From contig NZ_CP071868.1 in assembly GCF_017569225.1 (NCBI RefSeq), positions 3,596,001 to 3,660,000 of the forward strand: 64,000 nucleotides of DNA, given 5' to 3'. Position 1 is the stretch's first letter. Each line of letters begins with the position of its first letter. A model generated the notes under the pieces. That model had not been told where the DNA came from. It did not search any database and was given only the letters and a program-made list of their open reading frames with translations. A program made the translations under genes and the position numbers. Positions 1 through 64,000 of this stretch are shown piece by piece. Origin of the DNA: Pengzhenrongella sicca. Lineage in GTDB: Bacteria; Actinomycetota; Actinomycetes; Actinomycetales; Cellulomonadaceae.

Positions 1-2409
1 GTCGGCGGTGAATGCCGCGGTGGGCGGCAGGTTCGGGATCGCGCCCGACTGGCCCGTCCCGTAGTGGATGGCCACCTGGCTGGCGGGCAGCGCGCGGCCG
101 TAGACGGCGACGTCGTCGATGTCGCCGACGAAGTTCTCCCCCGCGGCCCCCGGCCAGGTCGACGACAGCGCGTCGCCGCCGATGCGCCAGTAGCCCGTGT
201 AGGGCTGCGCGCTGATCGTGGTCGCGTCCGCGGCGCGCTCGGCGCCGTCGACGTAGAGCTTCATACCGTCGGCGCCGAGCGTCGCGACGACGTGGTGCCA
301 CTGCCCGTCGTTGTAGCTGGCGGGCGTGGTGACCGTGCGGACCTCGCCCGGGTACACCCCGAACGTCAGCGTGCCGTCGGCGCGCATGTACACGTGCCGG
401 TCGTTGCTCGAGCTGTTCGAGGTGCCGGACGAGCTGCCGAAGCCGACGATCTTGCCGCCGGTGGTCGAGGTGGTCGTGAACCACGCCTCGACCGAGAAGC
501 GGTTGGAGCCGACGGCGGACTTTGTCGCGGCCGCGCGCGACGTCGACGAGCCGGTGAACCGTGCGGCCCGGTTGCTGTCGCCGGTGAGCGCGCCGGTCAC
601 CGCGCGCGTCACCCCCGAGCCCACGGACGCGCTGCCCCAGGCGGTCAGGTCTGCCGTCTGGCCCGAGTTCTCGGCGAGCCGCCAGTACGCGGCGGGGTTG
701 TCGCCGAGGATCTCGGCCGCGTAGGTGCTCAGCGGGCCGGCGCTCGCCCCGGCGACGGTGACGCTCACGGTCGAGGACGTCACGGAGTTGCCGAACGGGT
801 CGGACGCCGTCACCTTGTAGGTGTGGGCGCTGCCGTTGGCGAGCCCGGAGTCCGAGAAGGACACCCGCGGCAGCTGCCACGGCAGCGAGTTGGCCTTGAC
901 CGAGTAGATCGGCGTCGTCTCGTTGTCGCGGTACACGTCGTAGGTGAGGGTCTCGTTGTCCTGGTCCCAGTTGGTCTGCCAGGACACCTGCGCGGTGCCC
1001 GCGGCCCGGGACAGCGCCGCCGGAGCCATAGCGGTGCTGCTGAGCTTGAGCGGCAGGACGTTGGTGGACTTCGCGCTCACGGCCATGCGGGCCAGGCCCT
1101 GCTGGCCGGAGCCGTTCACGGTCGGGAACTCGCCGCCGTACAGGACGTAGTCGGCGTTCCCCGTGACCTGCCAGGTCGCCTGGCCCTGGCCCGTGTAGGA
1201 GCCGACGGTGAAGTCCGGGTAGTAGGCGAGCTGGGCCGGGGCCCGGTAGCCCGCCCAGTTGTAGTACGAGGAGCTCGTGCTCGGCGTGATCGTCGAGACC
1301 GCCTGCTTGGAGAACGCCAGACCGTGCTTCCAGTTCGACTCGGGGTAGGCCCCGATGTTCTGGCAGTTGTGGATGTGCCCGACGACGTACACGCTCGAGC
1401 CGCCGGGGTTGGCGAACACCGAGTACGTGTCGCCGCGGCAGTCCTCGACCCACTCGATCTCGCCGGTGTTCGGGTCGGCCGCGAACGTGCCCTCGAGGTT
1501 CCCCGCGCTCGTGGCGTCCTTGATGTAGGCGAACCCGGTGCCGTAGATGAGGGTGCCGTCGGTCTGGAGAGACTGGATGCCCGCGCCGGCGCCCCAGTTC
1601 TTGATCACCGAGTTCGCGGCCCACGGCAGCACCGCGGCCGTGGTCGTCGACACGGCGCCCGACCCGAGTGCCGGGATCCCGCCGAGCATCGTGAAGCGGC
1701 CGCCCACGATCAGCCTGCTGTTGTCCGGGCTGAGCACGAGCGCGTCGACCTGGAGCGACTGCGCCGAGACGGCCCAGGACAGCAGCGCGCCGGTGGTCGA
1801 GCTCATGGCCGCGAGCCGGTTGCGGGTGGCGCCCGTGACCGTGTTGAAGTTCCCCGCGAAGTAGATGGTGCTGGGCGTGGACACGATGGCCCGGACGGCG
1901 GCGTTGGCCCCGACCGTGAAGCCAGGCACGCGCAGGCCGGTCGCCCGGTCGAGCACGACGATGCGGTTCTGGGGCGAGCCGTTGACGTAGGTGAAGTCGC
2001 CGCCGACGTACAGCCGGGTCCCGTCCAGGGAGGCCGTGATCGTGTAGGCGGGCCCGTTGAGCACGGGCGCCCACGTGTCGATCAGCACGCCGCTGTCCAG
2101 GTCGTACGCGAGCAGGTTTGCCCGGCCCACGGTCGACACCCCGGCGGCCGCCCCGGCGGGGCGTGCCGTGGTGAAGTCGCCGGCGACGTAGACGGTGCCG
2201 CCGACGATCACCTGCGACCACACGACGCCGTTGACCTGCACGGTCGGGAGCGACGTCGCGGAGACCGTCGACGGCGTCCCGGCGTCGGTGGGGGCGGTGT
2301 CCGCGGCGGCCTGCGAGAGCGGCCCCGCGACGGTCAGTCCAGCGATCAGCAGCGCGGCGGCGGCGGAGGTCGCCACCACTCGTGCGGCGGCGGCACGGAG
2401 GCTGCGCAT
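1..2409 (-). CDS. Large secreted propeller/FN3/LamG/PKD surface protein (C-terminus beyond window)
   Basis: Read on the minus strand from ATG at 2409, the frame stays open to the window edge, so the C-terminus is missing. A GAGAGG ribosome site lies about 7 bases before the start. Residues 1-36 form a signal peptide ending in ADTAPT. Repeats such as DGTRLYVGGDF and NGVVWSQVIVGG form a propeller-like region (about 45-340). A fibronectin-III-like segment follows (about 465-570), then a LamG/concanavalin domain (about 585-775, with RFSVEAWF and GDIDDVAVYGRAL). The start of a PKD domain (NLPPTAAF) is at the edge. It is a close paralogue of the gene starting at 6708, with the same leader and repeat wording. 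Export and a sugar-binding or adhesive surface role are inferred from the domains; no catalytic motif is visible. Confidence 0.85.
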   Translation of the reverse strand, partial: MRSLRAAAARVVATSAAAALLIAGLTVAGPLSQAAADTAPTDAGTPSTVSATSLPTVQVNGVVWSQVIVGGTVYVAGDFTTARPAGAAAGVSTVGRANLLAYDLDSGVLIDTWAPVLNGPAYTITASLDGTRLYVGGDFTYVNGSPQNRIVVLDRATGLRVPGFTVGANAAVRAIVSTPSTIYFAGNFNTVTGATRNRLAAMSSTTGALLSWAVSAQSLQVDALVLSPDNSRLIVGGRFTMLGGIPALGSGAVSTTTAAVLPWAANSVIKNWGAGAGIQSLQTDGTLIYGTGFAYIKDATSAGNLEGTFAADPNTGEIEWVEDCRGDTYSVFANPGGSSVYVVGHIHNCQNIGAYPESNWKHGLAFSKQAVSTITPSTSSSYYNWAGYRAPAQLAYYPDFTVGSYTGQGQATWQVTGNADYVLYGGEFPTVNGSGQQGLARMAVSAKSTNVLPLKLSSTAMAPAALSRAAGTAQVSWQTNWDQDNETLTYDVYRDNETTPIYSVKANSLPWQLPRVSFSDSGLANGSAHTYKVTASDPFGNSVTSSTVSVTVAGASAGPLSTYAAEILGDNPAAYWRLAENSGQTADLTAWGSASVGSGVTRAVTGALTGDSNRAARFTGSSTSRAAATKSAVGSNRFSVEAWFTTTSTTGGKIVGFGSSSGTSNSSSNDRHVYMRADGTLTFGVYPGEVRTVTTPASYNDGQWHHVVATLGADGMKLYVDGAERAADATTISAQPYTGYWRIGGDALSSTWPGAAGENFVGDIDDVAVYGRALPASQVAIHYGTGQSGAIPNLPPTAAFTAD

Positions 2410-2494
2410 GGTGGTCCTCTCGGAACGGGCCCGGACGGTCATGGGGGTGGGTGCGGTCGGCATCGGGCTCATCTCGCTCTCCGGGCGCATCGCG

Positions 2495-3199
2495 TCATGC
2501 GGGAACATCGCCGGAGAAGATCGCTGTCGGCACCTCGGCGCCGTAGCTGACCTCGATCTTCACGGTGGATCCGGCCGAGTCCGGCAGCCGCATCACGTAG
2601 GAGCCGGTGCGAACTTCGCCCGGCGGCAGGATCCCGGACATCGGCGCGGATCGGGAGTCCCCGAGCAGGAGCTGCCCGGGCGCGTTCTCGGGTCCGTAGA
2701 GATTGACGACCACGTAGTCGAGGTCGACGTCGGCCGAGCTCGCGTTGGTGATCTCGACCGTGACGAGCATCGACGGGCCCGACCGCTCGCCGACGCCCTG
2801 GCCGACGCCGTCGACGCGGCTGGTCGTCAGGAGCCGGGCGGAGACGGCGTTGCCGAAATCGGCGGTCTCGGTGAGGCCGACGGCCGGCAGCTCGACTACC
2901 TCGCGCGGCTCGACGGGCGTCTGGTCGGGGATGTCCCCGTCGGCGGGCGCCGACACGGTGTCGGCGGGCGCCGTCTCGGCCGGTGCGGGCGTCTCGGTCG
3001 CCGTCGGCTCGGGCGTCGCCTCAGCGGTCGCGGAGGGGGTCGGGCTCGCGGACGGCGTCGCGGCGGCGGCGTCGCCGTCGTCCGCTCCCGCCAGGCCGAG
3101 CCACAGGGCACCGCCGATGGCGGCGACGCCGACGACCGAGGCACCGACGACCATGCGACGGCGTGGTGCCCGGCGCCACCACGAGGTGCTCCCGCTCAT
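2495..3199 (-). CDS. Membrane-anchored extracellular protein of unknown function
   Basis: A 234-residue protein with a basic N-terminus (WWRRAPRRRM), one membrane segment (about 17-38) and a Ser/Thr/Pro/Ala/Glu linker (about 45-90) typical of a cell-wall spacer. Its C-terminal beta-rich domain (about 100-234) resembles DUF4352-type extracellular domains, with phrases such as LVTVEITNASSADVDL and LPPGEVRTGSYVMRLP. No cysteine lipobox is present, so it is anchored by an uncleaved or signal-type helix. It sits between the two large LamG/PKD paralogues on the same strand. It has its own promoter with two CGGGTGAA boxes, suggesting co-regulation with the exopolysaccharide operon. The exact function is unknown. 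Confidence 0.8.
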   Translation of the reverse strand: MSGSTSWWRRAPRRRMVVGASVVGVAAIGGALWLGLAGADDGDAAAATPSASPTPSATAEATPEPTATETPAPAETAPADTVSAPADGDIPDQTPVEPREVVELPAVGLTETADFGNAVSARLLTTSRVDGVGQGVGERSGPSMLVTVEITNASSADVDLDYVVVNLYGPENAPGQLLLGDSRSAPMSGILPPGEVRTGSYVMRLPDSAGSTVKIEVSYGAEVPTAIFSGDVPA

Positions 3200-3255
3200 C
3201 TACCGACTCCCGACCCACAGCTGTGACAGTCGGTGCTGCTGCGGCCGACGAAGGA

Positions 3256-3328
3256 AGCGTAAGTGGACAAACACGACGCAATCCGTCACGGCAGGAAGAT
3301 TCACCCGGTCGCCGCCACACTTCACCCG
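3256..3328 (-). promoter_or_regulatory. CGGGTGAA-box promoter of the anchored-protein gene
   Basis: On the minus strand two direct CGGGTGAA boxes (3328-3321 and 3307-3300) begin 21 bp apart. The gene-proximal box is followed after 38 bp by TACGCT (3261-3256), a TANNNT -10 element. Predicted transcription starts near 3249, about 50 bases before the ATG at 3199. The same arrangement occurs before the genes starting at 6708 and 22297. Binding of an activator to the box is inferred. Confidence 0.6.
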
Positions 3329-3402
3329 CGGATCTCCCGGGCGGCTGCTACGCGGCCACCTCGCGTGCGCGGCGCGCGTGCAGCGCGTCGCCCTGCGTCG
3401 CC

Positions 3403-6400
3403 TCAGCCGATCGTCGTCACCGAGAAGTCGTCGATCTGAACGGCCACGGGAACGTTCGTGGCGGAGCTCGACGCCAGCGCCGCCAGCCCCGTGTGCCCGC
3501 TGCCCTGGAGCGCCGCCGTCGAGTCCGTGGCGGTGACGTTCCACGCCGTCGGTTCGGTGCTGGTCGAGGCCCAGACCTTCCCGCGGAGCGTCGTGGGCGA
3601 CGTGCCCGTGACCTCGACGACAGCCACGACGCCGGAGCCCGGCGTGTAGGTCAGGCCGGCCACGGTCACCTCCGGCGTGAGCGCGGTCTCGACCCCGGCC
3701 GCGGTCGTCCGCACCAGGCGCGCGGTGACGACGCCGTTCGCCCGGTGCGCGACCCTGAGCCGGTACTCGCCCCCGGTGGTGATGCGCCCGCGCAGCAGGA
3801 ACCAGCCGCCGGAGCCGGCGGGGCGCTTGTCCCAGCTCTCCGTCACCTGGGTGCGCAGGCTGGTGCCCGTTGCTCCCGGCAGCCGGGCGCTCACGGTCGC
3901 ACCGGCGGACGCGAGGGCGAGGCGGCCGGCGGTGCCGGTCACGCTCGTCGCGCCGGCCGTGGTCGCCCAGGCCCCGCCGAGGTCGGCGGTGCCGAGGCCG
4001 CTGTCGACCGTGCGGCCGAACGCGTCGGCGGCGATGCCGGGGACGGCCGGGGCCGTCACCGTGACGTCGCCCTGCGCCGTCGCCGTCGCGCCGCCGGAGT
4101 CCGTGACGGTGAGCGTCACGGTGTAGGTGCCCGCCGCCGCGTACGCGTGCGTCGCGGTCACTCCCGTGGCCGTGCCGCCGTCCCCGAACGTCCAGTCGTA
4201 GCCGGCGATCGAGCCGTCGGGGTCCGCCGACGCCGACGCATCGACGCTGACCGAGAGGCCGTCCGCCGTCGAAGCGAAGCTCGCCACCGGGTCCTGGTTG
4301 GTCGGCGTGCCGCCGGCGGTGGTGAAGTGCGCGGCCACCTGGGCGGCCGTCAGGGCCCGGCCGTACACCGCGACCTCGTCGATGTCGCCGGTGAAGTCGG
4401 GCGCACCCGCCTCGGGCCAGATCGCCGACGAGTCCCCACCGATGCGCCAGTACCCCCGGAAGGTCTGACCCTGACGACCCGTGCTGTGGGACCGCGACGA
4501 GACGGTGTCGGTCCGCGAGGCGCGCAGCGCCCCGTCGACGTAGAGCTGCTGGCCCGCGGACGAGAGCGTCGCGACGACGTGGTGCCATGCGCCGTCGTTG
4601 TACGCGCCGGGCGTGGTGACCGTTCGCAACGAGTTGGGGTTCACCCCGAAGGTCAGCCGACCGTCGGCGCCGAGCAGCACGTCACGGTCGTACAGGACGC
4701 TGTCGCCCGTCCTGGAGTCGCCGAAGCCGACGATCTTGCCGCCGGTGGTCGACGTCGTCCGGAACCAGGCCTCGATCGAGAACCTGTTGCTCGTCGTGGC
4801 CTGGGCCGATCCGTACACCCGCGACGCGGCGGTGCCCGCGAACTGGGCCGCGCCGTCGTCGTCCGCCGGGGTAAGCGCGCCGGCGACGTCGCGGGTGACC
4901 TCGGCGCCGACGGTGGAGTCGGCGAAGCCGGTCCAGTCTTGCGCGTTCCCGTCGGCCTCGCCGAGGCGCCAGTACCCGGCGGGGTTGTCGAGCAGGACCT
5001 GCTGCGCGTAGGCGCCGAGGACGGCCGTCCCGCCGGAGACCGTCACGGTCACGGACGGCGACGTGAGCGAGTTGCCGAACGGATCGCTCGCGACCACGAC
5101 GTAGGTGTGCGTCGCTCCCTCGACGAGGCCCGTGTCGGTGAACGAGATCCGGGGCAGCTGCCAGGACAGGGACTGCGCGGTCGTCTCGTACACGGGCGTC
5201 GTCCCGCCGTCGCGGAACACCTGATAGGTCAGCCGCTCGTTGTCCGGGTCCGAGGTGGTCGGCCACGAGACCTGGACCGTGCCCGCGGCCTCGGAGGTCG
5301 CCGTCGGCCGCAGGGAGTTCGCGGACCCCTGCGGGCCCAGGTCGTTGGTCGACAGCGTGCTCACGGCCATCCGGACCAGGCCCTGCTGGGGCTGGCCGTT
5401 GACGGTGAGGAACTCCCCGCCGTACACGACATAGTCCGCGGTGCCCGTGACGCTCCAGCCCGCCTGGCCCTGGCCGGTCGCCGCGCCGGGCGTGAACGCG
5501 GGGAAGTAGTCGAGCAGCGCGGGAGCGCGCCTGCCCTGCCAGTCGGTCCCGGACGGGTGGGTCACGATCGGGACCCCGGGCGTGATCGTCATCACGTCCT
5601 GCTTCGAGAAGGCCTGCGCGTAGGCGTAGCCCTGGAACCCGGTCTTCTCGGGGTAGCCGCCGATGTTGCCGCAGAAGTAGGCGTGCCCGACGGTGTAGAT
5701 CGCATCGCCGCCCGGGTTCGCGAACACCGAGTAGGTGTCACCGTGGCAGTCCTCGATCCACCGGACGGCGCCGGTCATGACGTTCGCCGCGAACGCGCCC
5801 TCGAGGTTCCCGGTCCCGCCCGCGGCCACCAGGATGAAGCCGGTGCCGTAGACCCAGGTCCCGTCCGACGACAGGCTCGTCACCCCGGCCTGGTAGCCGT
5901 AGTTCTGCACGACCTGGTTCGCGGCCCACGGCAGCACGGCGGCAGTCGTGGTCGACAGCGCTCCCGAGCCGCGCGCGGCGACCCCGGCCAGGCGCTCGAA
6001 CCGCCCGGCGACGATGAGTCGCGTGTTGTCCGGGCTCAAGACCATCGCCTCGACCTGGGCGGACTGCGCCGATGCCGTCCACGACAGCAGCGCACCGGTG
6101 GTCGCGCTCACCGCGGCGAGCCGGTTGCGAGTGTTGCCGTTCGCGGTCGTGAAGTTCCCGCCGAAGTAGACCGTGCTCGCCGTCGCCGCGATCGCGCGCA
6201 CGGCGGCGTTGGGGTTCGGGTTGAAGCTGGTGACCCGCTGGCCGGTCGCGCGGTTGAGCACGGCGAACCGGTTCTGAGTCGCCCCGTTGACCCGGGTGAA
6301 GTCGCCGCCGACGTACAGCCGCGTCCCGTCGGGCGAGGCCGTGATGACATACGCCGGCCCGTTCAGGGTCGGCGCCCAGCTGGTGATCAGCTCCCCGGAC

Positions 6401-6708
6401 GCGAGGTCGTAGGCGAGCAGGTTGGCGCGCGCCGTCGTCGAGGTGCCGGCCGCCGCGCCAGCGGGCCGCGCCGTCGTGAACTGCCCCGCGACGTACACCG
6501 TCCCGCCCACGATCACCTGCGACCACGCCACGCCGTCGATCTGGACGGTCGGCAGCCCGTCCGCGGCGACGGTGGCCGGGATCCCCGGATCGGTCGGCGC
6601 GGTGTCCGCGACCGCGGGGCCCGCGGCGACGGCGAGACCGGCGGCAAGCAGGCTTGCGGCGGCGGCGGCCGCCACGACACGGCGGAGAGTGGGGAAATCG
6701 GCGCGCAT
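3403..6708 (-). CDS. Large secreted propeller/FN3/LamG/PKD surface protein
   Basis: The ATG at 6708 is chosen because GAGAGG lies 7-8 bases upstream and a clean signal peptide follows (residues 1-36, ending in ADTAPT); a longer frame exists but lacks a ribosome site. The product has 1101 residues. Domains in order: propeller-like repeats (about 50-340, with DGTRLYVGGDF), FN3-like (about 470-580), LamG (about 600-790, RFSIEAWF and GDIDEVAVYGRAL), PKD (about 810-888) and a C-terminal beta-sandwich of about 200 residues. No sortase motif or membrane anchor is visible at the C-terminus, so it is probably secreted or bound to surface glycan. It is paralogous to the gene truncated at the left edge. 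Its promoter carries CGGGTGAA boxes shared with the exopolysaccharide operon, which fits a matrix-protein role (inferred). Confidence 0.88.
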   Translation of the reverse strand: MRADFPTLRRVVAAAAAASLLAAGLAVAAGPAVADTAPTDPGIPATVAADGLPTVQIDGVAWSQVIVGGTVYVAGQFTTARPAGAAAGTSTTARANLLAYDLASGELITSWAPTLNGPAYVITASPDGTRLYVGGDFTRVNGATQNRFAVLNRATGQRVTSFNPNPNAAVRAIAATASTVYFGGNFTTANGNTRNRLAAVSATTGALLSWTASAQSAQVEAMVLSPDNTRLIVAGRFERLAGVAARGSGALSTTTAAVLPWAANQVVQNYGYQAGVTSLSSDGTWVYGTGFILVAAGGTGNLEGAFAANVMTGAVRWIEDCHGDTYSVFANPGGDAIYTVGHAYFCGNIGGYPEKTGFQGYAYAQAFSKQDVMTITPGVPIVTHPSGTDWQGRRAPALLDYFPAFTPGAATGQGQAGWSVTGTADYVVYGGEFLTVNGQPQQGLVRMAVSTLSTNDLGPQGSANSLRPTATSEAAGTVQVSWPTTSDPDNERLTYQVFRDGGTTPVYETTAQSLSWQLPRISFTDTGLVEGATHTYVVVASDPFGNSLTSPSVTVTVSGGTAVLGAYAQQVLLDNPAGYWRLGEADGNAQDWTGFADSTVGAEVTRDVAGALTPADDDGAAQFAGTAASRVYGSAQATTSNRFSIEAWFRTTSTTGGKIVGFGDSRTGDSVLYDRDVLLGADGRLTFGVNPNSLRTVTTPGAYNDGAWHHVVATLSSAGQQLYVDGALRASRTDTVSSRSHSTGRQGQTFRGYWRIGGDSSAIWPEAGAPDFTGDIDEVAVYGRALTAAQVAAHFTTAGGTPTNQDPVASFASTADGLSVSVDASASADPDGSIAGYDWTFGDGGTATGVTATHAYAAAGTYTVTLTVTDSGGATATAQGDVTVTAPAVPGIAADAFGRTVDSGLGTADLGGAWATTAGATSVTGTAGRLALASAGATVSARLPGATGTSLRTQVTESWDKRPAGSGGWFLLRGRITTGGEYRLRVAHRANGVVTARLVRTTAAGVETALTPEVTVAGLTYTPGSGVVAVVEVTGTSPTTLRGKVWASTSTEPTAWNVTATDSTAALQGSGHTGLAALASSSATNVPVAVQIDDFSVTTIG

Positions 6709-6820
6709 GGCCAGCCTCTCGAACGGGCGAGACGGGAAGGTCGCGAGAAGGCAGACCGAGGCACCGCGCCTCGTCGCCCACCCGCATCGATCCACCGGGC
6801 CACAACGTCCCGACCGGGCG

Positions 6821-6897
6821 AGCATAAGGTGACGAACCCCACAGTTCGGTCACAGTTGGCACAATTCACCCGATAGCGACCTGGCGGCGTTCACCCG
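6821..6897 (-). promoter_or_regulatory. CGGGTGAA-box promoter of the large surface protein gene
   Basis: Two CGGGTGAA boxes on the minus strand (6897-6890 and 6872-6865, starts 25 bp apart). The proximal box is followed after exactly 38 bp by TATGCT (6826-6821), a TANNNT -10. The predicted leader is about 105 bases. The interval also resembles the promoter at 3256-3328, for example in GTGACCGA versus GTGACGGA. No normal -35 at 17 bp spacing is visible, which fits activator dependence. Confidence 0.6.
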
Positions 6898-6936
6898 AAC
6901 AGCCTCCGCGTGGGCCCGTAGGCCCCGGATGCCGGC

Positions 6937-8118
6937 CTAGCGGACGCTCCCGAGCCGGGCCACCGCCCGGACGAGCACCGCCGAGCGCAGCAGGTAGGAC
7001 AGCCCGAGCCCGGCGGCCGCGCCGCCGATCCCCGCGCTCGCGGCGCCGGCCGCGATGGCCGGGATCATCAGGAGCCCGAAGACGGTGCCGTTGACCGCGA
7101 CGAGCCGCTCGGCGCCCTGCCCCTGCAGCAGCCCCCCGAGGGAGGCCGCGAGCGCCATGAAGGGCAGGCCCGCGAGGCTCCACGCGAGCGCAGGCCCCGC
7201 ACCGGCGTACGCATCGCCCATCACGAACACGACCAGGGGCTCGGCAACCAGCATGAGCGGGACGATCGGCGCGAGACTCGCGCAGAACACGGCCGAGAGC
7301 CGGAGCCCGAGCCGGCGCGCCGCGCGCGGCTCGAGGCGCGCCGCGTGCGGCGTGACGACCGCGCCGACGGTCTGCGGGATGAGCAGCAACGGCTGCACGA
7401 GCTTGGCGGCCGCGGCGTACAGCCCGGCCGACGCGGCGCTGAGCGTCGCGGCCACGATCGCGGTGTCGAGCGTTCGGGCCTGCGCGGTCACGTTGCTCAC
7501 GAGGAACGGCCACGCCTGCCGCAGCACGTCCGGCGTCGGGCTGCGGCCCGTCGTCCGGTCGACGTCGAGGACGTGGCGCACGTGCAGCTGGCCCGCGACG
7601 GCGCCGAGGAGCAGCCCCGCGCCGTACGCCCAGAGCGGCTCGAGGCCCGCCCACATCCCCGCCAGCAGCGCGGCGAGAGACACGGAGCGGCGCAGCAGCA
7701 TCGACACCGCAGGGGTCCGCGAGTCGCCGTCGGCGATCGGGACCCCCAGGAGGGTGTCGACGTTGCGCTCGAGCGCCAGGGACGCGCCGATGATCGCAAG
7801 CCCGACCGGCAGGCCGCCCCAGCTGGTCCAGGCCACGATTGCGCCGGCGAGGGCGAGGCCGGTGACGACGTTCGAGATCGTGTTCAGCCGCAGGGCGGCG
7901 GCGACGTCGGCCGACCGGCCCAAGGCGCGCGCCCGCGGCACGTAGGTGGACATGCCCAGCCCGGTGACCACCAGCACGAGGCCGACGATGCCGATGACGG
8001 CGTTCACGAGCCCGAAGACGCTCGCCGGCACGGCCCGGGCCAGCAGGATCAGCACCGCCGCCTGCAACAGGCTGCCGATCCCCCGCGACACGAGGATCAC
8101 GAGGAACTGCACCCTCAC
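6937..8118 (-). CDS. Wzx-like polysaccharide flippase
   Basis: A 393-residue, almost wholly hydrophobic protein with roughly a dozen membrane segments, beginning VQFLVILVSRGIGSLLQAAV. It resembles the oligosaccharide flippases (MATE/Wzx fold) that move lipid-linked repeat units to the outer face of the membrane. The GTG at 8118 is preceded by GAGG at a spacing of 8; longer upstream reading runs into the divergent promoter and is not protein-like. It is transcribed away from the Wzy-like gene at 8207, with which it shares a symmetrical promoter region. A second flippase lies at 13960-15408, so the two may serve different glycans. Substrate cannot be read from sequence. Confidence 0.8.
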   Translation of the reverse strand: MRVQFLVILVSRGIGSLLQAAVLILLARAVPASVFGLVNAVIGIVGLVLVVTGLGMSTYVPRARALGRSADVAAALRLNTISNVVTGLALAGAIVAWTSWGGLPVGLAIIGASLALERNVDTLLGVPIADGDSRTPAVSMLLRRSVSLAALLAGMWAGLEPLWAYGAGLLLGAVAGQLHVRHVLDVDRTTGRSPTPDVLRQAWPFLVSNVTAQARTLDTAIVAATLSAASAGLYAAAAKLVQPLLLIPQTVGAVVTPHAARLEPRAARRLGLRLSAVFCASLAPIVPLMLVAEPLVVFVMGDAYAGAGPALAWSLAGLPFMALAASLGGLLQGQGAERLVAVNGTVFGLLMIPAIAAGAASAGIGGAAAGLGLSYLLRSAVLVRAVARLGSVR

Positions 8119-8152
8119 GCGGCGCGCCTCGATGTCCGGTTCATGCCGCCGG

Positions 8153-8177
8153 ACACTAGCAGCGTGCGTGCTAGCAT
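8153..8177. promoter_or_regulatory. Bidirectional promoter with palindrome between flippase and polymerase genes
   Basis: A palindrome CTAGCA-N7-TGCTAG occupies 8156-8174. It overlaps a TANNNT -10 on each strand: TAGTGT on minus (8158-8153) for the flippase and TAGCAT on plus (8172-8177) for the polymerase. The symmetry suggests one operator could control both directions; this is inferred. Confidence 0.5.
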
Positions 8178-8206
8178 CCGCACACCCTGAGCACCGGAGG
8201 CGCGTG

Positions 8207-9589
8207 ATGATCGAAGCCGCCGTGCGCGAGCGGCGCGGGACTCGGCGACCCGCCGCCGACCGCGCCCAGCAGGTCTGGTACGGGGTCCAGGACCGCGCGC
8301 TCGCGGCGACGATCGTCGGCCTCACCGCGGTCGCGGTCGCCCTGGCCGGGGTCGCGGGCCTGCCCACCGTCCTCATCTACGTCCTCGCCGCGGCACCGAT
8401 CCTCGTCGTCGTCGGGTCGCGGTACGCGCTCGTGATCCTGGCGGCCGCGATCGGCGTGCGCGCCCTGGTCGACAATGCCGGGCAGCTCGCGACCGGCGGG
8501 ATCGCGGTCGCGCTCATCGGCCTCGCCCTGCTCGTGTCGTGGCGCGCGAGCTCCTGGCTGCTCGTGCTGTTCGGGATCTCCGGCTTCCTCGTCCTGTCTG
8601 CCCTCTACGGCGCACCCCGGTTTGGCGCGGCGGTGACGTTCGGCGAGGCGGTGCGCCTGATCAGCGCGCTGAGCGTCGTGCTCATCACGATCAACGTGTC
8701 GGGGCGATTCACCGCGTTCCAGCTCGCGCGCATCGTGCAGCTCGTCGGCTTCATCCCCGCGCTCGTGGCGATCTACCAGCTGATCACGGGGACGGGGAGC
8801 CAGATCGACGGCCTGAACCGCGCCGCCGGGACCCTCGCCCAGTCCAACCCGGCCGCGGCGCTGTTCGCGCTGTGCAACCTGGCGACCTTCGCGCTGCTGC
8901 TCGCGCGCGCCCCGCGGCGCGGGCTGAACATCGCCTTCCTCCTCGTGTTCGTCGCGGCGCAGGCCGCCACCGGCACGATCAGCGGCGTGGTGACGTTCCT
9001 CGTCATGGCGCTCGTGTACGTGTTCACGCTGCGGCACGCGCGCATCGAGCGCGTGCTCCTCGCGGTCGTGGGCGTCGCGCTCGTCGCGTACCTGGCCGCC
9101 CAGTCGGACGTCGGCCAGAGCCGGCTCGCCGAGTTCACGGGGCCTGGCGCCGACCCCCTGAGCAAGGAGAACTCGCTCGGCTGGCGGATCGAGGCGTGGG
9201 GCAAGGTGCTCGACTCCTGGCGCCAGCACCCGATCTTCGGCAACGGGGTCGGCGCCACGCGCGGCGACATCATCCTGGTCGGGAACATCCCGCACAACGA
9301 GTACGTCCGGATCCTCGCCGAGAACGGCGTCGTCGGGCTCGCCTTCGTGCTCGGCGCCGCCGCCGTCTTCGGCGCGCGCATGCTGCGCACGATCGGCCGG
9401 ACCACCGACGTCGCCCCGTCGTTCGCGCTCGCCGTGCTCGCCGGGACGTTCGTCAACGCGATCGCGGCCAACACCTTCCTGTACTCGACGACGTTCTACC
9501 TGACGCTCTTCGTGCTCGCGGGGTGCTGGCGCCTGGCGAACGAGCCGGCCCCGGCCGCCGACCCGACCCCGGACGAGGCGCTCGGATGA
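8207..9589 (+). CDS. O-antigen ligase/polymerase (Wzy-like) membrane protein
   Basis: A 460-residue polytopic membrane protein with about 11-12 helices. A large extracytoplasmic loop before the last helices carries the Wzy_C/WaaL-like pattern LGWRIEAW...HPIFGNGVGATRG...IPHNEYVRILAENGVVGL. Such proteins polymerise or ligate undecaprenyl-linked repeat units outside the membrane. The ATG at 8207 is chosen over GTG at 8204 because GGAGG ends at 8200, giving a 6-base spacer. The next gene overlaps by ATGA (9586-9589), so the two are co-transcribed and probably translationally coupled. A second polymerase-like gene lies at 16507-17841. Confidence 0.82.
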   Translation: MIEAAVRERRGTRRPAADRAQQVWYGVQDRALAATIVGLTAVAVALAGVAGLPTVLIYVLAAAPILVVVGSRYALVILAAAIGVRALVDNAGQLATGGIAVALIGLALLVSWRASSWLLVLFGISGFLVLSALYGAPRFGAAVTFGEAVRLISALSVVLITINVSGRFTAFQLARIVQLVGFIPALVAIYQLITGTGSQIDGLNRAAGTLAQSNPAAALFALCNLATFALLLARAPRRGLNIAFLLVFVAAQAATGTISGVVTFLVMALVYVFTLRHARIERVLLAVVGVALVAYLAAQSDVGQSRLAEFTGPGADPLSKENSLGWRIEAWGKVLDSWRQHPIFGNGVGATRGDIILVGNIPHNEYVRILAENGVVGLAFVLGAAAVFGARMLRTIGRTTDVAPSFALAVLAGTFVNAIAANTFLYSTTFYLTLFVLAGCWRLANEPAPAADPTPDEALG

Positions 9590-10614
9590 GGGTGCTGCAG
9601 GTCCTGGACCCCCCGGACGGGACGACCCGGTACGTCGACCAGATCGTGCACGACCTGCCGGCGGACATCACGCTCGAGTACTTCACCTGGCGGCGCGCGC
9701 TCGCGGGGGGCTACGACGTGCTCCACGTGCACTGGCCGGAGCGCCTGACCCGCCCGACCGCGCGGTGGAAGCGCCCGATCGTCCGCGCCGCGCTGTGCGT
9801 GCTCCTCCTGCGGCTTCGGCTGACCCGCACGGCCATCGTCCGCACCGAGCACAACGTCGACCCGCACGAGACGGGCGACCCGGTCGAGCGCCTGCTGCTG
9901 GGCTGGCTCGACCGCTGGACGACGCTCGCGATCCAGCTCAACCCGACGACGCGTGTCGACCCGTCCCGGCGCAACGTGCGGATCCCGCTCGGGCACTACC
10001 GCGACCGGTTCGCGCGCTACGACCGGCCGGCGGCCGTGCCCGGTCGGCTGCTCTACGTCGGCCTGATCCGCCCGTACAAGGGCGTCGACCGCCTGCTCGA
10101 GTGCCTGGCCGAGGTGGCGGACCCGGACCTGACGCTGCGCGTCGTCGGCCGCCCGCTCTCGCCGTACTGGAGCGAACTGGTGACCGCCGCGACCGCGGCC
10201 GACGCCCGGATCAGCGCGCGGCTCGAGTTCGTCGACGACGAGACGCTCGTGGCCGAGGTGTCCGAGGCCGCGCTGGTGGTCCTGCCCTACCGCGAGCTGC
10301 ACAACTCGGCCACGCTCCTGGTCGCGCTCTCGCTGGACCGGCCCGTGCTGGTGCCCCGGACGCCCAGCACGCTGGCCCTGGCCGCGGAGGTCGGGCCGGA
10401 CTGGGTGCTGCTGTACGACGGCGAGCTGACGCCCGAATCGCTCACCGCCGCGTTCCATCAGGTCGGCGACTCCGCCCGCCCGGCACCGCCCGATCTCGCC
10501 GATCGCGACTGGTCCCGCATCGGCGCCCAGCACGCGGCCGCCTACCGATCGGCGATCGACGCCACGAAAAACCACCCGCTGCCCCCAGCCCGGGGTCCAA
10601 GGAGCCCGAGGTAA
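9586..10614 (+). CDS. Glycosyltransferase (GT-B, GT4-like)
   Basis: A 342-residue soluble glycosyltransferase. The N-terminal acceptor domain begins MRVLQVLDPPDGTTRYV and contains DVLHVHWPERL; the donor-binding half contains LLYVGLIRPYKGVDRLLECL and ends in a region with VVLPYRELHNSATLLVALSL. This fits nucleotide-sugar-dependent GT4-type enzymes of extracellular polysaccharide pathways, acting on the cytoplasmic face. It overlaps the upstream Wzy-like gene by four bases. The donor sugar is unknown. The last about 20 residues are basic and proline-rich and probably disordered. Confidence 0.8.
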   Translation: MRVLQVLDPPDGTTRYVDQIVHDLPADITLEYFTWRRALAGGYDVLHVHWPERLTRPTARWKRPIVRAALCVLLLRLRLTRTAIVRTEHNVDPHETGDPVERLLLGWLDRWTTLAIQLNPTTRVDPSRRNVRIPLGHYRDRFARYDRPAAVPGRLLYVGLIRPYKGVDRLLECLAEVADPDLTLRVVGRPLSPYWSELVTAATAADARISARLEFVDDETLVAEVSEAALVVLPYRELHNSATLLVALSLDRPVLVPRTPSTLALAAEVGPDWVLLYDGELTPESLTAAFHQVGDSARPAPPDLADRDWSRIGAQHAAAYRSAIDATKNHPLPPARGPRSPR

Positions 10615-10700
10615 CATCGGCACCCTGCGCACACTGCGCATCGCGGTCAAATGCGGCATCGTGCCTCGACCGGTGGTCCGCTGACGGCTAAGGGGAACCG

Positions 10701-12308
10701 GTGGAACTTCGCGACTTCTTGCATGTGCTTCGCCTTCACTGGGTGACCATCGCGGTCATGACGGTGCTCGGCGCGGGCGCGTGGTCGGGGTACGCGGCGT
10801 TGCAGACACCGCAGTACCGCGCGCAGACCACCGTGCTCGTCGCGACCGCGTTCGGCGACTCGGTCTCCGACCTGAACCAGGGCTCGTCCTTCAGCGAGCG
10901 CCAGGCCCAGACCTACGCCGAGGTCGCCCGGTCGCCGCTCGTGCTCGAGCCGGTGATCCAAAAGCTCGGGCTCGACACCACCGCGCGCGCGCTGCGCGGA
11001 CGGGTCACCGCCGCGGTGCAGGCGAGCACCGCCCTGATCGACATCTCGGTGACGGACAGTTCCGGCCAGCAGGCCGCGGGCCTCGCCGACGCCGTCAGCG
11101 TGCAGCTCGCGGCCGCGGTCGGGCAGCTGTCGCCGCCGACGGTCGACGACACGCAGTCCGTCGTCGTGACCGTCATCTCGCCCGCGACCGTGCCCGGGGC
11201 GCCGTTCGCGCCCGACCTGCAGCAGGCCGTGGGCATGGGTGCTCTGCTCGGGTTGATCCTCGCGCTCGGCTGGGCGCTCGTGCGCACGAGCCTCGACACG
11301 AAGGTGCGCGCCGAGTCCGACCTGCGCCGCGTCACGGAGTCGAGCCTGCTCGGCACGATCACGTTCGATCCGACGACCTCCGGCAAGGACCGCCGGGTCA
11401 TCGCCGCAACGCTCACCCGCCGCGCGGAGGAGTACCGGCAGCTGCGTACCAACCTGCAGTTCATCGACGCCGCGCACCGGCCGCACTCGATCGTCGTCAC
11501 CTCGTCCCGCGACACCGAGGGCAAGTCGGTCACCGCGATCAACCTCGCGCACGCGCTGGCCGACTCCGGCGTGCGGATCTGCCTCGTCGACGCCGACCTG
11601 CGGCGGCCGTCGGTCGCCGACTACCTCGAGCTCGAGGGCTCCGCCGGCCTGACCACCGTCCTCATCGGGCGCGCGACGCTCGACGACGTCATCCAGGTGC
11701 CCGGTCAGAGCGGCCTGCACGTGCTCACGTCGGGCCAGATCCCGCCGAACCCGAGCGAGCTCGTCAGCTCCGAGCGCATGGCGCAGGTGCTCGACGAGCT
11801 CAAGAGCCGCTACGAGATGGTGCTCTTCGACTCCCCGCCCCTGCTGCCCGTGACCGACGCTGCCGTGCTCGGCAAGCTGACCGAGGGCGTCCTGCTCGTC
11901 GCCGGCGCCGGCATCGTCACCCGGGACCAGCTCAAGGACTCGATCGAGATGCTCTCAACCGTGGGCGCGCGCCTGTTCGGCCTCGTGCTCAACCGCGCAC
12001 CCCGGCGCGACGGCGGCTCGCGCACCTACAGCTACCACCCCGCCGTCGTCGAGCTCGACGGCGCCGCCGCCCCGGACGACGCGCCGATCACCGCCGAGGC
12101 TTCGGCGTCGACCCCGGAGGCGTCCGCTCCCGAGGCGCCGGCCCCCGAGCCGCAGCTCGCCGGTGACCCGCCCCCGGTCCCCGCCCTGGAGACCGGGCAG
12201 TCCCCGGCGCTGAGCGATGGCTTCACCGCCCTGGACGGCGGCGACGATCCGCTCACGCAGACCAGCGCGGACCCCACGACGCGCCGGTCCTCACGCGCCG
12301 ACCGCTGA
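10701..12308 (+). CDS. Wzz-BY-kinase fusion: polysaccharide co-polymerase and tyrosine autokinase
   Basis: A 535-residue protein with a Wzz chain-length domain between two membrane helices (about 14-34 and 175-196) and a fused cytoplasmic P-loop tyrosine kinase. Kinase motifs are Walker A (SSRDTEGKSVTAIN, about 270-283), Walker A' (ICLVDADLRRPS) and Walker B (MVLFDSPP). BY-kinases control polysaccharide chain length and export by autophosphorylation on a C-terminal tyrosine cluster. Here the tail is a Pro/Ala/Glu-rich extension of about 100 residues with only SRTYSYHP near its start, so the usual cluster is reduced. GTG at 10701 follows AGGGGA at about 5-base spacing. It is convergent with the IS30 element and the long EPS operon. 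Confidence 0.9.
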   Translation: MELRDFLHVLRLHWVTIAVMTVLGAGAWSGYAALQTPQYRAQTTVLVATAFGDSVSDLNQGSSFSERQAQTYAEVARSPLVLEPVIQKLGLDTTARALRGRVTAAVQASTALIDISVTDSSGQQAAGLADAVSVQLAAAVGQLSPPTVDDTQSVVVTVISPATVPGAPFAPDLQQAVGMGALLGLILALGWALVRTSLDTKVRAESDLRRVTESSLLGTITFDPTTSGKDRRVIAATLTRRAEEYRQLRTNLQFIDAAHRPHSIVVTSSRDTEGKSVTAINLAHALADSGVRICLVDADLRRPSVADYLELEGSAGLTTVLIGRATLDDVIQVPGQSGLHVLTSGQIPPNPSELVSSERMAQVLDELKSRYEMVLFDSPPLLPVTDAAVLGKLTEGVLLVAGAGIVTRDQLKDSIEMLSTVGARLFGLVLNRAPRRDGGSRTYSYHPAVVELDGAAAPDDAPITAEASASTPEASAPEAPAPEPQLAGDPPPVPALETGQSPALSDGFTALDGGDDPLTQTSADPTTRRSSRADR

Positions 12309-12526
12309 CCCCCAGCCGGCGAGGCTCGCTTCCCGCGCCCTAGCAGCTCCCACCCGCGCTGGCTCCGGGCGTTCGATGAGGTCCGAGCGAGCCCGCCGGC
12401 AGTCGCCCGTCGCCACGGCCGTCGCCGGCGCCGGCGGCCGCAAGGGTAGCTACGAGTGCGGGCGTTCTGCTCTTGAGCGCGCGCGTGTGCGCAATCTGCG
12501 GGTCCGACACCCGGCAAAGTCAAGGT

Positions 12527-13764
12527 GTGGGAGCAACGCCGGGGGTTATGCGGCGAGTAGCAGCTGGTTCAGCCGGTCGGCTGGGGTTTGTAGGTCCAGG
12601 GTCGGGCGGGGTCTGCGGTTCAAGGTAGCCGCAACTCGATGCAGGTCCGCGGGGGTATGTACGGCCAGGTCGGAGCCCTTTTCGAACCAGAATCGCAGGA
12701 GCCGGTTCGTGTTCTCGTTCGTGCCGCGCTGCCAGGGTGAGTGCGGGTTGCAGAAGTAGAGCGTCGCGTCGAGCGCGGTCTGGATCTGGGCGTAGTGGGC
12801 GAGCTCGGTTCCGCGGTCCCAGGTGATCGAGCGACGCAGATGTTCGGGCAGGCTGCTCATCTCGCGGATCATCGCTGCCGCGACCGCGCCTGCACTGTGA
12901 TCGTCGGGCAGGTGCAGCAAGATCGTGAATCGGGTGCTGCGCTCGACCAGAGTGCCGATCGCGGTCCCGTTGCGGCCGATGATGAGGTCACCTTCCCAGT
13001 GCCCAGGGATCGCCCTATCCTCGACCTCGGCTGGCCGGTCACTGATCTTGAACGCCTCCTTGTAGGGGCTGCTCTTGTGCCGGTCAGCGGTATGGGGAAC
13101 TCGCTTCTTGCGTTGCAAACTCAGCTTCTTGGCCAGGTCAGCGCGCAAGTTCCCGCGACTTTGGACGTAGAGAGCGCGGTAGATCGTCTCGTGGCTCACC
13201 TGCATCCCCTGATCATCGGCGAAGGTGAGCGCCAGCATCGACGAGATCAGCTTCGGGCTCCACCCGACGTCCATCCACGCAGCGATCTGCGCGCACAACG
13301 GCGCGTTCGCGACCAGCTTCAACGGCTTCGGCCGCCGCCGGGCCTGATGGGCCCTGGCATGGGCGAGCGAGGCGTAATAGGCCCCGTCCGGGCCCGCGTT
13401 GCGCCTGACCTCTCGCCAGACCACGGACTTGTCCCGACCGATCGCCTGCCCGATCAAGGCATAGCTCATGCCCGTGCGCCGGCCCATCTCGATCATCCCC
13501 CGATCGGCCAACGTCACCATCCGCTCGCTGGCGTCGCGATCCGTTCGTGGCCCCGGGTCAGCCAGACCACCCAAGCGCCCACTGCGCAGCTCCATCCCCC
13601 CAGCCTGGGCCCACCACCGGAAACCCGTGGCCCCAACAGCACCGACACGCGCAGAAGCAGCCTCAACACTCAGACCACCACAGACCAGATCCACAAACCG
13701 AGCCCGAGTGCCCTCAGGGAACTTGACCATCACAACGCTCCTTCAACAGGGGCGTTGCTCCCAC
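12527..13764. mobile_element. IS30-family insertion sequence
   Basis: A single transposase gene is bounded by inverted repeats GTGGGAGCAACGCC (12527-12540) and its complement (13751-13764), giving an element of about 1.24 kb. It lies between the BY-kinase gene and the 3' end of the EPS operon and interrupts no recognisable gene. The flanking bases (GGT on the left, CAT on the right) do not form an obvious short target duplication, so either the true tips differ by a few bases or one flank was later rearranged. Confidence 0.8.
12546..13733 (-). CDS. IS30-family transposase
   Basis: A 395-residue intact transposase. It has an N-terminal helix-turn-helix (SVEAASARVGAVGATGFRWW) and a second DNA-binding helix pair (MSYALIGQAIGRDKSVVWREVRRN) typical of IS30. 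A DDE catalytic domain follows: first Asp in GHWEGDLIIG, second in ITWDRGTE, Glu in CNPHSPWQRGTNENTNRLLR. It catalyses copy-out of the element by acting on the inverted repeats that flank it. No frameshift or stop is seen, so the element could be active. The gene points toward the convergent BY-kinase gene. Confidence 0.93.
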   Translation of the reverse strand: MMVKFPEGTRARFVDLVCGGLSVEAASARVGAVGATGFRWWAQAGGMELRSGRLGGLADPGPRTDRDASERMVTLADRGMIEMGRRTGMSYALIGQAIGRDKSVVWREVRRNAGPDGAYYASLAHARAHQARRRPKPLKLVANAPLCAQIAAWMDVGWSPKLISSMLALTFADDQGMQVSHETIYRALYVQSRGNLRADLAKKLSLQRKKRVPHTADRHKSSPYKEAFKISDRPAEVEDRAIPGHWEGDLIIGRNGTAIGTLVERSTRFTILLHLPDDHSAGAVAAAMIREMSSLPEHLRRSITWDRGTELAHYAQIQTALDATLYFCNPHSPWQRGTNENTNRLLRFWFEKGSDLAVHTPADLHRVAATLNRRPRPTLDLQTPADRLNQLLLAA

Positions 13765-13905
13765 CATATGAATCTGCCCCCGATCAGGGGACCGATCGCC
13801 CACACCAGCGCCGCATGGAGCCGAACGCCCACACTCGCGCTCTCGGCGCCCGACCTGGCGGGTCGTGGCGGGACGTCGGTCGCGACCGACCGCGCCTCGA
13901 CCTCG

Positions 13906-13946
13906 GAGTTGTGGTGACGTCGACGGCGATTCCGGGACCACGACTC
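13906..13946. repeat. Hairpin with GAGTTGTGGT arms (possible third repeat copy)
   Basis: Arms GAGTTGTGGT (13906-13915) and ACCACGACTC (13937-13946) pair with one G-T wobble. They match the arms of the hairpins at 53558-53600 and 54991-55041, but the loop differs, so membership in that family is uncertain. It lies downstream of the flippase stop at 13960 and could act as its terminator. Confidence 0.35.
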
Positions 13947-13959
13947 CCAGTTCGGCAGC

Positions 13960-15408
13960 TCAGCGCCGGACGGCGCGGCGCAGGAACTCGAGCAGGAACG
14001 CCAGGTCGCGGCGCACCACCGGGAGCACGAGGGCGACGAGGCCGATGACGGCGACCGCGGCAACGCAGCCCACGGCCAGCTGAGCCCACGCCGGACCGAC
14101 GAGGTGGGTGGCCCCCCAGGCCGCCGCGGCGCTCGGGACGCCGACGAGGCCGACGGCGGTCACCGCCTTGATGAACAGCGGCCGCACCGACATGCCGGTG
14201 ACGCGCCCGACGGCGATCAGCGACACGACCCAGTACGACGAGTACGCCACGAGGTGCCCGATCGCCACGCCCTCGGGGCCCCACGGGACGCCCGCGACGA
14301 TGACGATCATCATCAGCGGCTGGCACCACACGTCGAGCCGGAGCATCGAGCCCGTGCGGCCAGTCGCGAGGAACAGCCAGTACGACAGCTGCGAGATCGA
14401 GCGGAAGACCCCGCCGAGGGCGAGCAGCGCGAAGATCGGCGCAAGCCCCTCCCACGTGTCGCCGAACAGGAGGCTGATCAGCGGGTCCGCGAGCGCGGCG
14501 GCGACGATGAGCATCGTCGCGGTCACGTAGCAGCCCACGAGCTGCGCGCGCCCGGCGTACCGCACGAACGTGTCCTTGTCGTCCTGCAGCTTGGACAGGA
14601 TGGGGACCGCCACGCGCGTCAGCGGTGTGTTGATCTGGTTCAGGGGGGTCATCAGGAGCTGGTAGGCCCGGCTGTACAGGCCGAGCGAGGCCGGGCCCCA
14701 CACCGCGCCGAGGGCGATGTTGTCGATGTTCTTGGTGCCGTACGACAGCGCCTGGGTGCCCATCAGCCGCACCCCGAACCGCAGGAACGGCCGGATCGAG
14801 ACCGACCGCCGCGGCCGCCCCGGCACCCAGCGGCAGTTGACCGCGTTCACGACGAGGCTCATGAACGCGGCAACGACGGGCTGCGCCACGAGCGCCCAGA
14901 ACCCGGCGCCGGCGAGCGCGAGGAGCACGGCCGCGAGCATGCCGGTGCCCTGCGAGATGACGTCGGAGGTGGCGAGCGACCGGAACCGCAGGGAGCGCGC
15001 GAGGTCCGCCCGCAGCTGCGTGTCCAGCCCAGACAGCACGAAGACGGCGGCGAGCGGGGGGACGACCTGGCTCAGCCGGGGCTCGTCGTAGATCGCGACG
15101 ATCACGGGCGTGAGCGCGAGCGCGATGCCCGCGCACGCGGTGCCGAGCGCGGTGTTCGCCCAGAAGAGGTTCGACCGCTCGGCCTCGCTGAGCGTGCGCG
15201 CCTGGATCGCGGCCGTCGACAGGCCGAGGTCGCGCACGATCTCGGCGACACCGATCACCGCCGTCACCATCGCCACGAGCCCGAAGTCCGCCGGCACGAG
15301 CAGCCGCGCGAGGACGATCATCGAGCCGATCTGCAGCACGAAGCGGACCAGCTGAGCGCCGACTGAGACGGCGGTGCCCTTCGCGGCGACGTCGGAGAGC
15401 GCGCTCAC
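13960..15408 (-). CDS. Lipopolysaccharide/teichuronic-type flippase (Wzx-like)
   Basis: A 482-residue protein with about 12-14 membrane helices. It starts VSALSDVAAKGTAVSVGAQL and contains RLLVPADFGLVAMVTAVIGV and YGTKNIDNIALGAVWGPASLGLYSRAYQL, wording typical of the MATE-fold polysaccharide flippases of the WzxC/TuaB kind. It would move undecaprenyl-linked repeat units across the membrane. GTG at 15408 overlaps the stop of the upstream pyruvyl transferase (GTGA), so it is the last gene of the long operon starting at 22297. The basic tail (RRDLAFLLEFLRRAVRR) is cytoplasmic. Confidence 0.87.
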   Translation of the reverse strand: MSALSDVAAKGTAVSVGAQLVRFVLQIGSMIVLARLLVPADFGLVAMVTAVIGVAEIVRDLGLSTAAIQARTLSEAERSNLFWANTALGTACAGIALALTPVIVAIYDEPRLSQVVPPLAAVFVLSGLDTQLRADLARSLRFRSLATSDVISQGTGMLAAVLLALAGAGFWALVAQPVVAAFMSLVVNAVNCRWVPGRPRRSVSIRPFLRFGVRLMGTQALSYGTKNIDNIALGAVWGPASLGLYSRAYQLLMTPLNQINTPLTRVAVPILSKLQDDKDTFVRYAGRAQLVGCYVTATMLIVAAALADPLISLLFGDTWEGLAPIFALLALGGVFRSISQLSYWLFLATGRTGSMLRLDVWCQPLMMIVIVAGVPWGPEGVAIGHLVAYSSYWVVSLIAVGRVTGMSVRPLFIKAVTAVGLVGVPSAAAAWGATHLVGPAWAQLAVGCVAAVAVIGLVALVLPVVRRDLAFLLEFLRRAVRR

Positions 15409-16514
15409 CGGCGCACCCCCGGGCTCGGCTGCCGGAGCCGGGAGCCGGCCGCCCCGCTCGTCGCGAGCGCGAGGATGCGGCCGCCGAGCGCGTCGAGCCG
15501 CTCGCGCGCGGGCCGGACGCATCCCAGCAGCTCGACCCGCTGCGCGTCGATCTCGTCGATCCGTTGCACGGCGCGCCGGCTCGTGACCTCGCCCTGGTGG
15601 AACGCGACGTCCGCCGCCCCGACCGTCGCAAGCGTGCGCGCGAGCTTCTCGACCCCTGCGGTGCCGAACCCGACGGGCAGCGCACCCTCGGTGTGCCCCA
15701 GCACGAGGGCGTGCAGGCGGTCGCTCACGACCATCGAGGACCGCCGCAGCACTGCCCGCACGACCTCCTCGCGGGCGGCGTGGTCCTGCCCGTCCCACGC
15801 CAGCAGATCGCCCCCGAGCCGACGCGCCAGCAGCTCGGCACGCTCGGAGTCCCGCCCGACCTGCGGCAACGCCACGATGGTCAGGCCGCGGCTGCGCGCG
15901 GCCGCCCGGACGGCCGCGACCCACCCGTCGTCCGGCAGCGGCCGGTCGAAGCGCAGCGAGACGGCGAGCACGTCGCGGCCCACGAGGTCCGCCGCGCGCT
16001 CGACGTCACCCGAGGGCGCGCCCTCCGCGTAGGCCCAGTCGGGGGCGACGTTGCCGACGCCGATCGCGTCGCGGCTGGGGGTGTCGCGCCAGCTCACCTC
16101 GTCGCAGGCGGCGAGGCCGATCCGGACGGCGCGACCCCAGACCGGGTGCGGCGCCCGGATCCCGAAGCCGGTGTGCACCGCGTGGCCACCGCGCAGCCGC
16201 CCGGCGAGCAGCAGCGGTAGCGAGCCGAGGCAGTGCCGCGCGTAGGCCGGGTCGGCGTAGGTCTCGCCGGCGTTGTAGGCGTAGAAGCCGCCGCGCAGCA
16301 GGCCGCGCGCGAGCAGCGGGCCCCACGCGCCGGCGTCGGCCACGAGCCGGTCGCTCGGACCCAGCCCGAGCCCCGCGCGATAGCCGGCGGGCATCCCGAC
16401 GACGTTGACGACGAGGTCCCCCGCCGGGCGAAGGGCGCGCAGCAGCCCGCGCCGCAGGACCGAGTCACCGAGATTGTCGACCTGCCCGCGGGCGGACACG
16501 AGGACCTCACCCAT
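15405..16514 (-). CDS. Polysaccharide pyruvyl transferase family protein
   Basis: A 369-residue protein of the polysaccharide pyruvyl transferase fold. The N-terminal pattern VDNLGDSVLRRGLLRAL and the C-terminal donor-half pattern SSMVVSDRLHALVLGHTEG with GTAGVEKLARTL are characteristic. Members transfer pyruvate from phosphoenolpyruvate to make ketal groups on sugars, giving the polymer negative charge. ATG at 16514 lies inside the end of the upstream Wzy-like gene (8-base overlap), so translation is coupled. Whether this member adds pyruvate or has another role cannot be told from sequence alone. Confidence 0.82.
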   Translation of the reverse strand: MGEVLVSARGQVDNLGDSVLRRGLLRALRPAGDLVVNVVGMPAGYRAGLGLGPSDRLVADAGAWGPLLARGLLRGGFYAYNAGETYADPAYARHCLGSLPLLLAGRLRGGHAVHTGFGIRAPHPVWGRAVRIGLAACDEVSWRDTPSRDAIGVGNVAPDWAYAEGAPSGDVERAADLVGRDVLAVSLRFDRPLPDDGWVAAVRAAARSRGLTIVALPQVGRDSERAELLARRLGGDLLAWDGQDHAAREEVVRAVLRRSSMVVSDRLHALVLGHTEGALPVGFGTAGVEKLARTLATVGAADVAFHQGEVTSRRAVQRIDEIDAQRVELLGCVRPARERLDALGGRILALATSGAAGSRLRQPSPGVRR

Positions 16515-17841
16515 GGGCTGCCCCCGCCGGGGGCCTGGCCGACGACGCCGTCACGCCCGGCACGGGGCCGGCAGGGTCGTCGTCGGTCCGGTCGGCGCAG
16601 AGCAGCAGGCACAGCGGCACGAGGGTGACGGGCAGGAACATCATGCGATCGACGAAGCCGAGCGGGACCTCGAGCACCCCGACGGCGAGCAGCGCCGCCA
16701 GCCACCCCGCGGCCCAGGGCACGCCGGCGGCGGCGAGGCGGACGGCGCGCACCGCGGCCAGGGCGAGCAGCGCGAGCACCGCCACGGTGAGCAGGAGGCC
16801 GCCGGTGATCAGCAGCTGCACCCCCTGGTTGTGCGCGTGGTAGGCGTACCCGCCAAGGTCGGCGGGCGTGTTGGCGATCTGCTTGAAGTAGTCGGCGCCG
16901 TACCCCACCAGGGGGCTGTCCCGCCAGGCGTCGAGCGTCGCGATCCAGTAGCCCGCGCGGTGGGTGAAGCGATCGGGGTCGCTCGTGACGAACGGCACCA
17001 CGAGCCCGACGAGCGCGAGCAGGCCGAGCCCCAGGCCCGCGAGCTGGCCGCGGCGCGGGAGCCAGGCCAGGGCGGCCAGCATGACGAGCACGACGAGCGC
17101 GGCGACCCAGGAGGTGCGCGAGATCGTCCACGCGAGCGCCAGCGCGACGGCCCCGAGCGCGACCCACCGCAGCGCGACGCGCCGGATGGCGAAGACCGTC
17201 GGCAGTCCGACGACCAGGAGCAGGCCGAGGTTGTTGCCCGTCGGCATCACCCCCGACAGCACGCCGGCGGGCCCGATGACCTTCTCCAGGCCGGCCGTCT
17301 CGAGCGGATACCGGCCCGCGTCAGGCAGCAGTGCGCCCAGGAGCAGGCTCACGAGCGCCGTCGCGCCCGTGAGGTAGCCCACGGTCTCGATCGCGGCGCG
17401 GCGCGGTCGCAGCGCCCAGAACGCGGCCGCGACCGCCGGGTAGATCAGGGCGGGCGCCCCGGGAGGGCGCCCCAGCACGACGAGCTGCACCGCGGCGATC
17501 CCCCACGGCGCGACGAGCAGGACGAGCACGCCCGCGGTGCGCCACGCGAGCGCGGGCAGGCACGCCAGCACCACCGCGGCGCACGCCAGCACGATGAGGC
17601 CGTTCGCGGCGGTCGTGACGGCGCTCGCGAGGCCGGTCAGCGGCGCGGCCTCCTGGTCGATCGGGGTGAAGCCCTTGCCCTCGGTGACGCTCTGGACGAG
17701 CAGCGGCCCGAGGACCCCGAGCCAGACGGTCACGATCAGTCCAACCTGCACCCGGTGCTCCCAGCCGGCCGAGATCCACCCGGCGCCGTGCTCGCGCGCC
17801 GGCAGGCGGCGCCGGCGGGCGAGGGCCTCCGGCGCCGTCAC
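16507..17841 (-). CDS. O-antigen ligase/polymerase (Wzy-like) membrane protein
   Basis: A 444-residue membrane protein with about 11-12 helices. Its main outer loop contains HRAGYWIATLDAWRDSPLVGYGADYFKQI and YHAHNQGVQLLITGG, the Wzy_C/WaaL signature with conserved Arg and His residues. It would join or polymerise repeat units on the outer membrane face. GTG at 17841 overlaps the stop of the GT2 gene (GTGA), and its end overlaps the next start by 8 bases. It is the polymerase of the long operon; the related gene at 8207 is transcribed separately from the opposite strand. Confidence 0.82.
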   Translation of the reverse strand: MTAPEALARRRRLPAREHGAGWISAGWEHRVQVGLIVTVWLGVLGPLLVQSVTEGKGFTPIDQEAAPLTGLASAVTTAANGLIVLACAAVVLACLPALAWRTAGVLVLLVAPWGIAAVQLVVLGRPPGAPALIYPAVAAAFWALRPRRAAIETVGYLTGATALVSLLLGALLPDAGRYPLETAGLEKVIGPAGVLSGVMPTGNNLGLLLVVGLPTVFAIRRVALRWVALGAVALALAWTISRTSWVAALVVLVMLAALAWLPRRGQLAGLGLGLLALVGLVVPFVTSDPDRFTHRAGYWIATLDAWRDSPLVGYGADYFKQIANTPADLGGYAYHAHNQGVQLLITGGLLLTVAVLALLALAAVRAVRLAAAGVPWAAGWLAALLAVGVLEVPLGFVDRMMFLPVTLVPLCLLLCADRTDDDPAGPVPGVTASSARPPAGAAHG

Positions 17842-18674
17842 GGCCGGACCGCCTCGACGAGGCGATAGCAGGCGAGCGACGCCGTCGACCGCCACCGGAT
17901 GCTGCGCGTCGGCCCGATCACCCGCCGGATGCTCGAGATCTGCGAGCGGATGTAGCGCCGGTCGTCGGTCGTCATGAGGTCGCCGTGCTTGGACAGGTAG
18001 GTCTCGATGCCGTGCACGCGCCGCTCGGTCTTGTCCGTCAGCTGCGGCCCGGCGTGGATCCGGTTGCGCACCAGCACCTCAGGGACGACGGCGTAGCGCA
18101 GGCCGGCCGCCAGCGCTCGCACGAGCAGATCCTGGTCGTTGGAGACGGTCAGCTCCGGGTCGAAGCCGCCCAGTCGGGTGAACGCCTCGCGGCGCATCAC
18201 GAAGTTGCTGCCCACGAAGCCCGGGTTGCGCGCGACGACGTCGCCGACGCCGAGCCCCGGTCGCATCCGCTCCATGTGGTACGCGCGCTCGCCCGCGTCG
18301 GCGGCGGTCCAGCCCACCGCGAAGTCGACGCCGTCGGCCACGAGCGCGGGCACGACCGAGCCAAGGAAGTCGGGCTCCCAGGTGTCGTCGTCGTCGAGGA
18401 ACGCGACGACGTCGCCGGTCGCGCGCGCGACGCCCGCGTTGCGCGAGGCGCCGGCGGACGTCCAGCCGGTGCCGCTCGCGTCGACGTAACGCACGGGCAG
18501 CGGCGCCCGGGCCGCCCACTCCTCGACGCACGCGCGGGTGGCCGGGGACCCGAGATCGTCCGCGACCAAGACCTCCGTCGGCGGGTGCCGCTGGGCGACG
18601 ACGGAGGCGATGGCCTCGCCGAGGAGATGGTCGCGACCGTGCGTGGGGATCACGCACGACACGGTGGGCGTCAC
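17838..18674 (-). CDS. Family 2 glycosyltransferase
   Basis: A 278-residue GT-A enzyme starting VTPTVSCVIPTHGRDHLLGEAI. The nucleotide-binding loop VLVADDLGS and the metal-binding DXD-like motif in VVAFLDDDDTWEPDFL are clear, and the acceptor side has NPGFVGSNFVMRREAFTRLGGFD. It adds one sugar to the lipid-linked repeat unit in the cytoplasm. GTG at 18674 overlaps the stop of the WecG-type gene (GTGA) and is preceded by GGGAGG. The sugar donor is not predictable. Confidence 0.87.
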   Translation of the reverse strand: MTPTVSCVIPTHGRDHLLGEAIASVVAQRHPPTEVLVADDLGSPATRACVEEWAARAPLPVRYVDASGTGWTSAGASRNAGVARATGDVVAFLDDDDTWEPDFLGSVVPALVADGVDFAVGWTAADAGERAYHMERMRPGLGVGDVVARNPGFVGSNFVMRREAFTRLGGFDPELTVSNDQDLLVRALAAGLRYAVVPEVLVRNRIHAGPQLTDKTERRVHGIETYLSKHGDLMTTDDRRYIRSQISSIRRVIGPTRSIRWRSTASLACYRLVEAVRP

Positions 18675-19441
18675 CTGGTGCCCTCCCGGGCCACGATCAG
18701 GGAGCGGGCTGCGATGTACAGGAACCGCGGACCGCGGATGAGGTAGCGCCAGGCGAGCCGGCGGGGCTCCTGGACCATCCGGTAGAACCATTCCCCGCCG
18801 AGGCGCTGGACGACCTTCGGGGCGCGCTTCTTGGTGCCGGCGACGAAGTCGACCGCTGCGCCGGCGCCGATATACAGGGCCGGCGGAAGCTCGGACCGCC
18901 AGTGCGACACCCACACGTCCTGCTTGGGCGAGCCCAGGCACACGAAGACCAGGTCCGGCTGGATCCGGACGAGCTCGTCGACGACCTTGCGCGACGCGTC
19001 GTCCTCGACCGAGGAGATGTAGGGAAAGGGGACGGCGACCACGTCGGCGTCGTACAGCTTGCGCAGCTTGTCGGCCGCGGCCTGCGCGACGTGCTCCTCG
19101 CCGCCGGTGACCGCGATGCGCCACCCGTTGCGGAGCGAGCGCTCGGACACGAGCGGGAGCAGGTCCGCGCCCGTGTGGCGCTGCAGCCGCGACGCGCCGA
19201 GCAGCTGGCCGAGCTTGACGAGGGGGAACCCGTCGGTGATCCGGATCTCGGCCTCGTCATATGCGCGCCGCAGGTCGGGGATGCGGATGTAGTTCAACGT
19301 CTGGTCGACGTTCGGCGTGATGACCGCGAGCACGCCCCGGGCCGGCAGCAGCGACTCGATGCGCGCGAGGAGCTCCGCCTGGTCACCCAGAAACAGCTCC
19401 CGCCCGGCGAGAGTCACGACGCCGGACGGATGCACCGCCAT
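18671..19441 (-). CDS. WecG/TagA/CpsF family glycosyltransferase
   Basis: A 256-residue protein of the WecG/TagA/CpsF fold (GT26). Signature segments are VITPNVDQTLNYIRIPDLRR, ITDGFPLVKLGQLLG and FVCLGSPKQDVWVSHW. Family members add the second sugar, often N-acetylmannosamine or a glucuronic-type sugar, to an undecaprenyl-diphosphate-linked sugar. That fits its position three genes after the initiating transferase. ATG at 19441 has GGAAG upstream. The C-terminus (RYLIRGPRFLYIAARSLIVAREGTR) is the usual membrane-associating basic tail. Confidence 0.88.
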   Translation of the reverse strand: MAVHPSGVVTLAGRELFLGDQAELLARIESLLPARGVLAVITPNVDQTLNYIRIPDLRRAYDEAEIRITDGFPLVKLGQLLGASRLQRHTGADLLPLVSERSLRNGWRIAVTGGEEHVAQAAADKLRKLYDADVVAVPFPYISSVEDDASRKVVDELVRIQPDLVFVCLGSPKQDVWVSHWRSELPPALYIGAGAAVDFVAGTKKRAPKVVQRLGGEWFYRMVQEPRRLAWRYLIRGPRFLYIAARSLIVAREGTR

Positions 19442-19457
19442 GATCACTTCCGGGCCG

Positions 19458-20696
19458 TCACTTCTCGGTGGGGAAGGTCGCATCGAAGATCCTTCCAACC
19501 AGTTCGGGGGCGCTGTAGGCGTCCGCGCTCTTGCGTACGACGTCCCGGTCATAGGACACCGCACTCATGATCGCAGCCGCCAGCAGGCCGGGGTCGCGGG
19601 CGCTCACCATTCCGTTGAGCCCCCGAGAAATGATGCCACCCGTATCCGAACCCTCGGTCACCACGGCAGGCAGGCCCGACGCGAGCGCCTCGACGAGAAC
19701 CATCGGGAAACCCTCGTAGCCGGGGTGCGAGGTCATGAGGAAGACGCCCGACCCGCCCATCACCTCCGCGACCTCGCGCGGGGTCAGCCGACCCCGCAGC
19801 CGCACCCGCTCCGCGACGTGCGCGGGGAGAGCCGCCACCTTCGTCTCGAGGTCCGTAGCGAGCGTGCCCGCGCCGACGATCTCGAGCGTCCACGGGAGGT
19901 CGTCGCCCGCCTCGAGCAGCCGGCTGAAGACCTCGAGCGCGAGCGCCGGGTCCTTCGGCTCCTCGAGGCGGCCCACCCAGACCACCCGGTGCGGCTCGGC
20001 CGGCTCGTCGGCCCAGGCGAGCAGGGCCGGGTCGAACCAGGTCGGGGAGAAGATCGCGAGCTCGTTGTGCTCGTGCACGACCTCGGCGTAGGCGGGGTTG
20101 AACACGACGACGCCCGCCGCGCCGCCGACGACGGACCGCTCCATGGCCGCGTGCGCGCGCCCGGCGAACCGCCAGACCGAGTCCGAGGTCGCGCTCGTGA
20201 GCCCGCCCTCCTGGGTGTGGATGAAGTAGACGAGCGGGTGCCCGAGCAGCGTGCGCACGGCGAGCGCAGTGTCGGCCCGGTGCGCGTGGATCACGCTCGC
20301 CTGGGGCAGGCGGGAACGGTATTTGGACACCCCGGCCATGAGCCGCAGGGCGTGCGGGATCAGGCGTGCCTGATTGCCCGGGTCGAGGCGCGCGACCGGC
20401 AGGAACCACACGTCGCGGCCGCCGATCTGGTGCAGCTCCCACACGCCGAGCGTGCGGCCAGCGACCGGCGCACCGCTGTCCACACCGGCGATGGCGATGG
20501 TCATGCCGGCCGGCGAGTACGTGATCAGGCCTCGGATGCAGGTGTCGATCCCGCCGGGCGAGGGCCGGGCGGCGTCGAACTGGTGCACGATGAGGCAGTC
20601 GACCTGCTGGGTCGGCCCCTCGGGGGCGCTCTGGTCCACCATCTCGTCGCCGACCCCGTCCTGCGCCAGGCTTCGCGCGTCGTCAACTGTGGTCAC
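19458..20696 (-). CDS. Family 4 glycosyltransferase
   Basis: A 412-residue GT-B enzyme. After a short acidic N-terminus the first domain contains CLIVHQFDAARPSPGGIDTC and ASVIHAHRADTALAV. The donor domain contains VVWVGRLEEPKDPALALEVF and the EX7E-type segment HPGYEGFPMVLVEALASGLP. This is the standard pattern for retaining GT4 enzymes building polysaccharide repeat units. GTG at 20696 follows GGGGGA, and the frame is open much further upstream only as a shadow of the sugar transferase gene. It lies 68 bases after that gene in the same operon. Confidence 0.87.
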   Translation of the reverse strand: MTTVDDARSLAQDGVGDEMVDQSAPEGPTQQVDCLIVHQFDAARPSPGGIDTCIRGLITYSPAGMTIAIAGVDSGAPVAGRTLGVWELHQIGGRDVWFLPVARLDPGNQARLIPHALRLMAGVSKYRSRLPQASVIHAHRADTALAVRTLLGHPLVYFIHTQEGGLTSATSDSVWRFAGRAHAAMERSVVGGAAGVVVFNPAYAEVVHEHNELAIFSPTWFDPALLAWADEPAEPHRVVWVGRLEEPKDPALALEVFSRLLEAGDDLPWTLEIVGAGTLATDLETKVAALPAHVAERVRLRGRLTPREVAEVMGGSGVFLMTSHPGYEGFPMVLVEALASGLPAVVTEGSDTGGIISRGLNGMVSARDPGLLAAAIMSAVSYDRDVVRKSADAYSAPELVGRIFDATFPTEK

Positions 20697-20764
20697 GTTC
20701 GTCCCCCTAGCGGGCCTGCGGTCGGTGGTGCGGGTGCGGCGTTGCGCGTCGTGCCGGGCGGCAT

Positions 20765-22297
20765 CTAGTACGCACCGGAGGGCTGGACCACGGCCCGCGC
20801 CGTCCGCCACAGGATCAGCAGGTCCATCCCGACAGACCAGTTGTCGACGTACCGCAGGTCGAGCCGGACCGACTCCTCCCAGCTCAGGTCCGACCGGCCG
20901 GAGATCTGCCACAGGCCTGTCAGGCCGGGCTTGACCCGGAGCCGGCGGTGCACGGAGTCCCCGTACGCGGCGACCTCCTCGGCGAGCGGCGGCCGCGGTC
21001 CCACGAGCGACATGTCGCCCTTGACCACGTTGATCAACTGCGGCAGCTCGTCGAGCGAGTACCGGCGCAGGACCCGACCCACCGGGGTCACGCGCGGGTC
21101 GTCCCGCATCTTGAACAGGACCCCGTCCCCGTCGCTGCTGGCCAGCAGCGCGTCCCGCCGCGCGTTGGCGTCGCGGTACATGCTGCGGAGCTTCCACATG
21201 GTGAAGGTACGGCCGTCGACCCCGACCCGGGTCTGGCGGTAGAACGGCGAGCCGGGCGAGGTCGCCCGCACCATGAGCGCGCCGACGCCGATGATCGGCG
21301 CCGCGATGGTCAGCAGCGCGACCCCGACGGCGCGGTCCATCGTGGCCTTGGCCAGCTGCCGGCGCCGGGGTGCGCTGACCTCGACCTCCAGGAGCGAGAG
21401 CCCGGCGACCGGCCGCAGCGAGATGCGCGGCGCGTGCACCTCGACGAGGTCGGGGGCGACGACGAGGTGGGCTCCGGCGCGGCCGAGCGCCCACGACAAC
21501 CGCCGGAGCGCGTCGCCGCTGAGGCACTTGCCCGCCACGACGACGACCTCGATCCCGCGATCGGCGACGACCTGGGGGACGTCGGCGACGGCGCCGAGGA
21601 TCGGCAGGTCCGACCGCGGCTGCACGTCGTCGAGCGACGGGACGCAGACGCCGGTGATGTGGTAGCCCTCGCGCGGCCGCCGCTGCAGGTCCCCGACGAC
21701 GCGCTCGACCGCGGCGAGGTCGCCGACGACGAGAGTCCGTCGCATCGCGCTGCCGCGCAGCACGCGCTCGCGCTGAAGCAGCCGCCGGTGGGTGATGCGC
21801 GTCAAGCAGCTGAGCAGCACGAGCGTCGGGACACCGAAGAAGACGAGGGAACGGGAGATCTCGGCCATCGACGCGTAGCTCACGGCCATGAGGGTGACCG
21901 CGGCGAGCAGGCCAGCCTGCACCACTGCCTGGTACTCCCCCGGGCCGTCGCCGAGCGAACGCTCGTCGTAGCCGCGGTTGATCGCGATGCACGCGACGAA
22001 CCCGACGGCGCCGAGGACGATCAGCGGGATCGTCTCGGGCTGGCGGCCGACGATCGCGAGCATGAAGCCGGAGGTCACCACGGTCGCGACTAGGGCGTCG
22101 AGCGCGACGGCGACGCGGCGGTAGCGGGCGACGGCGCGGGCCCACCGGTCCGCGCCGAGCTCGGAGTCGTTGTGCGGGGTCGACCGCACCACGAACGGGT
22201 TGGCCGAGGCCCACGAGCGGCGTGGGCCAGCGGCGCGGCCACGCCGGTCATCGGAGGGCTGCTGCCACTCGAGCTCGCGATCAGCCGTGAGCGTCAT
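20765..22297 (-). CDS. Exopolysaccharide initiating sugar-1-phosphate transferase (WbaP/polyprenyl type)
   Basis: A 510-residue polyprenyl glycosylphosphotransferase. About five membrane helices occupy roughly 55-160, a CoA-binding-like fold about 170-300 (RRTLVVGDLAAVERVVGDL), and the catalytic bacterial sugar transferase domain about 320-505. That domain has TMWKLRSMYRDA, DELPQLINVVKGDMSLVGPR and KPGLTGLWQISGRSDLSW. It transfers a sugar phosphate to undecaprenyl phosphate, the first step of repeat-unit assembly. ATG at 22297 follows GAGGAGG with good spacing; an upstream in-frame extension is promoter DNA. It is the first gene of a seven-gene operon ending at 13960 and is driven by a CGGGTGAA-box promoter. 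Confidence 0.92.
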   Translation of the reverse strand: MTLTADRELEWQQPSDDRRGRAAGPRRSWASANPFVVRSTPHNDSELGADRWARAVARYRRVAVALDALVATVVTSGFMLAIVGRQPETIPLIVLGAVGFVACIAINRGYDERSLGDGPGEYQAVVQAGLLAAVTLMAVSYASMAEISRSLVFFGVPTLVLLSCLTRITHRRLLQRERVLRGSAMRRTLVVGDLAAVERVVGDLQRRPREGYHITGVCVPSLDDVQPRSDLPILGAVADVPQVVADRGIEVVVVAGKCLSGDALRRLSWALGRAGAHLVVAPDLVEVHAPRISLRPVAGLSLLEVEVSAPRRRQLAKATMDRAVGVALLTIAAPIIGVGALMVRATSPGSPFYRQTRVGVDGRTFTMWKLRSMYRDANARRDALLASSDGDGVLFKMRDDPRVTPVGRVLRRYSLDELPQLINVVKGDMSLVGPRPPLAEEVAAYGDSVHRRLRVKPGLTGLWQISGRSDLSWEESVRLDLRYVDNWSVGMDLLILWRTARAVVQPSGAY

Positions 22298-22337
22298 GTC
22301 GGTCTCCTCCTCGTTCCGGGGGCCGGGGTAGAAGAGG

Positions 22338-22445
22338 AGCGTATAGGCCCAGGTACGACCTGGTCTGGTCGATGTGTCCCATTTCACCCGTTCTTCCGGC
22401 ATTCGGGTGAATGGCCCGCTCGGGGCGGGTGAATGTCCGGGTGAA
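22338..22445 (-). promoter_or_regulatory. CGGGTGAA-box promoter of the exopolysaccharide operon
   Basis: Four boxes cluster here. One CGGGTGAA reads toward the operon on the minus strand (22390-22383); three read on the plus strand (22404-22411, 22426-22433, 22438-22445). The operon-directed box is followed after 39 bp by TACGCT (22343-22338), a TANNNT -10, giving a leader of about 34 bases before the ATG at 22297. Box-to-box starts of 21, 22 and 12 bp are close to whole helical turns. Confidence 0.65.
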
Positions 22446-22448
22446 ATT

Positions 22449-22461
22449 GCCCCAAAGGGGC
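22449..22461 (-). terminator. Short hairpin after pth
   Basis: On the minus strand GCCCC and GGGGC arms enclose a 3-base loop, followed by AATTT, eight bases after the pth stop codon. The T run is short, so termination may be partial. The hairpin abuts the outermost CGGGTGAA box of the next promoter. Confidence 0.4.
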
Positions 22462-22468
22462 TCGAACG

Positions 22469-23077
22469 TCACGCCTTCGTGTGATACCTCAGCTGGGCCT
22501 TCTCGAGACCTGCGGTAATGGTGAGCTCGACGGCGTCGGCCGCGGCGTCCACGAGCCACGGCAGTTCTTTGCGCTCCGTCGCCGAGAAGTCCCGCAGCAC
22601 GTGGTCCGCGGCCTCCATGCGGCCGGGCGGCCGCCCGACGCCGACCCGCACGCGCACGTACTCCTTGCTGCCGAGCGCCTTGGTGATGTCTCGCAGCCCG
22701 TTGTGGCCGCCCTCGCCGCCGCCGACCTTGAGCCGCAGGTCCGCGAAGGCGATGTCGATCTCGTCGTGCACGACGACGATGCTGCCGGGCTCGACCCGGT
22801 AGTACTGCGCGAGCCCGGCGACGGGTCCTCCGGACGTGTTCATGAAGGTGACCGGCTTGGCGAGGACCGCCTGCGGGCCGGGCGCGCCACCGGGGAGCGT
22901 GCCGAGCCGCACCTGCGCGGTCGCCGCGCGGGCGCCGCCGATCCCGCGGGCCGAGAAGGCGGCCCCGTGCCGGCGCGCGAGCTCGTCGACGACCATCTGG
23001 CCGACGTTGTGGCGGTTACCCGCGTATCCGGGTCCCGGGTTCCCGAGCCCGACCACGAGCCACAGACCGTCCGGCAT
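22469..23077 (-). CDS. pth: Peptidyl-tRNA hydrolase
   Basis: A 202-residue protein of normal family length. It starts [20 protein letters not shown] with catalytic Asn13 and His23 (GLGNPG...NRHNVG). Other conserved segments are [36 protein letters not shown] and GGHNGLRDI. It frees peptides from prematurely released peptidyl-tRNA in the cytoplasm. The gene order glmU-prs-rplY-pth is conserved in actinobacteria and supports the call. Confidence 0.97.
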
Positions 23078-23214
23078 CGACTACTTCTTTCGCTTTGTTC
23101 GGTAGGCAGAGTTCTCGGTGAACCGTACTCAGTGCGCCGCAACGTCCGAGCGCCGGCGTCCAGGAGGACGTCGGCGCTCGGGGGCTGCTAGTCGAGCTGG
23201 TGGCGCTGCGGCGA

Positions 23215-23844
23215 TCAGTCCTCGGCGGGCGCTGCCTCGGCGGCGGCGGCGGAGGCGGCGGCCTGGTTGGCTGCGGTCTCGGCGTCGGCGGCCTCGTCGG
23301 CGGCCGAGCTCTGCGGCTCGGCGATCGTCACGACGATGCCCTCAGGCGACTCTTCGAGCGTCGTGCCCTCGGGGAGGACCAGGTCGCCCACGCGGATCTG
23401 GGTGCCCGCGACGAGCCCCTCGATCGACACCTCGATCGAGCTGGGCAGGTTGGTCGCCTCGGCCTCGAGCGCGATGCGCTGCATCTCGACGAAGTGGATC
23501 GTGCCGGGGAACGGCTCGCCGGTGACGCGCACGAGAACCTCGACGCTGACCTTCTCGCCGCGGGTCACGAGCAGCAGGTCGATGTGCTCGATGACGTCCT
23601 TGACCGGGTCGCGCTGGATGTCCTTGGCGATCGCGAGGTGCTGCTCGCCGTCGAACTCGATCGAGAACAGCGCGTTCGCGCGCTTGAGCGACAGCATCGT
23701 CTGGTGGCCCGGGAGCGAGACGTGCAGCGGGTCGCCGCCGTGCCCGTACAGGACGGCGGGGATCTGGCCGGCGCGGCGAGTGCGGCGGGCCGCTCCCTTG
23801 CCGAACTCGGTGCGGGCTGTGGCGACGAGCTTGATCTCGGACAC
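23215..23844 (-). CDS. rplY: Ribosomal protein bL25 (Ctc/general stress type)
   Basis: A 209-residue long-form L25 (Ctc type). The N-terminal 5S-rRNA-binding domain starts VSEIKLVATARTEFGKGAAR and contains GQIPAVLYGHGGDPLHVSLP. The C-terminal TL5 domain includes VEVLVRVTGEPFPGT and VGDLVLPEGTTLEESPE. A final Ala/Glu-rich tail of about 30 residues is acidic and probably disordered. GTG at 23844 has GGAG upstream. It lies between prs and pth in the usual actinobacterial order, with a terminator separating it from prs. Confidence 0.95.
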   Translation of the reverse strand: MSEIKLVATARTEFGKGAARRTRRAGQIPAVLYGHGGDPLHVSLPGHQTMLSLKRANALFSIEFDGEQHLAIAKDIQRDPVKDVIEHIDLLLVTRGEKVSVEVLVRVTGEPFPGTIHFVEMQRIALEAEATNLPSSIEVSIEGLVAGTQIRVGDLVLPEGTTLEESPEGIVVTIAEPQSSAADEAADAETAANQAAASAAAAEAAPAED

Positions 23845-24083
23845 GGAAGACTCCAAAAGACGATGACAGATACGGCTAGACACGATCACAAAGAGGAACG
23901 GCGCTAGGCCTCGACGCGGGGCACAGGACGGGCACGCGGAGGCGACCGCCTTGTCGATTACGGATCCGCTGCAGTCAGGAAGTCCTGACCGACGGTGTCC
24001 CTCGCCGAGGCAACCTGACGAGTCTACCCGGCCCGGCGCCGGGGCTCAAACACACAACCCGGGGCTCAACACAACCTGGGCCC

Positions 24084-24121
24084 CAAAACAACGCCGGCCG
24101 GCCCCCGCGAGGGCCGGCCGG
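24084..24121 (-). terminator. Rho-independent terminator of prs
   Basis: A perfect 11-bp stem CCGGCCGGCCC/GGGCCGGCCGG (24094-24104 with 24111-24121) has a 6-base loop and is followed on the minus strand by CGTTGTTTTG. It starts 12 bases after the prs stop codon. Confidence 0.85.
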
Positions 24122-24133
24122 TTGCGGGAGGTG

Positions 24134-25117
24134 TCAGGCCTGCCCGTCGAATAGCGACGTCACGGAGCCGTCGTCGAACACCTCGCGGATCGCGCGGGCG
24201 ATCAGCGGCGCGATCGACAGCACGGTCAGCTGCGGGAACCGGTGCTCGTCGGGGATCGGCAGGGTGTCGGAGACGACGACCTCGGAGATCCGCGAGTTCT
24301 TCAGCCGGTCGACCGCCGGACCCGAGAGGACGGCGTGGGTCGACGCGACGATGACGTCCGCCGCCCCGTTGTCGAAGAGCGCCTCGGCGGCCTGGACGAT
24401 CGTGCCGCCGGTGTCGATCATGTCGTCGACGATGACGCAGGTGCGGCCCTTGACCTGGCCGACGAGCTCGTGCACCTTCGTCTGGTTCGGGACGGTGGGG
24501 TCGCGCCGCTTGTGGATGATCGCGAGCGGCGCGCCGAGGCGGTCCGCCCACTGGTCCGCGAGACGGACGCGGCCGGCGTCGGGAGACACGACCGTGAGCT
24601 TGCTCGAGTCGACTCGGCTGCGCACGTAGTTGGCCAGCAGCGGCAGCGCCATGAGGTGGTCGACGGGACCGTCAAAGAAGCCCTGGATCTGCGAGGTGTG
24701 CAGGTCGACGCTCATCAGCCGGTCGGCGCCGGCCGTCTTGAACAGGTCGGCCATCAGTCGGGCCGAGATCGGCTCGCGGCCGCGGTGCTTCTTGTCCTGC
24801 CGGGCGTACCCGTAGAACGGCACGATGACGGTGATCGTCTTCGCGGACGCCCGCTTGAGCGCGTCGACCATGATGAGCTGCTCCATGATCCACACGTTGA
24901 TCGGAGCCGCGTGGCTCTGCAGCACGAACGCGTCGGCGCCGCGCACGGACTCCCCGAACCGCACGTAGATCTCGCCGTTGGCGAAGTCGTAGGCGGTCGT
25001 CGGCACGAGCTCGCTGCCAAGCTGCTGCGACACCGCCGCCGCTAGCGCGGGGTGTGCCCGTCCGGACACGAGGACGAGACGCTTCTCGTGCTCGTGGGCC
25101 GTGATCCCGGTCATCAT
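24134..25117 (-). CDS. prs: Ribose-phosphate pyrophosphokinase
   Basis: A 327-residue class I PRPP synthase. It contains the flexible catalytic region [20 protein letters not shown], the ribose-5-phosphate site [20 protein letters not shown] and the PRPP-binding loop [12 protein letters not shown]. It makes PRPP for nucleotide, histidine and tryptophan synthesis. Two ATGs in tandem (25117 and 25114) are possible; the first has AGGA about 7 bases upstream. The start overlaps the glmU stop, so the two are translated as a coupled pair, and a strong terminator follows. Confidence 0.97.
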
Positions 25118-26766
25118 CGGTGGGTGTCCTTCTCGGTCGCTGCGGTGATGGACTCGTGCGCGCGATCCGCCGGCTGCGGCAGCAGCGGCGGTGGCTTGGG
25201 TGGGCTGACCTGGGCGGCCTGGCCGGCGCGCTCGCGCTCGGCGCGGGCCTGGGGCGAGAGGTCGCCGTCGTCGCCGCGGTCGGCGAGCGATCGGGCGGCG
25301 GCGGTCGCGGCGGGGGTGCCGGACCGGCTGCGCAGCACCCAGCCCTCGATGTTGCGCTGCGAGCCGGAGTTGACGCCCAGCGCGCCGGGCGGGACGTCGC
25401 GGCGGATGACCGAGCCGGCCCCCGTGTAGGCGCCGTCGCCGACGGTCACCGGGGCCACGAACATGTTGTCCGAGCCCGTGCGCGCGTACGAGCCGATCGT
25501 CGTGTGGTGCTTGGAGACGCCGTCGTAGTTGACGAAGACGCTCGAGGCGCCGATGTTGGTCTCCTCGCCGATCGTGGCGTCGCCGACGTAGGTCAGGTGC
25601 GGCACCTTCGAGCCCGCCCCGATGGTCGCGTTCTTCGTCTCGACGAACGTGCCGATCTTGCCGCGGGTGCCGAGCACGGTTCCGGGCCGCAGGTACGCGA
25701 ACGGTCCGACGAGCGCGTCGGCGCCGATGAAGGCGCCCGAGCCGTGCGTGCGCACGACGGTCGCCCCGGCGCCGATCTGGACGTCGGTGAGCGTCGTGTC
25801 CGGGCCGATCGTCGCGTTTGCCTCGACGGCGGTGGCGCCGAACAGCTGCGTGCCCGGCAGCAGCGTGACGTCCTGGGCCAGCTGGACGTCGACGTCGACC
25901 CAGGTCGTGGCGGGATCGACGATCGTCACGCCCGCGAGCATCCACTCGTCGAGGATGCGGCGGTTGAGCTCGGCGCGCAGGCGGGCGAGCTGGACGCGGT
26001 CGTTCACGCCCTCGACGGCGACCGGGTCGTCCGTGCGCAGCGCGCGCACCGCGCCGCCGTCCTCGCGCGCGAGCGCGAGCACGTCGGTGAGGTACACCTC
26101 GCCCTGGGCGTTGTCCCGGCCGAGCCGGGCGAGCGCGCGGCGCAGCGCCGCGGCGTCGAAGACGTAGACGGAGGAGTTGATCTCGGTGATGGCGCGCTGC
26201 GCGTCGTCGGCGTCCTTCTGCTCGACGATCGCGAGCACGTCGCCGGTGCCCGACTCGCGGACGATGCGCCCATACCCGGTCGGGTCTGCGACGTCCGTGG
26301 TGAGCACCGTCACGGCGTTGCCGTCCTCCGTGTGGGCCGCGAGCAGCTCGGCGAGGGTCGCGCCGTCGAGCAGCGGCACGTCGCCGGCGATGACGACGAC
26401 GGCGCCCTCGACCTGCCCGGCCGCCTGGCCCTGTGACGCGTCACCCGTGCGGGCGACGTCGGCGAGCGCGGCGGCGTCGAGCACCGACAGCGCGCACTGG
26501 ACGGCCCGGCCGGTACCGGGGATGGCGTCCTGGTCCGCGACGAGAGCGGTCGGGTCGAGCTCGCGCACGTGCGCGGCGACCTGGTCGCGGGCGTGCCGGA
26601 CGACGACGACGACGCGGCCGGGTTCGAGCTCGGCCGCCGCGGCCATCGCGTGGCCGAGCATCGATCGGCCGCCGATCGTATGGAGCACCTTCGGCACGGT
26701 GGAGCGCATGCGCGTGCCTTCGCCAGCGGCGAGGACGACGACTGCGGCGGGGCGGGGGGATTTCAC
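25114..26766 (-). CDS. glmU: Bifunctional N-acetylglucosamine-1-phosphate uridyltransferase/glucosamine-1-phosphate acetyltransferase
   Basis: A 550-residue enzyme that makes UDP-GlcNAc for peptidoglycan. The N-terminal pyrophosphorylase carries [21 protein letters not shown] (residues about 8-28), and the C-terminal left-handed beta helix carries hexapeptide repeats such as [20 protein letters not shown] and [19 protein letters not shown] tail of about 60 residues after the helix is rich in Arg, Ala, Pro and Asp, an extension often seen in actinobacteria. GTG start at 26766. It is coupled to prs by overlapping stop and start. Confidence 0.96.
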
Positions 26767-26874
26767 GACGCGGGACTCCCTGCGGATCTGCCCGAGATTT
26801 TCCCCCGGGGGGGCGGATATGTCGCGCCGCCACTCTACCGCCGCGCAGGACGACCTCCGTCCGCGCCCGCAATG

Positions 26875-26946
26875 CTCCGCCCCCAGGATTCGAACCTGGA
26901 CTGCAAGGCTCCAAAGGCCTGCGTGCTGCCGTTACACCAAGGCGGA
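26875..26946 (-). tRNA. tRNA-Gln (TTG anticodon)
   Basis: A 72-base cloverleaf on the minus strand. Acceptor TCCGCCT pairs with GGGCGGA with discriminator G. The anticodon loop CTTTGGA carries TTG, reading CAA/CAG, and the T arm is CCAGGTTCGAATCCTGG. It lies upstream of glmU, a placement common in actinobacteria. Confidence 0.95.
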
Positions 26947-27043
26947 TCGGCGCGACACGAAAGACCGGTGCCGCGCACTCGTGGCGCGGCCCTGGGCTGC
27001 GCCGAGACCACAGTCTGCCAGTCATGCACGGCATGATGGGCCC

Positions 27044-27700
27044 GTGGCCTCCGAGAGCAAGCGACCCGCACGGGCGCGGATGACAGGCAAGGAGCGTCGC
27101 GAGCAGCTGCTCGCGGTGTCCCGCAAGCTGTTCGCGGAGAAGGGCTTCGAGGGCACGAGCGTCGAGGAGATCGCCACGCGCGCCCAGGTCTCGAAGCCCG
27201 TGGTGTACGAGCACTTCGGCGGCAAGGAGGGCATCTACGCCGTCATCGTCGACCGCGAGATCGAGGCGCTCACGGCGGCCCTGACCGACCCCCTCACCGC
27301 GGGCGGCCACCCGCGGGTGCTGCTCGAGCGAACCGCCCTCGCGCTGCTGACCTACATCGAGACCAACACCGACGGCTTCCGCATCTTGGTGCGCGACTCG
27401 CCCGTCGCGCAGGCCACCGGCACCTTCTCGTCGCTGATCGGCGACGTCGCGACCCAGGTCGAGCACCTGCTCGCCGACCAGTTCACGCGTCAGGAGCTCG
27501 ACCCGAAGACGGCCCCGATCTACGCCCGGATGCTCGTCGGCATGGTCGCGCTCACCGGGCAGCACTGGCTCGACTCGCGCAGCCCCGCGAAGGCCGACGT
27601 CGCCGCGCACCTCGTCAACCTCGCGTGGAACGGGCTCAGCGGCTTGGAACGACGGCCCACGTTGACCCAGGGGACCCCCTCCCCGCCGCGCGCCTCCTGA
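27044..27700 (+). CDS. TetR-family transcriptional regulator
   Basis: A 218-residue regulator. The N-terminal DNA-binding domain (about 14-62) reads RMTGKERREQLLAVSRKLFA and VEEIATRAQVSKPVVYEHFG, the helix-turn-helix pattern of the family. The C-terminal ligand domain (about 75-200) contains LLERTALALLTYIETNTDGF. GTG at 27044 is used; ATG at 27080 is a possible shorter start, as no strong ribosome site is visible for either. Its place beside tRNA-Gln and glmU is typical for this TetR subgroup in related genomes, but its ligand and targets are not shown by the sequence. Confidence 0.85.
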   Translation: MASESKRPARARMTGKERREQLLAVSRKLFAEKGFEGTSVEEIATRAQVSKPVVYEHFGGKEGIYAVIVDREIEALTAALTDPLTAGGHPRVLLERTALALLTYIETNTDGFRILVRDSPVAQATGTFSSLIGDVATQVEHLLADQFTRQELDPKTAPIYARMLVGMVALTGQHWLDSRSPAKADVAAHLVNLAWNGLSGLERRPTLTQGTPSPPRAS

Positions 27701-27760
27701 CGGCGCGGCGCCCCCGGCGCGGGTGAACCCGCCGGGCGCGACCCGCGACCTGCCGGCCGC

Positions 27761-27781
27761 TATCTCGATGTCGAGTAACCT
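27761..27781 (+). promoter_or_regulatory. Likely MarR operator and -10 of the MarR gene
   Basis: A palindrome CTCGA-TG-TCGAG (27764-27775) touches TAACCT (27776-27781), a TANNNT -10. Transcription from it would start at about 27788-27789, at the ATG itself. TCGA-centred palindromes are common MarR-family sites, so autorepression is inferred. Confidence 0.45.
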
Positions 27782-27788
27782 CGCAGCC

Positions 27789-28313
27789 ATGGCAGCGGGC
27801 TCGGGCACGCAGGACTCACGGGGCGAGGACGAGGTCGACCGGATCGTCGCCGCCTGGCGGCGCGAGCGGCCCGACCTCGACGTCGAACCGCTCACTGTCC
27901 TGTCCCGGGTGACCCGGCTGGCCCGACACCTCGACCTCGCGCGCCGAGGGTCGTTCGCGCGGCACGGCCTCGAGCCGTGGGAGTTCGACGTGCTCTCGGC
28001 GCTGCGCCGCGCGGGCGAGCCGTACTGCCTGTCCCCCGGCACGCTGCTGACCCAGACGCTCGTGACCTCCGGGACCATGACCAACCGGATCGACCGGCTC
28101 GTGCAGCACCGCCTCGTCGAGCGGCTCCCGACGCCCGGAGACCGGCGCGGTGTGCTCGTGCAGCTCACCGACCGCGGCCGCACCCAGGTCGACGCCGCAA
28201 TGTCGGAGCTGCTCGCCGTCGAGCAGACCCTGCTCGCGGCGCTGGCCCCGGCGGACCGCACGAGCCTGGCAAACCTCCTGCGGACCCTTACCACCCCGTT
28301 CGACACGCCCTAG
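27789..28313 (+). CDS. MarR-family transcriptional regulator
   Basis: A 174-residue winged-helix protein with the family pattern LEPWEFDVLSALRRAGEPYC, TSGTMTNRIDRLVQHRLVER and PGDRRGVLVQLTDRGR (the beta-wing). ATG at 27789 is preferred to upstream in-frame GTG 27723 or ATG 27768. The stretch before it holds a palindrome and a -10 placed so that the transcript begins at this ATG, i.e. a leaderless mRNA. No ribosome site is visible for any candidate. No divergent or downstream target gene is obvious: the next gene is convergent. Confidence 0.85.
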   Translation: MAAGSGTQDSRGEDEVDRIVAAWRRERPDLDVEPLTVLSRVTRLARHLDLARRGSFARHGLEPWEFDVLSALRRAGEPYCLSPGTLLTQTLVTSGTMTNRIDRLVQHRLVERLPTPGDRRGVLVQLTDRGRTQVDAAMSELLAVEQTLLAALAPADRTSLANLLRTLTTPFDTP

Positions 28314-28351
28314 TAGACGGATTCCACGGGTTCAGTTGGTCGGCGGCGAGG

Positions 28352-28465
28352 AGGGCTCGCCTCTCAGAGGGCTCGCTACTCAGCAGGGCTCGCCTCTCAG
28401 AGGGCTCGCTACTCAGCAGGGCTCGCCTCTCAGAGGGCTCGCTGCTCAGAGGGGTTCGCGGTTCA
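28352..28465. repeat. Short tandem repeat between MarR and HNH genes
   Basis: About seven copies of a 16-17-base unit (AGGGCTCGCCTCTCAG alternating with AGGGCTCGCTACTCAGC) form a 33-base higher-order unit repeated about 2.5 times. The copies then degrade to AGGGGTTCGCGGTTCAGA. The last copies overlap the stop codon of the HNH gene. Units are adjacent with no spacers. Confidence 0.85.
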
Positions 28466-30067
28466 GAAGGGTGGGTCGTCGGGCTGGGGTGTGTGCAACC
28501 AGGGCCGGTCGGGTGGCGGCGGCTCGGGATTGACGTCGACGGAGGGTCGCTTGTAGCGGTGTTTGGTCGGTGAGGTCCACCACGTGTCGCCGGTGCGGGC
28601 GTCGAGGTCGGGGTGCCAGCCGCCGTAGGTCTTGGCCCGGTGATGGTGGCGACACAACGAGTGGACGTTCTCCGCGCAGGTCTGCCCGCCGAGGTCGGGG
28701 TGGTCGTGGTCGTAGGGGTCGCGGTGGTCCAGGTCGCACCGCCACGCCGGCATCCGACACCCCACGAACGTGCACGTTGTGTCCCGGGCCAGGACGGTTC
28801 CGGTCAGGTCGGCGCCGGGCCGGTACCCGCGCGGCCCGATCCCGGTCACACACCCGGTGGCGGGGTCGGTGAAGATCCGCCGCCACGTCGCGTCCGCCGC
28901 GATCGCCCGCACCAGGTCTGCGGGGATCGGCCCGTACCCGGCCAGCTCCCCGGGCACCTCATCCAACCCCAACAACGTGGTCGCGGCGGCGGTCACCTGC
29001 AGGTGCGGACGACGCCCCTGCTCGGTCTTCAAGACCCCGCCGGCCTTCGGAGTCCCGCCGGCCTGACCCGCCGTCCCGGGACCCGGTCCCGCTGTGCCGG
29101 GCAGTGCGGTGGTGGGGGCGATGCCGGTGGTGAGGATGTCGGTGCAGAGGTCGGTCAGGGCGTCCGCGCGCCGCGCCGCCACACCGCGCGGGTCGGCGGG
29201 GTCGGCGGACGCCGCGATTGCGTCGATCGCGGTGAACACCGTCATCGCGTCCTTGGCGGGTAGGTACGCGGTCAACCACGCCATCACCCCCGGCGCCGGG
29301 CTGACCCGCACATACCTGTCCGCGGCGTCGCGGGCGCGCCGCTCAGCGACCGCGGCCGGGTTCACGGTGAGCTCGACCTTGCGCAGGCGTGCCTTCAACG
29401 CCGGCACCGTCAAACCCGGCGCGACCGGCAGCACCGCGTCCAGCACGGCCGCGGCCGCGTCGTCGTCGAGGTGCCCGACGCCGTCGACCAGGGCGGTGGC
29501 CTTGCGGTGATCGATCACCCCAGCCACCAACGCCTCATTCACCGCGGGCCACACCTGCAGTGAGGTCCCGAGGTTGACCTTTGCCTCCGCCACCGACCGG
29601 GACATCACCAGCACCGACGCGACCTCGTCACCCACGAACTCACCCAACCGCTGGGCGTCGCGGCGGCGGGCGAGCTCGGCGATCATCTCGCCCTGCCGCG
29701 CCGCAGCCAGTGAGGTGACGCGTTCCCAGGCGGCGATCGCCTCGATCAACACCGCGTCATGCACATCCCCCGGGCACAGGCCCTCGAGCAGGTCCACCAA
29801 CGGTGAGCCCGGCGCGTGCCCGAGCAGGGCCTCGGCCAATGCGATCTGATCGATCGGCCCCGCTATGCAGGACCCCGCGGCTGCGGCCTGCGCCAACGCC
29901 GCCCCCGCCTCGGCCATCACCCGCCCGAGCAACAGCCCGAACGCCACATCCACCGACACTGGCAGCGCCGTCGCCGTCGCCGTGTCGGCCGCCGAGGTGG
30001 CGCCCGCGACCACCGGGCCGGCCCCCGCCGGGGCCCCCGTTACCTCGTCATCGCTCGGCTCGAACAT
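28463..30067 (-). CDS. 13E12-repeat (DUF222) HNH endonuclease domain protein
   Basis: A 534-residue protein of the 13E12/REP13E12 family, common in multiple copies in actinobacteria. The long alpha-helical DUF222 region spans about 40-330, with LARRRDAQRLGEFVGDEVA and VIDHRKATALVDGVGHL. A C-terminal HNH domain (about 430-490) has CTFVGCRMPAWRCDLDHRDP and CAENVHSLCRHHHRAKTYGG with the expected Cys pairs and His residues. The family is linked to mobile or phage-related loci and its job is not settled. ATG at 30067. The 3' end runs into a tandem repeat, suggesting local slippage or past recombination. Confidence 0.88.
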   Translation of the reverse strand: MFEPSDDEVTGAPAGAGPVVAGATSAADTATATALPVSVDVAFGLLLGRVMAEAGAALAQAAAAGSCIAGPIDQIALAEALLGHAPGSPLVDLLEGLCPGDVHDAVLIEAIAAWERVTSLAAARQGEMIAELARRRDAQRLGEFVGDEVASVLVMSRSVAEAKVNLGTSLQVWPAVNEALVAGVIDHRKATALVDGVGHLDDDAAAAVLDAVLPVAPGLTVPALKARLRKVELTVNPAAVAERRARDAADRYVRVSPAPGVMAWLTAYLPAKDAMTVFTAIDAIAASADPADPRGVAARRADALTDLCTDILTTGIAPTTALPGTAGPGPGTAGQAGGTPKAGGVLKTEQGRRPHLQVTAAATTLLGLDEVPGELAGYGPIPADLVRAIAADATWRRIFTDPATGCVTGIGPRGYRPGADLTGTVLARDTTCTFVGCRMPAWRCDLDHRDPYDHDHPDLGGQTCAENVHSLCRHHHRAKTYGGWHPDLDARTGDTWWTSPTKHRYKRPSVDVNPEPPPPDRPWLHTPQPDDPPF

Positions 30068-30213
30068 GTGTACACACTAAGACGGACCACCCACACGCAG
30101 CCCACCCCGAAACCCACCCTGTGCACAGACCCACAACCGGAGCGCAGGCTCCCAGTCCGGGGAACGCGCGGGTGTCGCCGGCAGGCCTGAGCCCAGGCGC
30201 CGGCGAGCCGGGG

Positions 30214-32100
30214 TCAGTCGTCGGCGAGGGCGAGCCAGCTCTCCTCGAGGGCGTCGCGCTCGGCGTCCAGGGCGCGGAGCTCGGCGTCCAGGGCGGCGAC
30301 CGCGACGTGATCGGTCGACTGCGCGGCGAGCTTAACGTGCAGCGCCTCGACGAGCTGGGTGATCTTGGCCAGGCGCCGGTCGATGCGGGCCAGCTCCTTG
30401 CGGGCGGTGCGCGCATCGGCCGCGCTCACCGGCACCGGCACCGGCACGGGCACCGGCTCGTGCGTCGCGGCGTCGCCGGGCGCCGCGGGGGGCCCGGGCA
30501 CCGCCGCTGACGGCCGCACGGAGGGGTTCGGCGCCGAGGCCGGCGCCGCGAGGCTCGCGTGCCGCAGCGCGAGGTACTGCTCGACGCCGCCGGGCAGGTC
30601 GCGGATGCGCCCGTCGCCCATGAGCGCCACCTGCCGGTCGCAGACGCGTTCGAGCAGGTAACGGTCGTGCGAGACGACGATCAACGTCCCGGGCCACCCG
30701 TCGAGCAGGTCCTCGAGGGCCGCGAGCGTGTCGGTGTCGAGGTCGTTCGTGGGCTCGTCGAGCAGCAGCACGTTCGGCTCGCCGACGAGCAGCCGCAGCA
30801 GCTGGAGCCGGCGGCGCTCGCCGCCGGACAGGTCTCGCACGAGGGTCTGGGCGCGGTCGTGGGTGAACCCGAGCCGCTCCACGAGCTGCGAGGCCGTGAG
30901 CTCCTTGCCGCCGACGGACACGACGCGCTTCTCGCCCTCGATCACCGCGACGACGGACAGCCCGGCGACCGCGTCGAGGTCCTCGACGTCCTGCGTCAGC
31001 TCGGCGACCTGGATCGTCTTGCCGCGCTTGATGCGCCCCGCCGTCGGCTCGAGCCGGCCCGCGAGCAGGCGCAGCAGCGACGTCTTGCCGGACCCGTTCA
31101 CGCCGACGACGCCGTAGCGGTCCCCCGGCCCGAGCCGCCAGGTCAGCTCGTCGAACAGGACGGTGGGCGCGCCGCCGGGGGCGTCGCTCGGGAAGCTCAG
31201 CGAGACGTCCTCGAGGTCGAGCACGTCCTTGCCGAGCCGCGACGTCGCCATCCGGGTGAGCTCTAGCTGGTCACGCGGCGGCGGCTCGTCCGCGATGAGG
31301 TCGGCCGCGGCGTCGAGGCGGAACTTGGGCTTGGACGAGCGGGCCCGCGCGCCGCGGTGCAGCCACGCGAGCTCCTTGCGCAGCAGGTTGTTGCGCTTGT
31401 CCGCGCTCGACGCGGCCGAGCGGGCGCGCTCGGCGCGCGCGAGCACGTAGGCGGCGTACCCGCCGTCGTAGCCCGCGACCTCGCCACCGCCCGCGCTGCC
31501 CGTGACCTCCCACATGCGCGTGCAGACCGCGTCGAGGAACCACCGGTCGTGGGTGACGACGATCAACGCGCCCTTGGCCTGCGACCCGCGGCCGAACCGG
31601 TCGGCGAGGTGCTCGGCAAGCCACGCGACGCCCTCGACGTCGAGGTGGTTGGTCGGCTCGTCGAGCGCGATGATGTCGTGGTCGCCGACGAGCAGCGCCG
31701 CCAGCGCGGTGCGCCGCCGCTGCCCGCCGGACAGGCTCGCGACGTCGGCCTCGAGGTCGAGGTCACCGAGCAGCCCTTCGTGCACGGACCGGGCCCGCGG
31801 GTCGGACGCCCAGGTGTGCTCGGGGGCGTTGCCGTGCACGAGCTCGCGGACGGTCGTGCCGGGCGGGAGCTCGTCGCGCTGGTCGAGCAGCGCCACATCG
31901 GCCCCACCCGCCCGCGTGATGCGGCCCGAGTCCGGCTCGCCGCGGCCGGCGAGCATCCGCAGCAGCGTCGACTTCCCGGCGCCGTTGGGGCCGACGACGC
32001 CGATGCGGTCGCCGTCGTCGATGCCGAGGCTCACGCCGTCGAACAGGGTCCGGGTGCCGAGGGTGATGGAGATTGAGTCCGCGCCGAGCAGGTGAGCCAT
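30214..32100 (-). CDS. ABC-F family ATP-binding protein
   Basis: A 628-residue protein with two ABC ATPase domains and no membrane part. Domain 1 has Walker A VGPNGAGKSTLLRML and signature LSGGQRRRTALAALL with ALDEPTNHLD. Domain 2 has VGVNGSGKTSLLRLL, LSGGERRRLQLLRLL and LLDEPTNDLD. A VPVPVPVPV linker and a C-terminal coiled coil (about 560-628) follow. ABC-F proteins act on ribosomes to rescue or tune translation, and some give antibiotic protection; which subgroup this is cannot be settled here. It follows ispE on the same strand. Confidence 0.92.
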   Translation of the reverse strand: MAHLLGADSISITLGTRTLFDGVSLGIDDGDRIGVVGPNGAGKSTLLRMLAGRGEPDSGRITRAGGADVALLDQRDELPPGTTVRELVHGNAPEHTWASDPRARSVHEGLLGDLDLEADVASLSGGQRRRTALAALLVGDHDIIALDEPTNHLDVEGVAWLAEHLADRFGRGSQAKGALIVVTHDRWFLDAVCTRMWEVTGSAGGGEVAGYDGGYAAYVLARAERARSAASSADKRNNLLRKELAWLHRGARARSSKPKFRLDAAADLIADEPPPRDQLELTRMATSRLGKDVLDLEDVSLSFPSDAPGGAPTVLFDELTWRLGPGDRYGVVGVNGSGKTSLLRLLAGRLEPTAGRIKRGKTIQVAELTQDVEDLDAVAGLSVVAVIEGEKRVVSVGGKELTASQLVERLGFTHDRAQTLVRDLSGGERRRLQLLRLLVGEPNVLLLDEPTNDLDTDTLAALEDLLDGWPGTLIVVSHDRYLLERVCDRQVALMGDGRIRDLPGGVEQYLALRHASLAAPASAPNPSVRPSAAVPGPPAAPGDAATHEPVPVPVPVPVSAADARTARKELARIDRRLAKITQLVEALHVKLAAQSTDHVAVAALDAELRALDAERDALEESWLALADD

Positions 32101-32222
32101 CGAATCATTTCGTGGGTATGAGAGTGGGTATCAGAAGTGTCAGCTGAGGTGACAAGGATCGGTCATTCGCGGCGGTGAGTCGAACCGGCGGTCGAGTCGA
32201 GCCCGACGATCAGGCGCACCGA

Positions 32223-33179
32223 TCAGTCGGACCCGCCCGCCGCGGACCCGGCCGACAGCACGACCCGGGCGCCCGGCACGGGCCCGGCGGCGGTCTGCAC
32301 CTGGTCGGCGACGCCGGCCGCCGTCCAGGCGGCCGCGATCACCAGCGCGTGCTGGCGGCTGCGCGCGAGCGCCGCGACGGTCGGCCCCGAGCCCGACACG
32401 AGCACCCCGAGCGCCCCCGCGTCCTCGGCGACCGCGAGCGGCTCCGCGAGCTCCGGCGCCAGCTCGAGCGCCGCGTACTGCAGGTCGTTGTGCAGGGCCG
32501 CGCCCAGCGCCCGCGCGTCCCCGGCCCGCAGCGCCTGCATGAGCGCGCGGTCGGCCTCGGGCTCGAGCCGCGTCGCGCCCGCGACGAGCTCGTCGAACGT
32601 CGCGAACACGCGCGCCGTCGACAGCCCCTCGGTGCGGACGGCGAACGCCCAGTAGTACTCGCCGCGGCTCATCGCGGGCGAGAGCAGGTGGCCGCGCCCG
32701 GTCCCGATCGCGGTCTGGCCCGCCAGCATGAACGGCACGTCGGAGCCGAGCTGCGCGGCAAGATCGGCCAGCTCCTCGCGCGGGACGCCCGTGCCCCACA
32801 GCGCGTCGCACGCGATGAGGGCTCCGGCCGCGTCGGCGGAGCCGCCCGCCATGCCACCCGCGACGGGGACGGCCTTGTGCAGGTGCAGGTGCACCCCGGC
32901 GTCGATGCCGGCGTGCTCGGCGAGCAGGTCGGCCGCGCGCAGGGCGAGGTTCGTCGGGTCCGTCGGCACGAGGTCGGCCTGCTCGCCGGAGACGGTGACG
33001 GTGCGCGTGCTCGCCGTACGCGCCACGACCTCCTCGTAGAGGGAGACGGCCTGGAACACGGTCGCGAGCGGGTGGTAGCCGTCCGGCTCGCGGGTGCCGA
33101 CCCGCAGGGACAGGTTCACCTTGCCGGGGGCGCGCACGCGCACCTCGCGGTCGGTGCGCAGCTGTCCGAGGGAGGTCAC
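32223..33179 (-). CDS. ispE: 4-diphosphocytidyl-2-C-methyl-D-erythritol kinase
   Basis: A 318-residue GHMP kinase of the MEP isoprenoid pathway. It starts with VRVRAPGKVNLSLRVGTREPDGYHPL, has the ATP-binding loop PVAGGMAGGSADAAGAL (about 103-119) and the C-terminal motif GVLVSGSGPTVAALA. It phosphorylates CDP-methylerythritol in the cytoplasm. GTG start at 33179. The rsmA-ispE pair, 59 bases apart, is the usual actinobacterial arrangement. Confidence 0.95.
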   Translation of the reverse strand: MTSLGQLRTDREVRVRAPGKVNLSLRVGTREPDGYHPLATVFQAVSLYEEVVARTASTRTVTVSGEQADLVPTDPTNLALRAADLLAEHAGIDAGVHLHLHKAVPVAGGMAGGSADAAGALIACDALWGTGVPREELADLAAQLGSDVPFMLAGQTAIGTGRGHLLSPAMSRGEYYWAFAVRTEGLSTARVFATFDELVAGATRLEPEADRALMQALRAGDARALGAALHNDLQYAALELAPELAEPLAVAEDAGALGVLVSGSGPTVAALARSRQHALVIAAAWTAAGVADQVQTAAGPVPGARVVLSAGSAAGGSD

Positions 33180-33238
33180 GGCTCCACTGTGCCAGGTCCG
33201 GCCGCCCGGCCGCCTGCGGGCGGGCGATGGCGCGTCGG

Positions 33239-34117
33239 TCAGGGCTGCGCGAGCGCTGCGGCGACCCGGGCGAAGTCGGCGATCGTCAGCCGCTCGCCGC
33301 GAGAGCTCGGGTCGACGCCCGCCGCGGCGAGGGCACGCGCGCTCTCGGCCGGGGACCCGGCGAGCGGGGCGAGCGCCGAGCGCAGCATCTTGCGCCGCTG
33401 CGCGAACGCGGCGTCGACGACGGCGAACACCTCGCGCCGCGACGCCGACCCGGCCGGGGGCTCGCGCCGTTCGAGCGCCACGAGCGCGGAGTCGACGTTC
33501 GGCACGGGCCAGAAGACGCTGCGCGAGACGGTCGACGTCCGGCGCGCGGACGCGTACCAGGCGACCTTCGCGGACGGGATGCCGTAGGTGCGGCTGCCCG
33601 GCGGCGCGGCCAGGCGGTCGGCCACCTCGGCCTGCACCATGACCACGACGCGCTCGAGGCTCGGGAAGCGCTCGAGGAACGTCAGCAGCACCGGAACCGA
33701 GACGTTGTACGGCAGGTTGGCGACCAGGGCCGTCGGCGCCGGCCCCGGCAGTTCGGTCACGTCGAGCGCGTCGGCGAGGATGACGTCGAGGCGGGACGGG
33801 GCGCCGTCGTCGGCCACGGCGGCGGGCAGGTGCGTCGCGACCGTCTCGGGCAGCAGGCGCGCGAGCGACGGGTCGATCTCGATCGCGACGACCGACGCGC
33901 CCGCCTCGAGCAGCCCTAGAGTCAGCGACCCGAGCCCGGGGCCGACCTCGACGACGCGCTCGCCCGGGGTGATCCGGGCGGAGCGGACGATCTTGCGGAC
34001 GGTGCCGCCGTCGATCACGAAGTTCTGGCCGAGGGTCTTGGTCGGGCGCAGCCCCAGCCGCCCCGCCAGGGCCCGGATCTCCGCCGGGCCGAGCAGGGCG
34101 CCTGGGGTCTCACTCAT
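33239..34117 (-). CDS. rsmA: 16S rRNA dimethyladenosine transferase
   Basis: A 292-residue KsgA/RsmA methyltransferase. It has the N-terminal [19 protein letters not shown], the SAM loop [19 protein letters not shown] and the catalytic [16 protein letters not shown] motif. It dimethylates two adjacent adenines near the 3' end of 16S rRNA during ribosome maturation. ATG at 34117. It sits between ispE and the rpf genes in conserved order. Confidence 0.96.
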
Positions 34118-34225
34118 GAGGCCCGAGCCTAGGCGCTCGGGCGCCCCGCCCGGGACAGCCGGGCGGGGCGCCGCGGCCGGTCGGCGGGTGAGGCGGTGGT
34201 GTGGGGCGGCGGGGTGGGGCGGACG

Positions 34226-35431
34226 TCAGCCGAACAGGCGCGGCCCGCAGTGCGGCCACTGGCCCGCGCCCGAGCGGTTGTAGAGCGCCTGCGCGCGTGC
34301 GGTCTGCTCGTCCGCCGAGGCCTGCGAAGGCAGCCCCGAACCGCCGACGGAGCTCCAGGTGGACACCGAGAACTGGTAGAGCCCGTGGTAGAGCCCGTTG
34401 GAGGAGACCGCGTCGGCCCGGCCGCCGGACTCGCAGGCGGCGAGGGCTGCCCAGTTCAGGCCGTCGGCGGTGGCCGTCGCGGCCCCGGTGGCGGCCGCCG
34501 CTGCCGGCGCCGCGGCGACCGGCCGAGCCTTGGTGCCGACGCTGACGACCTCGGTCACCGGCTCGATCGAGGTGGCGTCGGACACGAGCTCGCGCGCGGT
34601 CTCGACGCCGTCGACGGTCGTGACGCGGTTGACGATGGTCCGCTGCCCGGCGACGCCCGCGGTCGCGACGGCACGCTTGCCGACGTAGCGGTCGGCGTCG
34701 GGCTGCTCGACGCTCGCGAAGGCGATCGGCTGGTTCTCGGTGACCTCCTGGATCAGGACCCGGTTCACCACGATCGTGACGACGCCGCTCGCGGGGTGCT
34801 GGACCGACACGCGGTCGAGCTCGGTCAGGGTGACGCCCGCGTCGGCGAGCGCGGCGGGCAGGCCGCGCGAGCCGTCGGCCGCGAGGGTCTGGCCGTCCAC
34901 GACGACGTCGACCCGGCCGGTGGCGGACAGCTCGATCGGGATCTCGGCGCGGCCGCCCGCGGCCGAGCGCGAGGCGACGAGGCGGACGTCACCGCCGCGG
35001 GTCGCGAGCGTCGCGAGGGCCTCGTCGGCGCTGAGCGCGGTCGTCCAGACATCGGTCTCGGCGCCGTCGACCTGCACGCGCACGAGGGTCGCGTGCCGCA
35101 CGACGATCTCTGCCCCCTCGGCCAGCGACGCGGTCGACTCGGGCGCGACGGTGTCCCGCGCGCCGACGTCGATCCCGCGGTCGCGGAGCACGCCCTCGAC
35201 GCTGCCGGCGAACGTCTCGACCTGGGTGACGTCGCCGTCGACGTCGACCGAGATGGTCTTGTGCGCCACCCCGTACGCGGCGGCGCCGCCGCCAGCAACC
35301 GCCACGGTCGCGACGAGTGCGGTCAGGGCGATACGTCGGTGCGATCGCGGCCAACGGGCCGCTCGGGCGGGCAGGGCAGAAATACGGGAGGGGAGGCGCA
35401 CTCGGTTCCAGACGTCGAGAGGTCCGGGCAC
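34226..35431 (-). CDS. rpfB: Resuscitation-promoting factor (DUF348-G5-Rpf)
   Basis: A 401-residue exported muralytic protein. Residues about 31-52 form a signal/anchor helix (RIALTALVATVAVAGGGAAA). DUF348 ubiquitin-like repeats follow (about 55-215, e.g. HKTISVDVDGDVTQVETFAG), then a G5 domain (about 225-300) and a C-terminal Rpf transglycosylase-like domain. That domain starts GLNWAALAACESGGRADAVS and includes the catalytic-type Glu in ACESGG. It cleaves peptidoglycan and stimulates growth from dormancy in related bacteria. GTG at 35431 is uncertain: no good ribosome site precedes it, and GTG ten codons later is possible. It follows rsmA and the metG-tatD region, the classic rpfB context. 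Confidence 0.92.
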   Translation of the reverse strand: MPGPLDVWNRVRLPSRISALPARAARWPRSHRRIALTALVATVAVAGGGAAAYGVAHKTISVDVDGDVTQVETFAGSVEGVLRDRGIDVGARDTVAPESTASLAEGAEIVVRHATLVRVQVDGAETDVWTTALSADEALATLATRGGDVRLVASRSAAGGRAEIPIELSATGRVDVVVDGQTLAADGSRGLPAALADAGVTLTELDRVSVQHPASGVVTIVVNRVLIQEVTENQPIAFASVEQPDADRYVGKRAVATAGVAGQRTIVNRVTTVDGVETARELVSDATSIEPVTEVVSVGTKARPVAAAPAAAAATGAATATADGLNWAALAACESGGRADAVSSNGLYHGLYQFSVSTWSSVGGSGLPSQASADEQTARAQALYNRSGAGQWPHCGPRLFG

Positions 35432-35637
35432 GGGGGGCGGTCGCGCTCTCGGTGGAGCGCGCAGCGCGCCGGCCCGAGGAGGCCGCCGTGCCCGCCGGAC
35501 GTTCCGCCGGGCCTGCTGCTTTCCGGATCCCCGATCCGGCCGTCATGGTCGCTGGGCACTCACCCCGGCGACCGGCTGCCTGTCGATCCCCGACCCGCAT
35601 CAGATGCGAGCCCGGAAAGCCAGTGCAACACGGCACC

Positions 35638-35654
35638 GTAACCGATTTGTGATC
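35638..35654 (-). promoter_or_regulatory. MtrA-like direct repeat upstream of rpfB
   Basis: GTAACC (35638-35643) and GTGATC (35649-35654) are 11 bp apart. The block CCGTAACCGATTTGTGA is nearly identical to the one upstream of the neighbouring G5 gene (37025-37041). Paired GTNAC-like repeats about one helical turn apart resemble MtrA response-regulator sites, and rpfB is a known MtrA target in mycobacteria. Binding here is inferred. Confidence 0.5.
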
Positions 35655-35707
35655 TCTTGCCAAGGCGAGGCGAGCGGCGCCGACGCCGGTCGCTCACCGC
35701 CAGGCGG

Positions 35708-36967
35708 TCAGTACCAGCCCTTGGCCTCGAATGAGCTCCAGGCGCCACAGGGGGTCCCGTACCGGCCGGCGATGTAGTTCAGGCCCCACGTGATCTGGGT
35801 CGCGGGGTTGGTCTGCCAGTCGGCCCCGACGCTCGCCATCTTCGAGCCGGGCAGCGCCTGCGGGATGCCGTAGGCGCCGCTCGAGCTGTTCGCGGCGTTG
35901 ACGCGCCAGCCGCTCTCGTGGTTCCAGAGCTGGATGAGGCAGGCGAACTCGTCGTCGCCCCAGCCGCGGGCGGCGGCCAGCTCCTTGCCGATGGCCTGCG
36001 CGCTGCCCGGGGTGACGTCGGGCGCGGCCGGCACGTCGGGCACGACCGGCGCGACCTTCGTGCCGAGCGCCACGACCTGCTCGACCGGCTCGTCGATCAC
36101 GACCTGCGCGAGGACGGTCCGGGAGACCTCGGCGCCGCCGAGCGATGCGGTCGCGTACGTGGTCTCGCGCTGACCGACCTTGCCTGCCCGGGTGACGGTC
36201 CGGGTGCCCTCGGCTAGCTCCGGGTCCTCCACGACGCGCTCGGTGAACGGAACGGTCTCGGTCGTGGTCCCGCTGCCCTGCTGGGCGCGGGTGACGAGCA
36301 CCACGAGCCCGTCGACCGCGGTCGCGTCGAGCGGGACGGAGACCTGGTCCCCGTCCTGCAGGACGAGCCCGATCTCCTTGAGCGCCTCGCGCACGGTGGA
36401 GCCGGTGGTCACGCCGTCGATGACCTGCCCGTCGACGGCGAGGTGGATCGTCTTCTCGGTCGACACGCGCAGCACGTCGCGGCCTAGCGGGGCCGACCGC
36501 GACGCGGAGACCCGCACCGCGTCGGTCCGCACGCCGAGCTCGCCGACGGCCTCGCCGACGGTCAGGGCGGTGGTCCACACGGCGCTCGCAGCGCCGTCGA
36601 CCTCGACGGAGAGCTCGCGGCCGTGCCGGACGACGATCTCGCTACCGTCAAGCACCGACTCCCCGAGCGCCGGCGCGACGAGGTCACGGTCGCCGACGGT
36701 GATGTCGGCGCTCGCCAGCACGTCGCCGACGGTGCGGCCGAACGCGGCCACCTCGACGTTGGTTCCGTCGACGTCGACCGTCACGGTCTTGTGCATCATC
36801 GCGAAGGCGCTGGTGCCGCCGGCCACGAGCGCCAGCACGACGCCCTGCGCCGCGAGCCGGGCGACGCGCCCGGACGGGCGCCAGGCGGGCGTGGGCGCGC
36901 CGGGGGCCGTCGAGCCTGACCTCACGCGTGCGCTCTCACGCATCGGCACTGACGTGGGGTGGAGCAC
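35708..36967 (-). CDS. Secreted DUF348-G5 protein with lytic-transglycosylase-like C-terminus
   Basis: A 419-residue paralogue of the adjacent rpfB. Order: membrane helix (about 38-58), DUF348 repeats (about 60-225, e.g. MMHKTVTVDVDGTNVEV), G5 domain (about 232-302) and a C-terminal domain (about 330-419). The C-terminal domain has ACLIQLWNHESGWRVNAANS and SGAYGIPQALPGSKMASVG, matching SLT/aggregation-promoting-factor-type transglycosylases rather than the Rpf fold of its neighbour; the Glu in NHESGW is the probable acid. GTG at 36967 is chosen because GAGAGG lies 9 bases upstream; ATG 36943 has none. It likely remodels peptidoglycan outside the membrane alongside rpfB. Confidence 0.85.
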   Translation of the reverse strand: MLHPTSVPMRESARVRSGSTAPGAPTPAWRPSGRVARLAAQGVVLALVAGGTSAFAMMHKTVTVDVDGTNVEVAAFGRTVGDVLASADITVGDRDLVAPALGESVLDGSEIVVRHGRELSVEVDGAASAVWTTALTVGEAVGELGVRTDAVRVSASRSAPLGRDVLRVSTEKTIHLAVDGQVIDGVTTGSTVREALKEIGLVLQDGDQVSVPLDATAVDGLVVLVTRAQQGSGTTTETVPFTERVVEDPELAEGTRTVTRAGKVGQRETTYATASLGGAEVSRTVLAQVVIDEPVEQVVALGTKVAPVVPDVPAAPDVTPGSAQAIGKELAAARGWGDDEFACLIQLWNHESGWRVNAANSSSGAYGIPQALPGSKMASVGADWQTNPATQITWGLNYIAGRYGTPCGAWSSFEAKGWY

Positions 36968-37026
36968 GCGGCGGGGCCTCTCGGTCGATGCGGGCCCGGC
37001 ACAGGCGCCGGTACCACCGCACGACC

Positions 37027-37043
37027 GTAACCGATTCGTGACC
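37027..37043 (-). promoter_or_regulatory. MtrA-like direct repeat upstream of the second G5 gene
   Basis: GTAACC (37027-37032) and GTGACC (37038-37043) form a direct repeat with an 11-bp step in the block CCGTAACCGATTCGTGA, shared with the rpfB upstream region. A CGGGTGAA box also lies nearby on the minus strand (37099-37092), followed after 38 bp by TAACGGT, a weak match to the EPS-type promoter. Confidence 0.45.
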
Positions 37044-37121
37044 GAGACCGTTAGCCGAGGACCGCCATCTGTGGACGCCGCGGGCGCGATCTTCACCCGG
37101 CCGGCGCACCCCGCCGACGCC

Positions 37122-38036
37122 TCACCAGGGCCCGTAGACCGCCTCCGACGTCGCGGCGACGGCCCGGCAGGCGTCCTCGAGGTCGATCTCGCGCGCCGCG
37201 GCGATCGCGCGCATCGTGACCGGCACGAGGTACGGCGCGTTGGGCCGGCCGCGGTACGGGTGCGGCGTGAGGTACGGGGCGTCGGTCTCGACGAGCACCC
37301 GGTCGAGCGGCGTCACCCGCAAGGCGTCCCGCAGCCCGGCGTTGGTCGCGAACGTCACGGGTCCAGCGAACGAGAGGTACCACCCGCGGCGGGCGGCCAG
37401 GCCCGCGAGCTCCGCGTCGCCCGAGAAGCAGTGGAAGACGGTGCGCTCCGGCGCGCCGTCGCGCTCGAGCACCTCGAGCACCTCGGCGTGCGCGTCGCGG
37501 TCGTGGATCTGCAGCACGAGGTCGAGCTCCTTGGCGAGCGCGATGTGCGCGCGGAACGACGCGACCTGGGCGGCTCGGCCGTCCGGCCCGCTGCGGAACA
37601 GGTCGAGGCCGGTCTCGCCGATGGCCCGGATGCGGTCGTTGCCGCGCGCGAGGTCGGCGATCTCGGCGATCGCCGCGTCGAGCCCGCGGGCGTGCTCGGG
37701 CCGCGGCGCGGGCACCAGCCCGTCCGGGCCTGCCTCGCGCGCGCCCGCGAACAGGGTCGCCTCGTTCGGGTGGATCGCGACGCCGCCCAGGAGCGCGGGG
37801 TGCTCGCGCACCACGCGGTCGGTCCAGCGGGCGGCCTCGAGGTCGCAGCCGATCTGGACCATCCGGGGGACGCCGACGGCGGCCGCGCGGGCCAGCTGGT
37901 CCGCGAGCGCCGGCGGCGCCTGCCCCGCGGGGAGCTCCGCGGGCGAGTCGAGGTGCGTGTGGTTGTCGACGACGTCGAACGGCAACGGCTCGGGGTCCGG
38001 CGGCCAGCTCCGGTCCCGGACCCGGCGGTGGCTCAC
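37122..38036 (-). CDS. tatD: TatD-family metal-dependent hydrolase
   Basis: A 304-residue TIM-barrel hydrolase. Metal ligands are visible as NHTHLD (His26, His28), the Glu in IGETGLD, His in IHDRDAH and FHCFSGD, and Asp in VETDAPYLTP. TatD proteins are DNases or related hydrolases acting in the cytoplasm in DNA quality control. GTG at 38036 overlaps the metG stop (GTGA), so it is coupled to metG. The metG-tatD-rpf-rsmA-ispE order is standard for actinobacteria. Confidence 0.92.
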   Translation of the reverse strand: MSHRRVRDRSWPPDPEPLPFDVVDNHTHLDSPAELPAGQAPPALADQLARAAAVGVPRMVQIGCDLEAARWTDRVVREHPALLGGVAIHPNEATLFAGAREAGPDGLVPAPRPEHARGLDAAIAEIADLARGNDRIRAIGETGLDLFRSGPDGRAAQVASFRAHIALAKELDLVLQIHDRDAHAEVLEVLERDGAPERTVFHCFSGDAELAGLAARRGWYLSFAGPVTFATNAGLRDALRVTPLDRVLVETDAPYLTPHPYRGRPNAPYLVPVTMRAIAAAREIDLEDACRAVAATSEAVYGPW

Positions 38037-39661
38037 GCCGGCGCGTCCTCGAGCCGCGGGAACAGCGCGGCGCCCTTGGTGATCGTGGTGCCCGCGGGCA
38101 GCTGGCCGAACGCGGCGGCCCCCGCGACCGGCTGCGCGCCGAGGTCGCCGAGCGCGGCCTGCGCACCCAGCAGGGTCCATAGCCCCGCGGCGGCCTTCGG
38201 CGTCACCGGGTGCAGGAGCACCGCGAGCACCCGTAGGGCCTCCGCCGACGTGACCAGGATGGTGGCGAGGCGCCCGCCCTGGCGGAACGCGCCGTCGTCG
38301 GCGGTGATCTCCGTCGGGTCCTTCGCGACCTGCCACGGCGCCTGCTCGGTGATGTACCCGTTGGTGGCCTCGACGAGGGTCCAGATCGAGCCGATCGCCT
38401 CGTGCAGCGCCATCCGGTCGATCGCGTCCTCGGCGCCGGCGACGGCCGACGCCGCGACCTCCGCCAGGGCCAGCTCCGCCGGGCCGGGCTCCCCCGCAGC
38501 CGGCAGCGTCCCGCCGAAGTACTTGGCGACCATCGCGGCCACGCGCGAGGCGAGGTTGCCGAAGCCGTTCGCGAGCTCGGCGTTGTACCGCGCCGACAGG
38601 TCCTCCCAGGAGAACGAGCCGTCCTGGCCGAACGGGATCGCGCGCAGGAAGTAGTACCGGAACGCGTCCGAGCCGAAGTGGTCGATGATCTGGCTCGGCG
38701 CGATCCCGGTCAGCTTGGACTTGCTCATCTTCTCGCCGCCCACGAGCAGCCAGCCGTGCGCGAACACCTGCCGCGGCAGGTCGAGCCCCGCGGCCATCAG
38801 CATCGCGGGCCAGATCACCGCGTGGAAGCGCAGGATGTCCTTGCCGACCAGGTGCACGTCGGCCGGCCAGGTGCTCGCGAACTTCGCCTTGTCCGCCGGG
38901 TCGTCGCTGCCGTAGCCGACGGCGGTCGCGTAGTTGAGCAGCGCGTCGAACCAGACGTAGAGCACGTGCGAGGTGTCCCACGGGATCGGGATGCCCCAGT
39001 CGAAGGTGTTGCGCGAGATCGACAGGTCCTGCAGGCCCCCGCGCACGAACGCGAGCACCTCGTTGCGTGCGCTCTCGGGCTGGACGAAGCTCGGGTTCGC
39101 CTCGTAGAAGTCGAGCAGCTTCTGCGTGTAGGCGCTCATCTTGAAGAAGTAGTTCTGCTCGGAGAGCATCTCGACCGGCGTGCCGTGGATCGCGCAGACC
39201 TGCTGGCCCGCGTACTCGCCGACGCCGGGGACGAGGTCACCCGGGAGCTTGTACTCCTCGCACGGCACGCAGTACGGGCCCTCGTACGAGCCGGCATAGA
39301 TCTCGCCCTTGTCGAACAGGTCCTGGATGAAGGCCTGGACGCGCCCCGTGTGGCGCTCCTGGGTCGTGCGGATGAAGTCGTCGTTCGCGGCGTCGAGCAC
39401 CCCGAGCACCGGCTTCCACTCGGTCTCGACGAGGCGGTCCGCCCAGGCCTGGGGGCTCACGCCGTGCTTCTCGGCGGTGCGCATGACCTTCTGGCCGTGC
39501 TCGTCCGTGCCGGTGAGGAACCACACCGACTCCTGCCGCTGGCGGTGCCAGCGCGTGACCATGTCACCCGCGACCGTCGTGTACGCGTGCCCGATGTGCG
39601 GGGCGTCATTGACGTAGTAGATGGGGGTCGTGAGGTAGAACGAGGTGCGGGGTTCCGGCAT
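38033..39661 (-). CDS. metG: Methionyl-tRNA synthetase
   Basis: A 542-residue class I synthetase charging tRNA-Met. The HIGH motif is PHIGHAY (residues 22-25) and the KMSKS motif is GGEKMSKSK (about 310). A zinc-knuckle region contains CVPCEEY and later CAIHG. The anticodon-binding helical domain fills the C-terminal third. It lacks the extra C-terminal tRNA-binding domain found in some species. ATG at 39661. It is first in the conserved metG-tatD unit. Confidence 0.97.
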   Translation of the reverse strand: MPEPRTSFYLTTPIYYVNDAPHIGHAYTTVAGDMVTRWHRQRQESVWFLTGTDEHGQKVMRTAEKHGVSPQAWADRLVETEWKPVLGVLDAANDDFIRTTQERHTGRVQAFIQDLFDKGEIYAGSYEGPYCVPCEEYKLPGDLVPGVGEYAGQQVCAIHGTPVEMLSEQNYFFKMSAYTQKLLDFYEANPSFVQPESARNEVLAFVRGGLQDLSISRNTFDWGIPIPWDTSHVLYVWFDALLNYATAVGYGSDDPADKAKFASTWPADVHLVGKDILRFHAVIWPAMLMAAGLDLPRQVFAHGWLLVGGEKMSKSKLTGIAPSQIIDHFGSDAFRYYFLRAIPFGQDGSFSWEDLSARYNAELANGFGNLASRVAAMVAKYFGGTLPAAGEPGPAELALAEVAASAVAGAEDAIDRMALHEAIGSIWTLVEATNGYITEQAPWQVAKDPTEITADDGAFRQGGRLATILVTSAEALRVLAVLLHPVTPKAAAGLWTLLGAQAALGDLGAQPVAGAAAFGQLPAGTTITKGAALFPRLEDAPA

Positions 39662-39726
39662 GGGCCCAATCGTAGGGTCAGGTCCGCCGGTGCTGCCCCG
39701 CGCGTCCCGCCGACGGGACCGGACGC

Positions 39727-40965
39727 TCAGCCGACGGTCACCCGCACGATCCGGTCGTCGCCGGGGCGCGGATCGCCGCGGCCGTCGGTGTTGTTGGTGA
39801 CGATCCAGAGCGAGCCGTCCGGCGCCACGACGACCGCCCGGAGCCGGCCGAGCTCGCCGGCGAGCAGCTCCTGGGGGCGGCCGACGCCGTCGGCCGTGAG
39901 CGGGACCCGCCAGAGCCGCTCGCCGCGCAGCCCCGCGAGGTAGACGCCCTCCGCGGTCACCGCGAGTCCGCTCGGCGACGCGTCCGACGTGGGCCAGGTG
40001 GCGAGCGGGTCGGCGAAGCCCGCCTCGGTGCCGCCGGTGCCCTCGACGGCCGGCCAGCCGTAGTTGGCGCCCGGCGTGATGAGGTTGAGCTCGTCGAAGG
40101 TGTTCTGGCCGAACTCCGCGGCGAACAGGCGCCCGTCCGGCGCCCAGCCGATCCCCTGGACGTTGCGGTGCCCGAGCGACCAGACCGGCGAGCCGGCGCT
40201 GGGGTTGCCGGGGGCCGGCGCGCCGTCGGCGGTCAGCCGCAGGATCTTGCCGGCCGGGCTCGCGGGGTCCTGGGCGGCCGGCGGGTCCCCGGCGTCGCCC
40301 GTGGTGACGTAGAGGTAGCCGTCCGGGCCGAAGGCGAGGCGACCGCCGTCGTGGTTGCCGGCGCGCGGGATGCCGTCGACGACCGTGGTGAGGCCCGCGA
40401 GCACCGTCCCGTCGAGCCGCGCGCGCACCACCTCGTTGCCGCCGGCCGTCGTGCGGTACAGGTAGACCTCGCCGGCGTGCGGGCCCCCGGCAGGCGCGAC
40501 CGCGACCCCGAGCAGCCCGGCCTCGCCGCCGGGGGTGGTGGTCGCCGCGAGCTCTGCGGCGCCGGGGCCGGTGAGCGGGGTGGGGTTGGGGGTGGGGTTG
40601 GGGGCCGTGGGGGTGGCCGGGGTGATCAGGAGCACCTGCGCCGCGTCCCGGAGCGTGACGAGCGCGGTGCCGTCAGACTGGAACGCGAGCCCCCAGGGAG
40701 CATCGAGGCCGGTCACGAGGTCGGTCGAGGACGTGACGGCCACGGTCGGGACCTCGACGACGGGGACGCCGGAGTCAGTCGGAGCGGCGGTTTGCGCGGC
40801 GGTCGGCCCGGGAGCCCCGGCCGGACGTGCGCCGGTGGGATCGTCGGATGGCTCGCGCGGTCCGCTGCAGCCGCCGACGAAGAGGATCACCCCGGCGACG
40901 AATCCCCTGGCCACGTTCCCGCGGACGACCGTGGCGTGCCGGTCTCGATGCATCCGTGCGCGCAC
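39727..40965 (-). CDS. PQQ-type sugar dehydrogenase (GSDH-like) lipoprotein
   Basis: A 412-residue secreted lipoprotein. The signal peptide ends in a lipobox FVGGC with Cys33 as the lipidated residue. A Pro/Ala/Thr linker follows, then a six-bladed propeller of the glucose/sorbosone dehydrogenase family (about 85-412). Typical phrases are LDAPWGLAFQSDG, PRAGNHDGGRLAFGPDGYLY, WSLGHRNVQGIGWAPDGRLF and TPGANYGWPAVEG. Such enzymes oxidise aldose sugars using PQQ at the outer cell face. GTG at 40965 is taken because GGAGG lies 4 bases upstream; ATG 40953 is the alternative. The TPNPTPNPT stretch is encoded by a G-quadruplex-like G run on the plus strand. Confidence 0.88.
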   Translation of the reverse strand: MRARMHRDRHATVVRGNVARGFVAGVILFVGGCSGPREPSDDPTGARPAGAPGPTAAQTAAPTDSGVPVVEVPTVAVTSSTDLVTGLDAPWGLAFQSDGTALVTLRDAAQVLLITPATPTAPNPTPNPTPLTGPGAAELAATTTPGGEAGLLGVAVAPAGGPHAGEVYLYRTTAGGNEVVRARLDGTVLAGLTTVVDGIPRAGNHDGGRLAFGPDGYLYVTTGDAGDPPAAQDPASPAGKILRLTADGAPAPGNPSAGSPVWSLGHRNVQGIGWAPDGRLFAAEFGQNTFDELNLITPGANYGWPAVEGTGGTEAGFADPLATWPTSDASPSGLAVTAEGVYLAGLRGERLWRVPLTADGVGRPQELLAGELGRLRAVVVAPDGSLWIVTNNTDGRGDPRPGDDRIVRVTVG

Positions 40966-41141
40966 GAGGCCTCCAGACGATCGCGAGCGCCGAGGCGGTG
41001 GCGCTGCCGCCCAGTCTGGCCCGCGGTTCGTCGTTCTGCCTCCCCGCCGCGAGCTTTCGCTCGGCGGGCTGCTTCCGCGCGGAGCATGGGAACAGTGAGG
41101 AGGTAGCGAAGGATGTCACTGCTCACGCGGCCAACCACGCC

Positions 41142-42047
41142 TCAGGAGTCACGTGCTCCGCGCCGAAGGGAGCCGTCGAGGGGCCGCCGGCCAGCTCTGC
41201 GGAGCGCGCGGACAAGTGCATTGACTTCGGTGACGAGACGAGCGGTGTCGAAGACGGTGTCCTCGAACGCAAACCGCAGCACAGGGACGCCCGTCAAGGC
41301 AAGAATGCGATCCCGGCGTCGATCCTCGCGGAACTGCCGCCGATCGCCGTGGTAGGCGAAACCGTCGAGCTCGACGGCCACAAGATCCTCGACGAGCAAG
41401 TCCACGTGACCGACACCCGCGATCCAGACCTGTGGCTCGACGTGGACTCCGGACTCCTGCAGCGCGAGGCGCGCAAACGACTCCGGCATCGATTGGCTGC
41501 GGCCGTCGACCGCTCGGAGCAGGCGGTCGAAGCCCACCTTGCCCGCGCGCGGACGGTGCGCGGCCACGTCCCCCACGCTCACGAGCCCTCGATTGACGGC
41601 CGCGTCGACGAGGGCGATCGCTTCCCTCGCGGGCAGGCATCCCAGGGCGTGCGCGAGCGCACGCGAACCGGAGACAAGGACACTCCGCCCGGACGAGGAC
41701 GTGCGTGAGAGTCCCGAATCCCAGTGCAGCACGGCTCCGGAGGGCAGGACGCCAGGCCGCGGCGTCGAGCCATGGCCGGGCCGTGCGAGGTGCACGGCGG
41801 CGGGCTGCTCGAGCAGCGGCAACGCCATGACGCTCGCCGCCGAGGCGCACGTCAGGAGCGCGCAGGCGCGCCGGGCCACGACGACCTCCGCACGCGCACC
41901 CGCGAGCGCGTAGACCCCACGGGCCGGTCGGACAACGGCGCCGGAGGCGAGGAGCGCCCCCAGCTCGGTGACCTCGCTCGCGCCGTGCGCAACCTGCGCC
42001 CGACGTCCGCAGCCGTTCAGCTCGGTCAGTCGTGCCACCACGCTCAT
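41142..42047 (-). CDS. Hypothetical protein with DUF559/Vsr-like endonuclease-fold C-terminus
   Basis: A 301-residue protein. The C-terminal part (about 215-285) reads VWIAGVGHVDLLVEDLVAVE, then LDGFAYHGDRRQFREDRRRD and LTGVPVLRFAFEDTV. This is the restriction-endonuclease-like core found in DUF559 proteins, with Asp, Glu and the H-x-R region expected for that fold. The N-terminal half (ELGALLASGAVVRPARGVYAL) resembles the winged-helix-like AbiEi-type domain often joined to it. Such proteins are common in actinobacteria; a nuclease or abortive-infection link is family inference. ATG at 42047; no partner gene is adjacent. Confidence 0.7.
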   Translation of the reverse strand: MSVVARLTELNGCGRRAQVAHGASEVTELGALLASGAVVRPARGVYALAGARAEVVVARRACALLTCASAASVMALPLLEQPAAVHLARPGHGSTPRPGVLPSGAVLHWDSGLSRTSSSGRSVLVSGSRALAHALGCLPAREAIALVDAAVNRGLVSVGDVAAHRPRAGKVGFDRLLRAVDGRSQSMPESFARLALQESGVHVEPQVWIAGVGHVDLLVEDLVAVELDGFAYHGDRRQFREDRRRDRILALTGVPVLRFAFEDTVFDTARLVTEVNALVRALRRAGRRPLDGSLRRGARDS

Positions 42048-42347
42048 GCCTGATCGTGCGACGGTCACCTGCGTGCGACCGGCCCGGGCCCTTCGGCCTG
42101 TGGATGCCGACTTCTCCACAGGCCAGGACGACGGCTCATGCCCCGCTCGGTTCGCCGATGCACCGGCGGGGCCCGGCCGTCACCCGCTGTTGGACGAAGG
42201 TGCACCTCCGTCCGCGCGGAGCATGGTGCGCAAGTGGCCGGTGTGGCAGATGAGGCGTCACCTCTGTCTGCAACGTGCTCATGCGACACATGCTCCGCGC
42301 GGAAGGACGCGCAGAGGCGCGGCGGGTCACCGGCGGGGCGGCGGCGC
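42048..42347. other. Intergenic region without a recognised gene
   Basis: This 300-base gap lies between the DUF559-type gene and the aminotransferase stop. An imperfect hairpin GCACCTCCG...CGGAG (about 42199-42221) may terminate the aminotransferase transcript, but it lacks a T run. No protein-like frame or RNA gene is seen. Confidence 0.4.
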
Positions 42348-43532
42348 TCAGCCGAGCCGGGTCAGGCCCTTGCGGATGCCGCGGACGGCCTGCGCGATCC
42401 GCTGCTCGTTCTCGATCAGCGCGAACCGCACGTACTCGTCGCCGCCGGGGCCGAAGCCGACCCCGGGCGAGACCGCCACGTCGCACTCGCGGACCAGGTG
42501 CGTCGCGAACTCGATGGAGCCCATGTCGCGGTAGACCTCCGGGATCCGCGCCCACGCGAACATCGTCCCGCGCGGCCGGTGGATGTCCCACCCGATCCGG
42601 TCGAGGCCGTCCGCAAGCGCGTTGCGCCGCGACTCGTAGACCGCCCGGATCTCGCTCGGGTACTGCCCGGCCTCCTGCAACGTCACCGTCGCCGCGATCT
42701 GGATCGGCTGGAACGTGCCGTAGTCGAGGTAGCTCTTGAGCTTCGCGAGCGCGTCGACCACCGCGGGGCAGCCCACCAGGAACGCGACGCGCCAGCCCGC
42801 CATCGAGAACGACTTCGTCATCGAGTACAGCTCGACGGCGACCTCCTTCGCACCGACGCACTCGAGGATCGACGGCGGCCGCCAGCCGTCGAACGACACG
42901 TCGGCGTACGCGAAGTCGTGCACCAGCACCACGTCCCGCTCCCGCGCCCAGTCGACCAGGCGCTGCAGGTCGGCGAGCTCGACGGTCGTGGTCGTCGGGT
43001 TGTGCGGGAACGACAGCACGACGACGCGCGGCTTCGGCCAGCCCAGCTCCCACGCCTCCATCACCCGGTCGATGTACCCCGACCCGTCGGTCCCGTCCCC
43101 GATCGGCACCTGCCGGGTGTCCGCGCCCGCGAAGTACGGACCCCAGATGTGGATCGGGTAGCTCGGGGACGGCACGATCGCCGCGTCCCCGGGCTGCAGC
43201 AGCACCCACATCAGGTGGCTGAACCCTTCCTTCGCGCCGATCGTCGAGAGCACCTCGGTGTCCGGGTCCAGCTCGACCCCGAACGTGCGCCGGTAGTGGT
43301 CCGCGACCGCCTGCCGCAGCTTCGGGATGCCGCGCGAGGCCGAGTACCGGTGGTTGCGCGGGTTCCGGGCCGACTCCGCGAGCTTCTCCACCGCGATCGC
43401 GGGCGACGGCAGGTCGGGATTGCCGAAGCCGAGGTCGACGACGTCGTGCCCGGCGCGGCGCGCCTCGAGCTTGAGGCCGTCGATGATGGTGAACACATAG
43501 GGCGGCAGACCGGGGATGCGACGAAACTCCAT
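42348..43532 (-). CDS. alaC: Alanine-type aminotransferase (AlaC-like)
   Basis: A 394-residue fold-type I PLP enzyme. It starts MEFRRIPGLPPYVFTIIDGL, contains VVDLGFGNPDLPSP and YSASRGIPKLRQAVADHY, and carries the PLP lysine in YSMTKSFSMAGWRVAF (about 238). It ends with VAVSPGVGFGPGGDEYVRFA. This closely matches glutamate-pyruvate aminotransferases of the AlaC/YfdZ group, which interconvert alanine and pyruvate. A related specificity (aspartate or LL-diaminopimelate) is possible. ATG at 43532. It is transcribed divergently from the acyltransferase at 43696. Confidence 0.88.
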   Translation of the reverse strand: MEFRRIPGLPPYVFTIIDGLKLEARRAGHDVVDLGFGNPDLPSPAIAVEKLAESARNPRNHRYSASRGIPKLRQAVADHYRRTFGVELDPDTEVLSTIGAKEGFSHLMWVLLQPGDAAIVPSPSYPIHIWGPYFAGADTRQVPIGDGTDGSGYIDRVMEAWELGWPKPRVVVLSFPHNPTTTTVELADLQRLVDWARERDVVLVHDFAYADVSFDGWRPPSILECVGAKEVAVELYSMTKSFSMAGWRVAFLVGCPAVVDALAKLKSYLDYGTFQPIQIAATVTLQEAGQYPSEIRAVYESRRNALADGLDRIGWDIHRPRGTMFAWARIPEVYRDMGSIEFATHLVRECDVAVSPGVGFGPGGDEYVRFALIENEQRIAQAVRGIRKGLTRLG

Positions 43533-43695
43533 GGCCAGACGCTAGCCGCCCGCGGCCCGATTCCAGCGCACTGCGCCATCTCAGTGACCGTTTCAACGGA
43601 TTTGTTGCGTTGTGACGGGTTGGCGATGCCACACTGACCCGAGCCGGTCCCTGACCACCCGATCCCCGCCGGCCCCGAACTGGGAGCGAGCCGGG

Positions 43696-45762
43696 ATGAG
43701 CCTGGAATCACAGCTGAGGAAGCGGTTGCTTCCTCGCGCCGGATCGGGGTCGGCCGCGGCCGCAGCACCTCCCACCCGCCCTGGCTCCGGCGGGTTTCGT
43801 CCCGACATCGAGGGCCTACGGGCCGTCGCCGTGGCGCTCGTCGTGCTTTACCACGCGCGCCTTCCTGGGCTGACCGGCGGCTACGTCGGCGTCGACGTCT
43901 TCTTCGTGATCTCCGGCTTCCTCATCACGAGCCACCTGTCCGCGGAGCTCACGCGCACTGGCCGCGTGGCGTTCGGCCGGTTCTACGCCCGCCGGATGCG
44001 CCGCATCCTGCCGGCCTCGTTCGTCGTCCTGGCGGCGACCGTGGTCGCTGCCGTGGTCGTGATGCCGCCGCTGCGCGTGCCGTCTATGGTCAAGGACGCC
44101 ATCGCGACGGCGCTGTACTTCCCGAACGTGCGCTTCGCCCGGCAGGGCACGGACTACCTGGCCGGGGACACGCCGTCGCCGCTGCAGCACTACTGGTCCC
44201 TGGGGGTCGAGGAGCAGTTCTACCTGCTGTGGCCGTTGCTTCTGGTGATCGTCACGCTGCTCGTCCGCCGATCGCAGCGCCGCCTGGTCGCCGCCCTCGG
44301 GCTCATCGTGGCCGGGTCGTTCGCGCTGAACCTCGTGGTCATGCAGTTCTCGACGGTCTGGGCCTTCTTCCTGCTGCCGACCCGGGCGTGGGAGCTGGGC
44401 GTCGGCGGCCTCGTCGCGCTGGCGATCCCCTGGCTGCGCCGACGGCGAGTCAGCCGCGCGCCGATCCTCGGCGTCGTCGGCCTGGCGCTCGTGATCGGGT
44501 CCGCGATCGCGTTCGACGACACGACGACGTTCCCCGGGTTCGCGGCGGCCGTGCCGGTCATCGGCTGCGCGCTCGCCCTGGCGGGCGGCACCCAGAACGA
44601 CGGCATCGCGGGCCGGATGCTCCGCACCGCACCGTTCCAGAGCCTCGGCCGGCTCTCCTACTCGGTGTACCTGTGGCACTGGCCGCTCCTGATCCTCGTC
44701 GAGTCCCGGCTCGCGGGTCCCCTGCCTCTCGCGGGCAGCCTCGCCCTCGCCGTCCTCGCCCTGCCGCTCGCGGCCCTGACGTACCGGTACGTCGAGGACC
44801 CGGTGCGCCACCTCCCCCTGCTCACCGCGGCACCCGCGGCCCGGACGCTGCTGGCCGGCCTCGCCGGTTCCCTGGTGATCGTCATCCTCGCGATGGGCCT
44901 CGGTCGATGGTCGGCCGGGCAACCGTTGGCCACCGCAACGCCTGCGCCGTCCACCGGCCTGACGGCCCCGCCGGCCTTCACCCCGGTCGTGCCGACCAAC
45001 ATGCGGCCGTCGCTGCGCGGGGTGGCCGCGGATCAGCCGATCGCCTACGCCGACCGCTGCCAGCTCGAGTCGACGGCCTCCGCCCTGCGCGACTGCCCGT
45101 ACGGCGACGTGACGTCCGACCGCGTCGTCGCCCTCTTCGGGGACTCGCACGCCACCCAGTGGCTGCCCGCCCTCGACTCCCTGGGCAAAGCGCAGGGGTT
45201 CCGGGTCCAGCTGTACGCCAAGTCCGGGTGCCCGTCGGCCGAGGTCGCGCAGACGCGCGCCGAAGACGACAACTGCGTGACCTATCGCCGGCTCGCCCTC
45301 GCCGCGATCGAGGCGGACCCGCCCGAGCTGGTGATCCTGAGCAACGCCGGCCAGCAGTTCTGGGCCGACTCCTCGACCGCTGCGGCGCAGTGGCGGGCGG
45401 GCCTGGCGGCGACCCTCGAGGCGCTGCCCCCCAGCAGCGCGCAGCTGATCATCGGCACCACACCGTCGTTCGCCGTCGGTGCGCCGACCTGCCTGTCGAT
45501 CCACCTCGCGGACGCCGGAGTGTGCGGTGCCGCGCGCGACCTGGTGGTGGATCCCGAGCGGCTCGACGACGAGCAGTCCATCGCCGCCGCGCACGGTGCG
45601 GGCTACTTCCCGGCCGTGGACTACCTGTGCACGACGGACCGGTGCGAGACGATCGAGGGCGACATCTTGCTCTACCGCGACGAGCACCACCTCACGACGG
45701 TGGCCAGCGTCGACCTCGCCGACGAGCTGGACGCGCTCCTGTTCTCCGGGGCCACGAGCTAG
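43696..45762 (+). CDS. OafA-like acyltransferase fused to an SGNH domain
   Basis: A 688-residue protein with an N-terminal acyltransferase-3 membrane domain (about 35-385). This begins FRPDIEGLRAVAVALVVLYH, followed by GGYVGVDVFFVISGFLI, and contains HYWSLGVEEQFYLLWP and LWHWPLLI. After an Ala/Pro/Thr linker comes an extracytoplasmic SGNH hydrolase domain (about 445-688), with block I VVALFGDSHATQWLPAL and the Asp-His pair in RDEHHLTTVAS. These proteins O-acetylate surface glycans. ATG at 43696 follows GGGAGCGAG. It is not next to the EPS operon but could modify its polymer (inferred). Confidence 0.9.
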   Translation: MSLESQLRKRLLPRAGSGSAAAAAPPTRPGSGGFRPDIEGLRAVAVALVVLYHARLPGLTGGYVGVDVFFVISGFLITSHLSAELTRTGRVAFGRFYARRMRRILPASFVVLAATVVAAVVVMPPLRVPSMVKDAIATALYFPNVRFARQGTDYLAGDTPSPLQHYWSLGVEEQFYLLWPLLLVIVTLLVRRSQRRLVAALGLIVAGSFALNLVVMQFSTVWAFFLLPTRAWELGVGGLVALAIPWLRRRRVSRAPILGVVGLALVIGSAIAFDDTTTFPGFAAAVPVIGCALALAGGTQNDGIAGRMLRTAPFQSLGRLSYSVYLWHWPLLILVESRLAGPLPLAGSLALAVLALPLAALTYRYVEDPVRHLPLLTAAPAARTLLAGLAGSLVIVILAMGLGRWSAGQPLATATPAPSTGLTAPPAFTPVVPTNMRPSLRGVAADQPIAYADRCQLESTASALRDCPYGDVTSDRVVALFGDSHATQWLPALDSLGKAQGFRVQLYAKSGCPSAEVAQTRAEDDNCVTYRRLALAAIEADPPELVILSNAGQQFWADSSTAAAQWRAGLAATLEALPPSSAQLIIGTTPSFAVGAPTCLSIHLADAGVCGAARDLVVDPERLDDEQSIAAAHGAGYFPAVDYLCTTDRCETIEGDILLYRDEHHLTTVASVDLADELDALLFSGATS

Positions 45763-45808
45763 TGACCGGCCTCTCGGCGGCGCGTGCGGCGGCTGTGGCC
45801 GCGGCGCC

Positions 45809-46687
45809 TCAGCGCAGCGGGAGCTCCGGCTGGGCCGGCGCGCGGCGCGACCCGGACCTGCGCTCGAGCGCCGCGGCATAGAGCTCCCGCTTGCTCACCC
45901 CGGCCGCCTCGGCGACCTCCGCGACGACCGACTTGAGGTGCTCGCCGCCGTCGGTGCGGGTGAGGACCTCGCCGACGACGTCGGCCACCGACGCCGTCCG
46001 GGCGGGAGCGCCCGCGACGACGATCGCGATCTCGCCGAGCATCTCGCCGGCCGCGGACCAGGCGGCGAGCTCACCGAGCGGCAGGCGCACGACCTCCTCG
46101 TACGTCTTGGTCAGCTCGCGGCACACGGCGGCCGGGCGGGCGGCGCCGAATGCCGCGGCCATCACCGCGAGCGTCGCCGCGAGCCGGCGCGGGGACTCGA
46201 AGAAGATGAGCGTGCGGCGCTCGTCCGCGAGCTCGGCGAACGCGCGTGCCTGCTCGCCGGGCTTGCGCGGCGGGAAGCCCTCGAAGCAAAACCGGTCCGT
46301 CGGCAGGCCCGAGAGCGCAAGTGCGGTCAGCACGGCGCTCGGTCCGGGCGCCGCGGTCACCGGCAGGCCCGCCTCGACGGCCGCCGCGACGAGCCGGAAG
46401 CCCGGGTCCGAGACCGAGGGCATCCCGGCGTCCGTGACGACGAGCACCGTGCCGCCGCCGCGCACGACGTCGAGCAACTCGTCCGCGCGCTCCGCCTCGT
46501 TGTGCTCGTGGCAGCTCACGATCCGGCCGCCGACGGCGACGCCCATCCGGGCCGCGAGCGCGCGCAGGCGCCGGGTGTCCTCCGCGGCGACGACGTCCGC
46601 CTCCGCAAGCAGCCGGCGCAGGCGAAGCGAGGCGTCCTCGACGTCGCCGATCGGTGTCGCGGCGAGCACGAGGCGCCCAGTAGTCAT
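45809..46687 (-). CDS. rsmI: 16S rRNA 2'-O-ribose methyltransferase C1402
   Basis: A 292-residue SAM methyltransferase of the RsmI family. It has LVLAATPIGDVEDASLRLRR at the N-terminus, VAAEDTRRLRAL, VVTDAGMPSVSDPGFRL, AAPGPSAVLTALALSGLP and FEGFPPRKPGEQARA. It methylates the ribose of C1402 in 16S rRNA. ATG at 46687. Divergent pairing with a protein mannosyltransferase gene is conserved in actinobacteria (as Rv1003/Rv1002c in mycobacteria). Confidence 0.95.
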   Translation of the reverse strand: MTTGRLVLAATPIGDVEDASLRLRRLLAEADVVAAEDTRRLRALAARMGVAVGGRIVSCHEHNEAERADELLDVVRGGGTVLVVTDAGMPSVSDPGFRLVAAAVEAGLPVTAAPGPSAVLTALALSGLPTDRFCFEGFPPRKPGEQARAFAELADERRTLIFFESPRRLAATLAVMAAAFGAARPAAVCRELTKTYEEVVRLPLGELAAWSAAGEMLGEIAIVVAGAPARTASVADVVGEVLTRTDGGEHLKSVVAEVAEAAGVSKRELYAAALERRSGSRRAPAQPELPLR

Positions 46688-46730
46688 TCCGGAAGCCTGC
46701 CACGCCCCGCTCCCCGCCCCGCGCCCCGGC

Positions 46731-46783
46731 CCGGTTTTCAGGGGGATGGGTGCGCCCCACGCGCCGATTCCCCTGAAAACCGG
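46731..46783. repeat. Long inverted repeat between rsmI and pmt
   Basis: CCGGTTTTCAGGGG (46731-46744) and CCCCTGAAAACCGG (46770-46783) are perfect 14-bp arms, extending to 17 bp with one mismatch, around a 25-bp centre (about 19 bp when extended). It lies between two divergent starts, and its right arm covers the -35 area of pmt, so it may be an operator for both genes rather than a terminator. Confidence 0.7.
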
Positions 46784-46813
46784 CTCGCGGGGCGGGCGAC
46801 CTACGATGGCGGC

Positions 46814-48643
46814 GTGACGATGAGCGCGGGGGGGCCGCAGGGCTGGCGAGCGCCCGGCGGTGGCCGGCACCGCGCGGAACTCGGCGCGGACGCACCCGAG
46901 CCGGGCCCGCTCGATCCGGCCGCGCCTGAGCCGGCCCCGCTCGATCCGCAGGTTCTGCTCGATACCGCCGACGCGCCGTCGGCCGCCGCGCCGCCACCCG
47001 AGGCCGAGCCCGCTCCTGCGTCCGAGCCCGCTCTTGAGCCCGAACCCGCTCCGGAACCCGCTCCCGCTCCCGAACCCACCGAGGCGCGGCTGCTGCGACG
47101 CCTGCTCGGCGACGCGGCGCTCCTGCTCGGCTCGACCCGCCGCGACCGGATCTGGGGCTGGATCGGCCCGCTGCTGGTCACCGCGCTCGCCGCACTGGCG
47201 CGGTTCCCTGGCCTCGGCCGCCCCCACACGCTGATCTTCGACGAGACCTACTACGTCAAGCAGGCGTACACGCTGCTCAAGGTCGGCTACGAGGCCCGCT
47301 GGCCCGACGACGCGAACGCCGCCTTCGAGGCCGGCAACCTCGACACCTTCCTGGCCCGGGCCGACTACGCGGTGCATCCGCCCGTCGGCAAGTGGATGAT
47401 CGCGCTCGGCATGGAGCTCGCAGGCCCCGCCAGCTCAGCGGGGTGGCGCCTGTCCGCCGCCGTCTGCGGCACGCTCGCCGTGCTCATGCTCGCGCGGATC
47501 GCGCGCCGACTGTTCGCCTCCACCCTGCTCGGGACGATCGCGGGCGGCCTGCTGGCGGTGGACGGCCTGGCGATCGTGCACTCGCGCACGGGGCTGCTCG
47601 ACGGGTTCCTCATGTTCTTCGTCCTCGCGGGGTTCGGCGCACTCCTGCTCGACCGCGAGCAGGCGCGCCGCCGGCTCGCGCGGCTCGTCGCGGCCCGCCA
47701 GGACGCGGGCCTCGCGCTCACGGAGTGGGGCCCGCGGCTCGGGATCCGGTGGTGGCGCGTCGCCGCCGGCGTGCTGCTCGGGCTCGCGATCGGCACGAAA
47801 TGGTCGGGGCTGTACTTCCTCGCCGTGTTCGGCCTGCTCACGGTCGCGTGGGACGTGAGCGCTCGGCGCGCCGCCGGCGTGCGGCTCTGGCTCGCCGCCG
47901 GCCTGCTGCGCGACGGCGTCCCGGCCGCGCTCACCCTGGTGCCGCTCGCCGCGGCGACCTACCTCGTGAGCTGGATCGGCTGGCTCCGCACGCCCGCCGC
48001 GTACCTGCGCACGTGGGCGGCCACGAACCCGGGCGAGGGGATCAGCTGGCTGCCCGAGTCGCTGCGCTCGTTGGCGCACTACCACGCCGAGATGTGGGAG
48101 TTCCACACCCACCTCACCGCGGAGCACGCCTACGCGGCGCACCCGCTCGGGTGGCTGATCCAGTGGCGGCCGACGTCCTTCTTCTACGAGGCCCCCGTGC
48201 CCGCGCAGGCGCTGTGCGGCGCCGACCGCTGCTCGCAGGCGATCACCTCGCTCGGCAACCCGATCCTGTGGTGGGCGGCGACGGCGGCGCTGGTCGCCGT
48301 CGTCTGGTGGTTCGTGCGCACGCGCGACTGGCGCGCGGCCGCGGCGCTCTCGGGCATCCTCGCGGGCTGGGTGCCCTGGCTCGCGTACTCCCACCGCACG
48401 ATCTTCACGTTCTACTCGATCGCGTTCGCGCCCTGGATGGTCCTCGTCCTGACGTACGCGCTCGGCCGCGTGCTGGGCACACCGGCCGACGACCCCGTCC
48501 GACGACGGCGCGGCGCCCTGTGGGTGGGGGGCTTCCTCGGGCTCGTGGTCCTCGTCAGCGCGTTCTTCTACCCGATCTGGACCGCGCAGGTCGTCCCGTA
48601 CACCTTCTGGCACCTGCACATGTGGCTCGCGTCCTGGGTCTGA
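46814..48643 (+). CDS. pmt: Dolichyl/polyprenyl-phosphate-mannose protein mannosyltransferase
   Basis: A 609-residue GT39 membrane enzyme. A disordered Pro/Glu/Ala N-terminus (about 1-95) precedes about ten helices. The catalytic acidic pair is in HTLIFDETYYVKQAY (about 141), followed by YAVHPPVGKWMIALGMEL; the ends VVWWF and TFWHLHMWLASWV are typical. It transfers mannose from polyprenyl-phosphate mannose to Ser/Thr of exported proteins, which could include the Thr/Ser-rich surface proteins at the left end (inferred). GTG 46814 is favoured because a TACGAT -10 at 46802-46807 predicts a transcript starting at it; ATG 46820 is the alternative. Confidence 0.93.
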   Translation: MTMSAGGPQGWRAPGGGRHRAELGADAPEPGPLDPAAPEPAPLDPQVLLDTADAPSAAAPPPEAEPAPASEPALEPEPAPEPAPAPEPTEARLLRRLLGDAALLLGSTRRDRIWGWIGPLLVTALAALARFPGLGRPHTLIFDETYYVKQAYTLLKVGYEARWPDDANAAFEAGNLDTFLARADYAVHPPVGKWMIALGMELAGPASSAGWRLSAAVCGTLAVLMLARIARRLFASTLLGTIAGGLLAVDGLAIVHSRTGLLDGFLMFFVLAGFGALLLDREQARRRLARLVAARQDAGLALTEWGPRLGIRWWRVAAGVLLGLAIGTKWSGLYFLAVFGLLTVAWDVSARRAAGVRLWLAAGLLRDGVPAALTLVPLAAATYLVSWIGWLRTPAAYLRTWAATNPGEGISWLPESLRSLAHYHAEMWEFHTHLTAEHAYAAHPLGWLIQWRPTSFFYEAPVPAQALCGADRCSQAITSLGNPILWWAATAALVAVVWWFVRTRDWRAAAALSGILAGWVPWLAYSHRTIFTFYSIAFAPWMVLVLTYALGRVLGTPADDPVRRRRGALWVGGFLGLVVLVSAFFYPIWTAQVVPYTFWHLHMWLASWV

Positions 48644-48665
48644 GCCGGCCTAGGCAAGAGGCGGC

Positions 48666-50135
48666 CTACGGCCAGTCGACCTGCGGGCTGCGGTAGAACG
48701 CGAGCCCCTCGTCCTGCCAGTGCGGGGCCTGCCCCGCGACGCGCACCCGGAAGCCCGCCCAGCACCGCCGCTCGGGCAGCGACCACGCGACCTCGGCGAC
48801 GGCGGCGAGCCGCGGCAGCAGCAGGTAGTAGAGCTCGTCCCGCGTCGAGATGGTCTCGGTCCACACGGCCGCCTCGACGCCAAGGATCGCCTCCGGCGGC
48901 AGCCCCGGGACGAGCTCGGCGGGCTCCCAGTCGTAGGCGTCGCGCAGCTCGGTGAACCCGGCCCAGTCGAGCCCGACGGGCGACGACGCGTCGTACTTCA
49001 TGTCGAGGTACACCCGCGCACCGGGCGACAGCAGCACCCGCGCCCCCGCCGCCGCGGCGGCCACGATCGGCTCGGGAGGCTCGCGCTGGTCCCAGTACTG
49101 CACCACCGAGCCGGGCCCGAGCGGCACGGCGGCGATCTCCTGCCAGCCGACGACGCGCTTGCCCGCGGCGCGCAGGATGTCGTGCGCCGTGCGCACGAAC
49201 CAGGCGTACTCGTCCGGCGGCATGGTCGCGATCTCGTCGCCGCCGAGGTGCACGTAGTCGCCCGGGGTCATCGCGGCCAGGTCGCCGAACACGTCCGCCA
49301 GGAACGCCGCCGTCGCGGGCAGGTCCCGGTGCAGGTGGCTGAAGCCGACCTCGGTCCCGGCGTACACCTCGACGGGCGTCCCCGACCCGGTGAGCTCGCC
49401 GTAGGCGTGCTGGGCAGCGAACACGTGCCCGGGCATGTCGATCTCCGGGACGATCGTGATCTCGCGAGCGGCGGCGAACGCGATCAGCTCCGCGTAGTCG
49501 AGCGCGGTGTAGAAGCCGCCCGGGCCGCCCCCGACCTCGGACTGCGCCGAGCGCTCCGTGAGCCGCGGCCGGGACGGCAGCGCGATCCGCCAGCCCTGGT
49601 CGTCTGTGAGGTGCAGGTGCAGCACGTTGAACTTGTACTCGCTCATGAGCGTGAGCACGGCTTTGACCTGCTCGACGCTCACGAAGTGGCGCACGACGTC
49701 GAGACTCAGTCCCCGCCACGGGTACCGGGGGGCGTCGGCCACGTGCACGGCCGCCACCTCGAGCACCCCGTCCGGCCCGGCGACCACGAGCTGGCGCAGC
49801 GTCGCGAGCGCCCGCACGAGCCCGGCCAGCCGGGGCGCGGCAAGCTCGATCCGGTCCGCGCTCGCGTCGATCTCGTACCGCTCCGCGGCGTCGGCGTCGG
49901 CGGGCCCCGCGTCCGGGTCGAGGCTGAGCCGGATGGTCTGGCCGTCCCCGCCCGGGCCCATGAGCAGGTCGAGCGGGAAGCCGACCCGGCGGCCGAGGTC
50001 GTCGGCGGCGAGCACCCCGAGCGAGATCTCCGCGGGGCCGTCCCCCGTGACCAGGCGCACGCCCGGCACCACCCGGAAGGGGGCCCCGGCGCCGGCCACG
50101 ACCTCCCGGGGGATCGGCACGAGCGAGCTCAGCAC
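48666..50135 (-). CDS. Beta-N-acetylhexosaminidase (GH20)
   Basis: A 489-residue family 20 glycoside hydrolase. The N-terminal GH20b-like domain spans about 1-125, and the catalytic barrel begins YPWRGLSLDVVRHFVSVEQV. The catalytic Asp-Glu pair is in YVHLGGDEIA (about 297); other conserved segments are HLHLTDDQGWRI, PEIDMPGHV and VVGWQEIA. It removes terminal GlcNAc/GalNAc residues. No signal peptide is seen, so it is probably cytoplasmic and acts on imported or recycled amino sugars. GTG at 50135. Confidence 0.92.
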   Translation of the reverse strand: MLSSLVPIPREVVAGAGAPFRVVPGVRLVTGDGPAEISLGVLAADDLGRRVGFPLDLLMGPGGDGQTIRLSLDPDAGPADADAAERYEIDASADRIELAAPRLAGLVRALATLRQLVVAGPDGVLEVAAVHVADAPRYPWRGLSLDVVRHFVSVEQVKAVLTLMSEYKFNVLHLHLTDDQGWRIALPSRPRLTERSAQSEVGGGPGGFYTALDYAELIAFAAAREITIVPEIDMPGHVFAAQHAYGELTGSGTPVEVYAGTEVGFSHLHRDLPATAAFLADVFGDLAAMTPGDYVHLGGDEIATMPPDEYAWFVRTAHDILRAAGKRVVGWQEIAAVPLGPGSVVQYWDQREPPEPIVAAAAAGARVLLSPGARVYLDMKYDASSPVGLDWAGFTELRDAYDWEPAELVPGLPPEAILGVEAAVWTETISTRDELYYLLLPRLAAVAEVAWSLPERRCWAGFRVRVAGQAPHWQDEGLAFYRSPQVDWP

Positions 50136-50245
50136 GGGGTGCCTTCTTCCCTCGCCGCGCGGTCGGCACGGTCGACCGCCGCGCGCGTTGGCTGCACGCT
50201 ACTCCGCGCGTCCTCCGCCGTGCCGGTCAACCGGCAGGTTGGCGG

Positions 50246-50740
50246 TCACCCGGTTGAGTGCTGCTCGCTCGGCAGGGGCTGGTCGACGACCTCGAGGCCG
50301 GCCGTGATCGCGAGGGCGATGACCCGGAGCTGCTCGACCTGCTCCGGCGTCAGCGGGTCGAAGACACCCGCCCGGACGGACTCGACGTGATGGGGCGCCG
50401 CAGCGACCAGCACCTGCCAGCCGCTGTCGGTCAGCACCGCGACGTTCCCGCGGCCGTCGGTCGCGTGCCGCTCGCGGCGCACCCAGCCGGACTCCTCGAG
50501 CCGGGCGACCGCGTGCGAGGTGCGCGACGCCGACGCGTGCAGCACCCCGGCAAGTTCGCTCATGCGCAGCGAGCGACCCTCGGACTCCGAGAGCATCGCG
50601 AGGATCAGGTAGTACGCGTGCGGGATGCCTGCGGTCCGCTGGAGCTGGCGGTCGAGCACGGCCTGCAGGTTCCCGGTCATCGTGATGAGCGCGCGCCAGG
50701 CCGCCTGCTGCTCGGGCGTCAACCACCGGGTCTCGGTCAC
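50246..50740 (-). CDS. MarR-family transcriptional regulator
   Basis: A 164-residue winged-helix regulator. The recognition region is MSELAGVLHASASRTSHAVA followed by RLEESGWVRRERHATDGRGN, and the wing ends VAVLTDSG. GTG at 50740 lies six bases after a TACGAT -10 (TACGAT-GATCGG-GTG on the minus strand), indicating a leaderless message. Members of this kind often control efflux or aromatic-compound genes; no adjacent target is evident, so the ligand is unknown. Confidence 0.87.
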   Translation of the reverse strand: MTETRWLTPEQQAAWRALITMTGNLQAVLDRQLQRTAGIPHAYYLILAMLSESEGRSLRMSELAGVLHASASRTSHAVARLEESGWVRRERHATDGRGNVAVLTDSGWQVLVAAAPHHVESVRAGVFDPLTPEQVEQLRVIALAITAGLEVVDQPLPSEQHSTG

Positions 50741-50846
50741 CCGATCATCGTAGGTGCCGCCGGGGCCGGCGCACGGTCACCGTCGCGACGCCACGGCGCC
50801 GGCGCCGAGGCACCGGCGCCGGGGCGCCGTCGATCTGCCCGCCGGG

Positions 50847-52022
50847 TCAGTGCCCGCCGAGCGTGACGATCGAGCCAGGGCCCGTCAGGACGTTCGTCGA
50901 GACGTACAGGCGCCCGCGCGCCCACTCGAGCCCGGCGGGTTCGGTCAGGCTCGCGAACGGGGTCACCGTGCCGTACCGCGAGACGGCCGACACCTGCCCG
51001 CCGAACAGCTCGGCCACGTACATCGTGCCGTTCGGCGCGATGGCCAGCCCGGTCGCGCCGGCGAACCCGGTCGCGACCAGCTGGACTGCCCCGGTCTGGG
51101 GGTTGACGCGGTACAGGGACCCGTTGGCGCCGAGGCTGCCGTCCTCGGGCCCGCCGGGCAGCGACGTGACGTAGAGCTTGCCGTCTGGGCCGATCTCGAC
51201 GTCGGTCGGCACCGGCTCGAGGATGAAGTCCGCGCCGACGACGCACGCGTCGATCCCGAGCGCGGCCGCGGCCTCCGCGGTGACCTGGACGGTCTTGCCC
51301 GGCAGCACGGCGACCGTGCTCACCCGGCCGCGGTAGTCGATCTTGAGCAGGGCATTGCTGCCGGCGTCGGCGACGTAGGTGCCGTACCTGCCGATCGCCG
51401 CCCCGTACGGGTGCGAGTCGATCAAGCCGGTGTAGGACTGCAGGAAGGGCGGGACGAGCGCGGCGCACTCCGGGGCCAGCCCCTGGAACCCGTAGGTGGA
51501 CCCGGCGTCCGGGTTGTTCGCGAGCTCGTAGGCGAGCAGGTCCGCGCGATCGCTCACGACGCCCCGCTTCGTCCGATGCTTGACGACGGCCGAGAGCACG
51601 CCCTCCTCGCCGAACACGGACTCGGCCCAGGTGAGCCCGCCGTGGTCGACCGCGACGGCGGCGATGTCGGTACCGGGCGAGGACACCAGGTCGATCGGGT
51701 CCTTGCCCTTGGCGAGCACCGTCAGCGCGCCGGAGAACGCCTGACCGACGTAGAGCGTGCTCCGCCCGCCGACGGCGAAGCTGAGCGGCCCGGCGAGCCC
51801 TTCGGCGACCGTCACGGGATCCTTCGGACCCGGAGCCGGCGAGTGGTGGTTCCCGCCGCGCTTGGCGGCTGCGGCGTCGTCGGCGCCTAGGGCGCGGAAG
51901 ACGTTGTGCCGGGCGAGCGGATCCGGCGGCTGGGCCGCGGCAGCCGCGGGGATGGTGCCGAGGGCGAGCAGGCCTGCGGTCGCCAGCGAGGCGACTGCGG
52001 CGGTGGTGGTGGAACGCCTCAT
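50847..52022 (-). CDS. ScyD/ScyE-family secreted propeller protein
   Basis: A 391-residue exported protein. The signal peptide spans residues 1-29 (SLATAGLLALGTIPAAAAAQ). The mature part is an NHL/SMP-30-like propeller with VTVAEGLAGPLSFAVGGRST, YGTYVADAGSNALLKIDYRG, PTDVEIGPDGKLYVTSLPGG and GATGLAIAPNGTMYVAELFG. It matches the ScyD/ScyE family, named from scytonemin loci but widespread without them; the biochemical role is unknown. ATG at 52022 has an excellent AAGGAGGAG ribosome site. Confidence 0.85.
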   Translation of the reverse strand: MRRSTTTAAVASLATAGLLALGTIPAAAAAQPPDPLARHNVFRALGADDAAAAKRGGNHHSPAPGPKDPVTVAEGLAGPLSFAVGGRSTLYVGQAFSGALTVLAKGKDPIDLVSSPGTDIAAVAVDHGGLTWAESVFGEEGVLSAVVKHRTKRGVVSDRADLLAYELANNPDAGSTYGFQGLAPECAALVPPFLQSYTGLIDSHPYGAAIGRYGTYVADAGSNALLKIDYRGRVSTVAVLPGKTVQVTAEAAAALGIDACVVGADFILEPVPTDVEIGPDGKLYVTSLPGGPEDGSLGANGSLYRVNPQTGAVQLVATGFAGATGLAIAPNGTMYVAELFGGQVSAVSRYGTVTPFASLTEPAGLEWARGRLYVSTNVLTGPGSIVTLGGH

Positions 52023-52226
52023 CGTTCTCCTCCTTGAGAACTAGGGTGTCGGGGTTTGTGCTGGTTCGTCCAACTATGCCCGTGCTGTGCGCGGCCTGTC
52101 GACAACCTGTGCCCGGCGGTCCAGCACCCCGGCCGCCCCCGGGGTCCGGCGGGGCGCGGCGGGCACCGTGAGACGATCGAAGCCCGCGCGGTACCGTCCG
52201 GGATCACACCGGCACGAGGAGTCGCC

Positions 52227-53534
52227 ATGTCGGCATGGGCCGACCACGCCATCTGGTGGCACGTCTATCCGCTCGGATTCACGGCCGCACCAGCGGCGGC
52301 GGCGCCCGGGACCCCGCTCGAGCACCGCCTCGGGCACCTGACCGCGTGGCTGGACTACGTCGTCGAACTCGGGGGCAACGGCCTGATGCTCGGCCCCGTG
52401 TTCGAGTCGCAGACGCACGGGTACGACACGACGGACCACCTGCGCATCGACCCCCGGCTCGGCGACGACGGCGACTGGGACGAGCTCGTGCGCCAGGCGC
52501 GCGGCCGCGGCCTGCGGATCGTGCTCGACGGCGTCTTCAACCACGTCGGACGCGGTCACCCGCGCTTCGCGGCGGCGCTCGCGGACGGCCCCGACTCCCC
52601 CGCGGGCCGCTGGTTCCGCTGGCAGCCTGACGAGTCCGGCACCCTCGTGCCCGCCGACTTCGAGGGCCACGGCGCGCTGGTCGCGCTCAACCACGAGAAC
52701 CCCGAGGTGGCGCGTTACGTCGCCGAGGTCATGACGCACTGGCTCGACCGCGGCGCCGACGGCTGGCGCCTGGACGCGACGTACACCGTGCCGCCGGCAT
52801 TCTGGCGCGCTGTGCTCCCCGCCGTGCGGGCCGCGCACCCCGACGCCTGGATCGTCGGCGAGATGATCCACGGCGACTACGCCAGCTATGTCGCCGAGTC
52901 CGGAATCGACTCCGTCACGCAGTACGAGCTCTGGAAGGCGCTGTGGAGCTCAGTGCTCGACGTCAACTTCTTCGAGCTCTCCTGGGCGCTCAAGCGGCAC
53001 GACGAGTTCGCCCACGAGTTCCTGCCGCTGACCTTCGCGGGCAACCACGACGTCACCCGCATCGCAAGCCGCATCACCGACTCCCGCCACCTCATGCACG
53101 TGCTCGCGATCCTGTTCTTCGTCGCGGGCACGCCCGCCATCTACGCGGGCGACGAGCAGGGCTTCCGCGGCGTCAAAGAGGAGCGCGCCGGCGGCGACGA
53201 CGAGATCCGGCCCGCGTTCCCCGCGACGCCGGCGGGCCTCGCGCCACAGGGGTGGCCGCTGTACCGCCAGCACCAGGGCCTCATCGGCCTGCGGCGCGAC
53301 CATCCATGGCTGACGCACGCCCAGGTCACGACGCTGCACGTGTCGAACGAGCACCTCGTGCTCGCCGCGGCCGGGTCCGGCGACGACGAGCGCCTCGTCC
53401 TCGCGCTCAACCTCGCCGACGAGCCGTTCGCGCCGCCGGTCCCCGTCGGGGATCCCCTCTTCGCCTCGGGCGACGACCCCACCCCGCGCCCCGGCCCGGT
53501 CCCGCCGCACGCCTGGGCGTTCTACCGGCCCTGA
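52227..53534 (+). CDS. Alpha-amylase family glycoside hydrolase (GH13)
   Basis: A 435-residue GH13 enzyme without a signal peptide. The four conserved regions are visible: I in LDGVFNHVGRG (about 97-107), II in GWRLDATY with the nucleophile Asp (about 182), III in VGEMIHGDY with the acid Glu (about 212) and IV in FAGNHDVTR (about 271-279). It hydrolyses or transfers alpha-glucosidic bonds, probably on cytoplasmic oligosaccharides. The start at 52227 has GAGGAG upstream. The C-terminal small beta domain ends PVPPHAWAFYRP. Confidence 0.9.
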   Translation: MSAWADHAIWWHVYPLGFTAAPAAAAPGTPLEHRLGHLTAWLDYVVELGGNGLMLGPVFESQTHGYDTTDHLRIDPRLGDDGDWDELVRQARGRGLRIVLDGVFNHVGRGHPRFAAALADGPDSPAGRWFRWQPDESGTLVPADFEGHGALVALNHENPEVARYVAEVMTHWLDRGADGWRLDATYTVPPAFWRAVLPAVRAAHPDAWIVGEMIHGDYASYVAESGIDSVTQYELWKALWSSVLDVNFFELSWALKRHDEFAHEFLPLTFAGNHDVTRIASRITDSRHLMHVLAILFFVAGTPAIYAGDEQGFRGVKEERAGGDDEIRPAFPATPAGLAPQGWPLYRQHQGLIGLRRDHPWLTHAQVTTLHVSNEHLVLAAAGSGDDERLVLALNLADEPFAPPVPVGDPLFASGDDPTPRPGPVPPHAWAFYRP

Positions 53535-53557
53535 CGGGCACTGTTCCGACGGATCGG

Positions 53558-53600
53558 TTGTGGTCCGGATCGGTGCGTCTAACGCGCATCCTGACCACGA
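53558..53600. repeat. Dispersed hairpin repeat, copy upstream of GntP gene
   Basis: An imperfect hairpin whose arms TTGTGGTCCGGAT (53558-53570) and ATCCTGACCACGA (53588-53600) pair with two mismatches, one a wobble. The left arm and loop (GTGCGTCT) match the complement of the copy at 54991-55041 over about 24 bases. It lies 34 bases before the GntP start, so it could also act as an operator. Confidence 0.6.
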
Positions 53601-53633
53601 CCGCTGTGCCCTGTGAGAGGAAACCACCGCGCG

Positions 53634-54977
53634 ATGGACACCATCGACGTGCACTGGATCGGGGCGTTGCTCGGCCTGTCGCTGGCGATCGCGCTCATCC
53701 TGCGCAAGGTCAGCCCGGTCTACTCCCTCTTCGTGGGGGCCATCGTTGGTGCCTTGGTCGGCGGCGCGAGCCCCGCCGAGACGATCACCGTGCTGGTCTC
53801 GGGGACGCAGAGCGTCATGGGCACCGTGCTCCGGGTGCTTGCCGCCGGCGTGCTGGCGGGCGCAATGATGGAGACCGGGGCGGCGGAGACCATCGCGCGG
53901 GCGATCGTGGACCGTCTCGGCGCCAGCAAGGCGATCCTCGCGCTGGCCCTTGCCACGATGATCATCACCGCGGTCGGCGTGTTCATCCCCGTCGCCGTGC
54001 TGATCGTGGCGCCGATCGCGTGGGACGTCGGCCGCGACGCCGGCATCTCCAAGCCGGCCCTGCTGTTGGCGATGTCCGGCGGAGGCAAGGCGGGCAACAT
54101 CATCTCCCCCAACCCGAACGCGATCGCGGCGGCGCAAGGATTCGACCTCGAGCTCAGCCAGGTCATGCTCGCCGGCGTCGTTCCCGCGCTGTTCGGCCTG
54201 CTCGCGACGGTCCTCATCGCGTCCGCGATCAAGCGTAAGGGGGCTGCGATGGAGCCGCTCGTCGACCCGATCGACGCCGGTACCGGCGGAGGGACCGGGG
54301 GTTCTGGTGCCGCGACGGCGACCTTGGCGCCGACGGCGGTCCGGCCGACCCTGCGCAGATCCCTCGTCGGTCCGGCCCTCGCTGTGGTCCTGCTCGTGCT
54401 GAACCCGATCGGCCAGATCTCGGGCATCGACTTCCTGCTGAACCTCCAGCTCGACGCTCTCTACATCCTGCCGCTCGCCGGCCTGGTCGGCCTGGCGGCC
54501 ATGGGCCAGTTCCACCACGCGGTCAGCTACACCACCGCGGGCCTGAACCGAATGACGTCCACCGCCCTGATCCTCCTGGGCGCCGGCAGCATCGCGGGCC
54601 TCATCTCGGCCTCGGACCTGTCGAGCCAGGTCGTCTCCCTGATCGACGCGAGCGCGGTCTCGGGAACCTTGCTGGCCCCCATCTCCGGCATTCTCATGGG
54701 CGCGGCCGTCGCGTCCACCTCGACCGGGGTCATCCTCGCCACCAGCTCGTTCAGCGCCCCGATCCTCGAGATGGGCACGGCTCCCCTCGCCGCCGCGGTC
54801 ATGGTCCACGCGGGCGCGACCGTGATCGACTCCCTGCCGCACGGCAACTACTTCCACGTCACGGCCGACGCGATGAAGATGACCATCAGGCAGCGCCTGG
54901 CGCTCGTGCCCTACGAAGCGCTCGTCGGCGGGACCATGGCGTTGGTCGCGACCGTCCTGTACGGCTTCCTGCTCTAG
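53634..54977 (+). CDS. GntP-family gluconate-type permease
   Basis: A 447-residue polytopic transporter with about 12 helices. It contains GTVLRVLAAGVLAGAMMETG, PVAVLIVAPIAWDVGRDAGI, LLLAMSGGGKAGNIISPNPN and LPHGNYFHVTADAMKM, the GntP pattern for proton-coupled uptake of gluconate or related hydroxy-acids. A Gly/Thr-rich cytoplasmic loop (GTGGGTGGSG) divides the halves. ATG at 53634 has GAGAGG at a rather long 13-base spacing; GTG 53613 would be alternative. It is flanked by two copies of a hairpin repeat and has no kinase or dehydratase partner here, so the substrate is uncertain. Confidence 0.88.
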   Translation: MDTIDVHWIGALLGLSLAIALILRKVSPVYSLFVGAIVGALVGGASPAETITVLVSGTQSVMGTVLRVLAAGVLAGAMMETGAAETIARAIVDRLGASKAILALALATMIITAVGVFIPVAVLIVAPIAWDVGRDAGISKPALLLAMSGGGKAGNIISPNPNAIAAAQGFDLELSQVMLAGVVPALFGLLATVLIASAIKRKGAAMEPLVDPIDAGTGGGTGGSGAATATLAPTAVRPTLRRSLVGPALAVVLLVLNPIGQISGIDFLLNLQLDALYILPLAGLVGLAAMGQFHHAVSYTTAGLNRMTSTALILLGAGSIAGLISASDLSSQVVSLIDASAVSGTLLAPISGILMGAAVASTSTGVILATSSFSAPILEMGTAPLAAAVMVHAGATVIDSLPHGNYFHVTADAMKMTIRQRLALVPYEALVGGTMALVATVLYGFLL

Positions 54978-54990
54978 GCAGGCGCGGGGC

Positions 54991-55041
54991 GAGTTGTGGT
55001 CTGGATGTGCGAGGCAGACGCACTGATCCGGACCACAACTC
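54991..55041. repeat. Dispersed hairpin repeat, copy downstream of GntP gene
   Basis: Arms GAGTTGTGGTCTGGA (54991-55005) and TCCGGACCACAACTC (55027-55041) pair over 15 bp with one wobble. An inner stem GTGCG/CGCAC extends the hairpin. It starts 13 bases after the GntP stop and could terminate that transcript. Its complement matches the copy at 53558 including the loop. Confidence 0.7.
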
Positions 55042-55084
55042 GGGGATCTCCGTGCGGGCCTTGGGGCGACCCCCGCACGCGGCA

Positions 55085-55128
55085 AGAGAAAAGGCCCCCG
55101 GCCGCGTCTCCGCGGGCCAGGGGCCCTT
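55085..55128 (-). terminator. Terminator of the former tRNA gene
   Basis: A long GC stem (55091-55106 pairing with 55111-55128, loop TCTC) is followed on the minus strand by CCTTTTCTCTT. It lies just downstream of the tRNA 3' fragment at 55136-55180 and is probably the original terminator of that tRNA gene. Between 54978 and 55299 nothing else is recognised apart from the hairpin repeat, this terminator and the tRNA fragment. Confidence 0.75.
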
Positions 55129-55134
55129 GCTTGC

Positions 55135-55180
<46 letters not shown>

Positions 55181-55299
55181 GTAGCGTGTGGAGCGTTTCC
55201 GCTGGTCAAGTGGGGTCGCTAGGTGTCTCCGGGACCATGCCATGCGTCCTCGGGGTGATTTTGGGGTGAGCGGATTGCGGCTCATCCGACTGATGCGAG

Positions 55300-55536
55300 T
55301 CAGGAAGCGGCGAGCTCGAGTCGACCGTGCTTGCGCGCCTCGTCCGCCTCGATGGCTCGGAAGTACACCGCGGTGTCGGTGATCTCCTCAACCAGAGCCC
55401 ACGTGTAACCACCGGGGCGGCCGGCGATCGCGATGCCGCCGACCTGAAGACGGCTCGGGTCGGCCGGCAGGTGCCCGATGTAGCGGTCCTCGTCGTCGAC
55501 CAGCATGAGGTCGGCGTCGATGTCGATCTGGATCAT
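55300..55536 (-). CDS. Small hypothetical protein
   Basis: A 78-residue acidic protein starting MIQIDIDADLMLVDDEDRYI and continuing GHLPADPSRLQVGGIAIAGR. It contains VEEITDTAVYFRAIEADEA. ATG at 55536 has an excellent GAGGAGGCG ribosome site. It follows the 150-residue gene by 11 bases on the same strand and is surely co-transcribed. No known family is recognised. It lies next to the tRNA-Ala scar, so it is probably acquired cargo; a two-gene module (for example toxin-antitoxin-like) is only a guess. Confidence 0.65.
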   Translation of the reverse strand: MIQIDIDADLMLVDDEDRYIGHLPADPSRLQVGGIAIAGRPGGYTWALVEEITDTAVYFRAIEADEARKHGRLELAAS

Positions 55537-55547
55537 GGCCCGCCTCC

Positions 55548-56000
55548 TCAGCTCGGTCGTGCGGTGAAGTATTTGTTCTGCATTCCAGTGTAGGTCGCGG
55601 CGATGAAGCGGTCGATGAGATCCTCTGCGCTGGGCGCCGTGATCTGAACACTGCCGAAGCTGTGGCCGTACACGGCACCTGCACTCGCGTCGTAGTGCGG
55701 CGCTACTCCGTTCGGGACGATGGCGAGCCCGTTGTCGCGAAGGTCGGCAGCGCGGTACAGAGCGACCCATCGGGAGAACCTGCACTTGCTGGCGAGCACC
55801 GACTCCAGCGACCGGGAGCCGACGGCACCCCACATCGACAGGCCGTAGTAGCCGAACTCGGCGAAGTTCAGGTTTGCGTCGCCGATCAGCGTCGCCCGGT
55901 CGAACGCAGAGCCGTCGGCATACCCGTCGAACAGCAGCCGGATCAGGACGGCGTCGTCCGGCAATGGCGCCTCATCGCGGATCAGACGCTGGCGGACCAT
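55548..56000 (-). CDS. Hypothetical protein of two-gene unit
   Basis: A 150-residue soluble protein without signal or membrane segments. It starts MVRQRLIRDEAPLPDDAVLI and contains NFAEFGYYGLSMWGAVGSRS, CRFSRWVALYRAADLRDNGL and SAEDLIDRFIAATYTGMQNK. Aromatic residues are frequent and base composition is slightly less GC-rich than in the flanking core genes. ATG at 56000. It overlaps nothing and leads into the 78-residue gene. No family recognised; the conserved-looking core and tight pairing argue that it is a real gene rather than a chance frame. Confidence 0.65.
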   Translation of the reverse strand: MVRQRLIRDEAPLPDDAVLIRLLFDGYADGSAFDRATLIGDANLNFAEFGYYGLSMWGAVGSRSLESVLASKCRFSRWVALYRAADLRDNGLAIVPNGVAPHYDASAGAVYGHSFGSVQITAPSAEDLIDRFIAATYTGMQNKYFTARPS

Positions 56001-56053
56001 GCGCCGAGCCTACGGGCGGCCCGCTGCCGAGATGGTCCCTAACGACAGCAAAG

Positions 56054-56971
56054 GTGCGCCTCGGAGATCCGACACTTGCGTGGTCGCAACGCTCGGCCGG
56101 GCCGCGCGCGATGTCCGTGCGGCGAACCCTCCCGCAGCGGGCCCGCTCCATGGTCGGGGCCTGGTGCTTCCTGGACAACTACGGCTCCGACGACCTCTCG
56201 GCGTCGGCGGGGATGCAGGTCCCACCGCGCCCGCAGACGGGCCTGCAGACCGTGAGCTGGCTGTTCGCGGGCGAGGTGCTGCACCACGACAGCCTCGGGT
56301 CCGTCGCGATGGTGCGCCCGGGCGAGCTCAACCTCATGTCCGCGGGCCACGGGATCTCGCACTCCGAGCAGTCCCCGAGCGACCGCTCGCCGCTCCTGCA
56401 CGGCGCGCAGCTCTGCGTCGCGCTGCCCGACGGCGCCCCGGCCCTCGAGAACCACGTCGACCTTCCCGACATCGACATCGACGTCGACGGCGCGACCGTC
56501 CGGGTGTCCCTCGGTGAGCTCGCGGGCGCGCGATCGTAGGCGACGACCTTCACCGCCCTCGTCGGCGCGCAGGTGGATCTGCCGCGCGGGTCCCGCAGTG
56601 TCTTTCCGCTTGACCCGACCTTCGAGCACGCCGTACTCGTCGATCGCGGCGCGGTCCGCGTCGAAGGAACGACGGTCGCGCCGTCGTCGCTCGCCTACCT
56701 CCCGCCGGGGCGCTCCGAGCTGCTCCTCGAGGCAGGCGCCGCCGACGACCACGCGCGGATCATCCTCATCGGGGGCGTCCCGTTCGGGGAGGAGATCGTC
56801 ATGTGGTGGAACTTCGTCGGGCGCAGCCCCGAGGAGGTCGTGGCCGCGCGTGAGCAGTGGCAGACGGGGCTCGCGTCGGGGAGCGCGCGATTCGTTTGGG
56901 TGGACGGTTTCGATGGGCCACCCCTGCCCGCGCCCGAACTGCCGAACCTGCGGCTACGCCCGCGGCGTTGA
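56054..56971 (+). pseudogene. Pirin-family gene interrupted by an amber codon
   Basis: The frame encodes a pirin-type double cupin. The first half contains MSVRRTLPQRARSMVGAWCF, GLQTVSWLFAGEVLHHDSLG and GELNLMSAGHGISHSEQSP with the usual metal His residues. At 56537 TAG interrupts GELAGARS-stop-ATTFTALVGAQ, then the same frame continues to the normal C-terminal cupin (VDLPRGSRSVFPLDPTFEHA ... IGGVPFGEEIVMWWNFVG). No frameshift is involved, so one point mutation inactivated it, unless TAG is read through. GTG at 56054 is the assumed start. It directly precedes the lasso-like precursor. Confidence 0.82.
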
Positions 56972-57068
56972 CCTTCGCTCGCCAAGCTCCGACGCCGCGC
57001 TCTGTCCAAAGGTGTGACCTTGGCGCTACGCTCACCTGATCGTTTCTTCTCCGGCGAGGGGACTGGTC

Positions 57069-57209
57069 ATGCGTCGACTCGAGGAATCGGCCGGGTCCGG
57101 CCACGAGTACGAGCCGCCGCGCATCGCGCGGCTCGGGTCCTTGGCCGAGTTGACCCGGGGTTTAGACGGCGGTGGAGACGACGGTCTCGGTGGCGGCGCA
57201 TTTTCGTAA
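57069..57209 (+). CDS. Putative lasso-peptide precursor
   Basis: A 46-residue peptide from ATG 57069, with GAGGGG 7 bases upstream and a TACGCT -10 at 57027-57032. The leader (about 1-30) contains the YxxPxL-like recognition motif in YEPPRIARLGSLAELTR, with Thr at position -2 as in lasso leaders. The predicted core is GLDGGGDDGLGGGAFS: Gly1 could form a macrolactam with Asp8 (or Asp7), leaving a Gly-rich tail with Phe15. No Cys is present (class II type). A PqqD-like gene follows 100 bases downstream but is truncated, and no protease or cyclase gene is seen, so the peptide is an orphan here. Confidence 0.7.
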   Translation: MRRLEESAGSGHEYEPPRIARLGSLAELTRGLDGGGDDGLGGGAFS

Positions 57210-57309
57210 TACCTACTGCTTTGACCACCTGCGAACGAGCATGCCTGCGCACGACGATTCGCGCACTCGCCCAACAGCTCGGGCTGACCGCGGGCGAGAG
57301 GAGCAGGAG

Positions 57310-57531
57310 ATGACTGACTCGGGACCGGCACCCGACGGAACGACCTACCGCGTCGGAGGGGGTGGTGTGGCTTGGCGACAGACGGACGATGAGGCCGTCT
57401 TGCTCGACCTCGACGAGTCGGTGTACTGCGGGCTGAATCGCCGGGAGGTTCATTTTCGACGAGTAAACCAAAATCTCCGACTGGTCCGTACCACCTCCAC
57501 CAGCGTTACTGCAGTTCAAAGCTATTCCTAG
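57310..57531 (+). pseudogene. Truncated PqqD-like RiPP recognition protein (lasso B1 type)
   Basis: ATG 57310 is preceded by GAGAGGAGCAGGAG. The first about 44 residues, MTDSGPAPDGTTYRVGGGGV then AWRQTDDEAVLLDLDESVY and CGLN, match the N-terminal half of PqqD-like RREs that bind lasso leaders. After CGLN the frame runs into unrelated sequence (REVHFRRVNQNLRL...) and stops at 57531, the first base of a tRNA 3' fragment. The missing half normally contains the Trp/Leu helix region. The truncation most likely came from recombination at the tRNA-like site, which also removed the B2 protease and C cyclase genes. Confidence 0.68.
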
Positions 57532-57586
57532 TGCCCCGAGTGGGATTCGAACCCACACTGGATCGCTTTCGCGGCGGAGTTTTGGA
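57531..57586 (-). pseudogene. 3' part of a class II (Leu-like) tRNA: second attachment-type scar
   Basis: On the minus strand a T arm GTGGGTTCGAATCCCAC and acceptor half TCGGGGCAC are intact. They are preceded by a long-variable-arm-like segment with CGCGAAAGCG. The D arm, anticodon stem 5' strand and 5' acceptor are absent. Such fragments are left by site-specific integration into tRNA genes. The fragment starts at the truncation point of the PqqD-like gene and ends 9 bases from the chemoreceptor stop codon. Confidence 0.6.
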
Positions 57587-57595
57587 TGGTTGCGC

Positions 57596-59224
57596 CTAGT
57601 AGCTGAACTTCCCGACGAGAGCACGGAGGTCCGACGTGAGCGTGTTGAGGTAGACGACCGATCGCTCGGTCTCGGTGACGGCCTCGCTGTTGGCATTCGC
57701 GGCTTGCGCCACCCCGGTGATGTTGGCGGCGATTTCGCCCGACCCGGTCGCGGCTTCGGTCACTGAGCGGGACATCTCGTTGGTCGTGGCGGTCTGCTCC
57801 TCGACTGCTGAGGCGATGGTCAGTTGGTAGTCGTTGATCGACGCGATGATCGCTGAGATCTCGCTCATCGCCAGGACGGCTCCAGCACTGTCCACCTGAA
57901 TGGCCTCCACTCGGCGCGTGATTTCGTCGGTGGCTCGGGCGGTCTCGTTGGCGAGTTCTTTGACTTCGCTGGCGACAACTGCGAAGCCCTTGCCTGCCTC
58001 GCCTGCCCTAGCGGCCTCGATCGTCGCGTTGAGCGCGAGGAGGTTCGTCTGCTCGGCGATGCTCGCGATGGCCTTGACGACGTTGCCGATCTCCTGGCTG
58101 CTGGTGCCCAACTTGGCCACCGTGTCGTTCGTTGTGGCGACGACGACGGTGGCCTGGGTCGCGACGCGCGCGGCCTCGTTCGCGTTCTGGGCGATCTCCC
58201 GTATCGATGCCCCCATCTCCTCCGCTCCTGCGGCGACGGTCTGCACGTTGCGCGAGACCTGCTCGGCCGCAGCAGCGACGACTCCCGCCTGAGTGGATGT
58301 CTCTTCCGCGCTCGCCGACATCGTGGTGGCGCCCGCGGACAGCTGCTGGGACGTGGCCGCGACGCCGCTGGCATTCGCGGCGATCGTGGCGATGTCTTTG
58401 CCGAGGCCGCTCAGAGCAGCGTTCAGGTCAGTCGCCATCGCGCCAAGCTCGTCCTTGGACGCGTAATCCACCCGTGCAGTGAGCGTTCCCGCGGCGAGCG
58501 CGCCCAGAACAGCGGAGACCTTGGTGATGGGGCCAACGATTGTGCGGGAGATGTACAGGGCCAGCACGATGCAGAGGATCACACCGATGACCAGGATCAC
58601 GAGGATCATCGTTCGGCTGCTGACGTACTCGGCCTCGGCGGAGACCGATGCGGACTTGCCGGCTGCGTCTTCGTCGTGCGCGACGGTCGTCACCGCGTCG
58701 TCGATCGAATCACCTATGGTCGCCGCCGAGTCGAAGTCGCGCTCGAAGGCGGCGTGGTCGCCGGCGAGGGCCTCGGGGATCATGGTGTTGTCCCGCAGGG
58801 TCCGATAGTTCGCCAGATCCGCTGCGATCGAGTCTGTCGAGTCGACATGCCCGCCAGCGTCGGCCGTGACGTATCTCGCCAGTGCGGCGTCGATCGCCTT
58901 GTCGTTGGCGGTGATGTCTTCGACGAAGCCCGCTTGCCCGGCAGCATCGGTCGAGATCGAGAGCCGGAGTAGGAGTGTTTCGCCGGCGCGGACCGACGAG
59001 TCGACGGCGTCGATGGCCGAGATCGGCACGATCCCGTTCTCGTAAAGAAGACCGGCCTTGCCTTCCATCGCGGACAGTTTGACGATTCCGAGGGCGCCCA
59101 GAACGACGGCGCCCAGCAGCGTCACCACGGTGAGGGTCAACAGCCGGGCGCGGACGCTTCGGTTCCCGAACCAGCCGACGTGGGTCGCGCCGGCCGCAGC
59201 GCGAGGATGAGCCTCTTTGGACAC
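57596..59224 (-). CDS. Methyl-accepting chemotaxis protein
   Basis: A 542-residue transmembrane receptor. TM1 is about 25-47, then an extracellular four-helix-bundle sensor (about 48-190), TM2 about 195-217 (MILVILVIGVILCIVLALYI), HAMP about 218-270, and a long cytoplasmic coiled coil with the conserved hairpin tip IASIAEQTNLLALNATIEAA followed by RAGEAGKGFAVVASEVKELA. It signals to a CheA/CheW complex, implying motility genes elsewhere. GTG at 59224 has GGAGG at 7-base spacing. The C-terminus lacks a CheR-binding pentapeptide. It ends next to a tRNA scar, so it may mark the edge of an inserted segment. Confidence 0.93.
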   Translation of the reverse strand: MSKEAHPRAAAGATHVGWFGNRSVRARLLTLTVVTLLGAVVLGALGIVKLSAMEGKAGLLYENGIVPISAIDAVDSSVRAGETLLLRLSISTDAAGQAGFVEDITANDKAIDAALARYVTADAGGHVDSTDSIAADLANYRTLRDNTMIPEALAGDHAAFERDFDSAATIGDSIDDAVTTVAHDEDAAGKSASVSAEAEYVSSRTMILVILVIGVILCIVLALYISRTIVGPITKVSAVLGALAAGTLTARVDYASKDELGAMATDLNAALSGLGKDIATIAANASGVAATSQQLSAGATTMSASAEETSTQAGVVAAAAEQVSRNVQTVAAGAEEMGASIREIAQNANEAARVATQATVVVATTNDTVAKLGTSSQEIGNVVKAIASIAEQTNLLALNATIEAARAGEAGKGFAVVASEVKELANETARATDEITRRVEAIQVDSAGAVLAMSEISAIIASINDYQLTIASAVEEQTATTNEMSRSVTEAATGSGEIAANITGVAQAANANSEAVTETERSVVYLNTLTSDLRALVGKFSY

Positions 59225-60083
59225 GTCGAATCCTCCGTCGTATAGGCAGCTCCAGGCATGACAACCGCTCATTCCCCTTCGGTCGCACGCCCGCGATTCT
59301 TAGCGATCCGGCCCTCGCCGTCCTGGACCGGCGCGCACATCAGAGGCGACGGCGCACCGCACCGGTGCCGGCATGCTGGTACTCATGCGCCAGTCCCGAT
59401 GCGTGAGCGAGGTCCAGTGAGCTCCCTCGTGAGCGCGCGGGCCGGTCGCCGTGCTGCCATGCGGCGAGTACCGACCAGTTCCCAATCGCCGCCGACACCA
59501 TCGGCGAGATGGACGCCACGAACACCGCGCGGCTCGACCACCCCTAACGCACCGAGCGAGAATCCCGCTTTTCACGGCCCCGACTCTCCCTCTACGCGCG
59601 ACGTTCACTACGCGCGTTCACGCTGTTCGGATCAACCGGCTCGAGGTCGCAGAACTCGTCGCGAGCACTCTCAGGAGGTCCGACATGACACACGTACGCC
59701 GCGCCGTGCTTAGTTGCGTCCAGAGTGGTTTACGGGTCACCTGGTGAGTGGGTCGGCGTCGACACGGAAGCGGGCACCGGCATCCGCGAAGACCTGACCA
59801 CCAGCCCCACAGGCCCGAGACCAAGCACGTGGAACACCCTGGCAGCGAGGCCCGGCACACAATCACGCCCACCCACCAAGACCAGCCTCCAGCCAGCGCG
59901 ACGCCTCGCCTTCAGAACTCGTCGGTGGATCGAGGCTAAACGCCGCGAAGACCGATCTCCAGCAGGCTTGACAAACATAGAGGGGTCTCAGGGACGCAAC
60001 TGCACTTCCTTGATCGCGAGTCGACCTCCCGGTAGTTTCCGGACCAAAGCAGCGGCACGCATTTCCCCGGCTAGTCTGAGCTA
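59225..60083. other. Degraded intergenic region
   Basis: No complete gene is recognised in this 859-base gap. At 59685-59747 a 20-codon frame (MTHVRRAVLSCVQSGLRVTW) has a strong AGGAGG site six bases upstream and may be the 5' stub of a lost gene. Around 59470-59545 the phrase AADTIGEMDATNTARLDHP followed by a stop looks like the end of a lost gene. GC content is lower and more uneven than in the core region. Confidence 0.4.
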
Positions 60084-60719
60084 ATGCCGGCAGAGCTTGT
60101 CCCCTTCCTCCTCGTCGTCGCCGTGCTGACGGTGACGCCCGGTCCGGACATGGCGTTGGTCCTGCGCAACGGCGTGCGCGACGGCGTGCCTGCCGCGTGG
60201 CGCACTGGCCTCGGCTGCTGCGCAGGGATCGCGGTCCATGCCACCGCCGCGGTCGTGGGCCTGTCGGCGATCCTGGCGGCGTCTGCCACGGCCTTCACCG
60301 TGGTCAAGCTCCTCGGCGCTGCCTACCTGGTGTACCTGGGCATCTCGGCGATCTGGCACGCCCGCTCGACCGGGCGCAGCAGCGTCAAGCAGGCGGCACC
60401 GGAAGAGCCGGCGCAGCAGGGGCACGGCAGCGCCTTCCGGCAGGGCCTGCTAACGAACCTGCTCAACCCGAAGATCGCACTGCTGTTCCTGACGCTCATC
60501 CCGCAGTTCGTCAGCCCCGGTGAGCCCGCCCTCGCCACCACGGCCACGCTCGCCGCGGTCTTCCTCGCGGCGGCGGTGCTGTGGTGGCGGGCCTTCTCGT
60601 TCCTCGTGGTACCGCTAGGTCGGCTGCTGTCGCGTGACAGGATGCGGCAGAACTTCGAGCGGCTCACCGGAGCAGTCCTCGTGGCTCTCGGGATAAGGGT
60701 CGCGCTCGCTGACCTCTGA
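60084..60719 (+). CDS. LysE-family amino-acid/metabolite exporter
   Basis: A 211-residue membrane protein with six helices. It starts MPAELVPFLLVVAVLTVTPG, contains the family motif TPGPDMALVLRNGVRDG, and later LLTNLLNPKIALLFLTLIPQ. LysE/RhtB proteins export amino acids, homoserine lactones or similar solutes. ATG at 60084. It sits just upstream of an IS110-type remnant, and a duplicated or mobile origin is possible; the transported compound is unknown. Confidence 0.9.
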   Translation: MPAELVPFLLVVAVLTVTPGPDMALVLRNGVRDGVPAAWRTGLGCCAGIAVHATAAVVGLSAILAASATAFTVVKLLGAAYLVYLGISAIWHARSTGRSSVKQAAPEEPAQQGHGSAFRQGLLTNLLNPKIALLFLTLIPQFVSPGEPALATTATLAAVFLAAAVLWWRAFSFLVVPLGRLLSRDRMRQNFERLTGAVLVALGIRVALADL

Positions 60720-60733
60720 CCCGGTCGCTGCTG

Positions 60734-61861
60734 GTGATGTCGGACTGGCTGGCCAGCTTGGGGGTGACGCGGGTGGTGATGGAAGCGACGAGCGACTACT
60801 GGCGGCCTCCGTTCTACCTGCTGGAAGCGACCTTCGAGACGTGGCTCGTCAACGCCGGAGACGTCAAGCATCTGCCCGGGGCGGCGCAAGACCGACCGGC
60901 TGGACGCGGTCTGGTTGTGCAAGGTCGCCGAACGCCAGATGCTGCGACCCAGCTTCGTCCCGCCGCCGCCGATCCGGATCCTGCGGGACTTGACCCGGTA
61001 CCGCGTCGATCTGGTCGAGGCCAGGTCCGCGGAGAAGGCGCGGGTGGAGAAGTTGCTCGAGGACGCATTGCCTGCGCCGTCGCGAGCGCCGACCAGATCA
61101 AGTTGTCGGTCGTGGCCGGCGACATCTTCAGGGTCTCGGGCCGGCTGATGATGGCGGCTCTGATCGCGAGGGAACGCGATCCGCAGGTGTTGGCCGATCT
61201 GGTGCGTGGGCGGCTGCGGGCCGAGACCGACCGTCTGGTCGAGGCGTTCTGCGGCAGGTTTGACGATCATCACGCGTTCTTGCTGACCACGATGCTCAAC
61301 CGGGTCGACGCGCTCAGCGCCGACATCGACGCCGTCCAGCACCGCGCCGACGAAGAGCTCGCCCCTTTCGCGGCAGCGGTGGCCGCCCTCGATGAGATCC
61401 CCGGGATCGGACGCACCGCAGCGATCCTCATCGCCGAGATCGGTCTGGACATGACCCGGTTCCCGACTGCGGCGCACCTGTCGTCCTGGGCCAAGTTCGC
61501 CCCCGGCATCAAGGAATCAGCCGGCCGAAAGAAGGGCAATGGAGCATCCGGCCACGGCAACCGCTGCCTCGCCCGAATCCTCGGTGAGGCCGCAGTCACC
61601 GCCGGTCGCACCGACACGTTCCTCGGCGAGCGATACCGGCGGATCGCCCGGCGCCGCGGTCAGAAGACGGCGATCGTCGCGGTCGGACGATCCATGCTGG
61701 TCATCGCCTGGCACCTGCTCGGCGACGTCAACGCCAGGTTCCACGACTTCGGACCGAACTACTACGACTCCCGAGTCACCCTCAACCGCAAGATGCGCAA
61801 CCACGTCCGCGGGATCCAAGCCCTCAGATACAAAGTCAGCCTCGAACCCGCCGCAGCCTGA
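60734..61861 (+). pseudogene. IS110-family transposase remnant with two frameshifts
   Basis: The reading starts inside the N-terminal DEDD domain (VTRVVMEATSDYWRPPFYLL), so the true N-terminus is missing. Near 60882 the homology moves to another frame (KTDRLDAVWLCKVAERQMLR, then PSFVPPPPIRILRDLTRYRV), and near 61070-61090 it returns (QIKLSVVAGDIF). The C-terminal Transposase_20 part is clear: IPGIGRTAAILIAEIGLDMT, FAPGIKESAGRKKGNG, HLLGDVNARFHDFGPNYYD. Truncation plus two shifts make it inactive. It lies between lysE and a broken HIT gene, and its 3' end abuts that gene's C-terminus. Confidence 0.88.
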
Positions 61862-61869
61862 ACCCAGTC

Positions 61870-62205
61870 CCCTTTCGTCGTCAGCCCAGCACGGAACGAC
61901 GTGGAAATGCAGGTGCCTCACTGACTGACCGGAATTTGGTCCACTCGCGTTGAGAATGACCACACCAGTTGAGCCGAACGCCACGGTCATAGCCCGGCTG
62001 ACATTTTGCACTCGCTCCATCGTCTCAGCGGGACGTCGGCCGACGCATCGAGCACTCCGACGCAATGGCTTCGAGGAACTACGAGCGTGTGCCCCGGCGC
62101 CAACGCTGAGTCGGGTAACGGCAGGAAGGCGACAACAGGGCCTCTGCGCACCACCCAGCGAGGCTCGCCGGAATCGATCAGAGCGCAGAAGGTGCACGTC
62201 TCCAT
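61870..62205 (-). pseudogene. HIT-family hydrolase gene, frameshifted and 3'-truncated
   Basis: From ATG 62205 the frame reads METCTFCALIDSGEPRWVVR and ALAPGHTLVVPRSHCVGVLD, the N-terminal part of a HIT nucleotide hydrolase. Near 62034 a one-base shift moves homology to another frame: PAETMERVQNVSRAM, GVVILNASGPNSGQSVRHLH and FHVVPCWADDERG, containing the catalytic HxHxH (HLHFHVV). The C-terminus then merges into the end of the IS110 remnant. The gene is therefore inactive. Confidence 0.75.
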
Positions 62206-63200
62206 CTCGGCACGTCCTGCTCCAGTCACAATCACTGGGCAGGTGGCTGGACTTGGTTCGACTCATCCTCCTCTTCCAGGTCCCGGACGTCTCGTTCGAG
62301 TTGGAAGCGCTTGGCCGGCGCTCAGCGGCGCAGACGTGTCCATGGACATTGGTGATCTGCTCACGCATCGACCATGCGTTGGCGCTTCAGCCTGCGCACG
62401 TCGTCGGGGACCGCCCCCAGGTCGAGCGCGCCGCGCCGGCCGACGGGAGAACTAGAGGCGTGGTCGACGCGGTCCGGCGAGACCGTGGCTCGGGGCAAGG
62501 GCGTCGTGCCAGCATCATGTGCCGCTCAGTCGCGGTCCGCGTCCATCGGCACGCGTAGGCGCTGGCCTCGCCGCTACGGTGTGCGCACGCACGTTGGCTG
62601 TCGCTTTGCGACGATCTTGGCATCCGCCGACGGGGCGCTTGGCTGGCGCACCGGCGGCAGCGGGCAACAGACACAGCGGGGTCGGCACGACGTATTCCAA
62701 CGTACGGTCGAGCAGGTGGGGGTGCTGCTGACCGAGTCCATCGCGGCCACTGGACTCGGCCAGAAATCGGTGATCGGAGACTGCCTGGCAGACATCGCGC
62801 TTCTGTGCGCCTAGCATCGGGCCTGCGCCTTCGGTCGCCTCCGGTCCGGAGGTCTCGCGCCCGATCGACGCTGTTGAAAGGCGCCCCAGCAGTTCGAGAG
62901 CGATTAGCGTCGCCCGTGCCGCATCTCGGGCGTTAGCGGACTTGGCCGGGGCGCCCGGCCGCTGATCGTGGACCGGGACCCGAGCCTGGTGACGTCCAAC
63001 CCAGTTCAGGAACTCGCTTCGCCGAATGACAAAAGCGGCGACAGCTTTCATCCGTTGTCCTCGTTCGTCGACCACGGCCCCGCTGGCACCGGTAGATCCC
63101 TCGCCCTGACGCTCCGCCCCGGCAACCCCACCAGGGGACGTGCACGCACGCTACAACAGGCCCTCGGGAATCACCCGCGCATAGACGAGGAACGTCGTTC
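62206..63200. other. Region with no recognised gene
   Basis: About 1 kb without a convincing gene. Several overlapping frames of 70-200 codons exist on both strands, but none shows a family motif or a good ribosome site, and the longest appear compositional. A minus-strand phrase AKRFQLERDVRDLEEEDESN ahead of the HIT remnant could be the tail of another decayed gene. The region looks like relic DNA. Confidence 0.4.
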
Positions 63201-63956
63201 CTAGTGCCAGACGGCGACGCTCTTGCGCTTTGGTATCCCGCTGTTGATGGCGAAAAGTTCTGGTGAGCGCGCCCGGACGCGTTCGATGTCGTCGAAGACC
63301 GTGCGCAGGTGCGCTCGCAGTAGTGGTCCGGCCTCGGCCGCACCACCGCGCAGGAGCGCGTCTAGAACTTCGGTGTGCTGCTCGATGAACACGTGAACAG
63401 TACCGACCTCGTTCAGCCCGAGACGGCGGGCGCGGTCGAGGTGGCCCTTAGCGGCGACGACGGATGGCCAGGTGCCCTCATGCCCGGCCAAGCGCATGAG
63501 GCCCTGGTGAAAAAGCTCGTCAAGGCGAAAGAACTGTTCCAAATCCCCATCGACGACGCGTTGCTGCGCCAGGTTTTCTCTCAGTTCGCTAATCGCGTCG
63601 GCATCGGGCGCAGCGGGTACGTCACCCAGGGAGGCCAGCTCGACCGCCTCTCGGAGGAATTGGGCGTCGGCCACATGCTGCGGGTCCACCCGGGAAACGA
63701 ACGTGCCGACCCTCGGGAAGATCTGCACCAGGCCCTCCTGGGACAGGAGCATGAGTGCGTCACGGATAGGTGTGCGGGAAACACCGAGCTCGGCTGCGAG
63801 TTCGTTCTCCGATAGCAACGCTCCTGGCTCGAGCACGAGCGTGATCACGCGACGACGCAGCTCGGTGAAAACCGCGTGGCCCGTCGAGCGCGCTTCTGGG
63901 GCGTCCGTCGCCCGGCGGCGCGAGCCCTTCGGATCGGCGGCCTTCGTTGCAGTCAA
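63201..63956 (-). CDS. GntR-family regulator with FCD domain
   Basis: A 251-residue regulator. The winged helix (about 27-95) has LEPGALLSENELAAELGVSR and TPIRDALMLLSQEGLVQIFP followed by RVGTFVSRVDP; the C-terminal all-helical FCD domain (about 100-235) has FRLDELFHQGLMRLAGHEGT and EQHTEVLDALLRGGA, with Asp and His residues for a metal or ligand site. FadR-type members control sugar-acid or amino-acid catabolism. A TTG start at 63956 is inferred, because GAGGAG lies 7 bases before it and no ATG or GTG fits. Its target operon is probably beyond the window. Confidence 0.88.
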   Translation of the reverse strand: MTATKAADPKGSRRRATDAPEARSTGHAVFTELRRRVITLVLEPGALLSENELAAELGVSRTPIRDALMLLSQEGLVQIFPRVGTFVSRVDPQHVADAQFLREAVELASLGDVPAAPDADAISELRENLAQQRVVDGDLEQFFRLDELFHQGLMRLAGHEGTWPSVVAAKGHLDRARRLGLNEVGTVHVFIEQHTEVLDALLRGGAAEAGPLLRAHLRTVFDDIERVRARSPELFAINSGIPKRKSVAVWH

Positions 63957-64000
63957 CGCGCACTCCTCACAGGCATCTTGCGGCTAGGGCGCTGTTCACC

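Follow-up and report, generated by a model that had tools for sequence, protein, structure and literature searches.

A promoter box shared by exopolysaccharide and surface-protein genes in Pengzhenrongella sicca and its probable link to a BldM-type regulator

Three minus-strand promoters in the window (the whole 64,000-nt stretch of DNA analyzed here) carry the box CGGGTGAA at a nearly constant distance from a −10 element, and the box is a real signal beyond chance at all three. Based on sequence comparison, it is probably the site of a BldM-type orphan response regulator encoded beside guaB, most likely activating exopolysaccharide (EPS) genes and genes for giant surface proteins. The pattern suggests that a relative of BldM may control the cell surface coat in non-sporing bacteria; these organisms are not known to sporulate. 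For Cellulomonas and its relatives, this puts forward a regulator candidate for matrix production together with its exact site and a list of targets, and it bears on the evolution of a Streptomyces developmental regulator.

A spaced box at three window promoters

Reading the three promoters bore out the first-pass annotation, which had placed the box 38, 38 and 39 bp before TACGCT, TATGCT and TACGCT (46, 46 and 47 bp from box start to −10 start) and had noted an extra box 21–25 bp away; the extras lie at 21, 25 and 22 bp, and the EPS promoter has four boxes in all. The features are listed below, with gene calls from a codon-usage script trained on the window.

2495..3154, minus strand: gene for a 219-residue protein with an N-terminal hydrophobic stretch, without a Pfam family
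3256..3261, minus strand: −10 element TACGCT of the 219-residue gene promoter, 46 bp from box start
3300..3307, minus strand: main box of the 219-residue gene promoter, exact match
3321..3328, minus strand: second box of the same promoter, 21 bp upstream, same orientation
3403..6708, minus strand: gene for a 1101-residue protein with a signal-like N terminus and Rax2-like, LamG and PKD domains
6821..6826, minus strand: −10 element TATGCT of the LamG/PKD gene promoter, 46 bp from box start
6865..6872, minus strand: main box of the LamG/PKD gene promoter, exact match
6890..6897, minus strand: second box of the same promoter, 25 bp upstream, same orientation
13960..20696, minus strand: genes for GT1, WecG/TagA, GT2, Wzy-like, a 369-aa protein of no assigned family, and Wzx-like, next on the same strand in a putative operon
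20765..22297, minus strand: EPS initiating sugar transferase (Bac_transf by Pfam), first gene of the EPS operon, start by codon-usage gene calling
22338..22343, minus strand: −10 element TACGCT of the EPS promoter, 47 bp from box start
22383..22390, minus strand: main box of the EPS promoter, CGGGTGAA (ATGGGACA), exact match, conserved in relatives
22404–22411, 22426–22433 and 22438–22445, plus strand: three further boxes of the EPS promoter, opposite orientation, 22, 44 and 56 bp from the main box
6293 and 18175 (in genes), 27720 and 37092 (intergenic): remaining window boxes, apparently due to chance or without an assigned role

The gene types first proposed for these promoters were upheld for the Bac_transf EPS initiating transferase and the Rax2-like/LamG/PKD protein, while the description of the 219-residue protein as anchored is plausible because of the hydrophobic stretch at its start. 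The window holds 12 exact copies of CGGGTGAA versus 1.74 ± 1.19 expected (100 dinucleotide shuffles, largest 5); the first-pass estimate had been about two chance copies. Given 12 boxes and the measured TANNNT density, the probability of at least three with TANNNT at 45–47 bp is 4.9e-7. Across the 32-kb surface-polymer island, the box stands at six transcription-unit starts, five of which have a −10 element at 46–47 bp.

In the complete 4,395,128-base genome, the pattern CGGGTGAA-N36-42-TAYGCT has exactly three matches, the three window promoters themselves, and the reversed-pattern control has none. The 8-mer alone occurs 169 times, versus 52 for the reversed word. Among its first 30 copies by genomic coordinate, 9 are intergenic versus a 17.1% background (p = 0.058), and none of those nine has TANNNT at 30–59 bp. 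Because of this weak intergenic enrichment and the lack of a spaced TANNNT, the 8-mer was rejected as a genome-wide mark, being unspecific by itself; the specific mark is the box plus a spaced −10. Literature searches with the 8-mer and six 12-mers returned no bacterial promoter among the matches listed.

Conservation of the element in relatives

Upstream regions were read for 24 of 31 EPS loci, leaving out L079–L085. In all 16 Cellulomonas/Actinotalea-type loci, which were not chosen by box, the EPS promoter box and its spacing are kept. Outside this group (eight loci), L071 and five Actinomyces loci are without CGGGTGAA in the stretch read, while L070 and L078 each contain a single misplaced copy; for L073–L078 the match begins within the protein, so the stretch read does not cover the true promoter. 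EPS promoters from regulator-bearing genomes of the family, a set that overlaps the 16 loci and includes our own genome, have the box in 43 of 43, all chosen through a box match, with the −10 at 45–47 bp in 40 and at 56–57 bp in 3; this count leaves out the regulator-bearing genomes G004, G025, G038, G069, G088 and G134. The 56–57 bp spacing is about one turn longer. In G038 and G069, no intergenic box was present in the stretches around weak matches.

Of 150 family genomes, 36 contain the exact 15-mer GGGTGAAATCGGRCA, at 38 places in total, with zero for the reversed word among the matches listed; outside the family its rate was 7 in 361. The element also lies upstream of glycosyltransferase, RCC1/He_PIG and other genes in relatives, while upstream regions of four housekeeping neighbor families (pth, L25, prs and tetR) have no box. 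For surface proteins, 14 of 22 upstream regions have a box in either orientation, a value biased upward because L123, L126–L128 and L142 were chosen by matches and L062/L127 are one locus. The first suggestion, that one protein binding near −55 jointly controls EPS and surface-protein genes, is well supported by the 43 conserved EPS promoters, the element before glycosyltransferase, RCC1/He_PIG and other genes, and the box-free housekeeping neighbors.

In relatives, the box extends beyond the 8-mer into a conserved 3′ part, AATCGG[AG]CA. In an alignment of 36 promoters, GGGTGAA was the selection criterion, and the leading C is common, not universal. Several promoters have second boxes 20–25 bp upstream, and in some EPS promoters GGGTGAA occurs twice, at an 11-bp interval.

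A BldM-like regulator beside guaB

The first-pass annotation had stated that no described regulator with this site was known. That statement is incorrect: the half-site CGGGTGA, present in the box, was already published for BldM (PMC4125116), where it is common to the sites TCACcCgnncGgGTGA and TGnnCCGnnCGGGTGA, and the distribution of a BldM-like protein largely matches that of the element. The full BldM palindrome, TCACCCGnnCGGGTGA or TGnnCCGnnCGGGTGA, is absent; upstream of the box there is little information except at −3 and −2, and CCG at the group II position (−5 to −3) occurs in 5 of 36 promoters. The AATCGG[AG]CA half is no part of the published BldM sites, yet it is nearly as conserved as the CGGGTGA half.

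The candidate is encoded away from the window:

G000:C1:543898–544557, beside guaB: BldM-like orphan response regulator of NarL/FixJ architecture

It consists of a receiver domain and a C-terminal LuxR/GerE DNA-binding domain, with DevR (3c3w) and then NarL (1a04) as best PDB matches. The AlphaFold model (pLDDT 87.6, pTM 0.57) matches NarL, LiaR, RcsB and FixJ in Foldseek, with a low whole-chain TM, as expected for two flexible domains. In the DNA-binding domain, 48 of 61 positions are identical to BldM, versus 32 of 61 for one NarL-type paralogue from the same genome. Ten proteins of this genome are similar to BldM at E ≤ 1e-15 among 21 scored, and the guaB-linked one is the best of the ten. 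A MerR-type gene (Pfam) lies on one side of it and guaB on the other, with no sensor kinase gene beside it. By its conserved peptide, guaB was recognized in 25 of 25 regulator loci. In Streptomyces, guaB lies near bldM.

The phosphorylation pocket of the receiver is not conserved. In all 20 aligned sequences, the first acidic position holds His without exception, the second holds Gly or rarely Ala, and the lysine position holds Pro; Asp54 is kept. The acidic pair kept by Streptomyces BldM is lost. The BldM sequence used for comparison places the phosphorylation-site Asp at position 54, in agreement with the D54A mutant of PMC4125116, which complements, so the pocket is dispensable in BldM.

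Orthologues of the guaB-linked protein are present in 49 of 150 family genomes and 7 of 25 genera. A promoter-model match at E ≤ 1e-3 was found in 32 of the 49 genomes with the regulator versus 0 of 101 without (Fisher 1.4e-20), and at E ≤ 0.01 in 39 versus 3; at E ≤ 0.5, matches appear in 26 of the 101 genomes without it. The exact 15-mer is less clean, with 24 of 49 versus 12 of 101 (10 in genus g7 and 2 in g6), the latter exceeding the rate outside the family. This co-occurrence may stem from one shared ancestry.

Among relatives, TCACCC lies within 200 bp of the regulator gene in 23 of 32 and is absent in that range from nine. In 16 of 32 regulator promoters, a half-box precedes a T[AC]ANNT hexamer by exactly 18 bp (shuffles 5.7%, reversed word 1 of 32), and a sigma-28-like pair is found in 28 of 32 versus 20 of 6000 random windows. 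The bldM promoter of our own genome carries TTCACCCC near −108 and matches neither the 18-bp spacing nor the sigma-28 pair pattern.

Proposed circuit, alternatives and known systems

We infer binding, activation, a partner or second half-site, and sigma-28 control as follows. The guaB-linked regulator would recognize CGGGTGA, as Streptomyces BldM does, and would cover roughly −59 to −44, counted from the expected start. Aid could come from further half-sites, either the conserved CGG[AG]CA that the EPS promoters of the family carry 10 bp downstream, or extra GGGTGAA boxes about 9–11, 20–25, 33–34, 44 or 56 bp upstream in either orientation. It would most likely activate sigma-70-type promoters without a clear −35, in line with BldM being mainly an activator (PMC4125116), and the genes predicted to respond are those for EPS/glycopolymer, for glycosyltransferases and for giant LamG/PKD-type surface proteins. 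The regulator gene itself is, in many relatives, probably under autocontrol from a sigma-28 (FliA/WhiG)-like promoter, which would tie the surface coat to the motility programme.

Some of the same evidence would suit a different protein. Another LuxR/NarL-type regulator, or a BldM-type heterodimer (as BldM-WhiI) whose partner reads CGG[AG]CA, is an unlikely candidate: the strong conservation of AATCGG[AG]CA, the other strand of this half (TGYCCG, near the TGnnCCG half of the BldM-WhiI site in PMC4125116), the ten BldM-like proteins of the genome, and genus g7 genomes with the 15-mer and without the guaB-linked protein all point that way, whereas only the guaB-linked protein, of two own proteins compared, has BldM's DNA-binding domain, and it largely tracks the promoter across genera. 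Much less probable is control under phosphate starvation through a PhoP box, or by an OmpR-type regulator whose half-sites read TTCACC; the polymer would then replace phosphate-rich wall polymers. The string TTCACC is common to the box and the PHO half-site GTTCACC (PMC4415409), Pho control of phosphate-free wall polymers is described for some bacteria, and some EPS promoters have the paired GGGTGAA units noted above. However, in 14 of 23 pstS upstream regions listed, our own genome included, two GTTCA units at an 11-bp interval stand before the −10 on the opposite strand, so this genome has PHO-type boxes at another locus; the EPS box carries A at the position of C in the PHO half-site, is usually single and lies 45–47 bp from the −10, thus differing in flanking base, strand and spacing. 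The PHO box was rejected on this comparison and on the absence of GTTCACC-type direct repeats every 11 bp at the window promoters.

Two further readings retain almost no probability. A LytTR-type regulator on direct repeats 21–22 bp apart would account for the second boxes 20–25 bp upstream, but G000 has no LytTR domain and the strong-match genomes G002, G043, G058 and G066 are outside the 72 of 150 with one, which refutes this reading for the window's genome within the sensitivity of the domain search. That the boxes are a chance or compositional by-product of GC-rich intergenic DNA agrees with the weak intergenic enrichment of the lone 8-mer, and is refuted on several counts: the reversed control for box plus −10 has no match, all 16 loci taken irrespective of the box keep both sequence and spacing, GGGTGAAATCGGRCA is present in 36 of 150 genomes, and the pth, L25, prs and tetR neighbors are box-free.

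The BldM-type regulator beside guaB is best compared with the Streptomyces venezuelae BldM regulon (homodimer, group I; BldM-WhiI, group II), with which it has in common the CGGGTGA half-site, a NarL/FixJ-type orphan and a very similar DNA-binding domain. Surface-coat proteins and bldM itself are also among the predicted targets in an S. griseus motif study (PMC8914203), whereas the targets predicted here are EPS and LamG/PKD/RCC1-type surface proteins. Here, in contrast, the left palindrome half is missing with CGG[AG]CA conserved on the other side, the receiver lacks the acidic pair, and the regulator promoter looks sigma-28-like, whereas in Streptomyces sigma-BldN drives a bldM promoter (PMC4125116). 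An even bet, in our view, is a wider scenario in which this Cellulomonadaceae branch has a BldM-type, auto-controlled switch outside the sporulating actinomycetes for exopolysaccharide and giant surface proteins, driven by sigma-28, and BldM's coating of aerial hyphae and spores grew from an older circuit linking motility to the surface coat (biofilm); the arrangement of half-sites would have changed, and the receiver of this lineage could no longer be phosphorylated. If true, it would be unexpected for simple bacteria to have a surface-coat regulon under a BldM orthologue, because a 2013 survey of about 100 genomes (PMC4255298) found convincing bldM hits distributed much like bldN hits, which occurred only in morphologically complex genera. 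Open-access literature gave no report of BldM or its site in Cellulomonas and relatives among the matches listed, nor of EPS control in Cellulomonas among those of one broad search.

No regulator gene was recognized within the island itself. A MarR gene beside glmU and tetR (27789–28310) was rejected as the regulator: its promoter has its own palindrome, TATCTCGACGTCGAGTAA, found in four distinct relatives with an intergenic upstream region (L062/L127, L065/L213, L069 with one change and L211 with one insertion), and the CGGGTGAA copy close by, at 27720, shows no conservation in relatives whose upstream region was read.

VpsT and CsgD are LuxR-type proteins controlling matrix (biofilm) genes; a VpsT structure and, below its cut-off, a CsgD model are among the regulator's matches, although both differ in family and site. 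RcsB/RcsA, which control the enterobacterial capsule, are likewise LuxR-type activators of exopolysaccharide genes (PMC4125116), and RcsB structures are among the fold matches. The site differs and no phosphorelay gene adjoins the regulator here; the likeness is a functional analogy and not membership.

A spaced box in the window and its surface-polymer island

The first-pass annotation described three minus-strand promoters carrying the 8-mer CGGGTGAA, which contains GGGTGAA, at a set distance from a -10 element, and the sequences read as it stated. Distances here run from box start to -10 start unless given as a gap.

3256-3328, minus strand, promoter of the 219-residue protein gene
6821-6897, minus strand, promoter of the LamG/PKD protein gene
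22338-22445, minus strand, promoter of the EPS initiating transferase gene
12546-13520, transposase-like gene (HTH_38, rve) inside the polymer island, adjoining the EPS genes

Across the window CGGGTGAA is found 12 times, versus 1.74 expected, and, given 12 boxes, the probability of at least three TANNNT elements at 45-47 bp is 4.9e-7, which bears out the suggestion that repeated exact spacing is unlikely by chance. In the genome scan that had been proposed, the combined pattern CGGGTGAA-N36-42-TAYGCT (a gap) matched three times in the 4.4-Mb chromosome, only at the three named promoters, and its reversed control matched nowhere across it. The 8-mer by itself is less telling than the box with its -10: it occurs 169 times versus 52 for the reversed word, and 9 of its first 30 genomic copies are intergenic versus a 17.1% background (p = 0.058). 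Direct pairs of CGGGTGA, 3-32 bases apart, are also enriched (14 genome-wide versus 1 reversed). Another intergenic CGGGTGAA, at 37092-37099, lacks a -10 at the usual spacing; the gene downstream of it, about 170 bp away, encodes DUF348/G5 domains.

Joining the window (G000:C1:3596001-3660000) to the stretch on its left delimited a surface-polymer island of about 32 kb; pth flanks it at one end, and at the other lies a gene identified by eye as mfd-like. Besides the EPS genes, the island encodes the 219-residue protein, three giant proteins of the LamG/PKD type and two further units, one cytidylyltransferase-like and one with a DUF1972-type glycosyltransferase; none of its genes was recognised as a regulator. 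GGGTGAA lies within 200 bp of six unit-heading gene starts, with TANNNT at 46-47 bp in five of the six. Units headed by the third giant protein, by the transposase, by a flippase-like gene of 391 residues, by the Wzy and Wzz genes on the plus strand or by the glycosyltransferase of 412 residues behind the EPS transferase have no box. The MarR gene promoter (27720-27800) contains TATCTCGATGTCGAGTAA, a palindrome of which relatives have close copies and which is probably the MarR protein's own operator; the promoter's TAACCT is preceded at 56 bp by a CGGGTGAA copy that relatives do not keep.

Conservation and shape of the EPS promoter

Using the EPS transferase as query, we recovered 31 loci from public genomes. 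In all 16 loci from Cellulomonas, Actinotalea, Pengzhenrongella and allied MAGs, GGGTGAAA[TA]CGG[AG]CA, with small variations, precedes TANNNT by 45-47 bp. Among EPS promoters of genomes bearing the regulator described below, a set chosen by box matches and overlapping the 16 loci, the box was present in 43/43, at 45-47 bp in 40 and 56-57 bp in 3. As a control, the 7-mer box was sought from -350 to +60 of neighbouring genes: it was absent from pth (0/20), L25 (0/19), prs (0/19), tetR (0/14) and the CDP-alcohol transferase (0/9), and present at the EPS transferase (22/22), giant surface proteins (14/22) and one glycosyltransferase family (3/8), as well as at glmU-type (2/24) and marR (5/12) genes.

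We derived the shape of the site from 36 distinct promoters (35 EPS transferase, 1 glycosyltransferase) selected for GGGTGAA and a spaced -10. Past the box, information extends through AATCGG[AG]CA (+8 to +15) to a G at +20 and, more weakly, as far as +27; upstream it is low, mainly excepting -3 and -2. Additional box units, one mismatch being allowed, lie mainly at 9-11 and 20-25 bp in the same orientation and at 22, 33-34, 44 and 56 bp in the opposite one, roughly multiples of the helical turn; since many of the promoters are related, these spacings should be taken as a pattern rather than a test. In the window, the promoters of the 219-residue and PKD proteins have no CGG[AG]CA, but each has another full box, 21 or 25 bp further upstream. 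A palindrome between box and -10, GTACTGATCNGTACAGAC, is common to the EPS promoters of five loci (L098, L099, L102, L060, L072) and is possibly a second operator.

Elsewhere in relatives, genes preceded by the box with its -10 at 45-48 bp encode glycosyltransferases (L123, L126), an FAD oxidoreductase (L124, L125), an RCC1/He_PIG protein of 1415 residues (L140) and, at L135 and L136, two unknown proteins. Box matches lacking the spaced -10 occur upstream of a polysaccharide deacetylase (L124) and at L127, L128, L130, L137, L138 and L157; at one of the latter loci the match precedes an ATP-grasp purK-like gene. Boxes lie close to ECF sigma genes in genus g7 of the family; there GGGTGAAATCGG precedes ECF sigma-type genes (L131-L133, L129, L134) in genomes where the BldM-type protein was not found. 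One predicted g7 ECF sigma factor is fused to zf-HC2 and DUF11 and spans at least 1440 aa, reaching the locus end; the others are small.

A candidate BldM-type regulator and its co-occurrence with the promoter

PMC4125116 describes BldM as an orphan regulator, mainly an activator, with a group I site TCACcCgnncGgGTGA and a BldM-WhiI site TGnnCCGnnCGGGTGA. The earlier statement that no described regulator has the site does not hold, because CGGGTGA is contained in these sites and is a known half-site. The best own-genome match to a BldM query sequence has 52% identity and lies between a MerR-type gene and guaB; guaB adjoins it in 25/25 loci examined. Its DNA-binding domain shares 48/61 positions with BldM, versus 32/61 for one paralogue. 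The acidic pair is missing from the receiver in 20/20 aligned sequences, which makes phosphorylation a less likely means of control than level, a partner or a ligand.

A profile built from 20 aligned rows found the regulator in 49/150 family genomes, spread over 7/25 genera, one per genome (E 7e-60 to 3e-113; one match split into two pieces). The 12 next-best stretches, 10 from genomes without it, are NarL-type proteins with 36-43% identity to BldM versus 47% for the own regulator in the same comparison. The promoter and regulator largely co-occur, although shared ancestry makes these events non-independent.

Matches to a sequence model of the promoter (by E value) and to the exact 15-mer in family genomes with and without the regulator
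Match; with regulator; without regulator
E <= 1e-3 (Fisher 1.4e-20); 32/49; 0/101
E <= 0.01; 39/49; 3/101
E <= 0.5 (72/150 in all); 46/49; 26/101
Exact 15-mer GGGTGAAATCGGRCA (38 occurrences, 36/150 genomes); 24/49; 12/101 (10 in genus g7, 2 in g6)

The reversed word of GGGTGAAATCGGRCA was absent among the matches listed for the 150 genomes, and in an order-wide draw GGGTGAAATCGGRCA occurred in 7/35 family genomes versus 7/361 others.

Mechanism and the regulator's own promoter

The reading we judge most likely, with good confidence, is that a BldM-type protein binds near -55 and acts as an activator. The other half of the site may be read either by this protein itself, arranged differently, or by a partner protein; on the opposite strand CGG[AG]CA reads TGYCCG, which is similar to the TGnnCCG half of the BldM-WhiI site. 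PhoP, for which pstS upstream regions were compared, and a LytTR-type regulator were both tested and rejected. Those pstS regions across Micrococcales (L180-L202) carry two GTTCA units 11 bp apart in 14/23, own genome (L201) included. In S. griseus, a BldM-like motif is reported to mark a regulon including chaplin genes and bldM (PMC8914203). According to a 2013 survey including Cellulomonas flavigena, bldN hits were confined to morphologically complex genera and convincing bldM hits were spread much like them (PMC4255298). Open-access searches for BldM with Cellulomonas, Micrococcales, exopolysaccharide or CGGGTGA found, among the papers listed, none on BldM in Cellulomonadaceae.

Upstream of the regulator gene, TCACCC occurs within 200 bp in 23/32 orthologues, and in 16/32 a half-box precedes T[AC]ANNT by exactly 18 bp (shuffles 5.7%, reversed word 1/32). 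The own-genome promoter is divergent, and neither this spacing nor the pair described next passed there. A [CT]CGAT[AG] element follows a T[AC]ANNT-type hexamer by 19-20 bp in 28/32 orthologues versus 20/6000 random windows. The sigma-28 consensus is TAAA-N15-GCCGATAA, which this pair resembles in sequence; alternatively, it may consist of an ordinary -10 and a conserved leader.

Two intergenic boxes elsewhere in the own genome (L023, G000:C1:514198, upstream of a chemotaxis receptor gene, and L028, 589158) have in common a longer string, CCGAACGGGTGAACTTAG, that fits CCGnnCGGGTGA of the BldM-WhiI site. A protein of 1456 residues that has LTD and 5'-nucleotidase domains is a possible extra own-genome target; TTCACCC units (L048:4382-4640; G000:C1, about 638380-638640) precede it.
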